A DNA stretch of 64,000 nt, from the NCBI RefSeq assembly GCF_025449215.1, contig NZ_CP104900.1, forward strand, positions 682,001 to 746,000, read 5' to 3'. The number at the start of each line of letters is the position of its first letter. Position 1 is the first letter of the stretch. The translations under genes and the position numbers were made by a program. A model generated the notes under the pieces. The model saw nothing but the letters and a program-made list of their open reading frames with translations, ran no database searches and was not told the origin of the DNA. Positions 1 to 64,000 of this stretch are shown piece by piece. Source of the DNA: Shewanella seohaensis (lineage in GTDB: Bacteria > Pseudomonadota > Gammaproteobacteria > Enterobacterales > Shewanellaceae).

Positions 1-352
1 CCGGCGGCGTGATGCCCATAAAAGACTGCGAATGCCAGACTATGCTCTGCTGATGCTCGGCATTCTCTGTGGTGGCAATGGCATAGAGGCCTGATTGAAT
101 GAGGTTAAAGCGGTTTTCGAGCACTAATTCGGGGATAAAAATCCGTTTGTTTTCAACCTCAGTCACCGCTAACACCGAATACACATAGGCACTTAGCTCG
201 TTTTTAGCGGCGCTTTTTACTTGCTCGGCAAAGGCGTCATTGAGGGCGACCCCAATCAGCGGCAGCAGCACCAAAATAAACAGCAGCGCACTGAGGACGA
301 GCCGAGTTTTGAGGGAGTTTAATAACTGCCAGGCAAGCGCACGCTTACTCAT
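1..352 (-). CDS. PhoQ-like sensor histidine kinase, N-terminal part (cut by window edge)
   Basis: The reading frame starts with ATG at 352 and stays open to base 1, so only about 117 N-terminal residues are present. It begins MSKRALAWQLL, followed by a hydrophobic membrane segment at about residues 17-35, and then the start of a periplasmic sensor region. The catalytic core lies outside the window. Its start overlaps the stop of the upstream response regulator by several bases, the usual arrangement of a co-translated two-component pair. The family (PhoQ/QseC-like kinase) is inferred mainly from this pairing and from the topology. The signal it senses cannot be read from this fragment. Confidence 0.75.
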   Translation of the reverse strand, partial: MSKRALAWQLLNSLKTRLVLSALLFILVLLPLIGVALNDAFAEQVKSAAKNELSAYVYSVLAVTEVENKRIFIPELVLENRFNLIQSGLYAIATTENAEHQQSIVWHSQSFMGITPP

Positions 353-1027
353 CTGGGGAGATGACTCTTAAACGATAGCCTTGGCCGCGCAGGGTTTCGA
401 TCAGATTATATTGGTTATCTGGGTCGAGTTTTTGCGTAAACGGCGGATAAAGACTTCGATAACGTTGGAGTCGAGGTCAAAATCCTGATCGTAGATATGT
501 TCGGTGAGCGCAGTTTTCGATTTCACTTCGCCCTGATGCAGCATAAAAATCTCAAATAGTTTGTATTCAGAGCCGCTTAGGGTGACGAGTTCATCCCCTT
601 TGCGCACTTCTAAGCTACTAGTATTTAAGCTAAAGGGGCCGTTAGTAATCACTGGGCTGGCTTTACCGGCCGAGCGGCGGATCAAGGCTTTGAGCCGAGC
701 CACTAATTCTTCGGGATGGAAGGGCTTAGTGAGATAGTCGTCGGCACCAGCATCGAGGCCCTCGACTTTATCCTGCCAGCTATCTCGCGCGGTTAAAATC
801 AGGATAGGGAACGCGCGCTCTTTTTGGCGCACGCGGCGAATAAGGCTTATGCCGTCGAGTTTAGGTAAACCGACATCGATAATCGCGGCATCATAATTAT
901 ATTCAATGGCTTGATACAGACCTTCTTCACCGTCGCTGGCGACATCTATGCTGTAGTGAGCATCGAGCAAGTGCTGTTTTAAGTTGGCTTGAAGCGCTAA
1001 ATCGTCTTCAACGAGTAAGAGTCGCAT
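345..1027 (-). CDS. OmpR/PhoP-family DNA-binding response regulator (frameshifted near its C terminus)
   Basis: This is a two-domain response regulator. The receiver domain (about residues 1-115) has the acidic pair EDD at 7-9, the phospho-acceptor Asp51 in AAIIDVGLP and the Lys in LTKPF. A winged-helix Trans_reg_C domain occupies about residues 125-225. The literal frame stops at 401 because one base is missing in the T5 run at 429-433. Adding one T gives the expected ending KKLDPDNQYNLIETLRGQGY and a 227-residue protein that ends at 345, overlapping the kinase start. The ATG at 1027 is chosen because it starts directly at the receiver domain. A longer upstream frame only runs antiparallel to nothing recognisable. 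The regulator is preceded by a PepSY gene one base away and is probably in its operon. The shift is most likely a sequencing error. Confidence 0.85.
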
Positions 1028-1028
1028 A

Positions 1029-1331
1029 TTAATTCCTCGAAACACGCCCAGTGGCGGCATCCACCGAAACAGAAAAAACTTGGCCATCGTTATTGAGGAT
1101 TTTGACTCTATAGCCCGAGCCACTCGACTGCACGCTGAGCACTTTTCCTCGATATTGACGTTGCGCCATCGCCACGGCCTGATCTGGACTGTTGACCACA
1201 AGGCGGCGCTGCTCATTCTTCACACCTTGGCCGCGCGATTGATTACGATCATCGTGTTTATCATTGCCCGCCATGCTGCCAAAGGAGGTGCATAAGCAAG
1301 CGACTAGGGTCAGTGTCAAACCAAGTTTCAT
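1029..1331 (-). CDS. Small secreted PepSY-domain protein
   Basis: This 100-residue protein starts with a clear signal peptide (MKLGLTLTLVACLCTSFGSMA, cleavage near residue 22). A charged Arg/Asn/Gln-rich linker follows, and then a PepSY domain from about residue 46 to the end. The domain contains the typical pattern A...A....G.V..V.....GYRVKI....G....V.VDA.TG. It ends one base before the response regulator start, so it is the first gene of a PepSY-regulator-kinase operon. PepSY domains inhibit peptidases or act as periplasmic sensors. Secreted PepSY proteins encoded next to two-component genes are common in Shewanella and may modulate the kinase, but that role is inference from the neighbourhood. 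Confidence 0.8.
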   Translation of the reverse strand: MKLGLTLTLVACLCTSFGSMAGNDKHDDRNQSRGQGVKNEQRRLVVNSPDQAVAMAQRQYRGKVLSVQSSGSGYRVKILNNDGQVFSVSVDAATGRVSRN

Positions 1332-1690
1332 ATCTGTTACCCGCGCATGTTCGGCGATCTTAAGTGAGTAGCTAGGTGGATAGCTTATCGAGTCGACTAA
1401 GAATACCTTATCACCATAACAAACACATAGAGATCAGCCAATTGGTAAACACAATTCCTTTAAAATTCACTGCGATTCGTGGGATTTTATCGAGTTAATC
1501 CCCATCGAACCTCTTTACAGAACAGGAGTCATATCCTGTGACATATTAGCAGTGTTAACCAAAACAGATGAATTGAGGCTGAACGGCTTTTTATCCCAAA
1601 AAATCACGGTTTTTAATGTTCAGCTTATGTTCACCTTGAGTGCCCTCTAATGTCACCAATTTGAACGGATTATCCAATGGGGTATTCAAG
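1332..1690. other. Intergenic region between divergent PepSY operon and anchor-H gene
   Basis: These 359 bases separate two divergent transcription units and must hold both promoters. I see no open reading frame of convincing quality and no RNA gene. Two structures stand out. A dyad at 1522-1539 has arms ACAGGA and TCCTGT around six bases. A wider 7-base inverted repeat has arms GCTGAAC at 1578-1584 and GTTCAGC at 1618-1624. Either could be a regulator site, perhaps for the two-component regulator encoded on the left, but no known consensus was matched. Confidence 0.5.
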
Positions 1691-2623
1691 ATGAGCACAC
1701 TCAATCAATCAGGTATCGTAGGCACAACTCACTCTACCTTTATCAAGGCAATCGCATTGGCAGGTGCATTACTGGCGCCGACCATGGTGAGCGCAGAGTC
1801 CTTCGACGAGTCAAACTTGGCCCCCTTTAGCGCGGCCAGTATTGGGATGGCAAAAAAAGCCGATGCCGAGCAGGCCGCAGAGCAAGAAAAACAAGCCCTA
1901 AGCCTATTGCAGCAGTCGGCGCCCGCTCAAAGCGTGGGTGAAGCCGCTGCAGCCGCTGTTAAATCTTTAGCGCCGTCGTTGTCGCCAAAGAGTCCGAGTG
2001 CTCATCGCGTGCAATTGATGGGCGCTACCCCCATGACCCGCGAACAAGTGATTGCTAAGCACACGAGTCAGCCTATTCCAAGCTCGAGTGCGACCAGTGA
2101 AGATCCCTATCGCGCACCCGTGTATCACAGCTTTGGGATTTTTGATGCCAGCAGCCGTTTGTTTGAAGACTTTGATTACGATGGCTTTTATCAAACCTTC
2201 AGCGTGACCTTCGATGTGGATGTGTTTGGCTCATATCTTAATGAGCGCGCCGACCTGTTTGCCGAGTTGTACCTCAGCCGTAACGGTGGCCCTTGGGTGC
2301 ATTACTACACCACGGACGTGTTTACCATTTACGGTGACTCAACGCAGGATGATTACGAAGTACTGACCACCCTCTACACTGGTTATCCAACGGATCACTA
2401 CGATGTATTAATCGATGTTTATGAAGTAGGTTATAGCGATATTGTCGCCACCATTAGCGCCGATGACACCGATGGCTTATATGCCTTGCCGCTGGAAAGT
2501 AGCGACCGTGACCGTGTTGACGAAGTGATTGTGGTGGAAGAAAGCGGCGGTGCATTGTCTATCTTTGCCTTGCTTGGCCTTGGGTTGTTCGCTGCACTAC
2601 GCAAGCGTGAAAAATGGGTTTAA
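1691..2623 (+). CDS. Choice-of-anchor H family protein with GlyGly-CTERM sorting signal
   Basis: This is a secreted protein of about 310 residues. It has an N-terminal signal segment (KAIALAGALLAPTMVSA), an Ala/Gln-rich low-complexity region, and an acidic aromatic beta-rich domain (about residues 140-280) containing YHSFGIFDASSRLF and FDYDGFYQTFSVTFDVDV. The C-terminal tail has an SGG motif, a hydrophobic helix (ALSIFALLGLGLFAAL) and a basic end (RKREK). That tail is the GlyGly-CTERM layout, processed by rhombosortase in Shewanella and Vibrio, so the protein is probably exported by type II secretion and attached to the cell surface. The ATG at 1691 follows a GGGG stretch at good spacing; an upstream in-frame start at 1640 lacks this. 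The family name is from memory of the domain pattern. No catalytic residues are evident and the function is unknown. Confidence 0.7.
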   Translation: MSTLNQSGIVGTTHSTFIKAIALAGALLAPTMVSAESFDESNLAPFSAASIGMAKKADAEQAAEQEKQALSLLQQSAPAQSVGEAAAAAVKSLAPSLSPKSPSAHRVQLMGATPMTREQVIAKHTSQPIPSSSATSEDPYRAPVYHSFGIFDASSRLFEDFDYDGFYQTFSVTFDVDVFGSYLNERADLFAELYLSRNGGPWVHYYTTDVFTIYGDSTQDDYEVLTTLYTGYPTDHYDVLIDVYEVGYSDIVATISADDTDGLYALPLESSDRDRVDEVIVVEESGGALSIFALLGLGLFAALRKREKWV

Positions 2624-2709
2624 TACCCTGAAATAAACTCTTTTGTAAGCCATCAGGGTTTTACCAAGTCAGCGCCTATTTAGAGTAAACAGCGTGGCTA
2701 ATACTAAAG

Positions 2710-2739
2710 GCAGCGTATCCATCGATGCGCTGCTTTTTT
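2710..2739 (+). terminator. Rho-independent terminator after the anchor-H gene
   Basis: A ten-pair stem with arms GCAGCGTATC and GATGCGCTGC (one G-T pair) closes a CATC loop. A T-rich tract TTTTTTATTT follows on the plus strand. It lies about 90 bases after the stop at 2623. Confidence 0.75.
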
Positions 2740-2884
2740 ATTTCGCAATGCGGGTAACAAAAGCAACCTTGCGATTTATCGGCAATTTGCCCTCCTCTGC
2801 TACAAATCCCCTTTTTCTCTCTGTGTTTATCATTTCCGATTCGGGCTAGTATGGGCAAGTTACGTTAACTAAAGGAAGAGAGAC

Positions 2885-3358
2885 ATGATTGCTCAAGGTC
2901 AAACATTACCAGCGGCGACGCTAAGCCAACTGACTAAAGATGGCATGGTAAATCATCAAGTTACCGAGCTGTTCGCGGGTAAAAAAGTGGTGTTATTTGC
3001 AGTGCCTGGTGCTTTCACACCAACCTGTTCTGAAGCGCATTTGCCAGGTTATGTGGTGCTGGCCGATCAATTTAAAGCCAAAGGCGTTGATTTAATTGCC
3101 TGTGTATCGGTAAATGATGCCTTTGTGATGAAAGCGTGGGGCGAAGCGCAAAATGCGTCTGAGCTACTGATGCTTGCCGATGGCGATGCCAGCTTTACTA
3201 AGGCGCTCGGGTTAGAGATGGATACCGCTGGCTTTGGTGGGGTACGTTCACAACGATATGCGATGATCATCGATAACGGCGTGGTGACTTTACTGAATGT
3301 AGAAGCACCTAAGTCATTTGAAGTGAGCAAAGCCGAAGTGGTATTAGCGGCACTTTAA
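2885..3358 (+). CDS. Peroxiredoxin 5-type thiol peroxidase (redoxin family)
   Basis: This 157-residue cytoplasmic peroxiredoxin reduces hydrogen peroxide and alkyl hydroperoxides. The active-site signature PGAFTPTCSEAH places the peroxidatic cysteine at residue 48. A further Cys at about residue 73 (LIACVSVN) may or may not serve as a resolving residue. The length and the GGVRSQRYAMIIDNGVV region fit the Prx5/PrxII subfamily, which usually takes electrons from glutathione/glutaredoxin. The start is supported by AAGGAAGAG just upstream of the ATG. The gene is monocistronic and ends at a strong terminator. No OxyR-like site was recognised upstream. Confidence 0.9.
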   Translation: MIAQGQTLPAATLSQLTKDGMVNHQVTELFAGKKVVLFAVPGAFTPTCSEAHLPGYVVLADQFKAKGVDLIACVSVNDAFVMKAWGEAQNASELLMLADGDASFTKALGLEMDTAGFGGVRSQRYAMIIDNGVVTLLNVEAPKSFEVSKAEVVLAAL

Positions 3359-3376
3359 TGCCTGATTAAAAAACAA

Positions 3377-3402
3377 AATGGGAGCCTAGGCTCCCATTTT
3401 TA
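3377..3402. terminator. Palindromic bidirectional terminator
   Basis: A perfect 24-base palindrome with arms AAATGGGAGCCT and AGGCTCCCATTT has A-rich sequence on the left and T-rich sequence on the right. It lies between the convergent peroxiredoxin and chemoreceptor genes and can end both transcripts. Confidence 0.85.
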
Positions 3403-3414
3403 TTGGCATCAAGC

Positions 3415-5390
3415 TTAAGCCGCTCGGGCAGATACTGTGTTGGTGTCGGCTATGCCTAGGCTGGTCTCAATATCTTCCACGCTTTGCTGTACTTCTTGGG
3501 CAATCACTTCGCTCTGCTGCGAACTGGTTTGCGCTTGGTCTTTTAGGTTATCCATGCTGCGGACAAATTCATCGAGGTAATCGACCTGTTCCTTGGCGTT
3601 AAGCGAACCCTGCTTGGCGGTATTGGCCATTTCACTCGCTTGATTTTGTACGGTTTGCGCCACATGCCATAGGCTCTGTGCCCGCTGTTTTTGGCTATCG
3701 GTCGCTTGGGCAATGCCATCGACACTCTCGCCGAGTGCGAGGTTAGATTGGGTGAGTTGATGCAGGATCTTCACGATTTCATTTAACGACACCTGAGTGC
3801 GTTGACTCAGGCTTCGAACCTCATCGGCGACCACGGCAAAACCGCGACCTTGCTCGCCCGCTCGGGCGGCTTCGATGGCGGCATTAAGCGCCAACAGATT
3901 GGTTTGCTCGGCAATATTGCCAATTACATCAATGATTTTAGCGACATCTGCCACCGAGTTATTTAGGCTTTCGAGCGAGGCATGGCAAAGGCCAACCGCC
4001 GTCTGGGTTTGTTCTGTGGCACTCAGCACGGCTTCTGCCTCGGTTTGGCTCGACTGCATTTGGCGCATGGTTTCGGCCGCGCTTTGTTCAACAAGGGCCG
4101 AAGTGTGGCTGACCTCATTGGCGAGGCTGCGGATATGCTCGGTTTGCGACTGAGTGTCGGCAACTATGGTCTGAGTGTGTTCGGTGTGCTGCGACAGTTG
4201 AGTAATGCGCGCGACCAACTGACTCAAGGATTGAGAAACCTTAGTCATTTGTTGGCGCTGGAGTTCGTCTTCTTGCTCGAATCTGTGCAGTAATTGGTTG
4301 AAATGGCCTGCAATTTGGCCGGTTTCACAGCGGCGATTGATATCCAAGCGTTCACGACTGTTGGACTCGCTTAATTGCATAAAGGCTTGATTGAGGCGTT
4401 TAAGGGGCTTAACCACACGGTTCTGTTGCAGGATTAAGTAGCCGATAGCAAACAGCGCCATAATCGAAACCATCGCATAAAGAATGACTTGTAACTCATA
4501 TTTGAGCTGTTGGTTTTTGGCGGCCTGTGCCTCGCCGAGGGCGATGAGCTGCTGTTCAACTCTGCTAATGGCTTGAATTAACTGCTCTTGCATCTCCTGA
4601 TTGGCTTGCAGCAGTTGGTGGGTGTTGGCGACTTCTTTATTGTAGCGGTTGGCAAGGCTTAACAGCTCGCTGCGATCATTTTCGCCCACTTCAATTTGTT
4701 CTGGCTCACTCGCGCCTAGGGCAAATTCATCGGCTTCCTGCTGCTCGTACACGCCGATTAACGGCAGGGCGTTCAGTCGGTCACGCCACTGGTTCAGCTC
4801 CTTGCTGGTGCTGTCGAGAATATTTTTAAGTTGCTGATTTTTATCGATGAGATAGCCATCGGTAAGCTGCGATAATTGATAAACAATGCTGGGTAAGTCG
4901 CGACTTAATTGCAGATATTGTTCGGCCACAGTGGCATTAATCGCTAAACCTTTGTCAGCGTAACTGCCGAGTCTGCGGTTATAGTCGAGCATTTCAGATT
5001 CGGCGTGGGCCAGCAGTTGTCTTGGGTTGCCCGCGAGTTTGCCTGCGGCGCGGTATTTAGTGTCTAAGTCTTGAATGAATTGGCTAAGGCCAGTTTGTAA
5101 TTCCTCATCGGCACTGCCCGCTGCGGCGAGGTTGAGCTCGCTGAGCTTGGTTTTAATCTTGCTTAGTTTGGCTTTGGCTTCTTCGAGTTGGGTCGCGTTG
5201 CCACTGGCTAAATAGCCATCGAGATCGCGGCGCACCCCACGAGAAAATCCTGTTGTAGGCCTTGCAGCACTTGGGTTTGTTGCTCAATCTGTTGTCTTTG
5301 ATCACTGCTCCACAGCACCACGGCTGCTAATAGTCCAGCAAGCAATAACAACAGCGCCGAAGCTGAGAGTGACAGCGTTGAAATCTTCAT
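3415..5390 (-). CDS. Methyl-accepting chemotaxis protein (frameshifted)
   Basis: This is a membrane chemoreceptor of 658 residues after repair. The first membrane segment lies at about residues 7-27 ([18 protein letters not shown]). A helical periplasmic sensor of about 250 residues follows, then a second membrane segment ([19 protein letters not shown]), a HAMP region and the MCP signalling domain with the hairpin tip [22 protein letters not shown] and [11 protein letters not shown]. The literal sequence breaks after residue 51 because a C is missing in the C4 run at 5235-5238. Adding it joins LQQDFLVG to [13 protein letters not shown] in frame. The ligand cannot be predicted. A dyad (5460-5492) sits between this gene and envZ. 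The break is most likely a sequencing error. Confidence 0.9.
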
Positions 5391-5459
5391 GATGCAATCT
5401 TCATTGGAAACTTTAGGAAGTTAACTGCCTAGAGTTTATGAATTTCGCGTGACATAAAT

Positions 5460-5492
5460 ATGACAACACAAGTTGAATGTCAGCGTTGTCAT
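5460..5492. repeat. 8-bp inverted repeat upstream of the chemoreceptor gene
   Basis: Arms ATGACAAC and GTTGTCAT are separated by 17 bases, between the end of envZ and the chemoreceptor start (both minus strand). There is no T tract, so it is more likely an operator or a weak hairpin than a terminator. Confidence 0.4.
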
Positions 5493-5506
5493 GCTGAATC
5501 TTGGAT

Positions 5507-6823
5507 TTACTCCAAGGGGAGCCAGACTTGGGCTTTTAAGCCGCCCTCAGTGCGATTAGATAAGGTCACTTGGCCTTGGTGACGGTCGATAATCCGTTTG
5601 ATGATGGCGAGCCCAAGGCCCGAGCCAACACTGCCGCGCGCAATATCGCCTTGGGTAAAAGGTTGAAACAGTTTGGGAATTTGCGACTCATCAATCCCAG
5701 GGCCATTATCCTCAACGCTAAAGCCGATACGCTTACCATCAAATTGCGAGCTTATCCGCACCCAGCCCGAACCATAACGGAAGGCATTTTCGACCAGATT
5801 ACTGAGCACTCGCTTAATTGCCAGCCCTTGGAACAAGGCCTCGGGGCAGTCGCTCAGTACGACTTCAATTTCACCGTCGCGGTTGGCTTCGGCCTGCGCA
5901 ATATCTTGAATGAGTTTATTAATTTGCCCTAGCTCGCGGCTCGCCTCCTGATCTTGGCGAATGTAGGCAATAAACTGGCTGATAATGGCGTCCATATCTT
6001 CGATATCGTTGACGATGCCATCTTTAAGATATTGATCTTCCTCGACCATCATCTCGGAGGCGAGACGAATCCTCGTCAGTGGCGTGCGTAAATCATGGGA
6101 AATCCCCGCCATCAACAGGGCTCTGTCCTGTTCGAGCTGTTTCATGCTGTGGGACATTTGGTTGAAGGCATTGGTCACTTCCACCAATTCACTGGAGCCT
6201 TTTAGCGGCAGAGGATCGGGAAACTCGCCGCGTGAGACCGAGATCGCGGCTTTTTGTAAACGTCTAAGCGGCCTATTCTGCTGGCGGGCAAACCACCATC
6301 CACCGGCGACACTGAGCGCGCCGATCACCATTAAGTACAAGGTGAGTGGCGACAAATCGGAAACGTTTTGCCCGATGAGCGGCACTTTAATCCATACTGA
6401 TGGCGCCTGCGGCGGGCGGATCCAAATTTGTAATACTGTGCCGTGGGTGACGCGAACTTCAGCATCGCCACCTAGGTATTCCGACATCTGCGATGACCAA
6501 AAACCGTAGTAGGTGGCCTGCTCGATTCCCGCCTCGCGGGCCTGTTGTTGGTTGTAGACCTTCATGCCATCGTCACGGACTTTGGCATTGAGCGCATCGA
6601 CTATGGTTAAGTGTTCACGGCCAATATCGACACCATCGACAAATAACAGATTGATTTGACGAGCAATTAACTGGTTGATTTGCTGGTAACTGGGCTTTAA
6701 TACATACACAGCCACAGTGACATAGGAAACCAGCTGATTGATCAACAGTAGACAACCAATCAGCATAACGGTTTGGCTAAAGGCGCTGCGGGGAAGAAAG
6801 CGCCACCAAAACTTAGATTTCAT
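5507..6823 (-). CDS. envZ: Osmosensor histidine kinase EnvZ
   Basis: This 438-residue inner-membrane sensor kinase phosphorylates and dephosphorylates OmpR. Two membrane segments (about 15-35 and 158-180) flank a periplasmic domain. A HAMP region comes next, followed by the dimerisation/phospho-acceptor motif [15 protein letters not shown]. The acceptor is His243, the same number as in E. coli EnvZ. The ATPase domain shows N ([12 protein letters not shown]), G1 (VEDNGPGID) and G2 (GSGLGLAI) boxes. The gene lies 39 bases downstream of ompR in the same direction, the standard ompR-envZ operon. The reading frame is intact. Confidence 0.95.
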
Positions 6824-6862
6824 CTTGATGCCAACGCACTGACGACTTCAGGCAAGAGTGGC

Positions 6863-7588
6863 TCATCGACGGGCGGCGCCATCGGGCACAAACACATAAC
6901 CTAGGCCCCACACGGTTTGGATATACCTTGGGTTAGCGGGATCCTTCTCAATTAAACGGCGCAGGCGCGAAACCTGTACGTCAATCGAGCGCTCCAGCGC
7001 CGAATAATCACGGCCACGGGCGAGGTTCATCAGTTTATCCCGCGACAAGGGTTCGCGTGGATGGGTGACTAACACTTTTAATACGGCGAACTCGCCACTG
7101 GTGAGTGCGATAGCCTCATTACCGTGGTACATCTCGCGGGTGGCTAAGTCGAGGGAGAACTCGCCAAAGCTAATTTCAGCCTCTTGCTGCGCGGGCGCGC
7201 CGGGGACATCTTGAATTTGGCGACGCATTACCGCTTTGATCCGCGCCAATAACTCCCTCGGGTTAAAGGGTTTTGGCAAATAATCGTCGGCACCGAGTTC
7301 TAAACCGATAATCCGGTCGACCTCATCGCCCTTGGCGGTGAGCATCACAATCGGAATCGTACTGCCCTGTTGGCGCAGACGACGGCAGATGGATAAGCCA
7401 TCTTCACCGGGCAACATCAAATCGAGCACTATTAGGTGGAAGTTTTCACGCTCCAATAAACGGTCCATCTGCTCAGCATTGGCCGCACTGCGCACCTGAT
7501 AGCCTTGCTCCATCAGGTAACGCTCGAGTAGTGCTCGTAGGCGCATATCATCATCGACGACGAGGATTTTCGAGGTTTCTTGTCCCAT
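6863..7588 (-). CDS. ompR: Osmoregulation response regulator OmpR
   Basis: This 241-residue response regulator is the partner of EnvZ. The receiver domain has the acidic cluster DDD at 12-14, the phospho-acceptor Asp56 (HLIVLDLMLPGEDG), and the switch Thr and Lys in MLTAKGDEVDR and LPKPFNPRELLARI. The C-terminal winged helix includes LTSGEFAVLKVLV and the recognition region RSIDVQVSRLRRLIEKDP, ending near WGLGYVFVPDG as in OmpR orthologs. It is known to control porins and envelope genes. It is the first gene of the ompR-envZ operon, divergent from the hybrid kinase gene. The reading frame is intact and the length is normal. Confidence 0.96.
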   Translation of the reverse strand: MGQETSKILVVDDDMRLRALLERYLMEQGYQVRSAANAEQMDRLLERENFHLIVLDLMLPGEDGLSICRRLRQQGSTIPIVMLTAKGDEVDRIIGLELGADDYLPKPFNPRELLARIKAVMRRQIQDVPGAPAQQEAEISFGEFSLDLATREMYHGNEAIALTSGEFAVLKVLVTHPREPLSRDKLMNLARGRDYSALERSIDVQVSRLRRLIEKDPANPRYIQTVWGLGYVFVPDGAARR

Positions 7589-7956
7589 GGGATGTCCTTA
7601 AATTGCTCGGATTATTGCTTTTATTCTTTATGCCGTCATACAACAAAGATTAACTGGCTGAAATTGAAAACGAATCTGCCAAGAATGTGCTTAATATAGC
7701 TGGATTCAATCTGAGCGACTAGCTCATGATGTGAGTCAATGTCGACCGAATACGGCTAATTGCCAACTCATGTTAATACTAAGCAAATGAAATTGCATGG
7801 GAATCGTCACATTTATCTAGTATGTAACTGAAATTGTAACTAAATTGGCATTAGCTACTTTTGATGCATTTGTTGAGTTAACTTATCAGCTTTATGGCAA
7901 AAGTATTTTGATTAGTCCAGAATCATAACTCTATGATTATCAATTATTAGGTGTAT
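7589..7956. other. Divergent intergenic region between ompR and the hybrid kinase gene
   Basis: These 368 AT-rich bases hold the promoters for ompR (leftward) and the hybrid kinase (rightward). I see no gene. A compact dyad at 7921-7938, with arms AATCATA and TATGATT around four bases, lies about 20 bases before the kinase start. It could act as an operator or as an mRNA hairpin near the ribosome binding site. No known regulator consensus was matched. Confidence 0.5.
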
Positions 7957-10900
7957 ATGACCCTGTCGATGAGTTACAAGCAAGCCTCCAAGTGGGGATT
8001 TTTCGTCTTGCTCGTGGGACTTTTTTTAGTGCCGTGCTCGCTTGGCAGGTGAGTCGTATCAATTCGCAAACCATTTCTTTGGCGCTCGAAGCGAGCGCGC
8101 AGCAGATCAGTGAGAATGTCACCAATAGGATTGCCCTCTACCAATATGGCTTGAGGGGCGCCCGAGGCATGATTCTCACGGCGGGTGAAGACCATATCAG
8201 CCGCCCCATATTTCAAAACTATAGTCTGACGCGGGATGTGGATGGGGAGTTTCCCGGCGCACGCGGATTTGGCTTTATTCGGCGGGTCTCCAAAGAAAAC
8301 GAAGCGCAGTTTTTAGCGCGGGTAAAGGCGGTCGATTGGCCTGACTACCATATTCGTCAGCTCAACCCCAACGAGGGGGAAAAGTATCTGATTGAATATA
8401 TTGAACCGCTCGAGCGCAATAAGGCGGCGGTTGGTTTAGATATCGCCTCTGAGACCCACAGAAAAGAAGCTGCCGATCGCGCCATGCTGTCGGGAGAAGT
8501 GCAAATTTCCGCGCCGATTACCTTAGTGCAGGCCACGGGTAAGCCGCTGCAATCCTTCTTAATTCTGTTACCCGTTTACCGTACCAATGTGGTTCCCGCG
8601 ACGCCAGAAGAACGACTGGCTCAAGGGTTTGGTTGGAGTTATGCGCCGCTGGTGACGACCGAGATTTTAACGGGATTATCGCTGAATCAGAAAATGACCA
8701 AGCTGATGTTAAGCGACGTGACGGACGATAAGCAGCCGATCAATTTCTTCGAAACCCACGCCAATGATTTAAGCCCGCTATCGGATTACAGCTACAAGTT
8801 AAATAAGACGATTTTTGGTAGGCATTGGCAGTTTGAGGTAATGGCCTATCCAGGTTTTATCAAGTCATTACATCTCAATAAGCCCAGCTTAGTGTTGCTC
8901 AGTGGCAGTTTGTTTAGTGTGTTGCTGGCGGCGTTGATCGCTATGTGGTCCTTAACCTTGCAACGTAAACAGCAAGTGTTAGCCGAGCAAGCGCGCCGCG
9001 CTAGCATGTTGGAGCATTCCCTCGACGGCATTATCAGTTATGACCTCGCTGGCAATATAACCAGTTGGAACCAAGGTGCTGAGCGACTCTTTGGTTACAC
9101 TGAGCAGCAGGCGCTGGGCTTACCCAGTAGCGAATTGATTATTCCGCCCAGCATAGTGCTGGAAGAACAGGCTCTCATGGCCGATGTGTTGACCGGCAAG
9201 ACGGTACTCAATCGAGTATCGCGCCATCAACGTGCCGATGGTAGTAACCTGTCGACCTCGACCACTGCCTTGCCGATTTACGACGAGCATGGCGACATAG
9301 TGGGTTTGAGTCAAACCATTCGGGATATCACGGCCCAGCAGGATGCCGAGCGACATATTCTCAACCTCAACGCTAGCCTCGAACGACAGGTAACCAAACG
9401 TACCCATGCTTTGCAGCAGGCCTTACTCGAGAATCAGGCACTACTCGATACCATCAACCAGCAGCTACATTATTCGGTCACCGATTTAGATGGGGTGATT
9501 TTAGAGGTGAATGAGCACCTCTGTTTGATCAGTGGCTACGCGCGGGAGGAGTTAATAGGTCAAACCCACTCAGTGCTGAAATCTGGCGAGCACGATGCCG
9601 CATTTTGGCAGCGGATGTGGGAGCAGATTAAGGCTGGTAAATCATGGCATGGGGAAATCTGTAATCAAGGGAAAGATCAGCAGCTGAAATGGTTCGATAC
9701 TGTGATTGGTCCGGTCTTCGATGAGCATGGCAAAGTGGAGCGTTTTGTCGCGCTGCAAACCGATATTACCGAACGTAAATTAGCCCAGCTCGAAAAAATC
9801 GGATTGCGACTCTGCTGACCAATGTGCTGGATGCGGCCTCCGAAATGACCATCATTGCCACCGATCCACAGGGCATTATCACTATCTTCAACCGCGGTGC
9901 CGAGCGCATGTTGGGATATTCCGCCGAGGATATGGTTGGCAAAACCACCCCTGCACCTTTGCATCTTGCCGAGGAAGTCGCCGCCCGTGCCGCTGAGCTA
10001 TCTACGGGGTACGGTGAAAAAATTCAAGGTTTTGAGACGTTTGTCCACAAGGCGCGGGAAGAGGGCTCCGAGACTCGCACTTGGACCTATGTGCGTAAGG
10101 ATGGCAGTCAATTTCAAGTCTCGCTCTCGGTGACAGCATTGCGTGGTAATGATGGTGAAGTTTTGGGTTACCTTGGGATTGGCGTGGATATTTCGCAAAT
10201 TGTCGCCCAGCAAGAGGCCTTACTCACGGCGAGTAATCACCTCAGTAAGGCGGCGGAAGTGGCTAAGCTGGGGATTTGGACCTGGAATCTGCTCGATAAC
10301 TCGTTGCAGTGGAACGACCGCATGTTTGCCATGTATGACCAGCCAGAAAGCCTTAAACAGCAAGGTCTTAGCTATGAGCATTGGCGGATGCGTGTCCATC
10401 CCGATGATGTAGAAGAGGCCGAAGAAAAGCTTAACCGTGCGGTTGAGTATGATGAACCCTATGATCCAATTTTCCGCGTGTTAACCACCGATGGTGCGGT
10501 GCGCTATGTGCAGGCGGGTGCACAAGTAGAGCGCGACCGTCAAGGGAATGTGATCCGATTGATTGGGATCAACATCGATATTACCGCCCAGCGGCAGATT
10601 GAGGCGACTTTAAGGAGTGCTAAGCTGGAGGCGGATAACGCCAATGCCGCTAAGTCGGCGTTCCTTGCCAATATGAGCCACGAAATCCGTACCCCCATGA
10701 ATGCGGTGTTGGGGATGTTGCAGTTGATGCAATATACCTCGCTCTCGGTGCAGCAGCAGGGCTATGTGAACAAGGCGCAAACGGCGGCTAAGTCATTGTT
10801 AGGACTGCTTAACGATATTTTAGACTTCTCAAAAATCGATGCCGGCAAATTAAAACTCGATCCACACCCTTGCTCGATTGAGTTATTGATGCGGGATCTG

Positions 10901-12837
10901 GCTGTGGTGTTATCGGCGAGCCACAGCAATACCGATGTGGAAGTGATGTTCGATCTCGACTCGGCGCTGCCTCCTTGGCTGCTGGCCGATCAATTAAGGC
11001 TGCAGCAAATTCTGATCAACCTCGCGGGCAACGCACTCAAGTTTACCCCCACGGGCAAGTGATTGTCGGCCTAGAATGTATTCGCCATGAGGCCGATACC
11101 GTCACTGTGCAGTTTTCGATTGTCGATAGTGGTATCGGCATCAGCGAAGAGCAAATTGAGCGGATTTTCACTGGGTTTGAGCAGGCCGAATCGTCAACCT
11201 CCCGCCGTTTTGGGGGCACGGGACTTGGACTGGCTATCAGTAAACGTCTCGTTGAGTTAATGGGCGGACAACTGCAAGTCACCAGTAAAGTCGGGGTTGG
11301 CAGTCGCTTCTGGTTCGATTTGACCTTCCAAGTGATGGAGGTCGAAGCCCGCGCCCGCGCCGATTTGAGCCAATATCGCATTCTGGTGGTCGACGATAAT
11401 CAAATCACGACCGAGATCTTATCGAAAATCCTCAGCGACTACGGCTGTCTGGTTGAAACCGCTTCTGGCGGTTATCAGGCCATTGAAAAGGTAAAACAGG
11501 CCAATGCAGCCGGACAGCAGTTTGATGTGGTGCTAATGGATTGGCGTATGCCGGATATCGACGGTCTACAAACCGCGGAAATGTTGAAAAATGCCGGAAC
11601 CGGCAGTTATACCCCGCTGGTGGTGATGTTGACGGCCTACGGCCATGAAGTGATTGCCGAGAGTCAGCACATTAATAACGTTCCCTTCGTCAACTTCTTA
11701 ACTAAGCCTGTCACCTCGCAAGTGTTGGTTGAAGCCGTGCTCAATGCTATCGAAGGCAAGACCATGGACGCGAATCCTAAGCCGCGCTCACAGCGTCTGT
11801 TAGCGGGGCTGACTCTGTTAGTGGTTGAAGACAATCAATTAAACCGTGAGGTGATTGAGGAGCTGCTGAGTTATGAAGGCGCCACCGTTGTGCTCGCAGG
11901 TGGCGGTGTGGAAGGGGTGGCACAGGTACTCGAAAGCGGTGATTTATACGATGCCGTGATTATGGATGTGCAAATGCCCGACATCGATGGGTTAGAGGCG
12001 ACGCGGCGGATCCGTGCCGATGGTCGATTCGCCCAGTTGCCAATCCTTGCGATGACGGCCAATGCCTCGCAAACCGATAAGCAAGAATGCCTCGAGGCGG
12101 GGATGAATGCCCACGTCGGTAAGCCTATCGATATGCAGCTGCTGTTACCGAATATTCTGCGTCTAGTGGGGCGTGATGTGACATCCCTCGAGCAGCATGA
12201 GTCTGCGCATCTCGACTCACAACACAATCTCGAGGGCGAAACCCTGCTCGACGATATTCGTTTGATTTTGCGTCGTTTTGGCGGCAACCAAGTGTTTTTC
12301 GAAAAAATGGCGAGCAGTTTTGCCCCCGAAATGACCAAGCAGCTAAGCTTGTTCAAGCAATCGACCAAAACCTTTGATTACGCCACTACAGCTGCGATCA
12401 GCCATGCGATTAAAGGCATTGCCAGCAACTTTGGCGCGCGGCGTTTAGCCGTTCATGCGGCGTTTTTAGAAAAACAATTTAAACAAGAAGGCCTCGAGCT
12501 GCTGGAAATAAAACGCTGGACGGATACACTGGAGTCCTTAATACACCAAAGTATTGAACAGCTTGCAGGCTTTTTACCTAAGGGGCAGCTCAAACAGCCT
12601 CAATCGATTGAGCCTGTAAACGGTACCGCCGTGGATATGCAGAGTATGCGCCCCGAGCTGGATACCTTGGCTGCTCTCTTACAGGAAAATAATTTAGAAG
12701 CCGTGAATTTAGTCGACAAACTCGCAAAACCGCTATCACAGCACCCGCAATGGGCTGAACTCAATGGACTGGTTCAATCACTCGCATTTACACAGGCTTT
12801 GGAGACTTTGCGGGCGATGATGTTGGAGGATGCGTAG
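7957..12837 (+). CDS. CHASE/multi-PAS hybrid sensor histidine kinase with two receivers and Hpt (three frameshifts)
   Basis: After repair this is one membrane kinase of 1627 residues. In order it has: a membrane segment (about 14-35), a periplasmic CHASE-type domain (about 45-280), a second membrane segment (about 310-335), four PAS domains (about 350-880), HisKA with NMSHEIRTPMNA (acceptor His near 908), a HATPase (about 1000-1125), receiver 1 (VLMDWRMPDIDGL), receiver 2 (VIMDVQMPDIDGL) and an Hpt domain with AISHAIKGIASNF. Single bases are missing in T7 at 8021-8027, A6 at 9793-9798 and C5 at 11046-11050. Each repair restores conserved sequence across the break, for example ALKFTPHGQV in the ATPase. 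The ATG at 7957 supplies the first membrane segment. Its stop overlaps the GTG start of a diguanylate cyclase, its probable phosphorelay target. Confidence 0.9.
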
Positions 12838-13780
12838 TGTATATAAGTGAACTCATGGCGACCCAGCAGGCCGCAAAGGGCAAGATTTTGATCGTGGATG
12901 ATCAGCCTTTGAATATCAAAATCTTGCACCAACTCTTCCATGAAGAATATGAAATGTTCATGGCGACGAGCGGTGAGCAGGCTCTGCAGGTATGCCAAAA
13001 GATGCAGCCCGATCTGGTGTTGTTAGACATCGAAATGCCCGGAATGTCGGGTTACGAGGTTTGCCAACAACTGAAGGCCGAACCCACCACCGCTAATATC
13101 GGGGTGATCTTTATTACCGCCCATTTTGATGAGATGGAAGAGGTGAAGGGTTTCCAACTCGGCGCGGTGGATTTTATTCACAAACCGATTAACCCCATCA
13201 TCACCAGCGCGCGGGTCAAGAACCAATATCAGCTGAAGCGCCAATCCGATGTATTGCACTCCATCGCCTTACTCGACAGTTTGACTGGGGTCGCTAACCG
13301 CCGTCAGTTTGAGCAGCGCTTACCCGAAATCTGGCGCTTTTGCTGTCGGAATCAAGCCTACTTATCCGTTATCATGCTGGATGTGGACTTTTTAAGCGTT
13401 ATAACGACCGCTATGGTCATCAAGAAGGTGACCAATGTTTACGACTGGTTGCCGATGCCGCTAAGGGCATGTTAAAACGCCCCAACGATCTTATCGCGCG
13501 CTATGGTGGCGAGGAGTTTATCTGTATCCTGCCTGAGGCCAAGTTGTCTGGGGCCATGCGCCTCGCGCAGGCGATGGTGGATGCGGTGCAGGCCTTACAC
13601 ATAGAGAACTTGGGGTCAGATTTTGGCGAAGTCACTGTGAGTGCTGGTATTGCGACGATTCAACCCTTAGCCGATTTAAGTTGGGAGTCGCTCGTCGAAG
13701 TAGCGGATCAACAACTCTATCTGGCGAAGCATCATGGCCGTAATCAAGTGGTTGGTGTCGATATCGAACCGGCGCAATAG
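12837..13780 (+). CDS. Response-regulator diguanylate cyclase, REC-GGDEF (frameshifted)
   Basis: This is a PleD/WspR-like enzyme of 314 residues after repair. It would make cyclic di-GMP from GTP when phosphorylated. The receiver domain (about 17-135) has VDDQ, LVLLDIEMPGMSGYE with the acceptor Asp, and the Lys in FIHKPINP. The GGDEF domain (about 150-310) has SLTGVANRR, the substrate region DVDFFKRYNDRYGHQEGD and the catalytic loop RYGGEEF. One T is missing in the T5 run at 13389-13393; adding it joins LDVDFF to KRYNDRYGH. The GTG start at 12837 overlaps the kinase stop (TAGTG) and has GGAGG seven bases upstream, which indicates translational coupling. No product-inhibition RxxD site was seen directly before GGEEF. 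Confidence 0.9.
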
Positions 13781-13838
13781 TCTAGTTTGTGTGTCGAGTA
13801 AGGCTACTCGGCATGGTTAAACCCGTGGATAGTGAGTT

Positions 13839-14342
13839 ATGAAAGCGCATTTGATCACCCGCCAAGGCTGGATGACCTTAGATAAAGAATTAAAATACCT
13901 GTGGAAGGAATATCGTCCGCAGATCACGCTCAAAGTGCAAGAGGCCGCCGCCCAGGGCGACCGAAGTGAAAACGCGGATTATACTTACAACAAAAGGCTT
14001 TTACGCCAAATCGATAGCCGTGTCAGATACTTAGTCAAACGCCTCGAAGAACTTAAAATCGTCGATTATTCTCCCCTGCAAGAAGGCAAAATTTACTTTG
14101 GCGCTTGGTTCGAGCTTGAAAACGAAGCGGGCGAGCGCGTGCGTTATCGTATCGTCGGCAAGGATGAGCTCGATACTAAACTGGGTTATATCACCATAGA
14201 CTCTCCCATGGCGCGGGCACTGATCGGCAAACAGGTCGATGATGAAGTGGTCGTGCAAACCCCTTCGGGTCCAAAGGAATGGTATATCAACGACATCCGC
14301 TATACCCCATTCGAGACGCCGCTCGAGGGCGAGCCAGAATAA
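13839..14342 (+). CDS. greB: Transcription elongation factor GreB
   Basis: This 167-residue factor binds the secondary channel of RNA polymerase and stimulates cleavage of backtracked transcripts. The N-terminal coiled coil spans about residues 5-75, with the acidic tip in GDRSENADYTYNK. The C-terminal FKBP-like domain includes the GYITIDSPMARALIGK motif typical of GreA/GreB. The more basic coiled coil (YNKRLLRQIDSRVRYLVKRLEEL) and the ending distinguish GreB from GreA. The start is well placed at 13839. The gene lies just upstream of tex in the same direction, an arrangement also found in other gammaproteobacteria. Confidence 0.95.
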   Translation: MKAHLITRQGWMTLDKELKYLWKEYRPQITLKVQEAAAQGDRSENADYTYNKRLLRQIDSRVRYLVKRLEELKIVDYSPLQEGKIYFGAWFELENEAGERVRYRIVGKDELDTKLGYITIDSPMARALIGKQVDDEVVVQTPSGPKEWYINDIRYTPFETPLEGEPE

Positions 14343-14471
14343 CCTTTAGTAGATCAAACTCTCGTCGATTTTCATGCTGAAATCGAGAGCATCATATGAA
14401 ATAACGACTGCGCCTGTGGTATCTTGGGCGCAATTAGGATCAATCAAACCGTTAGGCACGATACTTTATTT

Positions 14472-16810
14472 ATGCAGACTATTGCCCAAATTATTGCTCA
14501 GGAACTGAATGTTCAGGAGCATCAAGTCACTGCCACCATAGATTTGCTCGACAATGGTGCTACCGTTCCCTTCGTTGCCCGTTACCGTAAAGAAGCGACT
14601 GGGGGCTTAGATGACACCCAGTTACGTACGCTGCACACTCGTTTAGGTTATTTGCGCGAGCTGAATGACAGACGTCAGGTCATTTTATCCAGCATTCAAA
14701 CACAAGGTAAGTTAACACCTGAATTGCAACGGGAAATTGAAGGCGCGGACAGCAAGACCCGTCTCGAAGATCTGTACCTTCCCTTCAAGCCTAAGCGCCG
14801 TACTAAGGGCCAAATTGCGATTGAAGCGGGATTAGAGCCGCTTGTTGAAGCTTTACTGGCGGACCGTAATGCCGATATCGAGGCATTAGCTGCGGGTTAT
14901 CTGAATCTCGAAGTGGGCTTTGCCGATACCAAAGCCGTACTGGAAGGCGCCCGTTATATTCTGATGGAACGTTACGCCGAAGATGCGGAATTACTGCGTA
15001 AAGTTCGTGAACACCTGAGCCAAAACAGTGTGTTAGAGAGCCGCGTTATCGCTGGCAAAGAGAAGGAAGGCGCTAAGTTCCGCGACTATTTTGAGCACAG
15101 CGAGCCTCTGGCGAAAGTGCCGTCACACCGCGCCTTGGCGATGTTGCGTGGCCGCAATGAGGGCTTCTTATCTCTATCCATGAATGCCGATCCTGCTGCC
15201 GAAGCGGGTCAGGGCAGTTACTGTGAAGTGATCATTAGCGAGCACTTAGGGCTAAAACTCGGCGAGAGCAGTGTCGATCAATGGCTTAAGACCGTTGTGA
15301 CCGCCACATGGCGGATTAAAATTGCCCTGCAGATGGAAACCGAGTTTATCTCGCAAATGCGTGAGCGCGCCGAAGCAGAAGCCATTAAAGTGTTTGCCCG
15401 CAACTTAGGCGACTTACTTATGGCCGCACCAGCGGGCGCTAAGGCGACTATGGGTCTAGACCCGGGACTACGCACGGGCGTTAAAGTGGCCGTGGTAGAT
15501 AACACGGGTAAGCTGGTCGCACACACAACTATCTTCCCCCATGCGCCACAGAATTTGTGGGATAAGTCGATTCGTACCTTAGCCAACTTAGCGCAAATGC
15601 ATAAGGTGGAATTAATCGCGATTGGTAACGGCACTGCATCACGCGAAACTGACAAGTTAGCGGGTGAGTTGATTGCCAGCCTTAAGGATAGCCAACCGCA
15701 ACTGACCAAGGTGATGGTGAGTGAAGCGGGTGCTTCCGTGTATTCCGCCTCAGAACTCGCCGCGCTGGAGTTCCCAGAGCTGGACGTGTCTATTCGTGGC
15801 GCCGTTTCGATTGCTCGCCGTCTACAGGATCCCTTAGCGGAACTGGTGAAGATTGAGCCTAAATCCATCGGTGTGGGTCAATACCAGCACGATGTAAGCC
15901 AAAGCCAGCTGTCTAGCTCGCTCGAAGCCGTGGTCGAAGACTGCGTAAACGGTGTGGGCGTGGATTTAAACATGGCGTCAGTGCCTTTGCTGTCGCAGGT
16001 GGCGGGGTTAAACAAAACCTTAGCGAAAAACCTGGTCGACTACCGCGATGCCAATGGCGCCTTCAAAAACCGTAAAGAACTGTTGAAAGTGCCACGCTTA
16101 GGCCCTAAAGCCTTTGAACAAGCCGCGGGTTTTTGCGGATCCGTGATGGCGACAATCCATTGGATATGTCGGCGGTTCACCCCGAAGCCTATGCGCTGGT
16201 CGAAACCATTGCTAAGACTAAGCAAGTAGAGTTGGCGAGCCTTATCGGTAATTCTGAGCTGCTACGCAATATCAAGCCGCAGGAGTTTACGACCCCTGAG
16301 TTTGGTTTACCGACAGTCACCGACATCCTCAGCGAGCTGGATAAACCGGGTCGTGACCCCCGTGGTGAGTTTAAAACCGCCAAGTTTAAGGATGGGGTTG
16401 AGGAGCTTAAGGATCTGAAACCTGAGATGATCCTCGAGGGCGTTGTCACCAACGTAACTAACTTTGGCGCCTTTGTGGATATCGGTGTGCATCAAGATGG
16501 TTTAGTGCATATCTCGTCATTAACCGACAAATTTATTACCGATCCCCATACAGTAGTGAAAGCGGGTGATGTAGTGAAAGTGAAGGTGATGGAGGTCGAT
16601 GTCGAGCGTCGTCGTATCGGTTTGAGTATGCGTCTGGATGAGGTTATCGATCAGAGCAAGGCTCAAACACGCGGCCCATCTCAAGGTAAGCCACAGGCTC
16701 ATAAGGGCAATGCCCAGCATAAGTCTTCGCGCCCTGCGCCAAAAGCGGCACCTGTCAACGCGGCCATGGGCAATGCCTTTGCCGACGCCTTCGCAAAGCT
16801 GAAAAAGTAA
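14472..16810 (+). CDS. tex: Tex family S1 RNA-binding transcription accessory protein (frameshifted)
   Basis: This is a 779-residue protein after repair. Tex proteins bind nucleic acids and contribute to transcription of some genes and to stress tolerance. In order it has: the Tex N-terminal helical region (1-190), an RNase H/YqgF-like domain (about 325-455, [17 protein letters not shown]), helix-hairpin-helix repeats ([13 protein letters not shown] and [21 protein letters not shown]) and a C-terminal S1 domain ([26 protein letters not shown]) followed by a basic tail. One T is missing in T5 at 16130-16134; adding it gives [15 protein letters not shown]. The ATG at 14472 is chosen over a longer upstream frame because it begins the conserved N terminus. 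The repaired length is normal for Tex. Confidence 0.93.
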
Positions 16811-16820
16811 TCTGACTCAG

Positions 16821-16861
16821 GTCGGCTCGGATACACACCTGTGTTCGAGTCGACATTTTTT
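16821..16861 (+). terminator. Rho-independent terminator after tex
   Basis: Imperfect long arms beginning GTCGGCTCGG and ending CGAGTCGAC pair with two G-T pairs around CCTG. ATTTTTT follows. It begins ten bases after the tex stop. Confidence 0.7.
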
Positions 16862-17026
16862 ACTTGTTAGCCACAAAATTGTTGCATATATGCTGTCCTA
16901 GGTAATATAAAGTCGGCATTTAATGCAACGTTAAGCAAAATCGGTTGTCATACCACAAGTTTTTCACCGATTTTTTCAAATTGACACTCCAAAGCTGAGT
17001 GGAAGTTTAATGTTTTGGGGTTATAC

Positions 17027-18991
17027 ATGCAGTCAGGTTCATCCGCTCGTGGACGCCAGTCCGCCCATGGGCCATTTCGCGTCATTCTTGTTTTCAGTCT
17101 GTTAGTACTCGCTATTGCTACGGCAAGCCGCATCGGCTTAGGTCTGTGGCAGGGCGAACGTGTGGCTGCCGTTGACGGTTGGTCGCATCTGCTACTACAA
17201 GGTATTCGTGTTGATATCGCTACCCTGTGTTGGTTATGGGGTGTCGCCGCCTTAGGTACGGCGTTGTTTTCGGGAGAACACCTGCTTGGCCGCATTTGGC
17301 AATGGGTGCTGCGCCTATGGCTAACCTTAGGTCTGTGGACCATTGTATTTCTTGAGGTTTCAACGCCAGCCTTTATTGAGGAATACGGCATTCGCCCGAA
17401 CCGCTTGTATGTGGAGTATTTGATTTACCCTAAAGAAGTGCTGTCGATGCTGTGGGCGGGACGCAAGCTGGAGCTGATTTTCTCTGTGCTGCTCACCCTA
17501 GCGACGCTGTGGGGCGGTTGGAAACTCAGTGGTAAGTTAACTAAAAATCTGCGTTTCCCCCGTTGGTATTGGCGTCCTGTGCTAGCTGTCATGGTAATAG
17601 TCGTGACCCTATTGGGCGCGCGCTCAACCTTAGGCCATCGTCCAATCAACCCGGCGATGGTGGCATTTGCCGACGATCCATTAGTGAACTCCCTCGTGAT
17701 TAACTCTGCTTATTCGTTAGTGTTTGCAATCAAGCAAATGGGCAGCGAAGAAGACGCCTCTAAGGTGTATGGCTCATTAGATAGAGATGAGATCATCAAG
17801 ACCATCAGACAAGAGAGTGGCCGCCCCGAGAGTGCCTTTACCTCGAGTGACATCCCTTCATTGAGCTTTAACCAAGCCAGCTACAGCGGTAAACCGAAAA
17901 ACTTAGTCATCCTGTTACAGGAAAGCTTAGGTGCCCGTTTTGTGGGGAGCTTAGGCGGTATGCCCTTAACGCCGAATATCGATGCGCTCTCACAGGAAGG
18001 CTGGTATTTCGATAATCTTTACGCCACTGGGACACGTTCAGTGCGCGGAATCGAAGCGGTCACCACAGGTTTTACCCCAACACCGGCCCGCGCCGTGGTA
18101 AAACTCGGTAAGAGCCAGACGGGCTTTTTCACCCTCGCCGAATTGCTGAAAAACCACGGTTACACCACCCAATTTATCTACGGTGGTGAGAGCCATTTCG
18201 ACAATATGCGCAGTTTCTTCCTCGGTAATGGATTTAGCGACATTATCGACCAGAAGGATTATAAGTCTCCGGCCTTTGTTGGCTCGTGGGGCGCATCCGA
18301 CGAAGATTTAATGCGTAAGGCGAATAGTGAGTTCGAGCGTCTTCACAGTGAGGGTAAGCCATTCTTTAGCTTGGTGTTTAGCTCGAGTAACCACGACCCA
18401 TTCGAATTCCCCGATGGCCGTATTGAGCTGTATGAACAACCTAAGCAAACTCGCAATAACGCGGCGAAATATGCCGATTATGCAATTGGTGAGTTCTTTA
18501 AACTGGCAAAAAATGCCGACTACTGGAAGGACACTATTTTTATCGTGGTCGCCGACCACGATAGCCGCGTTGGTGGGGCCGATTTGGTGCCGGTATCGCG
18601 CTTCCGTATTCCGGGGTTAATTATTGGGGATAATGTTGCGCCAAAACGCGATCACCGTATTGTGAGTCAAATCGACTTGCCGCCAACCTTGTTATCTTTG
18701 ATTGGTATTTCAGACTCTTATCCTATGCTTGGTCGTGACTTAACTCAGGTCAGCGATGATTGGCCGGGACGTGCGCTAATGCAATACGATAAAAACTTTG
18801 CCCTGATGGAAGGTAAAGATGTGGTTATCCTGCAGCCAGAGAAAGCGGCGCAGGGCTTCCAGTACGATGAAAAGACCGAGCACTTAACGCCTTATGCCCC
18901 TGCTGCACAGGCGTTGGAGAAAAAGGCCTTAGGTTGGGCGCTGTGGGGCAGCCTAGCCTACCAGCAAGAGCTGTATCGCTCGGGTAAATAA
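17027..18991 (+). CDS. LTA synthase family membrane phosphotransferase/sulfatase-like protein
   Basis: This protein of about 654 residues belongs to the alkaline-phosphatase superfamily. The N-terminal third has about five membrane segments. The C-terminal half is a periplasmic sulfatase/LtaS-type domain with VILLQESLGARFVGSLGG (metal-binding Glu), LYATGTRSVRGIEAVTTG (likely nucleophile Thr in TGTRSV), SSSNHDPFEFP and VVADHDSRVGG (metal-binding Asp and His). In Gram-negative bacteria such enzymes act as OpgB/MdoB or EptA-like transferases moving phosphoglycerol or phosphoethanolamine to envelope glycans or lipids. The substrate here cannot be told. The ATG at 17027 follows a GGGG stretch. A strong terminator comes directly after, so it is probably transcribed alone. 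Confidence 0.85.
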   Translation: MQSGSSARGRQSAHGPFRVILVFSLLVLAIATASRIGLGLWQGERVAAVDGWSHLLLQGIRVDIATLCWLWGVAALGTALFSGEHLLGRIWQWVLRLWLTLGLWTIVFLEVSTPAFIEEYGIRPNRLYVEYLIYPKEVLSMLWAGRKLELIFSVLLTLATLWGGWKLSGKLTKNLRFPRWYWRPVLAVMVIVVTLLGARSTLGHRPINPAMVAFADDPLVNSLVINSAYSLVFAIKQMGSEEDASKVYGSLDRDEIIKTIRQESGRPESAFTSSDIPSLSFNQASYSGKPKNLVILLQESLGARFVGSLGGMPLTPNIDALSQEGWYFDNLYATGTRSVRGIEAVTTGFTPTPARAVVKLGKSQTGFFTLAELLKNHGYTTQFIYGGESHFDNMRSFFLGNGFSDIIDQKDYKSPAFVGSWGASDEDLMRKANSEFERLHSEGKPFFSLVFSSSNHDPFEFPDGRIELYEQPKQTRNNAAKYADYAIGEFFKLAKNADYWKDTIFIVVADHDSRVGGADLVPVSRFRIPGLIIGDNVAPKRDHRIVSQIDLPPTLLSLIGISDSYPMLGRDLTQVSDDWPGRALMQYDKNFALMEGKDVVILQPEKAAQGFQYDEKTEHLTPYAPAAQALEKKALGWALWGSLAYQQELYRSGK

Positions 18992-18998
18992 CCGAATG

Positions 18999-19030
18999 AA
19001 AAATGCCGCTGATTAGCGGCATTTTTATTT
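18999..19030 (+). terminator. Rho-independent terminator
   Basis: Arms AAAAATGCCGCT and AGCGGCATTTTT enclose a GATT loop and run into TATTTT. It follows the LTA-synthase-like gene and may also serve the convergent Gln-rich gene. Confidence 0.9.
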
Positions 19031-19057
19031 TGAAACTTATCTTTAAACCAGCAGATT

Positions 19058-19612
19058 TTAAATCCAAGCAGACATAGCAGGTTCGGCTTCGGGCTGAGTT
19101 TGCTGCGCATAATATTGCCCAATACGCTGGCCAACCTGTTGATAAAACTGAGGAGATTCCCCTTGCATCGGCTGACGCGCTGCCGCAGTCGTGGTTTTCG
19201 CCGTGGTATTGGCGGGGCGGGGAGTATTTTGGCCGACCTTTAACCGAATATCCTTACGCTGCAGCGCCGCTGGGCCGCGCACTGGCACTTTAAGGGTTTT
19301 ATGGAGTGCACGATCGGCAGCAACTATGGGCGCTTGTTTCTCTTGCTGTTGCTGGCTCTGCTGCTGTGAAGACTGCTGCTGTTGCTGTTTGTCTTGAACT
19401 TGTTGCTGATTTTGCTCGAGCAAACGTGCCTGTTGCTGAGTTTGATCGGCGGTACGCTCATTTTGCGGATTAAAGGCGCGTTCTTCATGGCCCTTAGTCG
19501 CGGCCTGTGGCGGAATAACGACGGGCTTGAGCTGATTGTCGACCCGAGCCGAGTCCGTCGCGACATTGGTCGTCGCTATCGGAACTTGGGGGTAGTTACT
19601 GACAAGCAGCAT
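19058..19612 (-). CDS. Hypothetical Gln-rich protein
   Basis: This 184-residue protein has no family I recognise. Residues about 55-95 are a Gln-dominated low-complexity stretch (RLLEQNQQQVQDKQQQQQS and more). A basic region with KVPVRGPAALQRKDIRLKVG comes next, and a short C-terminal segment QFYQQVGQRIGQYYAQQ looks amphipathic. No signal peptide or membrane segment is clear, although the first residues (MLLVSNYPQVPIATT) are hydrophobic. AAGGAA six bases before the ATG supports the start. It lies downstream of bioH in the same direction, about 60 bases away, and ends convergently to the LTA-synthase-like gene. Function unknown. Confidence 0.65.
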   Translation of the reverse strand: MLLVSNYPQVPIATTNVATDSARVDNQLKPVVIPPQAATKGHEERAFNPQNERTADQTQQQARLLEQNQQQVQDKQQQQQSSQQQSQQQQEKQAPIVAADRALHKTLKVPVRGPAALQRKDIRLKVGQNTPRPANTTAKTTTAAARQPMQGESPQFYQQVGQRIGQYYAQQTQPEAEPAMSAWI

Positions 19613-19673
19613 GAAAAATTCCTTGTGGCCTTAATGGTCAAATACTAGCCACTTATTGCACAAAGATAAAGCA

Positions 19674-20468
19674 CTAGTCCTTGAATTGCGCCAGCCAAGG
19701 TGTGATTGCCTGCAAGAATTCTTCCCTGTGAGACACAAACGGTGCGTGGGATGCCTTGGCAAGCATGAGATCAGTGATATGACTGGCGGTGGGCATTTGA
19801 GGTTGAACGCGTTTGGGCACGAGTCCATCGAGTCGGCCCCAGATCCGCAGCCAAGGTTGCTGTATCGCCGAGAGATGTGGCCTAAGATCGATTTGATTCA
19901 ACATATCCAAACCTTGAGTTAAGGCCGCTGCATCGGGTAGCGGGCGTGCTAAGACTAAATCCCGCAGCTGCTTAATATCGTCTTTGGCGGTTTCGCTGCC
20001 CATGGCCTGAATCGCTAAAAAGCGCTCAATCGTTTTTGGTAAATTTTGCCCAAGCTGCTCGCCAAACATGCTGAGCACCTGCGGTGGAATGCCGGGCCAT
20101 GCTTCTTCCTCTCTTGCCATAAAACAGGGCGAGGAGGCGATAGTTATTAATCCTCTGACATGGGATGGGTAGCTTATGGCAGCTTGAGTTGCCACTAAGC
20201 CACCCAGTGACCAGCCGGCCCAAATCGCATTGGCGGGTAAGGTATGAATTAGCGCATCCACCCAAGTCGATAAATCGCCCGCGATTGGCTGACTTAAGCC
20301 AAAGCCCGGCAGATCGACATAGTGGACTCTATACTCAGAAAGCTGCTCATGGAGCGGCGTGAAGACGGCGCTATTAACGCCCCAACCGTGAAGCATGACC
20401 AGATCTGGCCCTTGGCCTCGGGTGTCGATATGCAGTTGCGGATGATGGGCTGGCGTCGCAGAGTTCAC
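19674..20468 (-). CDS. bioH: Pimeloyl-ACP methyl ester carboxylesterase BioH
   Basis: This alpha/beta hydrolase of about 264 residues removes the methyl group from pimeloyl-ACP methyl ester in biotin synthesis. The oxyanion region is MLHGWGVNS. The nucleophile elbow is GWSLGG (Ser), and the acid and base are in GRLDGLVPK (Asp) and ASHAPFVSH (His). The GTG at 20468 is chosen as start because TTAGAGG lies at good spacing before it and the conserved core begins soon after. A longer upstream frame to 20549 would overlap the divergent comF gene. The bioH / comF / nfuA neighbourhood is conserved in gammaproteobacteria. Confidence 0.92.
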   Translation of the reverse strand: MNSATPAHHPQLHIDTRGQGPDLVMLHGWGVNSAVFTPLHEQLSEYRVHYVDLPGFGLSQPIAGDLSTWVDALIHTLPANAIWAGWSLGGLVATQAAISYPSHVRGLITIASSPCFMAREEEAWPGIPPQVLSMFGEQLGQNLPKTIERFLAIQAMGSETAKDDIKQLRDLVLARPLPDAAALTQGLDMLNQIDLRPHLSAIQQPWLRIWGRLDGLVPKRVQPQMPTASHITDLMLAKASHAPFVSHREEFLQAITPWLAQFKD

Positions 20469-20493
20469 TAAAATACCTCTAATAGGAAGTTGT

Positions 20494-21300
20494 ATGTCGG
20501 GCGATAGCAAATGGACTTGGTCGCAACAGGGGGCGAAGCTGTTACGCATAGTTTCGCATTTGGGGCAGCGTTACTTGGCGGGCAGTTTACCTAACCGCTG
20601 CTTACTGTGCCACCAATCCCTCAATGTAAGGGAAGCCGGATTTTGCCAGGTATGCCTGCAAACGGGCTTATATCACAGCCCAATTTGTTTAGGTTGTGGA
20701 AAGTCCATGCCGCTTGAACTCGAATATTGCGGTGAGTGCCTACGGCATCAACCGCGAAAAGTCATCGCACCTTGCAGTTATCATCAAGGCTTTGGTCCTT
20801 GGATAGCGGCCATTAAATATCAGGGGCAACTCGCCGCGTTACCCATATTGTGCCAAGCCTTAGTGGCGCGCATTGGTCAGCTCGAACAGCAAGACTTAAT
20901 CACTCTACCGCAGGCCATAGTGCCAGTCCCTTTACATCCCAATCGGCTGCGCCAACGTGGATTTAATCAAGCATGGTTAATTGCCCATGAATTATCGAAG
21001 CAGCTCTCGCTGCCACTGGTCAGTGACGGATTAATTCGGCGGCAGGATACCCGCCCACAAGCCGGACTCAATGGCGCACAGCGACGGCGAAATCTACAGG
21101 ATGCTTTTGAGTTAAATGCCGATTTTGCCTATCAACGGATAGCGCTGGTGGACGATGTGGTCACCACGGGGACTACAGTGGCAGAAATTGCCCGCTTGTT
21201 CGAGGCGCGATATATACAAGTGCAAATATGGTGCCTCGCCAGAGCCGAAGCACCGGGGTTGTTGGATGATATTGCAAGTGAAAACTCGGGTTTTGATTAG
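20494..21300 (+). CDS. ComF family amidophosphoribosyltransferase-like protein
   Basis: This 268-residue protein is of the ComF/GntX type. It has an N-terminal zinc-ribbon region with Cys pairs (CLLCHQSL, FCQVCLQ, CLGCGKSM, YCGECLRH) and a C-terminal phosphoribosyltransferase fold with the PRPP-binding motif ALVDDVVTTGTT. ComF proteins assist uptake of DNA during transformation. In E. coli the ortholog (GntX) is needed for use of DNA as nutrient, so a DNA uptake role is likely but not proven here. It is divergent from bioH by 25 bases, with nfuA downstream on the same strand. Confidence 0.9.
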   Translation: MSGDSKWTWSQQGAKLLRIVSHLGQRYLAGSLPNRCLLCHQSLNVREAGFCQVCLQTGLYHSPICLGCGKSMPLELEYCGECLRHQPRKVIAPCSYHQGFGPWIAAIKYQGQLAALPILCQALVARIGQLEQQDLITLPQAIVPVPLHPNRLRQRGFNQAWLIAHELSKQLSLPLVSDGLIRRQDTRPQAGLNGAQRRRNLQDAFELNADFAYQRIALVDDVVTTGTTVAEIARLFEARYIQVQIWCLARAEAPGLLDDIASENSGFD

Positions 21301-21456
21301 TGGTTTACTGGTTAAGTTGCTGCATTTAAAGCGTGATGGATTTTGCAAAATTCCAGAACTTGCTACCCTAGGGGCTACAAAGCGTGAGTGAGTAGGAGTA
21401 TCATACGCCTAATTCTTACTAAAACACTCAGGTATCCCCTGACGGAGCTGGTTTCC

Positions 21457-22035
21457 ATGATTACTATTTCCGATGCGGCTCAGGCCCATTTTGTAAAGTT
21501 GTTAGCCGATCAACCTGAAGGCACTCATATTCGCGTATTTGTGATCAGTCCAGGTACCGCACAAGCCGAGTGTGGCGTGTCTTACTGCCCGCCTGACGCC
21601 GTTGAAAGCGATGATATTGAATTAGAATTCAATGGCTTTAGCGCTATGGTTGACGAGAAGAGTGCGCCTTTCTTAGAAGAAGCCTCAATCGACTTCGTGA
21701 CCGATCAATTAGGATCGCAATTAACCCTTAAAGCCCCTAACGCAAAAATGCGTAAAGTGGCTTCAGATGCGCCTTTAGCCGAGCGTGTTGAGTATGTGAT
21801 CCAATCTGAAATCAACCCACAACTGGCAAGCCATGGTGGTAACATCATGTTGGTTGAAATCACCCTAGAAGGCGTAGCAGTACTGCAGTTCGGTGGTGGT
21901 TGTAACGGTTGTTCGCAAGTTGATATCACTCTAAAAGATGGTATCGAGAAGCAACTACTCGATATGTTCCCAGGTGAACTCTCTGGTGTGAGCGATGTGA
22001 CCGATCACCAACACGGCGCGCATTCTTACGCTTAA
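21457..22035 (+). CDS. nfuA: Fe/S biogenesis protein NfuA
   Basis: This 192-residue iron-sulfur carrier supplies 4Fe-4S clusters to client proteins, especially under oxidative stress or iron shortage. The N-terminal half is a degenerate A-type (IscA-like) domain. The C-terminal Nfu domain carries the cluster-binding CxxC motif in [16 protein letters not shown]. The ATG at 21457 gives the canonical start [16 protein letters not shown]; the frame extends further upstream but without conserved sequence. The gene follows comF, with a strong terminator just after its stop. Confidence 0.96.
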
Positions 22036-22053
22036 GCTGGTGTTGAACTGAAT

Positions 22054-22086
22054 AAAAAAAACGCGACCTGTGAGTCGCGTTTTTTT
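22054..22086. terminator. Bidirectional terminator between nfuA and the S9 peptidase gene
   Basis: A run of A, arms ACGCGAC and GTCGCGT around six bases, then a run of T. It can act in both directions between these convergent genes. Confidence 0.92.
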
Positions 22087-22100
22087 ATGGCGTTTTGTGG

Positions 22101-24037
22101 CTATAGCTGGGTTTTCAGATTGTCGGCTAAAAACTTATCGAGCGCCTTAAAGGTGGTTAGCCTATGGTCATTGTTACTTAAATAATGGTCACCATTTTCG
22201 AGCTCAATATATTCGACGTTTTTCTTACGTGATTTCAGTTCGTCGAACATTTCGCGACTATGTTGCACCTTAACCACTCGATCCTTATCGCCATGCAGTA
22301 GTAATACCGGGATAGTGATCTTATCGGCTTTACTAACGGGTGAGCGTTCATAGAGGGCGCTAAAATCATCACCAATTTGTTCTTTAACAACTTCATAATT
22401 GGTGAAACGGCGACTGGATTTTACTAGGTAAGCCACATCTGTTACACCAGCCACACTGACCGCGCAGCGGTACAGATCAGGTGTCATCGCCGCGCCCATT
22501 AAGGCGGCATAACCACCATAACTCGCGCCGACGATACAGATACGCTGTGGATCGCTAATCCCTTGATTGATTAAGTAACGTGTACCATCTTCCACATCGT
22601 TTTGCATTTCGAGTCCCCAGCTTTTGAGGCCGGCCTTCATAAACTCATAGCCGTAGCCCGCCGAGCCCCTAAAGTTCATTCGAAATACCGCGTAACCACG
22701 GTTGGCGAAAAACTGCGACCAATAATCGAAGTCGTTACTGTCGTAACTAATCGGCCCGCCGTGGGGAAGATAATGGTGGGGAGTTGCTTGGCTTCGAGGC
22801 CCTTTGGCACTGTCAGGTAAGCATCGATTTTAAGTTTATCCCGCGCTTCGTAGCTCAGATATTGAGTGTCGGCGAGTTGCTCGCTGCTTAGCTGGCTATA
22901 TCTATCGGCAATCGGAAACAGTGCCTTTTCATCCCTATCGCCGAAGTAATAGGTGCCAGGTTGAGTCGAACTGGTGGAGTAGACGATATAGCGGCGTTCA
23001 TCCGCGCTAAATTGGGTGATGTAGTTATGGGCATTGGGCAATACTGCTTTCAACCCATTTTGCAGACCCGCATACTCAGGATCCCAGAAGGTATATTCTT
23101 CGCCGTCGCCCTCACTGATCCCAATGACTTTTTTCTTGAGTTCTGAATAGATGAGATTGCCTTCAACATCGGTATCTTCGTTGGCGTACACCAGCTCCTT
23201 GGTGAGCTTAGGATCGGTTAAATTCACCTTGAAGATAGCTTCAAAGCCTTGGTGGTAGGCGCGTACGAATAAGATGTTGGGGTCGGCATCGAAGCCCAGT
23301 GGCCAGACGCTCTCGTCGGAGAAGGCTTTAAAGGTCCAGAGTAAGCGTGGCTCTGCCTTTTGTTCTGGTTGCTCGTAGATCCTATATTCAGTGTCATCGT
23401 TATAGATGGAGATACGGACCTTATGTTGCCTGTCGGTAATCCAGCCGATGATTTTACGTTTAGAGTTTTGAATAAATGCGGATTTTCCCTGCGAGAGATT
23501 GACTCTCAGCACGCTGTCTTCGCCCACTTCTTCGCCCATACCATCGAGGGAGAGCAAGATATTATCGGGGTCATCCGGCATCATATCGATAATCTGTCCC
23601 TGATGTTGGGGGATCCAACTGAGTCGGTCGATGACGCTACGGGCGAGTACGCTCGTGGTTTTTCGCGTAGTTAAATCGTACTTCACCAAGCGAGTTTCGG
23701 TGGTCGGTGTACCGTAGCGGTTTGCCGGAAACTTAGCGCTGATCAGCAAGGTGGTGTCATTTGCCCACTGTAATGACAGCAGGACAAACTTCTGGTTATC
23801 GGTGTGAATCGCGTAGTCTTTGTTGCCCGTTTCTAAATCGAGAATACTGACCACAGTGCCCTTAAGTTTGGGCTGATCGACTCGAACGATAGAGGCAATT
23901 TTTTTGCCATCGGGCGACAGTTGGACTGAGCTGACATCGGGAATACTGGCAAAGGCCTCGACCGGAAGCTGTGGTACCGTTTGGGCAAGCAGTGGCAGAC
24001 TTAGCCACAGAAGTAACAAAGGTAAAATCCTTTTCAT
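22101..24037 (-). CDS. S9 family prolyl oligopeptidase-like peptidase (frameshifted)
   Basis: This is a 645-residue secreted serine peptidase after repair. It has a signal peptide (MKRILPLLLLWLSLPLLAQ) and a beta-propeller region (about 30-390) starting with SIPDVSSVQLSPDGKKIASI. The alpha/beta hydrolase domain has nucleophile GASYGGYAAL (Ser), acid in HGDKDRVVKV (Asp) and base in ENGDHYLS (His). The literal frame breaks before the catalytic domain because one G is missing in the G4 run at 22763-22766. Adding it restores IIFPHGGPISYDSNDFDYW, the conserved oxyanion region HGGP. The propeller may limit substrates to short peptides. The gene is convergent with nfuA and probably transcribed alone. 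Confidence 0.9.
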
Positions 24038-24114
24038 GGCGCATCACAATTTCATTACAATAATGCCGCGTATCTTAATGGGATAACCTTAAGTAAGCTA
24101 CTGTCTTTACAGAA

Positions 24115-25482
24115 CTAATTAAGAATAAATGCCTTGCTAAAGCGGTAATGTGCCGCTAGGGTGAGGCTGCGCGTTAGCATAAAGGCCGTCATGGCCGCCC
24201 ACAGTGCATGGTTAGCCTGTTCGGAAGGCAACAGCGATTGCAGCAAATACCATGTTGGGAAGAAGGCGCCAAAAGTGGCGATAATCATGCTATTACGCAT
24301 GACTTTGCCCTTAGCGGCGCCAATATAAACCCCATCAAACAGATAGGAACTAAAAGACCAAAGCGGCAGCAATATCAGCCAAGGCAGATAAATTTGCGCT
24401 GTGGTTCTCACCTCATCAATATTGGTTAGCAGCCCGATGATATGGTCTCCAAAAAGATAAAATAGCAGGCTAAAACCTAGGGCTGTAATGGCTGACCAAC
24501 ACCAAGCGAGGAGCACTGCTTCACGCAGTGGCTGTGTGCGTTTTTGTCCGTAGGCTTTGCCCACTTCCGCCTCGGCATAATAGGCAATACCATCGAGGGC
24601 GTAAGCGATTAATAACAGTAAATTCAACAAGACAGCATTGGCTGCGACCGTATTATCCCCAAGGCCTGCACCGTGAAAAGTCATAAAGGCGAAGGCGGCT
24701 TGCAGGCATAGGCTGCGGATAAAAATATCGGTATTGAGCCTTAGCAGCTGGCCGTAACCCGACAAGTTCAGGTGAACTCTAATGTCGGCAAATTGGAATC
24801 GAGGTATTAACTTAAGCTGTTGTAATACCATGTAGAGCGCAACGCTAAAGGCGGTGATATCCGCACATACTGAGGCAAGTGCTGCTCCTTTGACTCCCCA
24901 GCCTAAACCTAAGACGAACAACACATCGAGGATAATATTGGCTAAGTTGGCGAAGATGAGCTGCCACATGGCCGCCTTGGGTTGTTGTCTGCCAAGGAGC
25001 CAGCCGAGCATCACTAAATTGAGCAGGGCGAATGGTGTCGACCAGACTCGGACTTGAAAATATTCTCGGCAATAACGCTCCACTTCCACACTCGCCTCGG
25101 AGAGGCCGAGCGCTAAATTCAGTATCGGGATCTGTAATAGGATCACCGCGATACCCAGCCCAGTCGCCAGTATGGCGCCTTGGACCAGCAACTTTAATTG
25201 GCGCGCGGTATCGTTTGCGCCATAGGCCTGTGCGACTAATCCCGTGGTCGCCATCCGTAAAAAGCCTAATAACCAAATGATTAATGTGATAATCGTTGAC
25301 CCGAGTGCGACGCCCCCTAAATAATAGGCGTCACTTAAATGCCCGATGACGGCCGTATCGACCAATCCCAACAGCGGAACCGTGATATTGGAGAGGATCA
25401 TCGGCAGGGCAAGCGCGAGCAGCTGGCGATTCTTGGTGCCATTCAACAGGAGCGCGAGTGCGGTGGATTTTGCGGTAGTCAT
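24115..25482 (-). CDS. dinF: MATE family efflux transporter, DinF type
   Basis: This 455-residue inner-membrane protein has about 12 membrane segments. It begins with the MATE pattern LALALPMILSNITVPLLGLVDTAVIGHL; the LVDTAVIGHL motif is typical of the DinF branch. MATE pumps export cationic drugs or metabolites using sodium or proton gradients. In E. coli dinF is cotranscribed with lexA, but here lexA is about 11 kb away and no SOS box was seen upstream. It is divergent from the polysaccharide deacetylase gene, with only 22 bases between the starts. The substrate is unknown. Confidence 0.87.
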   Translation of the reverse strand: MTTAKSTALALLLNGTKNRQLLALALPMILSNITVPLLGLVDTAVIGHLSDAYYLGGVALGSTIITLIIWLLGFLRMATTGLVAQAYGANDTARQLKLLVQGAILATGLGIAVILLQIPILNLALGLSEASVEVERYCREYFQVRVWSTPFALLNLVMLGWLLGRQQPKAAMWQLIFANLANIILDVLFVLGLGWGVKGAALASVCADITAFSVALYMVLQQLKLIPRFQFADIRVHLNLSGYGQLLRLNTDIFIRSLCLQAAFAFMTFHGAGLGDNTVAANAVLLNLLLLIAYALDGIAYYAEAEVGKAYGQKRTQPLREAVLLAWCWSAITALGFSLLFYLFGDHIIGLLTNIDEVRTTAQIYLPWLILLPLWSFSSYLFDGVYIGAAKGKVMRNSMIIATFGAFFPTWYLLQSLLPSEQANHALWAAMTAFMLTRSLTLAAHYRFSKAFILN

Positions 25483-25504
25483 TGATTTCAGAGGTATTCA
25501 CATT

Positions 25505-26551
25505 ATGGTTAAACGTGCGTTATGGGCACTCTTAGGGCTGATGACTTTCTCGGCCCATGCTGTGGTCATTTTACAGTATCACCATGTGTCAGAAACCACG
25601 CCGGCGGCGACGAGCGTCACGCCTGCACAATTTCGTGAGCAAATGCAGTTTCTGGCGGACGATGGTTTTAAGGTTATTCCCTTATCCCAAGTGGTTGAGG
25701 CGATCAAAAACAAGCAAGATTTACCCGCCAAAACGGTGGCGATCACCTTCGATGATGGTTATCGCAGCATTGCGACCACAGCGCATCCTATCCTAAAGGA
25801 ATTTGGTTTCCCCTACACCCTATTTGTGGCAATTGAGCCGATTAAACAAAAGTTTACCGAGATGATGACCTGGGAAGATCTGATTAAGCTCTCCAAGGAA
25901 GGGGCCGACATTGCGAACCACAGTTGGGCCCATGAGCATTTGATCCGTAAACTTGACAATGAATCCCAAAGCCAATGGCTGGCACGAATTAAAGCCAATA
26001 TTCAGGACACCGAAAACGCGATTCGTGAGGCGACGGGGCAGAACTTTAAAATGCTGGCCTATCCCTATGGCGAATACAATCAGGCGATTCAAGATATGTT
26101 GACCGAAAATGGCTTCGTTGCCTTTGGCCAGCAGTCAGGGGCGGCGGGGCCGTACTCGCCACTCACGGCGCTGCCGCGCTTCCCTGTAGCGGGGCAATAT
26201 GCGGATCTAAAGAGCCTAAAAGCCAAGTTATACAGCCTCAATATGCCAGTGCTTGAGCAAACGCCTAGCGATCCTGAGCTGAAGGGCGGGCATTGGCGCC
26301 CAGAGCTTAAGGTTAAGCTGGATATGAGCGATATTTCGGCCAAGCAAGTCATGTGTTATATCCAAGGGCAAGGCGCTAAAACACCAACTTGGATCAGTGA
26401 CAATGAATTTAGCATTCAAGCCGATTTAGCCCTGCCAGCGGGTCGCTCGCGCTACAATTGCACGGCGCCAAGCAAGACGCGCAACGGCTATTACTGGTTT
26501 TCGCAGGCATGGGTGAGACCCAAAGACGACGGCACTTGGGTTAAAGAGTAA
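25505..26551 (+). CDS. Secreted polysaccharide deacetylase family protein
   Basis: This protein of 348 residues has a signal peptide (MVKRALWALLGLMTFSAHA) and a NodB-type carbohydrate esterase family 4 domain (about 20-240). Motif 1 is ITFDDGYRS, with the catalytic and metal-binding Asp pair. Motif 2 is ANHSWAHEH, with the metal-binding His residues. The motif AYPYGEYN corresponds to the conserved active-site groove Arg/Pro/Tyr region. A C-terminal region of about 90 residues (from GHWRPELKVKLDM) may be a small beta domain. It likely removes acetyl groups from a periplasmic or surface glycan. The start has AGAGG nearby. It ends 14 bases from the convergent SCO gene. Confidence 0.88.
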   Translation: MVKRALWALLGLMTFSAHAVVILQYHHVSETTPAATSVTPAQFREQMQFLADDGFKVIPLSQVVEAIKNKQDLPAKTVAITFDDGYRSIATTAHPILKEFGFPYTLFVAIEPIKQKFTEMMTWEDLIKLSKEGADIANHSWAHEHLIRKLDNESQSQWLARIKANIQDTENAIREATGQNFKMLAYPYGEYNQAIQDMLTENGFVAFGQQSGAAGPYSPLTALPRFPVAGQYADLKSLKAKLYSLNMPVLEQTPSDPELKGGHWRPELKVKLDMSDISAKQVMCYIQGQGAKTPTWISDNEFSIQADLALPAGRSRYNCTAPSKTRNGYYWFSQAWVRPKDDGTWVKE

Positions 26552-26565
26552 CACGTCAGCGGCGG

Positions 26566-27206
26566 CTATTTAGGTTTGTAGCTTTTAACGATTTTATCGA
26601 AGTCGCTAATCAAGGCCTGGTTGAGTACTTGAGGGGCTTTACCTAAGGCTGCCGTGGGTTTAAACACCGCGACCCGCGTGCCTTGGGGAGAAACCAGTAC
26701 ATAGCCAGCACTATGATCGACTTGATAATTATCCCCTTCGCCGACCATGGCATAGGTGAGCCCTAGGCTGCGGGTGAGGGGGAATATTTGGGTTTGCTCA
26801 CCCGTCACCGCCTTAAACTCAGGATTAAAGAAATTCACATAGGTGAGGAGTTTCTCTGGGGTGTCCCGCTTCGGATCTACGGATAAAAACACGATTTGAA
26901 TGGGGGCAATTTTTTCAGCTCAGGATAGGCGGCGGCGAGCTTGTTTAAGGTGGTCGGACAGACATCGGGACAATAGGTAAAGCCGATAAAGAATAGGCTC
27001 CATTGATCCTTCAAATTGGCATTAGTAAAGGGTTTCTGCTGTTGATCTACAAGCTCAAAGGGCGCTAGCTCGAACGCCTCGGGAAACAAAAAACCACTCT
27101 CTAATTCAACGGGCTTAGGTGGATTGAACTTCACTGCAAATAGTCCACCCAATCCTATTAACAGAATCGCTATCACTAAGATCTTGTTGGAGATTCTTGC
27201 TTGCAT
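26566..27206 (-). CDS. SCO1/SenC family copper chaperone for cytochrome oxidase (frameshifted)
   Basis: This is a membrane-anchored thioredoxin-fold protein of 213 residues after repair. SCO proteins deliver copper to the CuA centre of cytochrome c oxidase subunit II. One N-terminal membrane segment (about 7-25) precedes the metal-binding motif FTYCPDVCP, and the conserved His is in YQVDHSAGYVLV. One base is missing in the T6 run at 26910-26915. Adding it restores LKKIAPIQIVFLSVDPKRDTP. The ATG at 27206 is preferred because AAAGGA lies just before it. This is the last gene of the leftward cox assembly group, after cyoE. Confidence 0.92.
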
Positions 27207-27248
27207 ATTTTGTCCTTTGACCATGCTCGCCCTATTGCTCGTTGCACA

Positions 27249-28151
27249 TTAAGCCCAAAGATAGTGGTCGAGCAGTAATGCCATGAATAACAACATTAAA
27301 TGATAAATCGAAAAACGAAACACCTGCATCGCCAGCCCTTCGCAATCCTGATACTTTAACTGCCACGCTTTATAAATAAATCCCGTGCTGAGCAAACTTG
27401 AGCACACAAAGTAGAGCGGTCCACTCATCCCGACTAACACGGGCAATAGACAAGCTATCGCCAGCAAAATCGTGTAGAGCAAGATACAGGTCTTAGTAAA
27501 TTCTACCCCATGGGTCACGGGCAGCATGGGAATATCCACTTTGGCATATTCTGCGCGTCTGTGAATCGCCAGTGCCCAAAAATGCGGCGGCGTCCACAGG
27601 AATATGATGATGACGAGCAATAGCGCATGACCATGGAATTGATTCGTTACCGCCGTCCAGCCCAAGAGCGGCGGCATCGCGCCCGCTAAACCGCCAATGA
27701 CAATGTTTTGTGGTGTGGCCCGTTTTAAATAGGCGGTATAAATCAAGGCATAACCAATCAAGCTGGCAAAGGTCAGCCAAGCGGTGAGCGGATTAGTAAA
27801 AACATAGAGGATCACAAAACCTAGACTGCCTAAGAGTGCCGCGAACAACAATGCCCTCGTTGCTGAGACTCGGCCCTTGGGCAGCGGACGGTTATAAGTG
27901 CGTGCCATCATGCCGTCGATTCGCCTATCAATCAGATGGTTTAAGGCGGCGGCCGACCCCGCCATCATGGCGATGCCGAGCAAGCCTGCCACTAAGGGTT
28001 TGACTGGCAGTATGGTGGGCATGGCTAAACACATGCCGACTAAGACGGTGAGCAGCATTAAAGCCACAACCTTAGGTTTGGTCATCTCGAAATAGGCACG
28101 CCAAGCCAAATGGACACTGGGGTGACTGCTGATAGAGAGTGGTTTTGCCAT
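27249..28151 (-). CDS. cyoE: Protoheme IX farnesyltransferase (heme O synthase)
   Basis: This 300-residue membrane enzyme of the UbiA superfamily adds a farnesyl group to heme b to make heme O. It has about eight or nine membrane segments. The prenyl-diphosphate-binding motif is in [21 protein letters not shown] (N..D...D..M.RT..RPLP), with a second conserved region [26 protein letters not shown]. The ATG at 28151 has GGGGGA just upstream; an earlier in-frame ATG at 28187 overlaps ctaA and is less likely. Together with ctaA it provides heme A for the cox oxidase. Confidence 0.96.
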
Positions 28152-28168
28152 GATAAATCCCCCGATGA

Positions 28169-29215
28169 TTAAGGTGCCCTGCGCCAAAGGAAATAGTTAA
28201 TCGCGACTAAGGTGAGTAGTAACAGCGCCGCGCCGCCATTGTGGGAAACGGCAATCCCCAGTGGTAAATGCATCACCACGTTTGAAATCCCTAAACTGAC
28301 CTGCAGTATCACTAAGGCGACCAGCAATAGGCTTAGTGCCTTGAGCTGGGTGCTGAAAAATAACCGATAGGCGAGCAACAACAATAGACTGGCGGTAATG
28401 ATGGCGCCAACGCGGTGGGCGATATGAATGGTCATGCGGGCATGGTAATCCAATACGCCAAATTCAAAGCTTGGATGTTGCCCTTGGAAAGGGGAAAACG
28501 CATCGGCAATGGCGAGATTATCCATCCAATTACCTTCACAAATCGGCAAAGCCGTGCAAGCGAGTGCTGCATAGTTGGAGGAGGTCCAGGCGCCGAGCAT
28601 GATCTGACCTATTAGCACCAGCAGACTCAGCAGCGCCAGCTTCGGCAGGTGTTTACTCTGGCCTAGAAATTTAAGGCTCGTGCCAATCCGCGAACCATGG
28701 GCGCCATTCGCACCACGCTGACTGTGAATATCAGCGGTTTCGAAAATTCGCCTCGGACGTGTTCGCAGATAAAGTAAGAGTAGGAGCGAGAGCAAGCTAA
28801 AGCCGCCAATTAAATGGGACATCACGACAATCGGCATTAGTTTCATCGTCACAGTCCACATCCCCAACGCCGCCTGAAAGATGATGAGTAGCACTATGGC
28901 AAAGGGCAGTTTCTTGGGGGCTTGGGATGTTTTTAAGCAAAGGATCAAAATCAGTAACACTAGTATGCCCAAGGCACCCGCGATATACCTGTGGATCATC
29001 TCGAGCCAAGCTTTTTCGGGATGGATATCGTGGTCAGGAAATAGGGTTTGGGCATGGGAGATCTCATGGTCGTGGGTGGGCACTTTGATATGGCCGTAGC
29101 AACCGGGCCAATCAGGGCAGCCAAGTCCTGCGTCCGAGAGCCGAGTGTAAGCCCCCATTAAAATCACTAACAGGGTAAAGACTATGGTGACGCGTAGGAG
29201 CCAAGTCAGTTGCAT
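28169..29215 (-). CDS. ctaA: Heme A synthase CtaA/COX15
   Basis: This 348-residue, eight-segment membrane enzyme oxidises the C8 methyl of heme O to make heme A. Conserved features are [21 protein letters not shown] near the N terminus, [12 protein letters not shown] (heme-ligand His) and the second half with [13 protein letters not shown] and [12 protein letters not shown]. Its start overlaps the stop of the upstream 181-residue gene (TAATG), which indicates coupled translation. The gene has normal length and an intact frame. Confidence 0.95.
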
Positions 29216-29760
29216 TAGTCTACCCTCGATAGTTTCAATAACTTACGCAGATCCGCGACCAAGGCCTTACCCTGAGCTAAATGTGCCGCCTTGCCTTGCA
29301 CTTGGGGGTAACGCAGCACGAGTGCGCCGAGTGGATCGACAATAATCAACTGCTGTTGGTCAAGCCATTGGCTTAGGCTTTGACTGGCGGGCTGAGTGTT
29401 GAAGTTAAAGCTGCTTAATGCACTTAAGTCACTGTCTGGATTCACAAGAATAAGCGGTTCGACACGAGCCTGATCTGGCCCTAAGGCGGTATGGCTCTGA
29501 CGCAGGATATATAAGCGCTCGCGGCAAGCTTCATCGCACTTTGCGGGCAATAAATACAACAGTTGCCATTCCTTAGGCTGAGGATTGTTAAGGCCAAGAC
29601 TGGTATAACTGGTTTCTGGGCTGATGAGCTCACCGTGGTTGGTGGAGCCGCCTTGATACCAATGCATGCTCAGCACTAACTTAGCGATGACCACAGGCGC
29701 GATAAAGGCCAGTAGCAATAACCCCAATGCGCGGTATTTGGCTGTTTGTTGGGAGTCCAT
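29215..29760 (-). CDS. Hypothetical membrane-anchored protein of the cox locus
   Basis: This 181-residue protein has one N-terminal membrane segment (about 11-30, ALGLLLLAFIAPVVIAKLVL) and a periplasmic domain. The domain resembles a thioredoxin-like or SCO-like fold in its pattern: WQLLYLLPAKCDEACRERLY, with Cys-x3-Cys, then WLDQQQLIIVDPLGALVLRYPQ. The CDEAC spacing matches SCO copper motifs, but the surrounding residues differ. It lies between the SURF1 gene and ctaA in one operon and overlaps ctaA by one base. A role in oxidase assembly, perhaps in copper or thiol handling, is inferred from context only. Confidence 0.75.
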   Translation of the reverse strand: MDSQQTAKYRALGLLLLAFIAPVVIAKLVLSMHWYQGGSTNHGELISPETSYTSLGLNNPQPKEWQLLYLLPAKCDEACRERLYILRQSHTALGPDQARVEPLILVNPDSDLSALSSFNFNTQPASQSLSQWLDQQQLIIVDPLGALVLRYPQVQGKAAHLAQGKALVADLRKLLKLSRVD

Positions 29761-29827
29761 ATTTGCTCCTCTTATTGTCCCTAATGCTTTGTTTTATTGT
29801 GTTCTTTTAATAATTTTTAGGTATCTG

Positions 29828-30652
29828 TTACTCGGTCTTAGTCACTTCCTTATCGGCTTGATGCCGTTGTCGTGATTTTTTGAGGTATTTCATTGCTTGC
29901 CAACCCATCAGCCCCGCAAACACAGTTGCCATGGCAAACCATTGCAATGCATAACCCCAATGCTTTTGGGCCGAGAGCGGGAAAGGCTGCCAAGGGTGAG
30001 GCAAGGCCTGCGCGGGTTGTAATTGGGGCAAGGCATCGGGTTGTAACACCGCGGGCAGGGTAGGATGTCCTAACATTTGAGCCATCTCGGGTAGATTAAG
30101 ATTTTGAAACCGAATCCGTTCACCTTGTTCCGTGGTGAAGGGTTCTGCCAATAAGTGATGGCTTAAGGGATTAATCTGTTTTTGATAGAGGCGGCCTGTA
30201 AGAGCCAGTTCACCGACTATGGGGCTGACTTCGGGCAAGGCATCTCGGTGGGGTTTAGCGGCGATAAAGCCGAGTTCGAGTAACAGCCAAGGTTGCTCGC
30301 GATGATTTGTATGATTTTCTGACGCTATTTGCAGTAATTGAAAGGCGAGATAACCCACTTGCCCTTGATAGACCTGATTGTCGAGTAACCAGATTTGTGG
30401 ATTAACGGGGCTGGCTTGAACCTCAAGGCGATAGCCTGTAACGCTACCTTTAGCCAATTCAGCGATGAGCTGCTCAGGATTGAGTGCGGCAGCGGATTGT
30501 CTGGCCTCCATTTGTGCGAGTAGTTCGGTTTTTTCCGCAGCCCTATCCATTTGCCACAAACCCAGCTTGACCAAAATCACGAATACCACCACAGTCAATA
30601 TCAGCAGTAACAACATTGCCCTATGCAGCCAAATATATCTTGGCAACCTCAT
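29828..30652 (-). CDS. SURF1 family cytochrome oxidase biogenesis protein
   Basis: This protein of about 274 residues has the SURF1 layout: one membrane segment near each end (RAMLLLLILTVVVFVILVKLGLWQMDRA and HWGYALQWFAMATVFAGLMGWQAM) around a periplasmic domain. The conserved GLWQMDRAAEK motif and the C-terminal GYALQWF motif are visible. SURF1 assists heme A insertion into subunit I. The start is uncertain. The frame is open further upstream to 30766, but there it would overlap the divergent DUF2909 gene, so the ATG at 30652 is chosen although its ribosome binding site is weak. Confidence 0.88.
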   Translation of the reverse strand: MRLPRYIWLHRAMLLLLILTVVVFVILVKLGLWQMDRAAEKTELLAQMEARQSAAALNPEQLIAELAKGSVTGYRLEVQASPVNPQIWLLDNQVYQGQVGYLAFQLLQIASENHTNHREQPWLLLELGFIAAKPHRDALPEVSPIVGELALTGRLYQKQINPLSHHLLAEPFTTEQGERIRFQNLNLPEMAQMLGHPTLPAVLQPDALPQLQPAQALPHPWQPFPLSAQKHWGYALQWFAMATVFAGLMGWQAMKYLKKSRQRHQADKEVTKTE

Positions 30653-30683
30653 TAATTTGGTCAGCAAAACATAAGGATAGCGT

Positions 30684-30914
30684 ATGAACATCCCGTTCAT
30701 TTTTAAGTGTGTTTTAGTACTGCTGTTACTGTTTATCATTTTTAACCTAGGCAGAGCCTTAATCATTATGGTTAAAGGTGACGATCAAACCGCTGATCAC
30801 CCTGTGCCTATGAGTCGCTATTTGGGCCGGAGGGTGATGTTTTCTGTACTAGTGATCCTGCTCTTGCTGGTGGCTTTAGGGACTGGACTGCTTGGTCTCA
30901 ATCCCACGCCTTAA
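30684..30914 (+). CDS. DUF2909 family twin-transmembrane protein
   Basis: This 76-residue protein consists of two membrane segments (about 5-28 and 51-70) linked by a short hydrophilic loop containing DDQTADHPVPMSRYLGRRV. This matches the small DUF2909 family found beside cytochrome oxidase genes in proteobacteria. AAGGAT six bases before the ATG supports the start. It is the only plus-strand gene within the cox locus, divergent from SURF1 and convergent with coxC. Association with the oxidase or its assembly is inference from location; the function is unknown. Confidence 0.82.
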   Translation: MNIPFIFKCVLVLLLLFIIFNLGRALIIMVKGDDQTADHPVPMSRYLGRRVMFSVLVILLLLVALGTGLLGLNPTP

Positions 30915-30942
30915 GCTTTCAACATATTGTTTCGATGAATAT

Positions 30943-31818
30943 TTAAAGCACATAAACAAAGATAAACAGGCAGAGCCAAACTACGTCGACAAAGTGCCAG
31001 TACCAACTGCCCGCTTGGAAGGCAAAATGCTTATCCGCACTAAAGTGGCCTTTTAACACTCTGAAAAACAAGACTAATAGAAAGATAGTGCCCAAGGTGA
31101 CATGCATGCCGTGGAAACCCGTCAGCAGGAAAAAGGTGTTGCCATACACGCCCGAGGTGAGCGTTAGTCCCATCTCATGGTAGGCATGGCTATATTCCTC
31201 CGCCTGCAAAGCAAGGAAGCTAATCCCCAACAAAATCGTGAGCCCAAGCCAGAGGGTGATGGCCGAACGCTTACCTTTTTCTAAGCTGATATGGGCAAAA
31301 TGCAACGTGACTGAGGAGGTTAGCAGCACTATGGTGTTGACTAGCGGTAGTCCATTCCATGGCATGGCTTCGGTTTTGGTGCCATCAGGCGTGGTGACGA
31401 GTGGCCAAACGGCTTCGAAGTGTGGCCACAGGACTTCGTGGGTCATGGCATTGTTGGATGCACCGCCGAGCCAAGGCACTGCGACCATGCGGGCGTAAAA
31501 TAAGGCGCCGAAGAAGGCGGCAAAGAACATCACCTCGGAGAAGATAAACCAGCTCATGCCTTGGCGAAACGATCTATCCATTTGATGGGAATAGAGGCCT
31601 GTCATCGATTCTTTGATCACGGTTCTAAACCAACCAACCAGCATAAACAGGATGACGGCTATGCCTGCCAGAAGGATATAGCCGCCACCCGAAGTGCCAG
31701 ATTTGAGTTGATGTACAAAATGTCCTGCCCCAAAGGCAATTAAAAACAAGCCGATAGCACCAATAATCGGCCAAGCACTCTGGGCGGGGACGTAGTAAGT
31801 CTCATGTTTAGTGGTCAT
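30943..31818 (-). CDS. coxC: Cytochrome c oxidase subunit III
   Basis: This 291-residue membrane subunit of the aa3/caa3-type oxidase has seven predicted membrane segments. Family features include MGLYSHQMDRSFRQGMSWFIFSEVMFFAAFFGALFYARM, FFLLTGFHGMHVTLG and the C-terminal WYWHFVDVVWLCLFIFVYVL. Subunit III stabilises the catalytic core and helps proton uptake. Its start overlaps the end of the Cox11 gene by four bases (ATGA). It is the last gene of the coxB-coxA-cox11-coxC run. Confidence 0.96.
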   Translation of the reverse strand: MTTKHETYYVPAQSAWPIIGAIGLFLIAFGAGHFVHQLKSGTSGGGYILLAGIAVILFMLVGWFRTVIKESMTGLYSHQMDRSFRQGMSWFIFSEVMFFAAFFGALFYARMVAVPWLGGASNNAMTHEVLWPHFEAVWPLVTTPDGTKTEAMPWNGLPLVNTIVLLTSSVTLHFAHISLEKGKRSAITLWLGLTILLGISFLALQAEEYSHAYHEMGLTLTSGVYGNTFFLLTGFHGMHVTLGTIFLLVLFFRVLKGHFSADKHFAFQAGSWYWHFVDVVWLCLFIFVYVL

Positions 31819-32396
31819 TTTGCAGCTCCTTGCTCTATGGCAGACGCTAACTGCTTGTCGGTAATGTCGTAGAGGGTGTAAGAGAGGGTTAAGGTGTGGA
31901 TAGACTCGGGTAATTGAGGATCCACGAAGAAGATCAACGGCAGCTCGGCGCGACTCGCGGCGGCTAAGTGTTGTTGGTTAAAACAAAAACATTCGGTTTT
32001 ATTGAAATAAGCCGCGCCTTGTCCGGGCGAAATAGAGGGAATCGCCTGGCCCACGATCGCTCTGTTAGAGACATTTTGCGCCAGAAATGCCGTGTGAATA
32101 AGTTCTCCTGGATGCACTTCGAGCCGTTTCGTTTGTGGCTCAAATTTCCAGGGCATGCCCGTCTGCACCTGCGAGATAAACTCCACCGTTACCACCCGGT
32201 TCTTGTCCACAGTGATCGCTTGATAACTGCTGGCAGTATTAGAGGTTTTGCCATTAATCCCCAGTTTTTCGCACAACACATCGTAGAGCGGCACTAAGGC
32301 GAACCCAAAGCCAAACATCCCAAGGCAGCCCAGCACCAGCAGGCTGATGAGCTTACGGTTGGACTTGATGTTGGGCTGATGGGGTTGGCCTTGCAT
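31815..32396 (-). CDS. ctaG: Cytochrome c oxidase assembly protein CtaG/Cox11
   Basis: This 193-residue copper chaperone delivers copper to the CuB site of subunit I. It has one N-terminal membrane segment (LISLLVLGCLGMFGFGFALVPLYDVLCE) and a periplasmic immunoglobulin-like domain. The copper-binding motif is ECFCFNQQ. The conserved VEFISQVQTGMPWKFEPQ and IFFVDPQLPE segments are present. It lies between coxA and coxC with almost no gaps, as usual for proteobacterial cox operons. Confidence 0.95.
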   Translation of the reverse strand: MQGQPHQPNIKSNRKLISLLVLGCLGMFGFGFALVPLYDVLCEKLGINGKTSNTASSYQAITVDKNRVVTVEFISQVQTGMPWKFEPQTKRLEVHPGELIHTAFLAQNVSNRAIVGQAIPSISPGQGAAYFNKTECFCFNQQHLAAASRAELPLIFFVDPQLPESIHTLTLSYTLYDITDKQLASAIEQGAAK

Positions 32397-32397
32397 G

Positions 32398-33990
32398 TTA
32401 TTTCACCTCGGGTGGAGTGGTGAAAGAGTGGTAGGGGGCAGGGCTGGGTAGGGTCCACTCTAAGCCTTCGCTGCCTTCCCAAGGTTTGGCGGGCGCCTTT
32501 TCACCGCCCCGAATGCACTTAATCACCAGCACGAGGAAAATCAGCTGAGAAAGACCAAAGGCAAAACCCCCAATCGACACGATTTGGTTTACATCGGCAA
32601 ATTGAATCGAGTAATCGGGGATACGCCTTGGCATACCCGCAAGACCTAAGAAATGCATCGGGAAAAACAACACGTTGACCGAAATCACCGAGCACCAAAA
32701 ATGCCACTGGCCGAGCTTTTCGCTGTACATATGGCCGGTCCATTTTGGCAACCAGTAATAGGCCGCCGCCATGATGGAGAAAATCGCACCGGTGACTAAC
32801 ACATAGTGAAAGTGAGCCACCACAAAGTAAGTATCGTGGTATTGGAAGTCGGCTGGCGTGATGGCGAGCATCAGGCCAGAGAAGCCGCCAATAGTGAACA
32901 GGATAATAAAGGCCACCGCGAACAACATTGGGGTTTCAAAACTCAATGAGCCGCGCCACATGGTCGCTACCCAGTTAAACACTTTTACCCCAGTAGGCAC
33001 AGCAATCAGCATAGTGCAGTACATAAAAAACAACTCAGCAAACACAGGCATACCGGTGGTGAACATATGGTGCGCCCACACGAGGAAGGACAAAATCGCA
33101 ATACTCGCCGTGGCATACACCATGGATGAATAGCCGAATAATGGTTTACGGCTGAAAGCTGGAACTATGGCGGAGATAATGCCGAAGGAAGGCAGAATCA
33201 TGATGTAGACTTCGGGGTGACCGAAGAACCAGAAGATATGCTGGAACATCACAGGATCACCACCACCTGCAGCCTCGAAGAAGCTAGTACCGAAAAACTT
33301 ATCGGTTAACACCATAGTAACGGCGCCCGCGAGTACGGGCATCACGGCGATCAGCAAGAAGGCGGTAATCAGCCAAGTCCAGACAAACAACGGTAACTTC
33401 ATCCAGGTCATGCCGGGAGCGCGTAGGTTGACTATGGTGACGATCACGTTGATGGCGCCCATGATCGAACTTATCCCCATGATATGAATAGAGAAAACAA
33501 ATAATGCTGTGCTGTCAGGGCTATAAGTGGTCGAGAGTGGTGCGTAGAAGGTCCAACCGAAATTAGGGCCGCCGCCTTCCATAAACAGTGAGCTCAGTAA
33601 AATAGTAAAGGCGAAGGGCAGGATCCAAAAACTCCAGTTGTTCATCCGAGGAAGTGCCATATCTGGCGCACCAATCATCATCGGGATCAGCCAGTTAGCC
33701 AGCCCTGTAAAGGCCGGCATCACGGCGCCGAATACCATGATTAACCCATGAACTGTGGTCATCTGGTTAAAGAAGTTAGGCTCAACGAGTTGTAATCCGG
33801 GCTGAAAGAGTTCGGCGCGGATCACCATGGCCATCGCACCACCGGTTAAAAACATAATGAAACTAAACCATAGGTACAGGGTGCCAATGTCCTTGTGGTT
33901 AGTGGTGAGTAACCAGCGCATGATGCCTTTAGGTGCACCGTGATGGTGTTCATCATGGGCGGCAATTTGATCTTGAGTCAGTGTGCTCAT
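32398..33990 (-). CDS. coxA: Cytochrome c oxidase subunit I
   Basis: This 530-residue heme-copper oxidase catalytic subunit has 12 membrane segments. Key residues are visible: low-spin heme ligand His in MTTVHGLIMVFGAVMP, CuB ligands in WFFGHPEVYIMILP (His, with the Tyr cross-linked to it) and WAHHMFTTG (His-His), and heme ligands in HDTYFVVAHFHYVL. The K-channel Lys and a D-channel Asp motif are consistent with an A-type oxidase. It follows coxB directly. The frame is intact and the length is normal. Confidence 0.97.
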   Translation of the reverse strand: MSTLTQDQIAAHDEHHHGAPKGIMRWLLTTNHKDIGTLYLWFSFIMFLTGGAMAMVIRAELFQPGLQLVEPNFFNQMTTVHGLIMVFGAVMPAFTGLANWLIPMMIGAPDMALPRMNNWSFWILPFAFTILLSSLFMEGGGPNFGWTFYAPLSTTYSPDSTALFVFSIHIMGISSIMGAINVIVTIVNLRAPGMTWMKLPLFVWTWLITAFLLIAVMPVLAGAVTMVLTDKFFGTSFFEAAGGGDPVMFQHIFWFFGHPEVYIMILPSFGIISAIVPAFSRKPLFGYSSMVYATASIAILSFLVWAHHMFTTGMPVFAELFFMYCTMLIAVPTGVKVFNWVATMWRGSLSFETPMLFAVAFIILFTIGGFSGLMLAITPADFQYHDTYFVVAHFHYVLVTGAIFSIMAAAYYWLPKWTGHMYSEKLGQWHFWCSVISVNVLFFPMHFLGLAGMPRRIPDYSIQFADVNQIVSIGGFAFGLSQLIFLVLVIKCIRGGEKAPAKPWEGSEGLEWTLPSPAPYHSFTTPPEVK

Positions 33991-33999
33991 CTTAATCCC

Positions 34000-35540
34000 C
34001 TACTGTCCATGGCGAGCAATATCAGCGGGTTGCACTGTATCGCCAGTATTGTTGCCCCATGCATTGCGCTCATAGGTAATGATGGCGGCAAGCTGTTGTG
34101 GCGTGAGTTGTGTGCCAAATGCCTGCATCGCCGTGCCCGGTTTACCGTGCATCACAATGTCGATGTGATTGGCGACTGGACCCGTAGCAATAGCGCTGCC
34201 AGCAAGGGCGGGGAAGGCAGGTGGCATACCTGCACCCGTTAGCTGGTGGCAGGCGGCGCAAATCGTGGCATAGGTCTTTTCCCCTTCGGCCATCAGTTCA
34301 TCATGGCTAAGCGTAGGAAGAGTCGCGGGGTCGACACTGGCGGCGGGTTCTGTCGCAGGCTTTGGCGCATCGGTGGTTGCTGGGGGCGGAGTCGTTGCTA
34401 CTGGTTCGCTATTGGTGCCACCGGATTTATGGGCATCAACGTCTTTGGCTTGCACCGCATCCCCCGTGTTATTGCCCCACGCATTACGCTCATAGGTAAT
34501 CACTGCAGCAATCTCTTGGGTCGTTAATTGTTTGCCAAAGGCTTGCATGGCCGTACCTGCTTTACCATTGAGCACGATTTCAAGATGGCCACTTAATGGT
34601 CCGGTCGCAATGGGGCTGCCTTTGAGGTGCGGGAATACCCCTGTAGCCCTTCACCATTTGGTTGGTGACAGGCCGCGCAGTGACCGAGGTAAACTTGCTC
34701 ACCCTGAGCCATCAGCTCTTCTTTAGTCAGTGTTTGCGATAACGCGGCTTGTGCGGCTTGCGCTGTGGCATTGGCGGCTTGTTTTTGTTCTACAACCCAA
34801 GCATCGAACTCGGCTTCGGGCAATGCCTGTACCACTATCGGCATAAAGCCATGGTCTTTACCGCAAAGCTCGGCACATTGGCCACGGTAAATGCCGGGTT
34901 TGTCGATACGGGTCCATGCCTCGTTAATAAAACCTGGATTAGCGTCTTTTTTAACCGCAAAGGCGGGCATCCACCATGAGTGAATGACATCCTCTGAGGT
35001 CATCAAGAAGCGGATTTTACGATTGATGGGTAATACTAGGGGTTTATCTACCTCGAGTAAGTAGTGCTCACCCTTGGCTTCACTACCTTCGATTTGAGGT
35101 CTTGGTGTTGCTAGAATGCTGTAAAAATCAATATCTTGATCGAAGTAGCTATAATGCCATTTCCATTGAGAACCTGTTACTTTTACCGTGAGATCGGCAT
35201 TGCTGGGATCTTCCATGGCAATCAGAGTTTTCGTGGCGGGAATCGCCATTAAGATCAGAATGACAAAAGGAATAATCGTCCACGCGATTTCGACTTTTGT
35301 GCTCTCATGGAAGTGAGACGCGACCGCGCCCTTGGATTTTCTGTGGTTGATCATGGCATAAATCATAACGCCAAAAACCACTAGGCCTATTGCGCAGCAG
35401 ATATACAGAATCGTCATGTGTAAGTGATAAACCTTGCCACTGATTTCTGTTACGCCGGGGGTCATGTTGAACCGCATGTCCGCTGCGGCCAACGGTGGGG
35501 CGAATAGCACCACGAGTAAACAATACAACCATTGCTTCAC
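34000..35540 (-). CDS. coxB: Cytochrome c oxidase subunit II with two C-terminal cytochrome c domains (frameshifted)
   Basis: This is a 513-residue subunit after repair. It has a signal sequence, two membrane segments, and a cupredoxin domain with the CuA site (HSWWMPAF and YRGQCAELCGKDHGFM). Two cytochrome c domains follow, each with CAACHQ and a shared tail GTAMQAFG...ITYERNAWGNNTGD. The two are joined by a Pro/Thr/Ala-rich linker. This makes it a caa3-type subunit with two fused hemes instead of one. One base is missing in the C4 run at 34638-34641, inside the first heme domain; adding it gives GLQGVFPHLKGSPIATG. The GTG at 35540 is chosen because GAGGAGAAG lies seven bases upstream. It is the first gene of the operon. 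Confidence 0.94.
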
Positions 35541-35837
35541 AAGACTTCTCCTCTGCCAATTGCGAATAGCAACTACAAAGAAGAGCAACACAGTAAGTCT
35601 CAACTCTATGCAAACTCTTCAGTTCCCAAAAAGCTTCTCTGACTTCAACGTGCGTTGGCGGCTTACTTTTGATTAAGTATTGTTACTGCTGGTATTAGCC
35701 ACACTGGCACATACTGCTGAATAAACCCATTATTCTCGATTTTTGTGGGCAAGAGATATTCGATAAATCGTCGATATTTTTTGCCTAAACGGGCGATATA
35801 TTATGCTCGCCTGAATCAAACATACTTGCTGTTTAAA

Positions 35838-35859
35838 AATTGATCAAGATCACTTCTTT
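35838..35859. promoter_or_regulatory. Putative FNR/EtrA- or CRP-type site upstream of the cox operon
   Basis: The core TTGATCAAGATCAC (35840-35853) matches the FNR/EtrA consensus TTGAT-N4-ATCAA in nine of ten defined positions and also resembles a CRP site. It lies about 300 bases upstream of the coxB start. Binding is not shown. The distance means a long leader or action on an upstream promoter. Confidence 0.5.
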
Positions 35860-35883
35860 TTCTAATTGTCTGAAAAATTGCCA

Positions 35884-35916
35884 AAAAAAGCCCCACATTC
35901 ACAGGTGAGGCGGCTT
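35884..35916 (-). terminator. Probable terminator after sulA
   Basis: Read on the minus strand, arms AAAGCC and GGCTTT, with further interrupted pairing inside (CCTCAC with GTGGG), are followed by a run of T. It begins a few bases after the sulA stop. Confidence 0.55.
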
Positions 35917-35922
35917 TCAAGG

Positions 35923-36456
35923 CTAAATACGCAGTGCAAAAATTTTAATGAACAGAGCTAAAAAACTACCTTGGGCAAAGTGAGCTGGTTGCTTGAGTGT
36001 CGCGTCTGTAGGTGAGTGATTTACGACACCTTCGAGCACGATTCCCATGGCGCGGGCGCTCTTGGCCACAATTTGCAAACGACGATTGTCGCGGGCATCG
36101 AGTGAGTGGATCCAAGTAATTACTGCGCTGGAAGTGCCACTGGTTAACGCTTTTTCCATGGCCCAAAGTGTTTCGACTTCATCTTTCGCATGGACTAAGA
36201 GTACACGATCCATACGCACGCCAGCGTTGGCCAGTAACTGCTTGTAGCCGATACTGGGTGGATTGATGAGCACGACCCAGCGGCCTTGTTGGCTCAGTTG
36301 TGCCAATTGCTTACTAAGCTGCATTAGCTCTTGGCGCCCTTGGCTCTCGGTGGGCATAGTAATGATAGGCGTATGCTGCCAGTCTGTATCGGTTTCGCGT
36401 ACCGCATCAAGCCATAAACCGGGGTGACGCGGGGCATTACCTAGTAGTTTGTTCAT
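35923..36456 (-). CDS. sulA: SOS cell division inhibitor SulA
   Basis: This protein of 177 residues belongs to the SulA family, which binds FtsZ and blocks septation during DNA damage. The RecA-like fold pattern is visible in [31 protein letters not shown] and [22 protein letters not shown]. The ATG at 36456 overlaps the TGA of lexA (ATGA) and has GGAGA at normal spacing within the lexA end. This places it as the second gene of a lexA-sulA operon under the paired SOS boxes at 37080-37114. The reading frame is intact. Confidence 0.92.
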
Positions 36457-37071
36457 AGCCAATCTCCATTGCGGATCACCCCTACGGCGAGCCCTTCAAT
36501 TGTTAGACTTTGGAAACTTAAATCGACTTTAATCGGGGAGTAATCTTCATTTTCAGCATGTAGATAAACAAGATTCCCTTTCTTTTCAAAGCGTTTAACT
36601 GTTACATCATCATCAACGCGAGCAACAACTACTTGGCCATTGCGCGCTTGCTGTACTTTATGAACGGCGAGCAGATCTCCTCGAGGATACCGATGTTCTT
36701 CATACTGTCGCCTCTGACGCGCAGCAAGAAATCGGCGGCTGGGTGGAACATGCTGGGGTCGACTTGGTAATACTGTTCGACATGCTCTTGGGCGAGGATA
36801 GGTTCGCCCGCAGCCACTTGACCAATCAGTGGTAAGCCAGATTCGCTGTTATCTTCTTCCTCAACTGGGAGGCGGATCCCGCGGGAAGTGCCAGGCATGA
36901 TCTCGATGCAGCCTTTTTTGCCAATGCCTTAAGGTGTTCCTCGGCGGCATTTGCACTTTTAAAACCCAAACGGGTGGCGATTTCGGCCCGGGTGGGTGGC
37001 ATGCCAGTCTCGGCAATATTACGTTTAATCAGCTCTAAAATTTCGGCTTGGCGTGGCGTCAACGGTCTCAT
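36453..37071 (-). CDS. lexA: SOS repressor LexA (two frameshifts)
   Basis: This is a 206-residue repressor after repair. The winged-helix DNA-binding domain (1-70) has [17 protein letters not shown] and [21 protein letters not shown]. The cleavage site is in [10 protein letters not shown] (Ala-Gly). The self-cleaving peptidase has Ser in [11 protein letters not shown] and Lys in AVHKVQQA. Two single bases are missing: one in T6 at 36914-36919 (restoring [12 protein letters not shown]) and one at CC 36679-36680 (restoring [11 protein letters not shown]). Both together restore the exact length and the ending VIRNGDWL. As written, the repressor would lack its catalytic Lys, which would be expected to disturb SOS control, so error is far more likely than mutation. 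It autoregulates through SOS boxes. Confidence 0.94.
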
Positions 37072-37079
37072 GTTCTTTC

Positions 37080-37095
37080 CTGTTTTTCTATACAG
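37080..37095. promoter_or_regulatory. SOS box 1 (LexA operator)
   Basis: CTGTTTTTCTATACAG matches the gammaproteobacterial LexA consensus CTGT-N8-ACAG exactly. It lies eight bases upstream of the lexA start. Confidence 0.92.
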
Positions 37096-37098
37096 TTA

Positions 37099-37114
37099 CT
37101 GTTAGTATATACAG
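37099..37114. promoter_or_regulatory. SOS box 2 (LexA operator)
   Basis: CTGTTAGTATATACAG is a second exact CTGT-N8-ACAG match, three bases after the first box. Paired operators in front of lexA are known in E. coli and give tight autoregulation. Confidence 0.93.
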
Positions 37115-37232
37115 TATTATTCGTAGTGCAAGTATTAACCACTTTTTAACGCGATTGGAGAGTATTAGCGAATATTCCCTAGAATCTGGTATTCTATGGG
37201 GCTAATGAACGTACTTACATTGCATAAGAATA

Positions 37233-39656
37233 ATGCCTAAACAAGACTCTCTTTGGTTGAAATCATTACGCTGGATCCAAAAACACTTAGTGCACACTAT
37301 TGTTGTGCCGCAGGATCCTTTTGCCGATCTGAATCTGGACGCGTCCAGACCGCTTGCTTATGTAATGAAAACAGAATCCCTGAGTGATATTGCTGCGTTA
37401 AGCGAGATCACCACTAAGCTGGGTTTGCCAAGCCCCTACGAGCCGCTTGTGGTAAATGGCGTTGTCGCGCCCCGCGTCGTTTGCCTCGAAGGCCGTAAGC
37501 CTTTGTTTGGCGAGCGTGCCAGTAATGAGCCATTCCTAGAATGTTTTATGCGCCTGTTGGCCGTCCATAAGGAAAAGCCAGAGTTAGATATTCAGCTGGT
37601 GCCTGTGAGTCTGTATTGGGGCCGTACTCCGGGTAAAGAAGACGACACCATGAAGGCGGCTGTGCTTGAGCGCGAGAATCCAACTTGGTTACGTAAGTGC
37701 TTGATGATCCTCTTTTTGGGCCGTCACAACTTTGTGCAGTTTTCGAATGCGGTATCGCTGCGTTACATGGCCGACGAACACGGCACCGATATGGGGATTG
37801 CCCATAAACTGGCGCGGGTGGCCAGAGTGCATTTCCGCCGCCAACGTAAAGTGATGACAGGGCCTGTGCTGCCGAATCGTCAGGCAATGTTCCACTCCCT
37901 GCTGAAATCCGAATCCTTACGCAAGGCGATTCAGGAAGAGGCGGCGAGTAAGAAGATTTCTGAAACCCAAGCCCGTGAAACTGCAATTGAATATCTTGAT
38001 GAAATTGCAGCGAATTATTCCGACAGCCTAGTGCGTATTGCCGAGCGTTTCTTAACTTGGTTATGGAACAAGCTCTACAGCGGTATCAATATCAAAGGTG
38101 CCGAGCAAATCCGTCAACTGCACCATGATGGTCACGAAATTGTTTATGTACCTTGCCATCGCAGCCATATGGATTACCTGCTGTTATCCTACATTCTGTA
38201 TTACCAAGGCATGGTGCCACCGCATATTGCGGCGGGGATTAACCTAAACTTCTGGCCTGCGGGGCCGCTATTCCGCCGTGGCGGCGCTTTCTTTATTCGC
38301 CGTAGTTTTAACGGCAATAAACTCTATACTGCCGTGTTCCGTGAATACCTCGATCAGCTGTTTGCTAAGGGATATTCGGTTGAGTATTTCTCTGAGGGTG
38401 GCCGTTCTCGCACCGGTCGTCTATTGGCGCCGAAAACGGGCATGATCGCCATGACGATCAACAGTGTGCTGCGTGGTATCGAACGCCCTGTCACCTTAGT
38501 GCCTGTGTATTTAGGCTACGATCACGTGATGGAAGTGGCGACTTATCATAAAGAGCTGAGCGGTAAGAAAAAACAGAAAGAATCTGTATGGCAAGTCTTT
38601 GGTGCTATTCGTAAATTAGGTAATTTTGGCCAAGGTTATGTCAACTTTGGTGAGCCGATTACACTGCAAAACTTCTTGAATGAAACTGCGCCTAACTGGC
38701 GAACTGAAGTGGCCGACGATCCCGAGCAAAAACCGACTTGGTTAACCCCAGCGGTCAACGTGTTAGCGAATCGTGTAATGACCCGCATTAACGATGCTGC
38801 CGCGGCCAGTTCTATCACCTTGACCAGCTTAGTGCTGTTGGCGTCGGAGCAAAATGCCCTAGAGCGTTGCTTGCTCGAGCGTCAGTTAGATTTGTACCTG
38901 ACACTGCTTAAGCGTGTGCCTTACACTTCGTTTACGTCGGTGGCCGAAGGTGATGGCAAGCACTTAGTGCAACAAGGATTAGAGCTGAATAAGTTCTCCA
39001 TCAATGCCGATCCTCTGGGTGAGATAGTATCTATTGACGCGAATCAAGCGATTTCAATGACTTACTATCGTAACAATATCATCCACTTATTTATCATCCC
39101 GTCGTTGATTGCCAGCTGCTTAACCAACAATAAGCAGATTTCACGAGCCCATATTCTAGGGATTGTGAGTGACTTCTATCCGCTACTGAAGGCGGAGTTA
39201 TTCATGGGTATCAAGGACCTCCCAAGTTATGTGAATCAAGTGCTGGATCTGTTTATTGAGCAGGGGCTGGTGCAGGAAAGCGATACGCTGTCGGTGGTGA
39301 CCGAGCACACCAGTCAAATGTTGTTGCTGGCCGGAAGCGTTAGCGAAACCTTGCAACGCTATGCGATTATCTTCAATCTGCTGGCCCACAGACCTAAGAT
39401 GGAGCGTTCGGAGCTGGAGTCTGAAAGCCATCTGCTGGCCCAACGTTTAGGGGCGCTGCATGGAATTACCGCGCCAGAATTCTACGACAAGAAACTCTAT
39501 AACACCTTGAGTGTTAAGCTTAAAGAGTTGGGTTATTTCTCCGAGAAGGAAGATAAATCCGACGTTGAGCGCATTCGCGATCAAGCCAATAGCTTACTCA
39601 GAGCCTCAGTGAGACAAACCATAGTTGCGAGCGTGACCGCGGAGCATATCGTTTAA
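37233..39656 (+). CDS. plsB: Glycerol-3-phosphate 1-O-acyltransferase PlsB
   Basis: This 807-residue inner-membrane enzyme acylates the sn-1 position of glycerol-3-phosphate, the first step of phospholipid synthesis. The acyltransferase blocks are visible: block [12 protein letters not shown] (His309, Asp314), block [12 protein letters not shown], block [14 protein letters not shown] and block [13 protein letters not shown]. Its length matches E. coli PlsB. It is divergent from lexA, sharing the 161-base region that contains the SOS boxes. As in E. coli, plsB and lexA are neighbours. Its stop overlaps the start of the next gene (TAATG). Confidence 0.96.
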
Positions 39657-40912
39657 TGGCTAACCATATGAATGCGGCGAAGAATAAGCCGGTGGGCAAG
39701 TCTTTGCTCGGTGGTGCCATGATTATTGCCGGCACCACAGTCGGGGCGGGGATGTTTTCTTTGCCCGTTGTGGGCGCTGGCATGTGGTTTGGCTACTCGG
39801 TACTAATGTTACTCGGTATTTGGTTCTGCATGTTGATGTCGGGATTGTTACTGCTCGAAACCAACTTGCATTTCGAGCCGGGAGCGAGTTTCGATACCCT
39901 GACCAAGGAAACCCTAGGCCAGTTTTGGCGGATCGTGAATGGGGTATCGATTGCCTTCGTGCTTTACATCTTAACCTACGCCTACATCAGTGGCGGCGGC
40001 TCGATTGTTAACCATAGCCTACAGGGTATGGGTATTGAGTTACCCCAAAGTGTTGCTGGATTAGTATTTGCGGTTGTGCTGGCCTGTATCGTGTTGATCA
40101 GCACCAAGGCGGTGGACCGTATTACGACCATAATGCTCGGCGGGATGATCATCACTTTCTTCCTCGCGATTGGTAATTTACTGATCGAGATTGATGTGAC
40201 TAAGTTGCTCGAACCGGATGGCAATCAAAGCTATATGCCTTATCTGTGGGCTGCTTTGCCTTTTGGCTTGGCAAGTTTTGGCTACCATGGCAACGTGCCG
40301 AGTCTGGTGAAGTACTATGGCAAAGATTCATCGACCATCATCAAAGCGATTTTCGTCGGCACTTTCATCGCACTGATCATTTATGCCTGCTGGTTAGTCG
40401 CCACTATGGGCAACATTCCCCGCAGCCAATTTAGTGAGATTATTGCCCAGGGTGGTAATATGGGTGTGTTAGTCGGCGCCTTGTCGAAAGTGATGGAAAG
40501 TAGCTGGTTAAACAGCATGTTAACCCTGTTTGCTAACTTGGCTGTGGCGTCTTCTTTCCTTGGCGTGACCTTAGGCTTATTCGATTATTTGGCCGATTTA
40601 TTTGGGTTCGACGATACGCGCTCGGGGCGGATGAAAACGGCAATCGTCACCTTTGTGCCGCCGACCATATTAGGTTTGCTGTTCCCCGATGGCTTTTTGG
40701 TTGCCATTGGTTTCGCAGCCTTAGCGGCAACCGTTTGGGCCGTCATAGTGCCAGCACTGATGGCCTATAAATCGAGACAGCAGTTCCCTAACCATCAAGG
40801 TTTTAGAGTCTTTGGTGGCACGCCGTTAATTATCCTTGTGGTGCTATATGGCGTGGTGACAGGGGCTTGTCATCTACTCGCGATGGCGAATTTATTGCCG
40901 CAGTTCTCCTAA
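39656..40912 (+). CDS. tyrP: Aromatic amino acid permease (TyrP/Mtr, HAAAP family)
   Basis: This 418-residue inner-membrane symporter has about 11 membrane segments. It starts with SLLGGAMIIAGTTVGAGMFSLPVVGAG, the glycine-rich first segment of the hydroxy/aromatic amino acid permease family, and has PFGLASFGYHGNVPSLVKYYG, another family motif. Tyrosine or tryptophan is the likely substrate; the exact one is not clear from sequence. The start overlaps the plsB stop by one base, so the two are probably co-transcribed, which is functionally unrelated. A terminator follows. Confidence 0.85.
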   Translation: MANHMNAAKNKPVGKSLLGGAMIIAGTTVGAGMFSLPVVGAGMWFGYSVLMLLGIWFCMLMSGLLLLETNLHFEPGASFDTLTKETLGQFWRIVNGVSIAFVLYILTYAYISGGGSIVNHSLQGMGIELPQSVAGLVFAVVLACIVLISTKAVDRITTIMLGGMIITFFLAIGNLLIEIDVTKLLEPDGNQSYMPYLWAALPFGLASFGYHGNVPSLVKYYGKDSSTIIKAIFVGTFIALIIYACWLVATMGNIPRSQFSEIIAQGGNMGVLVGALSKVMESSWLNSMLTLFANLAVASSFLGVTLGLFDYLADLFGFDDTRSGRMKTAIVTFVPPTILGLLFPDGFLVAIGFAALAATVWAVIVPALMAYKSRQQFPNHQGFRVFGGTPLIILVVLYGVVTGACHLLAMANLLPQFS

Positions 40913-40930
40913 GTATTTCGCCTACGAATC

Positions 40931-40955
40931 AAGCCCTCAAATTGAGGGCTTTTTC
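40931..40955 (+). terminator. Rho-independent terminator after the tyrP-like gene
   Basis: Arms AAGCCCTC and GAGGGCTT around AAATT, followed by TTTTCTTT. Confidence 0.88.
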
Positions 40956-41044
40956 TTTATATTCATCTTTTTATCGCCAAAACTGGACAGTTGCACAAAC
41001 TCCAGCTTAACTCGAACACATTATCTGTTTGATTGGAGTCTGCA

Positions 41045-41820
41045 ATGAGGATTACTCAGTATGCACAGGGACAGGCCTGTTGGGTCGAACTGGCGAGCCA
41101 TGACTGGCAGGGCGCACAGGCGTTTTACCATGCACTGTTTGGTTGGAATGCGGTGGAAATGGCGATTCCTAATGGTCATTTCTCGCTGTTCAATCTGGAG
41201 GGAGACGATTTAGGGGCCATGTATCAAATCCCTGAGTCGGAACCACAGATCCCTAGCCATTGGCGGATCTATTTTGCGGTTAAGGATATCGAAGCAACGG
41301 TTGCCGCCATCCTAGCTGCGGGTGGGCAATTACACATGGGACCGCACGTGGTGGGGGATGCGGGCGTGATGGCGCAGGTGAGCGACCCCGAAGGCGCACG
41401 TTTTGCCCTGTGGCAAGCGAAAAATCACTCTGGCTCGCGTCGCCAAGGTGAAGAAAATACTCTATGTTGGGTGGAGCTGGCCTGCCGCGAACCTAGCGCC
41501 GAAGCCAGTTTTTACACTCAAGTGTATCCTTGGACCGCACTTCCTAGCCATGTGCCCGGCATCGATTACACCGAGTGGCAAATCGACGGTCAGTCTATGG
41601 GGGCATGATGAAAATGATGCCAGAATGGGGCGAGATCCCCGCCCATTGGATGCCTTATTTTGTGGTGGCGGATTGTGATGCTTTTGCCGCTAAGGCGCAG
41701 GGGCTGGGCGCACAGCTATGCGTGCCGCCAAGCGATATCCCCGATGTGGGACGTTTTGCGGTGATTGCCGACGCGCAAGGGGCAACTTTTGCGGTCATCA
41801 AGTTAAATGCGCTATCTTAA
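41045..41820 (+). CDS. Two-domain VOC (glyoxalase/bleomycin-resistance fold) protein (frameshifted)
   Basis: This is a 258-residue protein after repair, made of two tandem VOC domains (about 8-125 and 138-257). Each begins with a similar pattern: CWVELASHDWQGAQAFYHALFGW and CWVELACREPSAEASFYTQVY. Each ends with SDPEGARFALWQ or ADAQGATFAVIK. VOC proteins use a metal to act on small molecules; the substrate is unknown. One G is missing in the G5 run at 41599-41603, and adding it gives QSMGGMMKMMPEWGEIPAHW. The ATG at 41045 is chosen over the one at 41033 because the domain begins shortly after it. The gene stands alone between terminators. Confidence 0.87.
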
Positions 41821-41852
41821 GCTGGCGAGGAGAGATTTCAGCATAAACGACA

Positions 41853-41890
41853 ATAAAACCTAGGTTTATTGAGTCATACCTAGGTTTTAT
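41853..41890. terminator. Bidirectional hairpin between convergent genes
   Basis: Thirteen-base arms ATAAAACCTAGGT and ACCTAGGTTTTAT around 12 bases. Its A/T-rich base can provide T tracts in both directions. Confidence 0.75.
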
Positions 41891-41932
41891 ATGGTCTTAT
41901 GTCGATGCGCTTATTCCTTTATCCGCTACTGG

Positions 41933-43894
41933 CTACACCTTAAACTCACTCACTAAACCATCCAGCTGTTGACCTATCCCCAGCAAGCCATTGGCAGAGC
42001 TGGCAGCCTGTTTAACCCCCGTCAGAGTACGGTTGGCGCTGTCATTCACGCTGTTGATCGACATATTAATTTCTTCCACCACGGTCGACTGCTGCTCGGC
42101 AGCGTGGGCCATTTGCGAGACCGAGTGGGTGATCGACATGACCATTTCGGTGATAGTCGAGAGGGCTGATTCCACTTGGGTTACTTGCTCGACCGTGCTG
42201 TTGGTGGCTTCTCGGCTTTGTCCCATCATGGTCGCCGCTGAGCCCGATCTATCCTGCAGTGTTTGGATGATTTGCTGGATTTGCTTGGTCGATTCTTGCG
42301 TTCTGCTGGCAAGTGAACGTACTTCATCGGCCACCACGGCAAAGCCTCGTCCTTGCTCGCCTGCCCGCGCCGCTTCGATGGCCGCGTTGAGCGCCAACAG
42401 ATTGGTTTGCTCGGCAATGGCGCGGATCACATCTAACACGGCACCAATCTTATCGCTGTCGTTACGTAACTGCTCTATGGTGGTGGCCGAGGCTTCGACT
42501 TTGCTCGCCAGTTCCCTCATCGAATGGGTGGCGCGGGTGACTGTCTCGCGGCCGAGGAGGGCTTGTGCTTTGGCATCTTCTGAGAGCTTATTGGCAGTAT
42601 CGGCACTGGCTGCGACTTCGACGGCACTGGCGGCCATTTCGGTGATGGCCGAGGCGACGAGTTGGGTTTCATTCTGCTGTGAACTCATGTCTTGAGTTGC
42701 ACTGTGAGTCACACTGTTTAACTGGGTTGATGCGCTAACCATTTGAACAGTCGTGTCTTTGACTTCGGCCACTAACTGCTGGATCCGCAGCACAAAGCGG
42801 TTAAAGTTTTTGGCCAGCTGGGTCAGTTCGTCATGGCCGTTTACGGGGAGGCGCTGGGTGAGATCGGCCTCGCCATCGGCGATTTCATTCAGTAGCGCCA
42901 CCACTTCACGTATGGTGCGCAGCAGGCTTTGGGTCACTATCACGGTAATAAAGGCGGAAAGCAGAATCGCGATCAGCAGGATAATGTTGATAAAGATGAT
43001 TTTTTGGCTGACTTCCTTGGCGGCGATATCGCCCGCTTCGGAGAGAGACTTCATGGTATTGTCTTGCAGATCTGAGGTTATCTGCGCCATTTCGATGCCG
43101 ATATTATCGAGCTGCACTATGGCTTGATTGCGGTTGTTAATCGCCTCAAAGACCCCGTTGGCCGCTTGTTCATATTCACTAAGTAGTCCGGCGGCTTGCT
43201 TGACTTGTGATTGATAGCTCAAATTATCGAGCGCGGCGGCAAGCTCATCCATAGTGGTATGAGTGTTGACGATTTCGTCCCGAAAACGCTGCGCCTGATC
43301 GGCTTGGTTATCGAGGAGAAACTTGCTGACATAGAGGCAAGCCAACAGCAGTTCACGCAGATTTTTACCGGCGAAGAAGGCGCCCTGAACATCGCCATCG
43401 GTAAAAGAAGACTGCATGATCTGGGAGATAATTTTCTCGATTTCGGGCCCTTTGACATCGAGTATGCCGGTGACTAGCTTGGCCCTTTGCTGCTGATTAG
43501 TCACGACATGGCGATTAAAAATATCCACATACTCTTTTTCATGGGCAATGATCTGCTCAAGCATTTGAGTTCGTTCAGGATTATCTATATGGGCTTTGGC
43601 CTTTGCCAATATGTCACGGGTTTTGCTGTCTTGGGCGCTAAATTCGGCTGCCGTCTCGCTGGAGCCGGTTTTGACATAGGTTTTTACCGTGAGGCGCAGG
43701 CGATAAATTTCCTGTAGCAGGCTACTGGTGAGATCGCTTTCTGGGGCAAGATCTTCAGTAACAGCGCGCATCCGATTATCAATGTCGGTCAGGGCAAAGT
43801 AGCTTAATACCCCTAAAGTGATAAGCATGGCAACGAGAAAGACAGGAACGATAGCAAGCTTTTTAGTGAGCGTTAACTGATTGATAGAAAACAT
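41933..43894 (-). CDS. Methyl-accepting chemotaxis protein with HBM-type sensor
   Basis: This 653-residue chemoreceptor has a membrane segment at about 12-33, a periplasmic region of about 270 residues that is long and wholly helical (in keeping with a helical bimodular sensor), and a second membrane segment ([22 protein letters not shown]). A HAMP domain (about 325-380) precedes the signalling domain with the tip [35 protein letters not shown]. The HBM assignment is from size and helical pattern only. The tip is nearly identical to that of the receptor at 3415-5390, so both should feed the same CheA/CheW arrays. The frame is intact. Confidence 0.92.
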
Positions 43895-44120
43895 AGTTAC
43901 CTCAGAATAAACTTGTCTTCCATGGCTTGGATTAAAGCGCTAGCTCCTGTACTAGGCACGGCTTGTTTGAGTATAGGAGACATATCCTGAGGTAAAGGGA
44001 CAGCTTAAATGAAGTTTCGTTAATATTGGGCGAGGGCGTTTGGGAGGGATAACCGTTTTTAGCCTCTTGGTTTATAAGCGGTTGCCAGTGGCGATATACC
44101 TCGCCACTGGCTGTATGCGG

Positions 44121-45276
44121 TTAGTTTGGATTGTCGATAAACAGTGTGGCCGGGCAATTGGTTTTTTCGCCTTCGGCGCCTTAGCGAGCAGACTCGGCAA
44201 AGAGTCGGAGTTGTTGATGACTTGAGGCAGGTTAATGCGAATTTCACTCAAGAGTCCTTTGGCGCAGTCTAGGGTGACTTTAGTGTGCGCACCTTGGCCA
44301 AAGCTGGCATCAAAGCTCTGATTTAGCTCCTGTTGAGTCACTTTTTTACCGATTCTTTCATGGATAAATTGTTGTACCCATGCAGAGGCATTCACTTCCT
44401 GTGTCAGCTGAGTCGCCAGTAAGAAGTAGTCATTAGGGTCTTGGTTGCGACAGGTGCCATGTTTCCACCATTCATGACGCTCTAAACAGCTGCCGTAGCG
44501 GGCGCTTGGCATCACTTCCTCGAGATTTTTTGGACGGAGGCATTGAGCGTCACCTCGGGATAATCACAAAAATCACTCGGTTGTTGTTTCACGCTGCTGC
44601 AAAAGCCGTAACGGGTGCCACATTGCTGGCGATTCGGCCAGAGGCCATGCAGGCTAAAGTGTTGCCACTGAGGCGCATCACTGTTCTGGCTTAAGGCGCG
44701 GCACTCAGGTTTACGGCTGCCATAGAGTTCGCAAAAGGTGCTCTGCCAACTCAGGGCGAGCACATTGGAGTCGTAGTTATCTTCGATTTGACACACATTG
44801 CCTTGGCGCTTCTCTGGCGTGCCACGTTCTTGCGGGTTTTCACTCTTAACCGCCATGCTCTCGCTAGTGAGGTTTGTTTGCGCGGGCTCGACATTAGCGG
44901 CTGGTTGAGCGGTCGCTATGGATTCGGCGGGCGCTGTAGCTGCGGCATTGTATTGTCCGCAATCACCTTTTATCCAACGCAGTGGCGAGCTGTTGGCATT
45001 AGTTCGCACCCTAAGCCAATCGGGATTACTGCTATTGCCTAAAATTTCGGCAACGGGATAACGCTCGCCAATATTGCTCTGCCAATCATCGGGATTGGTT
45101 TGTTTATTTTTAGACTGAAACAGTTCACAGCGCTTGTTGGCGACAAACTCTCCCGAGGCAGGGGCCGCCTGAAGTGCGATGGGCGTAAAACCTATCAACA
45201 ACAGCCCCAGCAAGCCAAAGCTATGGCGATAAATACCTGCGCGGTTGTGGATGGGAAGAGAAAATAAAGCTGTCAT
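44121..45276 (-). CDS. Periplasmic ribonuclease T2 family protein with N-terminal extension (two frameshifts)
   Basis: This is a 385-residue secreted RNase after repair. It has a signal peptide (about 1-38), an SH3-like N-terminal region (about 45-105) with DWLRVRTNANSSPLRWIKGDCG, a linker, and the RNase T2 domain. Both catalytic motifs are present: CAS I HFSLHGLWPN and CAS II RHEWWKHGTC. One base is missing in T6 at 44526-44531, restoring VQKNLEEVMPSARYG. A second probable loss at CC 44179-44180 restores the ending KTNCPATLFIDNPN with a stop at 44121; as written, the frame ends at 44072 with an unrelated tail. It cleaves RNA non-specifically, probably for nutrient recovery. Confidence 0.87.
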
Positions 45277-45395
45277 TCGCTGGCGTCCTTTCTGCTAAGG
45301 CGGTGGTACAAACACATGATGTTGCAAGCTGCTATTGTGCAGTGAAATTACCGAATACGCGAATAGGATATGGACTGAAAAGCTACTTCGAATTC

Positions 45396-45435
45396 AAAAA
45401 CATAACCCCTAGCGTTAATCTCGCTAGGGGTTATG
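45396..45435 (-). terminator. Rho-independent terminator after cusA
   Basis: Perfect 14-base arms CATAACCCCTAGCG and CGCTAGGGGTTATG around seven bases, followed on the minus strand by TTTTT. Confidence 0.9.
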
Positions 45436-45453
45436 GTCAGTTAAAGCAAAGGG

Positions 45454-48400
45454 TTATTCTGCTTTATTGATTTGGCGAGCGTAGATCAACAGATACAGTG
45501 CAGGCAGAACAAACAGCGACAATATCGGTGCCGTGACCATACCGCCGACCATAGGAGCGGCGATTTTTTGCATCACATCGTTACCCGAACCTGCGCCCCA
45601 CATGATGGGCAAGAGGCCGAAGAAGATGGTTGCTACCGTCATTGCTTTAGGTCGAATACGCATGACCGCACCTTCAATCAAGGCTTCTTTTAAGTCCTCG
45701 ACGGTGTGGTAGGTGTTTTTCTCCTGCCGATGTTTAATGGCGTTATTGAGGTACACCAACATCACCACCCCGAATTCGGCGGCGACCCCGCAAGGGCGAT
45801 CATCCCCACGGCGACGGCGACCGAGATGTTGTAGTCGAGCAGATACAACAACCAAGTGCTACCCACGAGGGCGAAGGGAAGGCTGAGCATAATAATGCTG
45901 GCCTGCATGGTCGAGCCAAAGGTCATCATCAGTAGGATAAAGATTACCCCGAGTGCCATAGGGATCACTTGCTTGAGTTTAGCGTCGACCCGCTGCATGT
46001 ACTCGTACTGACCCGCAAAGCTGTAGCTGTAACGAGCTGGGACCACGAGTTCCTCATCCAAGGCTGTTTTGGCGGCCGCGATATATTCACCAATCGAAGT
46101 GCCTTCGATATCGATAAACACCCACGAAATTAACCGGCCGTTTTCACTCTTAAGCATAGGCGCGCCATCGGTAATTTCGATATCGGCCAAATTACGCAGT
46201 GGCAAATAATGACCCGATTTAGTGATCACCGGCAGTTCGCGCAGTTTCTCGATATTGTCACGCAGTTCGCGTGGGTAACGCAGGTTGATGGGGTAGCGCT
46301 CTGAGCCCTGCACCGACTCACCAATATCCATACCGCCAATCGCGTAACGTACTACATCTTGGATATCCTGTAGTGTCATGCCATAGCGGGCGGCTACATC
46401 GAGTTTGGGGCTGATATCAATATAGCGACCGCCACCACTGCGTTCGGCGTAGGCCGATTTGGTGTGCGGCACTTTACTTAAGATAGCCTCAATCTTAGCG
46501 CCTAGGGTTTGTAGCTCATTGACATCGGCGCCAGTGATCTTAATCCCCACGGGGGTTTTAATCCCCGTCGACAGCATATCGATACGGGTTTTAATTGGTT
46601 GCACCCAAGCGTTGGTTAGCCCGGGCACTTTCACCGTTTGCTGCAACTGATTAATGATGCCGTCTAAGGTCATGCCCTCACGCCATTCATCATGGGGGTT
46701 GAGCATAATCGTGGTTTCGAGCATGGTCAGCGGCGCGGGATCGGTTGCAGTTTCGGCGCGGCCGACTTTACCGAATACGCGGGCCACTTCAGGGACGGTT
46801 TTAATCAAACGGTCGGTCTGTTGCAGCACTTCGGCGGCTTTACTGGCGCTGATCCCTGGTAGTGCCGTTGGCATATAGAGTAAATCCCCTCTTCGAGGGC
46901 GGGCATAAATTCACTGCCCATACGCGTCATAGGATACCAAGCGCTCGCCAATGCCACTAAGGCAAGCACTATGGTGATTTTAGGGAACTTAAGCACCAGT
47001 TTTAATGCCGGTTGATACAGGGCAATCAGCACGCGACTGATGGGGTTACTGCGCTCGCTTGGGATTTTCCCACGGATAAAGTAACCCATGAGAATCGGCA
47101 CTAAGGTAATAGATAAAAATGCGGCCGCGGCCATAGCAAAGGTTTTGGTGTAGGCGAGCGGTGCGAATAAGCGTCCTTCCTGCGCCTCTAGCGCGAAGAC
47201 GGGCACAAAGCTTAAGGTGATGATAATCAGCGAGAAAAATAGCGCTGGGCCGACTTCAATCGAAGCCTCGGTCACAATGCGCCAGTGCTCTTTTACCGAA
47301 GGTTCACGGTCGTGCTCGGCTTTAAAATGCTCCAAATGTTTGTGCAGGTTTTCGATCATAACGATGGCACCGTCAACGACCGCACCGATAGCAATAGCGA
47401 TACCGCCAAGACTCATGATGTTGGCATTCACGCCCATTTTGTTCATCACGATAAAGGCGATGAGAATCGACAGCGGCAAGGTGATCACAGCCACTAAGGT
47501 TGAGCGCGCATGCAGCAAAAACAGCAGACACACTAAGCCTACGACCAGCATTTCTTCGACTACTTTGCTGAACAGGTTGTCGACGGACTTTTGGATCAGT
47601 TGCGAACGGTCATAGGTTGGAATGATTTCCACGCCGTCAGGCAGACCGGTTTTTAACTCTTCAAGTTTAGCTTTGACCGCATCGATAGTTGCGAGGGCGT
47701 TTTCACCGTAACGCATGACCACAATGCCGCCTACGACTTCGCCTTCACCATCTAGCTCGGCAATACCACGGCGAGAAGCAGGGCCTTTACGGACGGTCGC
47801 AACATCCTTAAGCAACAAGCCTGTGCCGGATGGGCTAGTGATCCCTAAAGGAATTTCACGGAAATCCTCTAAGGTTTGGCGATAACCCTTAGCGCGCACC
47901 ATGTATTCGGCTTCGGCCATTTCGACCACAGAACCACCTGCCTCGCTGTTGGCTTTATCGATCGCTTGCTTAACGGCGGCGATATCGAGCTTGTAAATCG
48001 CCATTTTGTCCGGCTCAAGCACTATCTGATAGGTTTGTTCCATGCCGCCGACGGTCGCAACTTCGGAGACGCCGGCAACACTTTGTAGCTCGAGTTTGAG
48101 ATACCAATCTTGCAAGCTCTTGAGCTGAGACAGGTCTAAGTTGCCGGAGCGATCGACCAGTGCGTACTCAAATACCCAACCCACGCCTGAGGCATCGGGG
48201 CCGAGTGAGGGTTGTACCCCTTGAGGTAAGCGACTGCTGATCTGGCTTAAATACTCCAACACCCGCGAGCGCGCCCAATAGATGTCAGTGCCATCTTCGA
48301 AGATCACATACACATAAGAGTCACCAAACATCGAAAAACCCCGCACGGTTTTTGCACCGGGCACGGCTAACATGGCGGTTGAGAGAGGGTAAGTTACTTG

Positions 48401-48589
48401 TTCTTCAACCAATTTTGGCGCTTGGCCCGGATAAGGAGTCTTAATAATCACCTGCACATCGGATAAGTCCGGCAGGGCATCGAGCGGCGTTTTACGCAGC
48501 TCCTGTATCCCCCAGACAGTGATCATCATGGCGATAATCAACACCATGAGCCTTTGTCTGATCGAGGACTCGATAATATATTTCAACAT
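45454..48589 (-). CDS. cusA: CusA-type heavy-metal efflux RND transporter (two frameshifts)
   Basis: This is a 1045-residue inner-membrane RND pump after repair, the size of E. coli CusA. The beginning [18 protein letters not shown] and the loop [21 protein letters not shown] identify the HME (heavy-metal efflux) branch. Methionine-rich steps fit Cu(I)/Ag(I), but the metal is inferred. Conserved charged residues of the proton path are in [14 protein letters not shown] and [14 protein letters not shown]. Missing bases lie in C4 at 46886-46889 and C4 at 45786-45789. The gene follows cusB by nine bases. No outer-membrane CusC gene is present beside it, so the channel must be encoded elsewhere. 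Confidence 0.93.
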
Positions 48590-48598
48590 AATCCGCTC

Positions 48599-50107
48599 CT
48601 AGTGCTGATGGCCGCTGCTTAAACGCATTAAGCTGCCCTTGAGGCTGGCCTCGGAGTCGAGTAGGAATTGTCCCGATGTCACCACGCGTTCACCTTCACT
48701 GAGACCCGAGACAATCTCGGCCTTACCTTGGCTCATCATGCCGACCGTCACGGCCTTAGCGGTAAAGCTGTCATCGGCCTGTTTCACTATCACGCGGTTT
48801 TCTTTACCCGTTTGGATCAGGGCTTCCTGCGGGATCACTAACACATCTTTATTGGGCCCGCCGAAGAGCGAGACCTTGGCAAGCGTCTTAGGTCTGAGGG
48901 AGACATCGGTATTATTCAGCACCACACGCACTCTTAAGCTGCGGGTGATGGGGTCAAGTTCTGGGTAGATATAGTCAATGGTGCCTTCGATACCGCTGAT
49001 ATTCATGGCGGGAACAGAGACTTCGGCTTTTTGCCCTAGGGCAATCCAGCTTTGTTCGTTTTCAAACACATCGGCGATCACCCACACTTTGGAAAGGTCG
49101 ACAACCGACATCACCTCAGTAGACGGTTGGATATACATGCCATCGCGTACATCGAGTGCTTTGACAATGCCATCTTGCAGGGCATAGAAAGGCACGCGGT
49201 ACTGGGTCTGACGTGAGTCTGCAAGTTGTTGAATTTGCTTTTCATTCATCCCAAGTAGTGACAAGCGTAATCCCGCTTTACGGACCAAATCCTGATAACG
49301 GCTACCATTACCCGCAGACTTGGCGGTATCGAGCGCTAACAGATAGTCATCCTGGGCGTTAATCAGATCGGGTGAATAGATCTCGTATAACAGCTGGCCT
49401 TTTTTGACTGAGTCGCCAACGGATTTGATCATCAACGTCTCAATCCAGCCAGTAACACGGGCGTGCACATGGTTGATTTGGCTCTCGTCGTAGTCAATTT
49501 GGCCCACTGTTTCGACAAATTTCCATAGGGTATCGCGTTTAACCTCGGCCACTTTCAGGGCGAGTGCTTGCTGCATGCTGCCCGAGACATTGAGGTTGAT
49601 TTCTTGGGTATTACCGCCAGTTTCAACCTTTTCTAAATTCATGCCGCAGATAGGGCAAGTGCCTGGCACATCACTAATAATGTGGGCGTGCATAGGGCAG
49701 ACGTATTTAATGGTTGCCCCTGAACTTTGATTCTTGACTAAGCTATTGGCTTTAGGCATTGGCGTATCAAAGACTTGCGCCGCATTTTGGCTTGCGCCAC
49801 TGGCTTGATGATCCGCATGTTGGCCAGCAGTGCTTGCCTCTTCCTCTTCTTCCTTCTCAACGAGGAACATATTGCACTTAGGGCAACGGCCGGGTTCGTG
49901 ACTTTCGACCTCGGGGTGCATTGGGCAAGTGTAGGTTTTGACTTGATTTACGCTATTAGTATCGTGCGCATGTTCGTGGCCCGCTTCAGCTTGTGTTGCG
50001 GCATTAACGAGCTGCGCTTGGGTTAACCAAGGCGTCCCCATCAGTAGGCTGCTGAGTATCAATACAGCCTTAGGGCCCGGCTTTTTTACTTTATTAAATT
50101 GCTTCAT
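48599..50107 (-). CDS. cusB: CusB-type RND periplasmic adaptor with two heavy-metal-binding modules
   Basis: This 502-residue membrane fusion protein links CusA to an outer-membrane channel. After the signal region (about 12-35) come two short metal-binding modules: YTCPMHPEVESHEPGRCPKC near residue 60 and YVCPMHAHIISDVPGTCPIC near 135. Typical barrel, lipoyl and coiled-coil regions follow (QINHVHARVTGWIETLMIKS, GQLLYEIYSPDLINAQDDYL). A His-rich patch (HEHAHDTN) lies near the N terminus. The ATG at 50107 has GGAG eight bases upstream; the earlier ATG at 50116 directly abuts that motif. The two modules suggest periplasmic metal capture before transfer to CusA. Confidence 0.92.
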   Translation of the reverse strand: MKQFNKVKKPGPKAVLILSSLLMGTPWLTQAQLVNAATQAEAGHEHAHDTNSVNQVKTYTCPMHPEVESHEPGRCPKCNMFLVEKEEEEEASTAGQHADHQASGASQNAAQVFDTPMPKANSLVKNQSSGATIKYVCPMHAHIISDVPGTCPICGMNLEKVETGGNTQEINLNVSGSMQQALALKVAEVKRDTLWKFVETVGQIDYDESQINHVHARVTGWIETLMIKSVGDSVKKGQLLYEIYSPDLINAQDDYLLALDTAKSAGNGSRYQDLVRKAGLRLSLLGMNEKQIQQLADSRQTQYRVPFYALQDGIVKALDVRDGMYIQPSTEVMSVVDLSKVWVIADVFENEQSWIALGQKAEVSVPAMNISGIEGTIDYIYPELDPITRSLRVRVVLNNTDVSLRPKTLAKVSLFGGPNKDVLVIPQEALIQTGKENRVIVKQADDSFTAKAVTVGMMSQGKAEIVSGLSEGERVVTSGQFLLDSEASLKGSLMRLSSGHQH

Positions 50108-50128
50108 ATGCCTCATCTCCAGCCTAGC

Positions 50129-50389
50129 TTAGTGGTGCGCGTGGTCTTTGTGCATTGCACCGTCAGCCATTTTCTCTTCAGTCGCTTTTGGCTCTAAATT
50201 CATGCCACATTTAGGGCAAGTGTCACCTTTGTTACCTGTCACTTCTGGGTGCATAGGGCAAACATAGGTTTGAGCTTGTTCCTGTGGCGCGGCATTGTCA
50301 TGGTGGTGCTCATGGGGCGTTGCCGTAGCAAACACACTGGTGCTGGTCATTAAAAATGCAACTAAGGCAAGATTAGTTAAGGTTTTCAT
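50129..50389 (-). CDS. Small periplasmic heavy-metal-binding protein (CPMHPE module)
   Basis: This 86-residue protein has a signal peptide (MKTLTNLALVAFLMTSTSVFA), a His-rich segment (HEHHHDN), one heavy-metal-binding module YVCPMHPEVTGNKGDTCPKC like those in the adjacent CusB, and a His-rich end (HKDHAHH). It is the first gene of the leftward group ending with cusA, 22 bases before cusB. It may play the role that CusF has in E. coli, handing copper or silver to the CusB adaptor, although it is not related to CusF in sequence. The ATG at 50389 is chosen because GGAGTGA precedes it. Confidence 0.82.
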   Translation of the reverse strand: MKTLTNLALVAFLMTSTSVFATATPHEHHHDNAAPQEQAQTYVCPMHPEVTGNKGDTCPKCGMNLEPKATEEKMADGAMHKDHAHH

Positions 50390-50608
50390 ATTGTTCACTC
50401 CATCGGGTTTGGTAGCCGAATATGAGTGCATAAAACGTGACTGGCATTATTCTGCGCCGATAACCTGCGCGAATAGGGCTGCCATAGCGGTCAGCGGGAT
50501 CAGTACTACGCTTTTGCTTTACTCTGGGTGCTGAGTTATTAGTGCACCACAATAAACGGCGAAATAAATTGTTAGCGTTGTTCGCCCTGAAAAAAGGGCA
50601 CAATGAGG

Positions 50609-51049
50609 CTAGGCTATCGGCGGTTTAAAGGCCGAAGACAGGGAGATAGAGTGGAAATGAGGCATAGGAGTGGCCACTGGGGTATCACTCAGTCCAACAC
50701 TGGGCCAAAGGTGTGGGCTGAAAAGAGTGCCGGCAACTGAAATCGTTAAACAATGTCCACAGTCATTAAGACAAGATGTGGTGCCATCACAGCAGTGCTG
50801 CTTCGCGCCGGGAAGCATTTGATCGTTACAGCAATCTGTACTGGCCATTGCACCTGAATCAGCTCGGTTCTCTGTGTTCATCTGCATCATGGCGGCATGG
50901 TCCATTCCTTGGCTGGAAGGGTTATGAACCATAGCGCTCATTTCCATAGAGCGCATCACCATCGCGTGACCATTAGACGCAACACTTTGCCCGACGAGTG
51001 CGAGTAAAGTGAATATGACTAATAGTGAACGACCTAGTGTGTGATGCAT
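50609..51049 (-). CDS. Hypothetical secreted Met/His/Cys-rich protein, likely metal-binding
   Basis: This protein of 146 residues has a signal peptide (MHHTLGRSLLVIFTLLALVGQSVAS). A stretch rich in Met and His follows (MVMRSMEMSAMVHNPSSQGM, HAAMMQMN), then a Cys cluster (DCCNDQMLPGAKQHCC and SCLNDCGHC) and a tail ending SSAFKPPIA. The composition is typical of Cu(I)/Ag(I) binding. The layout (secretion signal, metal-binding middle, short Pro-ending tail) recalls small CopL/DUF2946-like proteins, but I cannot confirm membership. It lies about 220 bases upstream of the cus group in the same direction. The start could also be at 51103, but the ATG at 51049 gives the clean signal peptide. Confidence 0.65.
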   Translation of the reverse strand: MHHTLGRSLLVIFTLLALVGQSVASNGHAMVMRSMEMSAMVHNPSSQGMDHAAMMQMNTENRADSGAMASTDCCNDQMLPGAKQHCCDGTTSCLNDCGHCLTISVAGTLFSPHLWPSVGLSDTPVATPMPHFHSISLSSAFKPPIA

Positions 51050-51157
51050 AAATATTCCAAATAATGAACGGCTCGATTTTAGCATAGAGGCATTATCCTG
51101 CAATGAGTTAACTCACATTTCAGTTAATGCCCCTGTTTATAAACTCCTACGGTTTAA

Positions 51158-51613
51158 TTATTTTGAGGGATGGTTTTCCAACATATCCGCCATTAATTGG
51201 CTGTGGTTTTGCAATGGCTGTGGCTGTGGTGACGCATCATCCACACTTAATTGAATGCTGGGATTTTTAATAAAACGTCTCGCATCCGCCTCACTGATTA
51301 ATTTAGGCGTGCTAATTTGGTAATTAGACTGAGATGCAACATCTAAGGTAAAGAATAAAGGTTCCGACTTCACCCAAGTGCCGCTGTCGTCCGCACGGTA
51401 GTTGAATACATCTTGATATTTAACTTCAACCAGTACTTTACCTTCGGGCAGTTCAACGGGTTTAAACGCTTTAGTGGCTTGACCATTAATGCTGACAACA
51501 TTGAGTGTTTCTGTACCTTTTAGGGTTGCTGCGTTAGCCGTCATGCTAATCGCCAGAGAGCTCATGATTAAAGTCGCGCCAACTAAGGTTTTGTTGATTA
51601 AAGTGGTTTTCAT
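51158..51613 (-). CDS. DUF2057 (YccT/CsgI-like) periplasmic protein
   Basis: This protein of 151 residues has a signal peptide ending near ISMTANA. The DUF2057 pattern comes next: TLNVVSINGQATKAF, GKVLVEVKYQDVFNYRADDSGTWVKSEPLFFTLDV. YccT of E. coli was reported to inhibit curli subunit polymerisation, but the role of the family elsewhere is not established. Its place between two metal-binding small genes may be chance. The start at 51613 gives MKTTLINKTL; four more in-frame codons upstream are less likely. Confidence 0.8.
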   Translation of the reverse strand: MKTTLINKTLVGATLIMSSLAISMTANAATLKGTETLNVVSINGQATKAFKPVELPEGKVLVEVKYQDVFNYRADDSGTWVKSEPLFFTLDVASQSNYQISTPKLISEADARRFIKNPSIQLSVDDASPQPQPLQNHSQLMADMLENHPSK

Positions 51614-51715
51614 AATAAACTCCAAAAATTTGCTATATCGCGTGAGTGCGCAATCGTGGCGTCATCATCGCGAAATATTGAATCGATTTAATTGCTAAAA
51701 CTTAAAACAGATCGG

Positions 51716-52078
51716 TTACAGCAAATTGGAGTTGGGAGGGGGTGTGGTTAACCCGAGATCGGCCGTTTGAATCGCCCAGCTTTGGACTGCAATACGCTTA
51801 CTCGCATGATTCATCAGTGCGATTTGGGGTTGTGACGTAGAGAGATAAAGTTGTGCGAGACAATGGGTTTTACAGTGGTTGGTGAGGGAGTCTTGGCAAT
51901 GCAGCATGCATTCGTCCGAAGGACAATCGGGCATAGTACACTTCATCTTGCCATCGACCATTTGCATGCTGGGCGTATCGTGGGAGTCATTCATCGCTGA
52001 AGTTGGCATAGCATTCACCATCGCCGATTGGGCGATAAGTGAAAATAACAGTGCTATGGTGATCCAAAACTTAGCCAT
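51716..52078 (-). CDS. Hypothetical small secreted Cys-rich protein
   Basis: This 120-residue protein has a signal peptide (MAKFWITIALLFSLIAQSAMVNA). A Met-containing stretch is followed by eight residues of Cys-rich sequence pattern CTMPDCPSDECMLHCQ and then HCKTHC. The tail ends TTPPPNSNLL. It shares the overall plan of the protein at 50609-51049 (signal, Met region, Cys cluster, aliphatic segment, Pro-ending tail), which suggests a related role, likely metal binding in the periplasm. No family was recognised. It is divergent from cymA, with 413 bases between the starts. Confidence 0.62.
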   Translation of the reverse strand: MAKFWITIALLFSLIAQSAMVNAMPTSAMNDSHDTPSMQMVDGKMKCTMPDCPSDECMLHCQDSLTNHCKTHCLAQLYLSTSQPQIALMNHASKRIAVQSWAIQTADLGLTTPPPNSNLL

Positions 52079-52491
52079 AAAAACTCACATAAAATAATGT
52101 CTACCTCTAATGACCTTTAAAGTTGGTGAAAAGTTTCGTACTCATTTTGTTTTTTTATGTATCACACTGTGGCTTCGCAGGTTAAATGTCGTCTTGATCA
52201 CATTTTTGTATTCTAAAAATGATTTCATTGCCTTAGCTTCATAAGGTAGTACTTAATCATTGGTCGCTTAGCATAATGATTAATGTATTAGCGTGAGTTG
52301 AAGTACCCTCAAGCTCTGCTAAGCTGGGTTGAGTGAGTTATGTATTAAGAGTTAGACCTAAGTCTCATTTTGCACTTTTAAGTTTAAATTAATGGGCATT
52401 TTTAGGCTTAAAATCAAATTTCTAATAAATGAAAAAATATAAAATAGTCTTATAAAAACTAATTTTGACAATATTTTTTGGAGATAGAGTG
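52079..52491. other. Divergent intergenic region upstream of cymA
   Basis: These 413 strongly AT-rich bases separate the Cys-rich gene (leftward) and cymA (rightward). They contain a CRP-like operator at 52184-52205. The segment from 52371 to 52480 is nearly all A and T, as expected for a promoter or leader. No coding frame or structured RNA was recognised. Confidence 0.55.
52184..52205. promoter_or_regulatory. Putative CRP site upstream of cymA
   Basis: Left half AAATGTC and right half GATCACATTT match the CRP consensus in about 19 of 22 positions, with only the inner left half degenerate. The centre is about 297 bases before the cymA start. CRP is known to control anaerobic respiration in S. 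oneidensis, which fits this target. Binding itself is inferred. Confidence 0.65.
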
Positions 52492-53055
52492 ATGAACTGG
52501 CGTGCACTATTTAAACCAAGCGCAAAATATTCCATCCTGGCGCTGATCGTCGTCGGTATTGTTGTCGGTGTTGTGGGCTACTTTGCAACCCAGCAAACCT
52601 TACATGCGACAAGCGAAGACGCATTCTGTATGAGCTGCCATAGCAACCACTCATTGAAAGATGAAGTGTTAGCTTCTGCCCACGGCGGTGGTCGTGCGGG
52701 TGTGACAGTACAGTGTCAAGACTGCCACTTACCACACGGTCCAGTGGATTACTTAATTAAGAAGATCATCGTATCTAAAGACTTATACGGTTTCTTAACG
52801 ATCGATGGCTTTAACACTCAAGCTTGGTTAGATGAAAACCGCAAAGAGCAAGCAGACAAAGCATTGGCTTACTTCCGTGGTAATGACTCTGCAAACTGCC
52901 AACACTGCCATACTCGTATTTATGAGAACCAGCCTGACACTATGAAGCCAATGGCTGTGAGAATGCACAGCAACAACTTCAAGAAAGATCCTGAAGCAAG
53001 AAAGACCTGTGTGGATTGTCACAAAGGTGTCGCTCACCCCTATCCAAAAGGATAA
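52492..53055 (+). CDS. cymA: Tetraheme quinol dehydrogenase CymA (NapC/NirT family)
   Basis: This 187-residue inner-membrane cytochrome c oxidises menaquinol and passes electrons to periplasmic partners for reduction of fumarate, nitrate, DMSO and metal oxides in Shewanella. It has one N-terminal membrane segment (about 12-33) and four CxxCH heme sites: CMSCH at 46-50, CQDCH at 75-79, CQHCH at 136-140 and CVDCH at 173-177. The length and the residues around each heme are those of CymA, not the pentaheme TorC type. GGAGATAGAG just before the ATG supports the start. It is monocistronic, with a CRP-like site upstream and a terminator after it. Confidence 0.97.
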   Translation: MNWRALFKPSAKYSILALIVVGIVVGVVGYFATQQTLHATSEDAFCMSCHSNHSLKDEVLASAHGGGRAGVTVQCQDCHLPHGPVDYLIKKIIVSKDLYGFLTIDGFNTQAWLDENRKEQADKALAYFRGNDSANCQHCHTRIYENQPDTMKPMAVRMHSNNFKKDPEARKTCVDCHKGVAHPYPKG

Positions 53056-53088
53056 GGTTTAGCGCTTCAATAGCTTGATATGAAAATT

Positions 53089-53114
53089 AAAAGCCCTCGA
53101 AAGAGGGCTTTTTG
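53089..53114. terminator. Bidirectional terminator after cymA
   Basis: Arms AAGCCCTC and GAGGGCTT around a GAAA loop, with T or A tracts on both sides. It separates convergent cymA and the DUF1145 gene. Confidence 0.9.
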
Positions 53115-53125
53115 CTTGCCGAGCA

Positions 53126-53401
53126 TTAATTGGATTGGGATAAAACCTGTTTGCGAAAAGCCAAAAGGCTAAATACGCCGAAGATAAATACTTGCAGATA
53201 ATCTTGCTTGCGTAGCGTCAGCAGGTTTTTAAACAGCATATGGAAGATGGCAACTTGGAAGCAATGCATCAAGCAAGTAATGCCGAGCAAGATATTGAGA
53301 ATAATGCCGATATTGCCTGCAAAAGGCATAACAAGGTTATAAGCCATCATCAGCCACGCGATTAAGGTAATGGCTTTGCCCATATTGATCAGAAACGACA
53401 T
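53126..53401 (-). CDS. DUF1145 family small membrane protein (YhhL-like)
   Basis: This 91-residue protein has two or three membrane segments (about 8-28, 30-52 and 68-84), beginning MSFLINMGKAITLIAWLMMAYNLVMPF. It matches the DUF1145/YhhL family, which typically sits next to rsmD in gammaproteobacteria. Its start lies one base after the rsmD stop, so they are co-transcribed. Function unknown. Confidence 0.85.
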   Translation of the reverse strand: MSFLINMGKAITLIAWLMMAYNLVMPFAGNIGIILNILLGITCLMHCFQVAIFHMLFKNLLTLRKQDYLQVFIFGVFSLLAFRKQVLSQSN

Positions 53402-53402
53402 G

Positions 53403-54050
53403 CTATTCCTCGGTGTTAGCCTGAGAGTCTTCGGCTTGGTATTGATATAAGCGATAGCTGACTTGTCCTGCGGTCTTATCCTTGAGCGGTTGCCAAGTTG
53501 CAGGGACTGCCATTTGAGTTAATTCCGACTCAATCTCCACATAAATTAGCGCGCCATCATTAAGCCAACCTTGGCTGTCCAATAGTTGAATGGTTTTTTC
53601 TGCCAAGCCTTTGCGGAAAGGCGGATCGATAAACACCACGTCAAACCCTTGCTCGCAGCCATTTTGCAGCACGACTAAAGTATCGGCGTTGAGTACCTCG
53701 GCATTGTCGCACTTGAGGGTATTGAGATTCGCTTTAAGTTGCATGGCGGCAGGACGTTGCAACTCGATAATCTTGGCGTAACTGGCATAGCGTGAGAGAG
53801 ACTCAAGCGCCAAGGCGCCGCTGCCACCAAAGCAATCGAGCACCCTTGCGTGGGCAATATCATTGGCAAGCCAGTTAAAGAGGGTTTCGCGGACTCTATC
53901 TGTGGTCGGCCGCAGGCCGTCTAAATCATGGATGGGCAGTTTGCGCGAACGCCATTGCCCGGCAATGATCCGCACTTGCCCACTACCGGCTTTCTTGTTG
54001 GCCGTTTGACTCTTGGTCACTTGCTTGTTGTTTGCACGATTATTAGCCAA
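53403..54050 (-). CDS. rsmD: 16S rRNA (guanine(966)-N(2))-methyltransferase RsmD
   Basis: This 215-residue methyltransferase adds a methyl group to N2 of G966 in 16S rRNA of the 30S subunit. It has the SAM-binding motif LDCFGGSGALALESLSR, the upstream RPTTDRVRETLFNWL segment and the catalytic DPPF motif (VVFIDPPFRKG). A basic N-terminal tail (about 25 residues) precedes the core. It is divergent from ftsY, the usual arrangement. Confidence 0.95.
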   Translation of the reverse strand: MANNRANNKQVTKSQTANKKAGSGQVRIIAGQWRSRKLPIHDLDGLRPTTDRVRETLFNWLANDIAHARVLDCFGGSGALALESLSRYASYAKIIELQRPAAMQLKANLNTLKCDNAEVLNADTLVVLQNGCEQGFDVVFIDPPFRKGLAEKTIQLLDSQGWLNDGALIYVEIESELTQMAVPATWQPLKDKTAGQVSYRLYQYQAEDSQANTEE

Positions 54051-54263
54051 AGTGCCCCCGTGATTTTGCCTGAAGAAAGAAAGTGGTAGACTATGCCACC
54101 TTTATAAAGGCCACTATTTTATATCAAACTCCTAGTAAAAGGTGAGAAGGCTGATAGAGCAGAACTAATTGCCGACTTTTTGGGCGTAATTGCCGCGGTA
54201 ATCTGGTATAACGGCAGGGTCTTATTTTAAATTCAACACTGAAGTAGAGCGCTGGAATTACAC

Positions 54264-55988
54264 ATGGCAAAGAAAGGTTTTTTCTCCTGGTTTCGTAAAG
54301 ATAAATCACAAGATGAGGTTGTCGAGCAAACCCCAGTCTCTACTCCATCGCAAACCGAGCAAGCCGAAGCATTAGCAAAGCAGCAAGCTGAAGAAGCCCG
54401 TCTCGCGGCTGAACAGGCAGCCGCCGAACAGGCTCTAGCCGACAAATTAGCAGCCGAAAAAGCAGAAGCGGAAAGAGTTGCAGCAGAACAAGCAGCAAAA
54501 GCTCAAGCAGAAGCGGAAGCCCTGCGCATTGCCGAAGAGCAAGCTGCACGTTTAGCCGAACAACAGGCGGCTGAAGCCGCGCGCTTAGCAGCGGAGCAAG
54601 CGCAGGCAGAGCAGTTAGCCGCTGAAAATGCCCAAGCGGAAAAAGTTGCAGCAGAACAAGCCGCAAAAGCTCAAGCAGAAGCGGAAGCCCAGCGTGTTGC
54701 CGAAGAACAAGCTGCACGTTTAGCCGAACAACAGGCGGCCGAAGCCGCTCGCCTAGCGGCGGAGCAAGCGCAGGCTGAGCAGTTAGCCGCTGAGCAAGCC
54801 CAAGCGCAAGCGGAAAGAGTTGCCGCAGAACAAGTTGCAAAAGCTCAAGCAGAAGCGGAAGCCCAGCGCATTGCCGAAGAGCAAGCTGAGCTGTTAGCCG
54901 CAGAAAAAGCAGAAGCGGAAAGAGTCGCTGCGCAGCAGGCTGCAGAAGCCCAAGCCCAAGCCCAAGCCCAAGCAGAAGCAGAGCGAGTTGCCGCTGCACA
55001 GATCCAAGCTGAACAACCCCTTGAACAACAACCCGAACCTCAAGCAAAACCCGCCAAAGAAAGCTTTTTCGCGCGACTAAAACGCGGCTTGATGCGCACT
55101 AGCGAAAATATTGGTAGCGGTTTCATCGGGTTATTCCGTGGTAAAAAAATTGATGATGATCTGTTTGAAGAGCTGGAAGAACAGCTATTAATCGCCGACG
55201 TGGGTGTCGAAACCACTTCACGCCTTATCCAGAGCCTGACTGAACATGCGTCTCGCAAGCAACTAAAGGATGCCGAAGCACTCTATGATTTGCTGCGTGA
55301 TGAAATGCAGAAGACGCTCGATCCTGTCGCTATCCCTTTGGTACCTGAAAATGCTAACGGTCCCTATGTGATTCTAATGGTTGGCGTTAACGGTGTGGGT
55401 AAAACCACCACTATCGGTAAACTGGCGAAGCAATATCAGCGTCAGGGCAAGTCTGTGATGTTAGCGGCGGGCGATACCTTCCGCGCTGCAGCGGTTGAGC
55501 AATTACAGGTTTGGGGTCAACGTAATAATATTCCCGTGGTGGCTCAGCATACGGGCGCAGACAGTGCCTCGGTACTCTTCGATGCGCTGCAAGCGGCTAA
55601 GGCCCGTAAGATTGATATCTTGATTGCCGACACCGCGGGTCGTCTGCAAAACAAGTCGCATCTGATGGAAGAGTTAAAGAAAGTGGTGCGGGTGATGAAG
55701 AAGCTCGATCCAGAGGCGCCACACGAAGTGATGCTGACCTTAGATGCGAACACGGGCCAAAATGCCATTAGCCAAGCGCAGCTATTTCAAGAGGCTGTAG
55801 GCGTCACCGGCATGACCATCAGCAAGCTCGACGGTACCGCCAAGGGCGGCGTGGTATTTGCGATTGCCGACAAATTTAAAATCCCGCTACGTTATATTGG
55901 CGTGGGTGAGCAAATTGATGATTTGCGTACCTTTAATTCTAAAGAATTTATTGATGCCTTGTTCACTCAAGAGAAAGCGGATAGCTAA
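54264..55988 (+). CDS. ftsY: Signal recognition particle receptor FtsY with long Ala/Glu-rich repeat region
   Basis: This 574-residue SRP receptor GTPase docks ribosome-SRP complexes at the inner membrane. The N-terminal A domain (about 20-260) is an acidic Ala/Glu/Gln-rich helix built from three near-copies of a 56-58 residue unit. The NG domain follows: N domain from about 275, G1 GVNGVGKTTT near residue 374, G3 DTAGRLQNK near 456, G4 SKLDG near 520 and the closing GVGEQIDDLRTF. The first residues (MAKKGFFSWFRKDK) are basic and amphipathic, fitting membrane contact. It heads the ftsY-ftsE-ftsX group. Confidence 0.96.
   Translation: MAKKGFFSWFRKDKSQDEVVEQTPVSTPSQTEQAEALAKQQAEEARLAAEQAAAEQALADKLAAEKAEAERVAAEQAAKAQAEAEALRIAEEQAARLAEQQAAEAARLAAEQAQAEQLAAENAQAEKVAAEQAAKAQAEAEAQRVAEEQAARLAEQQAAEAARLAAEQAQAEQLAAEQAQAQAERVAAEQVAKAQAEAEAQRIAEEQAELLAAEKAEAERVAAQQAAEAQAQAQAQAEAERVAAAQIQAEQPLEQQPEPQAKPAKESFFARLKRGLMRTSENIGSGFIGLFRGKKIDDDLFEELEEQLLIADVGVETTSRLIQSLTEHASRKQLKDAEALYDLLRDEMQKTLDPVAIPLVPENANGPYVILMVGVNGVGKTTTIGKLAKQYQRQGKSVMLAAGDTFRAAAVEQLQVWGQRNNIPVVAQHTGADSASVLFDALQAAKARKIDILIADTAGRLQNKSHLMEELKKVVRVMKKLDPEAPHEVMLTLDANTGQNAISQAQLFQEAVGVTGMTISKLDGTAKGGVVFAIADKFKIPLRYIGVGEQIDDLRTFNSKEFIDALFTQEKADS
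54471..54990 (+). repeat. In-frame tandem repeats in ftsY (period 168 and 174 bases)
   Basis: Copies starting with the GTTGC(A/C)GCAGAACAAG word lie at 54477, 54645 and 54819, a spacing of 56 and 58 codons. Each copy encodes VAAEQ-AKAQAEAEA-R-AEEQA and similar. Copies are imperfect at the DNA level. The units are multiples of three, so the frame is kept. Confidence 0.85.
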
Positions 55989-55991
55989 TTT

Positions 55992-56693
55992 ATGATTGAT
56001 TTTCAGCAGGTCAGTAAGATTTATCCTGGTGGCCAAATGGCACTGGAAGAGGTGAATTTTCATCTACAAAAAGGTGAAATGGCATTCTTAACCGGCCATT
56101 CGGGCGCGGGTAAGAGTACCCTGTTGAAATTAATCACAGTGATCGAGCGTGCAACTACCGGCCGGGTGGCGATTAATGGTCACGATATTGCCAAAATCAG
56201 CCCTAAACACGTGCCCTATTTGCGCCGCAATATTGGGATGATTTTTCAAAACCACCATCTATTGATGGACAGAAGCGTATTCGACAACGTGGCCTTACCG
56301 TTAGTGATTGAAGGTTTCTCCCACGGTGAGATCCGCAAACGTGTCGCTGGCGCGTTGGATATGGTGGGGTTGTATGGCAAAGAGCGCCATAACCCCATCA
56401 TGTTATCCGGTGGTGAGCAGCAACGTGTCGGTATCGCCCGCGCCATTGTGAATAAACCGCCACTATTGCTGGCCGACGAACCGACGGGCAACTTAGATCC
56501 TAAGTTGTCGATGGATATCTTGCGCTTATTCGAAACCTTTAACGATGCAGGCACTAGCGTGCTTATCGCTACCCACGATCTGGGACTGATCGCGCGGATG
56601 AAGTACCGCACTTTTACCCTGAAACAAGGGCGTATGCTCGGCGCACAGGAATTACACCATGGACACGCGACTGCTCGAGGTGATGCGCAATGA
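55992..56693 (+). CDS. ftsE: Cell division ATP-binding protein FtsE
   Basis: This 233-residue ABC ATPase works with FtsX at the septum to activate peptidoglycan hydrolases. Walker A is GHSGAGKST, the signature is LSGGEQQR, Walker B is LLLADEPTGN, and the switch His is in ATHDLGL. It starts three bases after ftsY and overlaps ftsX by four bases (ATGA), indicating a translationally coupled operon. Confidence 0.97.
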   Translation: MIDFQQVSKIYPGGQMALEEVNFHLQKGEMAFLTGHSGAGKSTLLKLITVIERATTGRVAINGHDIAKISPKHVPYLRRNIGMIFQNHHLLMDRSVFDNVALPLVIEGFSHGEIRKRVAGALDMVGLYGKERHNPIMLSGGEQQRVGIARAIVNKPPLLLADEPTGNLDPKLSMDILRLFETFNDAGTSVLIATHDLGLIARMKYRTFTLKQGRMLGAQELHHGHATARGDAQ

Positions 56694-57655
56694 GTGACAA
56701 CGCTAAATTAACGCGCAGCAAGTTGCCCATTTCGGGGCGTATCGTGATGTTTTTTATTCGTCATGTGCAGCAAGCCATGGCGAGTATGGGTGAGTTGTGG
56801 CGCAGCCCAGTCTCTTCTCTGATGACGATGGCGGTTCTCGGAGTGAGTTTAAGCTTACCTGCGGCGCTGCAAGTGTTAGTGAAAAATGCCGAGACCATTA
56901 CCAGCTCTTGGAACAGCGCGGCGGAGATTTCACTGTTTATCGATGAAAATCGCAGCGAGCAGACGATTCAAAGTTTACTGACCCGCATCCGAGCCTATGC
57001 CGAAGTGGAAAAGGTGCAGTATATTGACCGCAACCAAGCGCTCGAAGAGTTTCAGCGCCTGTCGGGGTTTGGTGAGGCGTTAGCCTATCTCGATAAGAAC
57101 CCGCTGCCAGCGGTGATTACCGTGACGCCCACTCAGCGTTATTCCACCCCAGTGGGTGCCCGTGAGTTGTTGTCTAAGCTGGAGCGCGAGCCTGAAATCA
57201 GTTTTGGCCGCTTAGATATCGAATGGCTAGAGCGTCTGCAAGCCGTGGTGCGCTTACTCGAACGTACCGTGATGGCGATTGCAGCCCTACTGGTACTCGC
57301 CGTGGTGTTGGTGATAGGTAACACCATTCGCTTAGCGATTATGAACCGTCGCACCGAAATTGAAGTGATGAAGCTGGTTGGCGCCACTGAGTCCTTTATT
57401 CAACGCCCCTTCCTTTATACGGGCATTTGGTACGGCGTCATTGGCGGTGTATTGGCTTGGCTTATCATTAACTTATTGGTTTGGTATCTAGATTCTGCCC
57501 TCGCTGAGCTGCTCGGTTTGTACGGCAGTCAGTTAGAGATGAAGTCTTTGACCTTTACCGAACTGCTACAATTAGTGGGCTTAGCCTCCTTCTTAGGTTG
57601 GCTGGGTTCTTACCTTTCGGTAAGGCAACATTTAAGAGCGATTGAACCCTCTTAA
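56690..57655 (+). CDS. ftsX: Cell division protein FtsX
   Basis: This 321-residue membrane partner of FtsE has four membrane segments: about 45-65, then three near the C terminus (AIAALLVLAVVLVIGNTIRLAIM, WYGVIGGVLAWLIINLLVWYL, LVGLASFLGWLGSYL). A large periplasmic domain (about 70-190) contacts cell wall hydrolase activators. The motif NRRTEIEVMKLVGATESFIQRPFLYTG is typical of FtsX. It is the last gene of the ftsYEX operon. Confidence 0.96.
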   Translation: MSDNAKLTRSKLPISGRIVMFFIRHVQQAMASMGELWRSPVSSLMTMAVLGVSLSLPAALQVLVKNAETITSSWNSAAEISLFIDENRSEQTIQSLLTRIRAYAEVEKVQYIDRNQALEEFQRLSGFGEALAYLDKNPLPAVITVTPTQRYSTPVGARELLSKLEREPEISFGRLDIEWLERLQAVVRLLERTVMAIAALLVLAVVLVIGNTIRLAIMNRRTEIEVMKLVGATESFIQRPFLYTGIWYGVIGGVLAWLIINLLVWYLDSALAELLGLYGSQLEMKSLTFTELLQLVGLASFLGWLGSYLSVRQHLRAIEPS

Positions 57656-57768
57656 TGATCAATCGCTTATCGTTTAAAAATACGAGTAGATAAGGCAAGC
57701 GATGAACTTTTGTTCACTTGCAATGTCTATTCAACGGGGTTAAAAGTAACACCCCAGACGAGCGAAGG

Positions 57769-57797
57769 TTGACATACTCTGTCAATTAGCCGATAGT
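57769..57797 (+). promoter_or_regulatory. Possible sigma-70 promoter of rpoH
   Basis: TTGACA at 57769-57774 is a perfect -35 box. A 17-base spacer precedes GATAGT (four of six -10 matches). It lies about 90 bases before the rpoH start. Other promoters in this 230-base gap are possible. Confidence 0.4.
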
Positions 57798-57885
57798 TCG
57801 TCAGCTCATCCTCAAGGTGTTTTGAGTTAAACCACAGGATGAAATCGACTTATATTTGATAAGTAGTAAGAGAGTAGGAGCGCGA

Positions 57886-58743
57886 ATGACCTTTCAAACG
57901 CAATCAATGGCACTAACAGTCCCTCAGGGCAGCAGTAGTTTAGAAGCTTATATCCATTCAGTGACTAGCATGACAATGTTAGACGCTGAGACTGAGTATG
58001 AGTTAGCCAAGCGTTTGCAGGAAACGGGTGATCTGCAAGCGGCGAAGCAACTGATTATGTCGCACTTACGTTTTGTGGTGCACGTTGCTAAGGGCTACTC
58101 AGGTTACGGTCTGCCACAGGCGGATTTGATCCAAGAAGGCAACATCGGTCTGATGAAAGCGGTTAAGCGCTTCGATCCCGATGTGGGCGTCCGTCTAGTG
58201 TCTTTTGCTGTGCATTGGATTAAAGCTGAAATTCATGAATATGTGCTGAAAAACTGGCGCATTGTTAAAGTCGCAACCACTAAAGCGCAACGCAAGTTGT
58301 TCTTTAATATCCGTAAAGCGAAAACTCGCCTCGGTTGGTTTAGCGATGATGAAGTCACAATGGTGGCAGAAAACTTAGGTGTATCTAAGGCCGATGTGAC
58401 TGAGATGGAATCACGTATGGCGGCGCAGGATCCTGCGTTTGACCTCAGCAGTGATAACGATGATGAGCAGGATTTTGCCCCTGTACATTATCTTGAAGAT
58501 CATTCATCGGATTTAGCCGAAAACATCGAAAACGATAACTGGGAATCCAATGCCCAAGGTCGTTTATTATCGGCCATCAAAACCTTAGACGAGCGTAGCC
58601 AGCATATCCTGCGTGCCCGTTGGTTAGACGATGATAAAACCACACTGCAGGAATTGGCAGAAACCTATCAAGTCTCGGCTGAGCGCATTCGCCAGTTAGA
58701 GAAAAACGCGATGAACAAGCTTAAGGCTTGTATGGAAGCCTAA
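57886..58743 (+). CDS. rpoH: Heat-shock sigma factor RpoH (sigma-32)
   Basis: This 285-residue sigma factor directs RNA polymerase to heat-shock promoters. Region 2 has [39 protein letters not shown] and [19 protein letters not shown]. The RpoH box [12 protein letters not shown] confirms the family. Region 4 holds [37 protein letters not shown]. The ATG at 57886 gives the normal N terminus and follows GTAGGAG. It is separate from ftsX by 230 bases with its own promoter region; a terminator follows. Confidence 0.97.
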
Positions 58744-58764
58744 TTAGGCTCGGCGTGAGAACAT

Positions 58765-58790
58765 AAAAAACCTGCTACGGCAGGTTTTTT
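58765..58790. terminator. Terminator between rpoH and menE
   Basis: Arms AAAAAACCTG and CAGGTTTTTT around CTACGG form a near-perfect bidirectional terminator between convergent genes. Confidence 0.92.
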
Positions 58791-58814
58791 TGTGGCTGAA
58801 TTTATCAAGAGTTA

Positions 58815-60290
58815 TCAAGATTCGGATTGAATAGCGGCAATAAGTTGCTTGCGATTCACTTTTAAACCGGTTTGCTCGGCATGCTCTGGCCAAGGGTAAT
58901 AGCGGCGCGGTCGTTTAAAGCGAGCGATTTTGTCGGCGAGAAAGACTTCAAGTTCAGCCTCTATTTTACTCATTTCTTGGCTTGTGTTGTTGCCGACAGT
59001 TCCGCTGCGGACAATGTCACCACGAATAATGGCGGCAGGGAGTTGGCTGAAGGTGACGTCAGGCTGAGGAAAGACGATCGCCTCATCTATTAGTGGATGC
59101 AGTTTAAGCGCCGCTTCAATTTCCTCTGGCTGAATGTTTTCGCCACCACTGATAAACATATTATCGACGCGGCCCAAGATCTTAAGATTGCCGTTAGCAT
59201 CCCATTCGCCCCTGTCTTTGGTATAAAACCAACCCTCGGCATCGAGTGGTTTTTCTATTCCCTTATCCGTGAGATAGCCCATAAACAAGCAATCTCCCCG
59301 CACCCAAATCACCCCATCGACAATTTTGAGCTCACGCCCTGGGAGTAATTTACCACTGGTGCCATCGCTTAGCGCTGGGCCTGTGGTGATTTGCGAGCCC
59401 ATCTCAGTCATGCCGTAACTGGTAAAGCTGGCAATATGCCGCTGTTCGAGCTGTTTAAGCAAATCGATAGAAATTGCACCGCCGCCGAGCAGCAGGGCTT
59501 TAATGCTCTTGAGTGAAGCCTGTTTATCGGCGAGTAGATTGAATAACTGTGTCGGCACGAGGGAAGCATGGGTTAAGCCATCGCGCTCGATTTGCGCCTG
59601 CAGCGGGAGAGTCGGATCCGGCAGCACTACCGTCGCCGCCACTAGGGCGCAGCGGTTGAGAATGGCGAGGCCGCCAATATGATACAGGGGTAACGACAAC
59701 AACCAAGCATCACCTGCGACTAGCGGGATAAGACTGCGAGCGCCCTCGGCATTGGCAATGTGATTTGCAAGATTGTGCACGGCCGCCTTTGGAAAACCGC
59801 TGGAGCCAGAGGTTAAAATCACATTACTTGGACGATAAATATCAAAAGCTGTCGCGGCGAGGTCGGCGCTAGGTGCTGCATCGAGACTAAAATCCAGCGT
59901 GAGTTGATGACTGCCTGACAAGGCCAGCGCCGCTTCGCTCCAATAAAAAGGAATGTGGTGGCTATCGATAAGCCCTTGAACTTGCGCCAGCGGAAAACGT
60001 GGCGAGATAGGAAAGAAGATTGCGCCAATATCCACACAGGCCCAATACAGGCAAATCATCTCTAGATTATTGCGGCTGATACATGCCAGTGGTTGCCCTG
60101 GGCCTACGCCGATGCGCGTGAGCTGTTCACCCAAGGCCTGCACCATATGGCTTAAGCGGGTGTAGCTGATGTCTTGCCCATTACACTTAACCGCCGTTTG
60201 TGTGGGTGAGGTGAGCGCCGCGCTATGTAATGGCGAGATACCTTGCTGTGCAATGGATTGGGATGGTGCCAATGTTTGAGATTCGGACAT
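58815..60290 (-). CDS. menE: o-Succinylbenzoate-CoA ligase MenE
   Basis: This 491-residue AMP-forming ligase joins o-succinylbenzoate to CoA in menaquinone synthesis. The ATP-binding motif is NVILTSGSSGFPKAAVHN, the adenylate motif is SYGMTEMGSQ, and the hinge region is GRVDNMFISGGENIQPEEIE. The ending contains FKRPRRYYPWPEH and the Lys in GLKVNRKQL. It starts six bases after menC and is the last gene of the menD-menH-menC-menE operon. Confidence 0.94.
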   Translation of the reverse strand: MSESQTLAPSQSIAQQGISPLHSAALTSPTQTAVKCNGQDISYTRLSHMVQALGEQLTRIGVGPGQPLACISRNNLEMICLYWACVDIGAIFFPISPRFPLAQVQGLIDSHHIPFYWSEAALALSGSHQLTLDFSLDAAPSADLAATAFDIYRPSNVILTSGSSGFPKAAVHNLANHIANAEGARSLIPLVAGDAWLLSLPLYHIGGLAILNRCALVAATVVLPDPTLPLQAQIERDGLTHASLVPTQLFNLLADKQASLKSIKALLLGGGAISIDLLKQLEQRHIASFTSYGMTEMGSQITTGPALSDGTSGKLLPGRELKIVDGVIWVRGDCLFMGYLTDKGIEKPLDAEGWFYTKDRGEWDANGNLKILGRVDNMFISGGENIQPEEIEAALKLHPLIDEAIVFPQPDVTFSQLPAAIIRGDIVRSGTVGNNTSQEMSKIEAELEVFLADKIARFKRPRRYYPWPEHAEQTGLKVNRKQLIAAIQSES

Positions 60291-60296
60291 TGGCGA

Positions 60297-61346
60297 TTAA
60301 TCCTGCTGCGTACTGGCGACAAGTTTAAGTTGATGAAGCTTCAAGCATTGAGACTTGCCGCTTGGCGCGATTAAGTCTTGGCTAAAGGCGGCTAACGTAT
60401 CGAGCCCTGGGATTTCATCGGGCGTCAGTATGGCGGCTAAATGGGCCAAGTCATTGATACCTAAGCTGGCCTCAAGGCTTGAGCTTAAGATACAGCGCAC
60501 GCCATGGCTGTGGGCCTCGTCGATAAGGCGCTGAAGTTTTTCAATACTGCCAAGTAGCATGGGTTTGATGATGAGTGCCGTGAGTCCCTCGTGCATCACA
60601 AATTGATAATCCGGGTCATTGAGGGATTCATCTAAGGCGTAGGGCAGAGGAATAGCGCGATACAGGGTTTGATTATCCTGCGGATGTTGGCAAGGCTCCT
60701 CAATATATTCAATGCTCTCTAGCGGTAAACAGGCGGCAAAATCGAGGGCCTGTTCTAAGCTAAAGCCACGGTTGGCATCTAAGCGCAGCTTTAGAGCAGG
60801 TCTCTGGCCTAAGATGCCATAAACCAAGCTCAATTCATCTTCCATTGAGGTTTGCGCAACCTTCACTTTGAGTGAGTGCACCCCGCTATCAAGACTCGCA
60901 ATGTTAGCGAACAATTCGGTTTTGGGCGCATCCACCGGCTGATAAATCAACGGCACAGTGGCGGTAACTGGGCGCAGCGTATTGAGTTTTCCGCTGAGTT
61001 TGGCATGCAATAGACTCAAGCCAAAGGCAATGGACGGATAAGAGCTCGCTTCGGCCTGCTCGAGCAAGTAATCGATAGGCTGATTTTGTAGCTCGGGCAA
61101 TAGCGCCACTAAGGCCTGTTGTACTTCGTCTAGGCTCTCGCGGCTAAAACCGGACAATGGCTGCTGCTCGATATCAAACCCTGAGAGTGGCGCGATTTCA
61201 ACCAGTTGCTCACTTTCTTCGCCCTCAGTTTGTGCCTTTGCCTGCAACACTAAGCCGGTTCTGTGGTCGATGCGTTGTTTCCCCACGGGTAAAAAGCGGT
61301 CTAAGGGCAGGCGATATAAGTACAAGCTGAGCGAAGTTAAGATCAT
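60297..61346 (-). CDS. menC: o-Succinylbenzoate synthase MenC
   Basis: This 349-residue enolase-superfamily enzyme dehydrates SHCHC to o-succinylbenzoate. The active-site Lys is in LKVKVAQ, metal ligands are in RLDANRG (Asp), IEYIEEPC (Glu) and ALDESL (Asp), and the second Lys is in LIIKPMLLG. It follows menH closely. The frame is intact. Confidence 0.94.
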   Translation of the reverse strand: MILTSLSLYLYRLPLDRFLPVGKQRIDHRTGLVLQAKAQTEGEESEQLVEIAPLSGFDIEQQPLSGFSRESLDEVQQALVALLPELQNQPIDYLLEQAEASSYPSIAFGLSLLHAKLSGKLNTLRPVTATVPLIYQPVDAPKTELFANIASLDSGVHSLKVKVAQTSMEDELSLVYGILGQRPALKLRLDANRGFSLEQALDFAACLPLESIEYIEEPCQHPQDNQTLYRAIPLPYALDESLNDPDYQFVMHEGLTALIIKPMLLGSIEKLQRLIDEAHSHGVRCILSSSLEASLGINDLAHLAAILTPDEIPGLDTLAAFSQDLIAPSGKSQCLKLHQLKLVASTQQD

Positions 61347-61368
61347 ATTTTCCCTAAATTTATCTGTA

Positions 61369-62171
61369 TCAAGTCATCGATTTTTTAAGCTTTAGTGCGC
61401 TTAAGCGGGCGATTAATGCCGCGGGATTGGCCTGATGTATGTTATGCCCAGCCTGTTCAATCTGATGCAAGATGATGGGCTGTTGTGCTTGCCAAGCTTT
61501 TGCTATTGCGGTGAATTTCGCATCTTGGCTGCCCGCAAAAAAATGGCATTCACAGCCAAGGCTTTCAGGTACATCCCAGAGAGAGGCTTGGCGAGCCAAC
61601 GATGTGGCCAAAAAGATCTGTTTTAGTGTCTGCTTGGGATGTTGGTCGAGCAGCGCCGCGCGCTTGGCAATCAAGGCATACCGCGCTTTATCCGACATAT
61701 CGGCAAATACTGCCTGTTGATACCAAAGCTGTAAAAATCCCGACTGCTTAAGCTGAGTAAGCGTTTGGCCCACAGGTTGTCGTTTTTACTGCGTGCGGCT
61801 TGCTCTGCGGTATCGGTTAGCCCGGGATGACAGGACTCTAGCCATAAGCTCAAAACGCGCTGCGGATACGCCTTGGCAAGATGCAGGGCGATGCGGCCGC
61901 CGAGGGAATAACCGTAGAGATAAAAGGATTCAATATCAAGGCGATCGAGGCGGCTGATAATGTCTTGAACACAATGCTCGAAACCATTGGCGAGCGTCGA
62001 TGGCCGCTCGTTCTGATTATCGCCGTGTCCGGGTAAATCGAGGCAGATACAATGAAAATGCTGGCTCAGTTCGGGGATAAGCGGCAGCCAATCGGCCTTA
62101 GTCCCTAAAAAGCCGTGAAGCAGGACTAAGTTTGGCTGCGAGACTTCCCCGTAACGGGCCACGGTTGGCAT
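61369..62171 (-). CDS. menH: SHCHC synthase MenH (frameshifted)
   Basis: This is a 267-residue alpha/beta hydrolase after repair. MenH removes pyruvate from SEPHCHC in menaquinone synthesis. The oxyanion region is LLHGFLGTKADW, the nucleophile elbow is GYSLGGRIAL (Ser), the acid is in the region FFAGSQDAKF, and the base is His in IEQAGHNIHQ. One base is missing in the CCC run at 61769-61771. Adding it gives KNDNLWGQTLTQLKQSGFL and joins the two halves. The exact repair position is less certain here because the run is short. The ATG at 62171 overlaps the menD stop (TAATG), which indicates translational coupling. Confidence 0.9.
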
Positions 62172-63892
62172 TAGCTTTGTTTCACCCATAAATTCAGCGC
62201 GGCGATCTGCTCGCTGGCTTGGTGTTGGCTTACACTGACTTCGATCACTGAGGCGCCCTGATAATCCAGCGCTTCGTGATAACAGCTTTGGAAGTCGGCT
62301 AAATTATCCACTTGATTATATGGCAGATTAAACATGGCAGCGGCGTAACCAAACTCTAAACCATGGCTTAAGCGGTAGTAATCACTGCGCAGTTCCTCGT
62401 TGGGAACGGGCAAGAGATTAAAGATATTGCCGCCGTCGTTGTTGAGAATAATGATCACCAGCGGGCTGGTTAAGCTGCGGGCAATGGCAAAAGAGTTGAG
62501 ATCATGCAGCTGGGATAAGTCCCCAATAATCAAGCTCGTGGGTTTACCTTGATGCGCGGCAATGCCGCAGGCGGTGGCCAGTAAGCCGTCGATCCCCGAT
62601 GCGCCGCGGTTGGTATAAGTGCTGGCCGTGCAACAACTCACTGGGGCGTACATATCGTATAACCGCACGGGCAGACTATTGCCGATAAACAATTGCTGCT
62701 CTAACGGCCGCGTATTGGCAATGGCGCGGATAACCTGCGCTTCACCAAACTCACCTTGATCGATATTACGTACAAATAAACTATGTAATTCATCGTTGTA
62801 GGTGACTAAGGTGTTGGCCCAATTAGCCGAAGAGGAGCGATACCAATTAAGCTGAGCAAATTGCGCGGCGTTGGCGTGCCAAATGTGTTTGGCATTATGG
62901 CTTGGGTCGAGCCTGTCTTGCTGTGGCAGCACTTGCCAGTAACTGTGCCAGTTTTGCTCGGCAAGGTAAGCAATCAAACGCTTAGACAATAAGCGCCCAC
63001 CAAACACCAGCACGCGGTCCGCCTCTTGCAACAGATTGCGCGCCTTTGGATGTTGCAGTAGTTGGTCAATATTGCCGATCGCCGCGGGATGTTGCCGCAG
63101 TTGTGACTGCGCATCGGTCAGCAATGGCCAACCAATTTTTTGTGAGAGGGCGATAAGCTGCGCAGGATCTTGCTCCGGCGTGAGTGTACCGGCGATGATG
63201 ACGCCCTTACCGTGGACGAAACGCATAATGGCATCATCGCTCGGGCTGCTGAGTTGTTCACTCTTACCGTATTGAGTGTAGGGTCTGGCGTGTTGCAACC
63301 AAGTTTGCAGTGGCTTCAGATAAGGCGATTCGCTATCGAGAATGGTGCCACTCATCTCACTCGGATATAAGGGTTCGCGGTACATGCAGTTGATGTGCAC
63401 TGGGCGTGTTTGGTTTGCCACCGCTTCATCGAGGGTTGTGAGTAACATCTGCGGCGCAATGTGCGCATCTGGCGTGGGCAGGTTTACCTGCTGGGCATAA
63501 TTGGCAAAAATCGCTGGTTGCACTATGGCTTGGTTGGCGCCGCAACCGAGTAATTCTGGCGGCCTGTCACCGCTTAAGACAATCAAGGGCACATGGGTCA
63601 ACCAAGCTTCGACTATCGCAGGATAAAGGTTGGCGACGGCCGTGCCTGAGGTGGTGATAATCGCCACGGGGGCGCAGCTGGCTTTGGCTAATCCGAGGGC
63701 CATAAAACCTAAGCCACGCTCATCGAAATGCAAGTGACGTTTAAGCTTGGTTTGCTGAGCCGCGGCTAAGGTTAGCGGTGTCGAGCGTGAGCCCGGCGCC
63801 ATGCAGACATGCTGCACACCAAGACGTGCTAATTCTTCCAGAATAAGTGCGCCCCACATCAGGTTCAGTGTGGCTGTGTTTTCGGTTCGCAT
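62171..63892 (-). CDS. menD: SEPHCHC synthase MenD
   Basis: This 573-residue thiamine-diphosphate enzyme joins 2-oxoglutarate to isochorismate, the first dedicated step of menaquinone synthesis. The N-terminal region has [14 protein letters not shown] and [17 protein letters not shown] (conserved Glu). The ThDP-magnesium motif runs from [12 protein letters not shown] to NNDGGNIF. It is the first gene of the leftward men operon. menF, menB and menA are not in the window. Menaquinone made by this operon is the quinol source for CymA encoded about 10 kb away. Confidence 0.96.
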
Positions 63893-63946
63893 AGCAAGAT
63901 CTATCAGGATAAAGATGGGCTTAGTGTAACGTGTTTGGCGGGCAAG

Positions 63947-64000
63947 ATGTATGCCTGGCTTAACAAAACTTGGGTCGACACTGTGGGGGATGAGGTGGAG
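63947..64000 (+). CDS. Possible start of a gene divergent from menD (partial)
   Basis: A plus-strand frame starting with ATG at 63947 is open to the window end and encodes [18 protein letters not shown]. Only 18 codons are visible and no family can be assigned. It is placed where a divergent gene would be expected, but the upstream signal GGGCAAG is weak. Confidence 0.25.

What the first reader, a model, noticed from the sequence alone, without database searches (positions are those of the whole stretch)
345..62171. About 18 single-base losses break 13 conserved genes, all correctable by +1 at short homopolymers
Breaks occur at 429-433, 5235-5238, 8021-8027, 9793-9798, 11046-11050, 13389-13393, 16130-16134, 22763-22766, 26910-26915, 34638-34641, 36679-36680, 36914-36919, 41599-41603, 44179-44180, 44526-44531, 45786-45789, 46886-46889 and 61769-61771. 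Every one needs one added base, none needs a removed base, and after repair all gene lengths are exact multiples of three with family-normal sizes. Both strands and all functional classes are hit, while no substitution-type stop codons appear. That is the signature of homopolymer-deletion sequencing error, not pseudogene decay. Any automatic annotation of this sequence would report false pseudogenes and false short proteins.
Basis: partly seen in the sequence, partly recalled or inferred. Interest (0 to 1): 0.7.

Follow-up and report, generated by a model that had tools for sequence, protein, structure and literature searches.

The report
Homopolymer sequencing errors, not pseudogenes
Eighteen apparent gene breaks in this stretch of a Shewanella genome are single bases lost, nearly always from runs of one letter, during sequencing or assembly, so the genes are very probably intact in the living bacterium.

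Summary
Confirmed, and an artefact. The window lies in a one-contig, 4.75 Mb Shewanella-group genome. The losses hit 13 genes, each one open frame in sister G024; a 14th, SulA-like, was missed. The window and six further 20-kb stretches give 52 one-base losses against 8 gains in 150 kb of coding alignment to G039, against 8:3, 10:6 and 4:4 between sisters. Loss climbs with run length: G/C runs 1% at 4, 18% at 5, 3 of 4 at 6; A/T runs 8% at 6, 31% at 7. Outside the window the single-copy essential gene dnaE is split by the same kind of loss, and rpoB and rpoC are split too, but each by a one-base gain away from any run; ileS is intact. No cell could live with those breaks, so the assembly holds consensus errors. 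A long-read, probably Nanopore-only, assembly fits best. Biologically ordinary; a data-quality warning.

The parts
345..1216 (-). response regulator gene with Trans_reg_C domain, frame broken near 429
   Evidence: sister copy
3415..5390 (-). methyl-accepting chemotaxis protein gene, frame broken near 5235
7951..12837 (+). CHASE/PAS hybrid histidine kinase gene (1628 aa in G024), broken near 8021, 9793 and 11047
12837..13780 (+). response regulator with GGDEF domain, broken near 13389
14424..16810 (+). Tex-family gene, broken near 16130
22101..24037 (-). S9 prolyl oligopeptidase-family gene, broken near 22763
26566..27224 (-). SCO1/SenC-family gene, broken near 26910
34000..35603 (-). cytochrome c oxidase subunit II gene, broken near 34638
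35945..36462 (-).
36453..37071 (-). LexA gene, broken near 36680 and 36919
41033..41820 (+). glyoxalase-domain gene, broken near 41599
44121..45276 (-). ribonuclease T2-family gene, broken near 44163 (reader gave 44179) and 44526
45454..48589 (-). RND (ACR_tran) family transporter gene beside a CusB-like adaptor (below that model's cut-off), broken near 45786 and 46886
61369..62189 (-). alpha/beta hydrolase gene close to menE (MenH-like by position, inferred), broken near 61733 (reader gave 61769)

Best explanation
The breaks are consensus errors of the assembly: single bases dropped, nearly always from homopolymer runs, when base-calling and polishing underestimated run length. Shown: the losses in the window are private to this genome, far outnumber gains in coding sequence, grow more likely with run length, and occur in several separate parts of the chromosome, including single-copy dnaE. 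Inferred: the platform was a long-read one, most likely Oxford Nanopore without short-read polishing (one 4.75 Mb contig plus this error spectrum). At the sampled excess (52 minus 8 in 150 kb of coding alignment) the whole genome would carry roughly 1,200 false frameshifts. A minority of the errors are one-base gains, such as those that split rpoB and rpoC.
For: 18 of 18 sites against sisters. Losses to gains in coding alignment to G039: 52 to 8 over 150,067 bases from the window and six further 20-kb stretches; the window with its two neighbours gives 28:6 against G024 and 27:5 against G015 (p). Sister controls 8:3, 10:6 and 4:4. Losses backed by each of two or more covering sisters: 40, gains by the same rule: 3. 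Run length, G039 runs read in this genome: G/C length 4, 4 of 409 shortened; 5, 13 of 74; 6, 3 of 4; A/T 5, 2 of 345; 6, 7 of 84; 7, 8 of 26; 8, 1 of 1; 9, 0 of 1. Runs of G/C 5+ or A/T 6+ shortened: 32 of 190 here, 4 of 164 in G024, 3 of 145 in G015. dnaE is split here by a one-base loss at a run of 5 and is one open frame in 3 of 3 sisters, with no second copy. rpoC and rpoB are also split and open in 3 of 3 sisters. Broken genes are about as constrained as the rest: nonsynonymous to synonymous codon differences 322:1428 in genes with frame-changing indels and 517:2541 in all, against G024; 62:432 and 227:1393 against G039.
Against: No reads were available, so no site is proved directly. rpoB and rpoC are each split by a one-base gain at a run of at most 2, not by a homopolymer loss, so only dnaE is an essential gene broken in the window's own manner. 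The same 10-kb stretch also holds a window-genome gain at a run of 9 outside rpoB and rpoC. ileS is intact, which is expected at about 0.3 losses per kb. Of 40 well-supported losses 5 are not at a remaining run of 4 or more: two lie at runs of 3, one (L110) sits beside a gain and may be a true difference, and two (window 36680, L113 11758) are not explained by run length. Some single losses among the 52 will be true evolution, as the sister controls show. Against G024 one G/C run of 4 and one A/T run each of 4 and 5 are longer here.
Confidence: 0.97

Rival explanations
1. Real pseudogenes: the strain is losing genes by frameshift mutation in homopolymer runs (for example a mismatch-repair mutator).
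For: Homopolymer indels are typical of a mismatch-repair mutator (recalled). The window's losses are private to this genome.
Against: Single-copy dnaE is hit in the same way, and rpoB and rpoC are broken too although their substitutions are nearly all synonymous; a cell would not survive this. Broken genes show no relaxed selection and no nonsense codons. Against G039 no G/C run of 3+ and no A/T run of 6+ is longer here; a mutator would be expected to give both directions (recalled).
Confidence: 0.015
2. Programmed frameshifting or transcriptional slippage restores the proteins from truly shortened runs.
For: Some sites are runs of six or seven A or T.
Against: Sisters carry the unshifted frames. 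Many sites are four or five C or G, and genes of many classes are hit. The contexts listed show no common signal by eye.
Confidence: 0.003
3. Part of the errors come from base-calling trouble at modified bases rather than from homopolymer length.
For: Two of 40 well-supported losses lie at no run. CTCG or CGAG lies near 7 of 22 losses in the window and 9 of 40 in all.
Against: The same words lie near 124 of 861 comparable runs; 9 of 40 is not significant (p = 0.17), and the word was chosen after looking at the window's sites.
Confidence: 0.1

Closest known systems
Systematic indel errors in Nanopore-only bacterial assemblies (Homopolish, PMC8011154; passages seen)
   Same: Indels within homopolymers and false pseudogenes; the passages report 151-5298 pseudogenes in R9.4 genomes after Racon-Medaka.
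   Different: Platform and pipeline of the present genome are unknown; here coding errors are mostly losses, while that paper's tables list insertions and deletions in proportions that depend on the polisher.
Gene-fragmenting errors in long-read assemblies (Kastor, PMC12007338; passages seen)
   Same: Deletions after runs of one nucleotide; 1234 PGAP pseudogenes (23.3% of genes) in one draft long-read Pseudomonas assembly, of the order of the roughly 1,200 breaks estimated here. The passages also describe insertions not tied to runs.

Membership tests
Long-read homopolymer-deletion consensus error | Loss is private to this assembly; relatives carry the full frame | tested here: met
   18 of 18 sites in G024 and G015, 14 of 14 covered in G039, 12 of 13 covered in G042
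Long-read homopolymer-deletion consensus error | Probability of loss rises with run length | tested here: met
   two reference sisters; at G/C 5+ or A/T 6+ controls 4 of 164 and 3 of 145 against 32 of 190
Long-read homopolymer-deletion consensus error | Spread over the genome, hitting essential genes by the same kind of loss | tested here: met
   (six further stretches). Of 4 essential genes, dnaE is broken by a loss at a run; rpoB and rpoC are broken by one-base gains, which is an error of another kind; ileS is intact
Long-read homopolymer-deletion consensus error | Accurate reads disagree with the consensus | not testable with these tools
   No reads held
Nanopore platform in particular | Assembly record names Nanopore-only sequencing | not testable with these tools
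   G000 is unnamed; only the one-contig state and the error spectrum speak for it
True pseudogenes | Relaxed selection, nonsense codons, sparing of essential genes | tested here: not met

The most novel reading that the evidence does not exclude
A small part of the errors (those at no run) marks modified bases that disturb base-calling, so a collection of such errors from the whole genome could reveal a DNA-modification motif of the strain.
Probability: 0.05. Interest if true: 0.25.

Novelty: not a real feature. Interest (0 to 1): 0.1.

Why it matters
It matters for data quality. By the tool's description this genome stands for its species in the searched collection, and it rates 99.83% complete, yet about one false frameshift falls in every 3 to 4 kb of coding sequence. 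A pseudogene count, gene-loss claim or protein set taken from it is unreliable. One trap is in the window itself: lexA and the SulA-like gene beside it both look broken, which could be read as an SOS-regulation mutant (lexA sulA double mutants are a known viable combination, recalled), but the likely cause is the same error.

Tried and rejected
Strict matching of positions across sisters gave only 15 shared rows, three of them not one-base events, because a substitution beside a run shifts the alignment gap; a tolerance of 8 bases was used instead. Real pseudogene decay was rejected. Programmed frameshifting was rejected because sisters keep the frame. A motif seen by eye (CTCG or CGAG) was tested and is not significant. 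Two paper searches (listings and starts of abstracts) and passages of two papers show the error type well described; whether this assembly is discussed in print was not established. The ARAGORN and Rfam scans of the window returned nothing.

Full report
What the window is. The window is bases 682001-746000 of a single contig of 4,751,888 bases. A search with its plsB gene in 60 genomes of the genus (this one included, drawn from a larger group) matched all 60; the nearest three others are at 97-98% identity. The best named relatives by PlsB protein are Shewanella, up to 95% identical, so the genus is inferred to be Shewanella. Three close sisters (G039, G024, G015) and one distant (G042) were fetched over the same stretch. 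Their main aligned blocks are at 96-97%, 91-96%, 91-96% and 74-85% identity.

The observation. All 18 sites hold a one-base loss in the window against each close sister that covers them: 18 of 18 for G024, 18 of 18 for G015, 14 of 14 covered for G039; the distant G042 shows it at 12 of 13 covered sites. The losses lie in 13 genes that are single open frames in G024. Pfam scans of sisters' open copies name them: response regulator, chemotaxis receptor, CHASE/PAS hybrid kinase (three breaks), GGDEF response regulator, Tex, S9 peptidase, SCO1/SenC, cytochrome oxidase subunit II, LexA (two), glyoxalase-domain protein, ribonuclease T2 (two), RND transporter (two) and an alpha/beta hydrolase. A 14th gene, SulA-like, is one base short near 35960. 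With a tolerance of 8 bases the window has 22 losses and 1 gain that every covering sister supports.

Bias and controls. In the window, alignment to G039 gives 19 one-base losses and 2 gains. Six further 20-kb stretches give 5:3, 6:5, 13:6, 12:1, 8:2 and 5:4, so in some stretches the raw bias is weak; intergenic and divergent sequence adds indels in both directions. Restricted to sister ORFs of 90 aa or more, the totals are 52 losses and 8 gains in 150,067 bases: 23:4 in the window with its two neighbours, then 9:1, 9:1, 8:1 and 3:1 (sums mine). The same count between sisters gives 8:3 (G039/G024), 10:6 (G039/G015) and 4:4 (G024/G015). The binomial p is 5e-9 for this genome and 0.23 and 0.45 for the first two controls.

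Dependence on run length. Taking runs in G039 with matching flanks, the share shortened by one in this genome is, for G/C: length 3, 5 of 2080; 4, 4 of 409; 5, 13 of 74; 6, 3 of 4. For A/T: length 5, 2 of 345; 6, 7 of 84; 7, 8 of 26; 8, 1 of 1; 9, 0 of 1. Single bases are missing 14 times in 76,323, a rate like that of the sister controls (8 of 63,352 and 18 of 60,961). At G/C 5+ or A/T 6+ the count is 32 of 190 here against 4 of 164 in G024 and 3 of 145 in G015 (Fisher p about 4e-6 for each). Of 40 losses backed by each of two or more covering sisters, 35 lie at a remaining run of 4 or more, while 13% of window positions lie within 3 bases of such a run. Five do not: two are at runs of 3, one sits beside a gain, and two (window 36680, L113 11758) stay unexplained. 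CTCG or CGAG near the sites is not enriched (9 of 40 against 124 of 861 comparable runs, p = 0.17).

Essential genes. Four single-copy essential genes were searched in this genome and three sisters. rpoC, rpoB and dnaE are each split into two pieces in different frames here, with no second copy, and are one open frame in 3 of 3 sisters. ileS is intact in all four. A closer look shows that dnaE is split by a one-base loss at a run of 5, against 3 of 3 sisters, as in the window. rpoB and rpoC are each split by a one-base gain at a run of at most 2, against 3 of 3 sisters. The stretch with rpoB and rpoC is also unusually far from the sisters (805-811 mismatches in 10 kb). The differences are nearly all synonymous (rpoB 14 nonsynonymous to 310 synonymous codons, rpoC 29 to 317), so the genes are functional and the two gains are errors too, of another kind. 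That these genes are essential is established knowledge. The breaks cannot be real in a living cell; for the homopolymer losses in particular, dnaE is the direct case.

Selection. Codon differences in genes with frame-changing indels are about as constrained as in all aligned genes: 322 nonsynonymous to 1428 synonymous against 517 to 2541 for G024, and 62 to 432 against 227 to 1393 for G039. These sets include four (G024) and one (G039) genes whose length differences look natural. No nonsense codon lies in a broken gene. The one seen against all three close sisters is at codon 15 of 231, directly before a start codon of the window's own ORF at 21388, so likely in a start extension.

Scale and cause. 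The excess, 44 in 150 kb of coding alignment, extrapolates to roughly 1,200 false frameshifts in the genome (inference, assuming about 90% coding). [quoted passage not shown] Kastor passages report 1234 pseudogenes in one draft long-read assembly and deletions after runs of one nucleotide (PMC12007338, passages). One contig and an excess of losses at runs make a Nanopore-type consensus the likeliest source (about 0.8, inference); the record itself was not seen.

Verdict. It is a technical artefact of a known kind and of low biological interest.

Noticed in passing
36453-37071 and 35945-36462: lexA and an adjacent SulA-like gene both look broken, which could be misread as a loss of SOS regulation.
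   Followed up: yes
L134 (G000:C1:300001-310000), outside the window: The rpoB-rpoC stretch differs from the close sisters by about 8%, nearly all at synonymous places, while other sampled stretches differ by about 3-7% and the sisters differ by about 2% from each other there; the nearest of 59 other genomes is at 92%. It may be a tract taken over from another Shewanella lineage.
   Followed up: partly
7951-13780: The large CHASE/PAS hybrid kinase and its GGDEF response regulator are missing from the matching place in G039 but lie within blocks that align in G024 and G015.
   Followed up: no
L113 11758 and window 36680: Two well-supported one-base losses that lie at no homopolymer run; cause unknown.
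   Followed up: partly
54264-55988: ftsY differs from G024 by a net three-base length change, and the long-block alignment to G039 breaks off over about 54474-54963 inside it; perhaps a variable region of FtsY.
   Followed up: no
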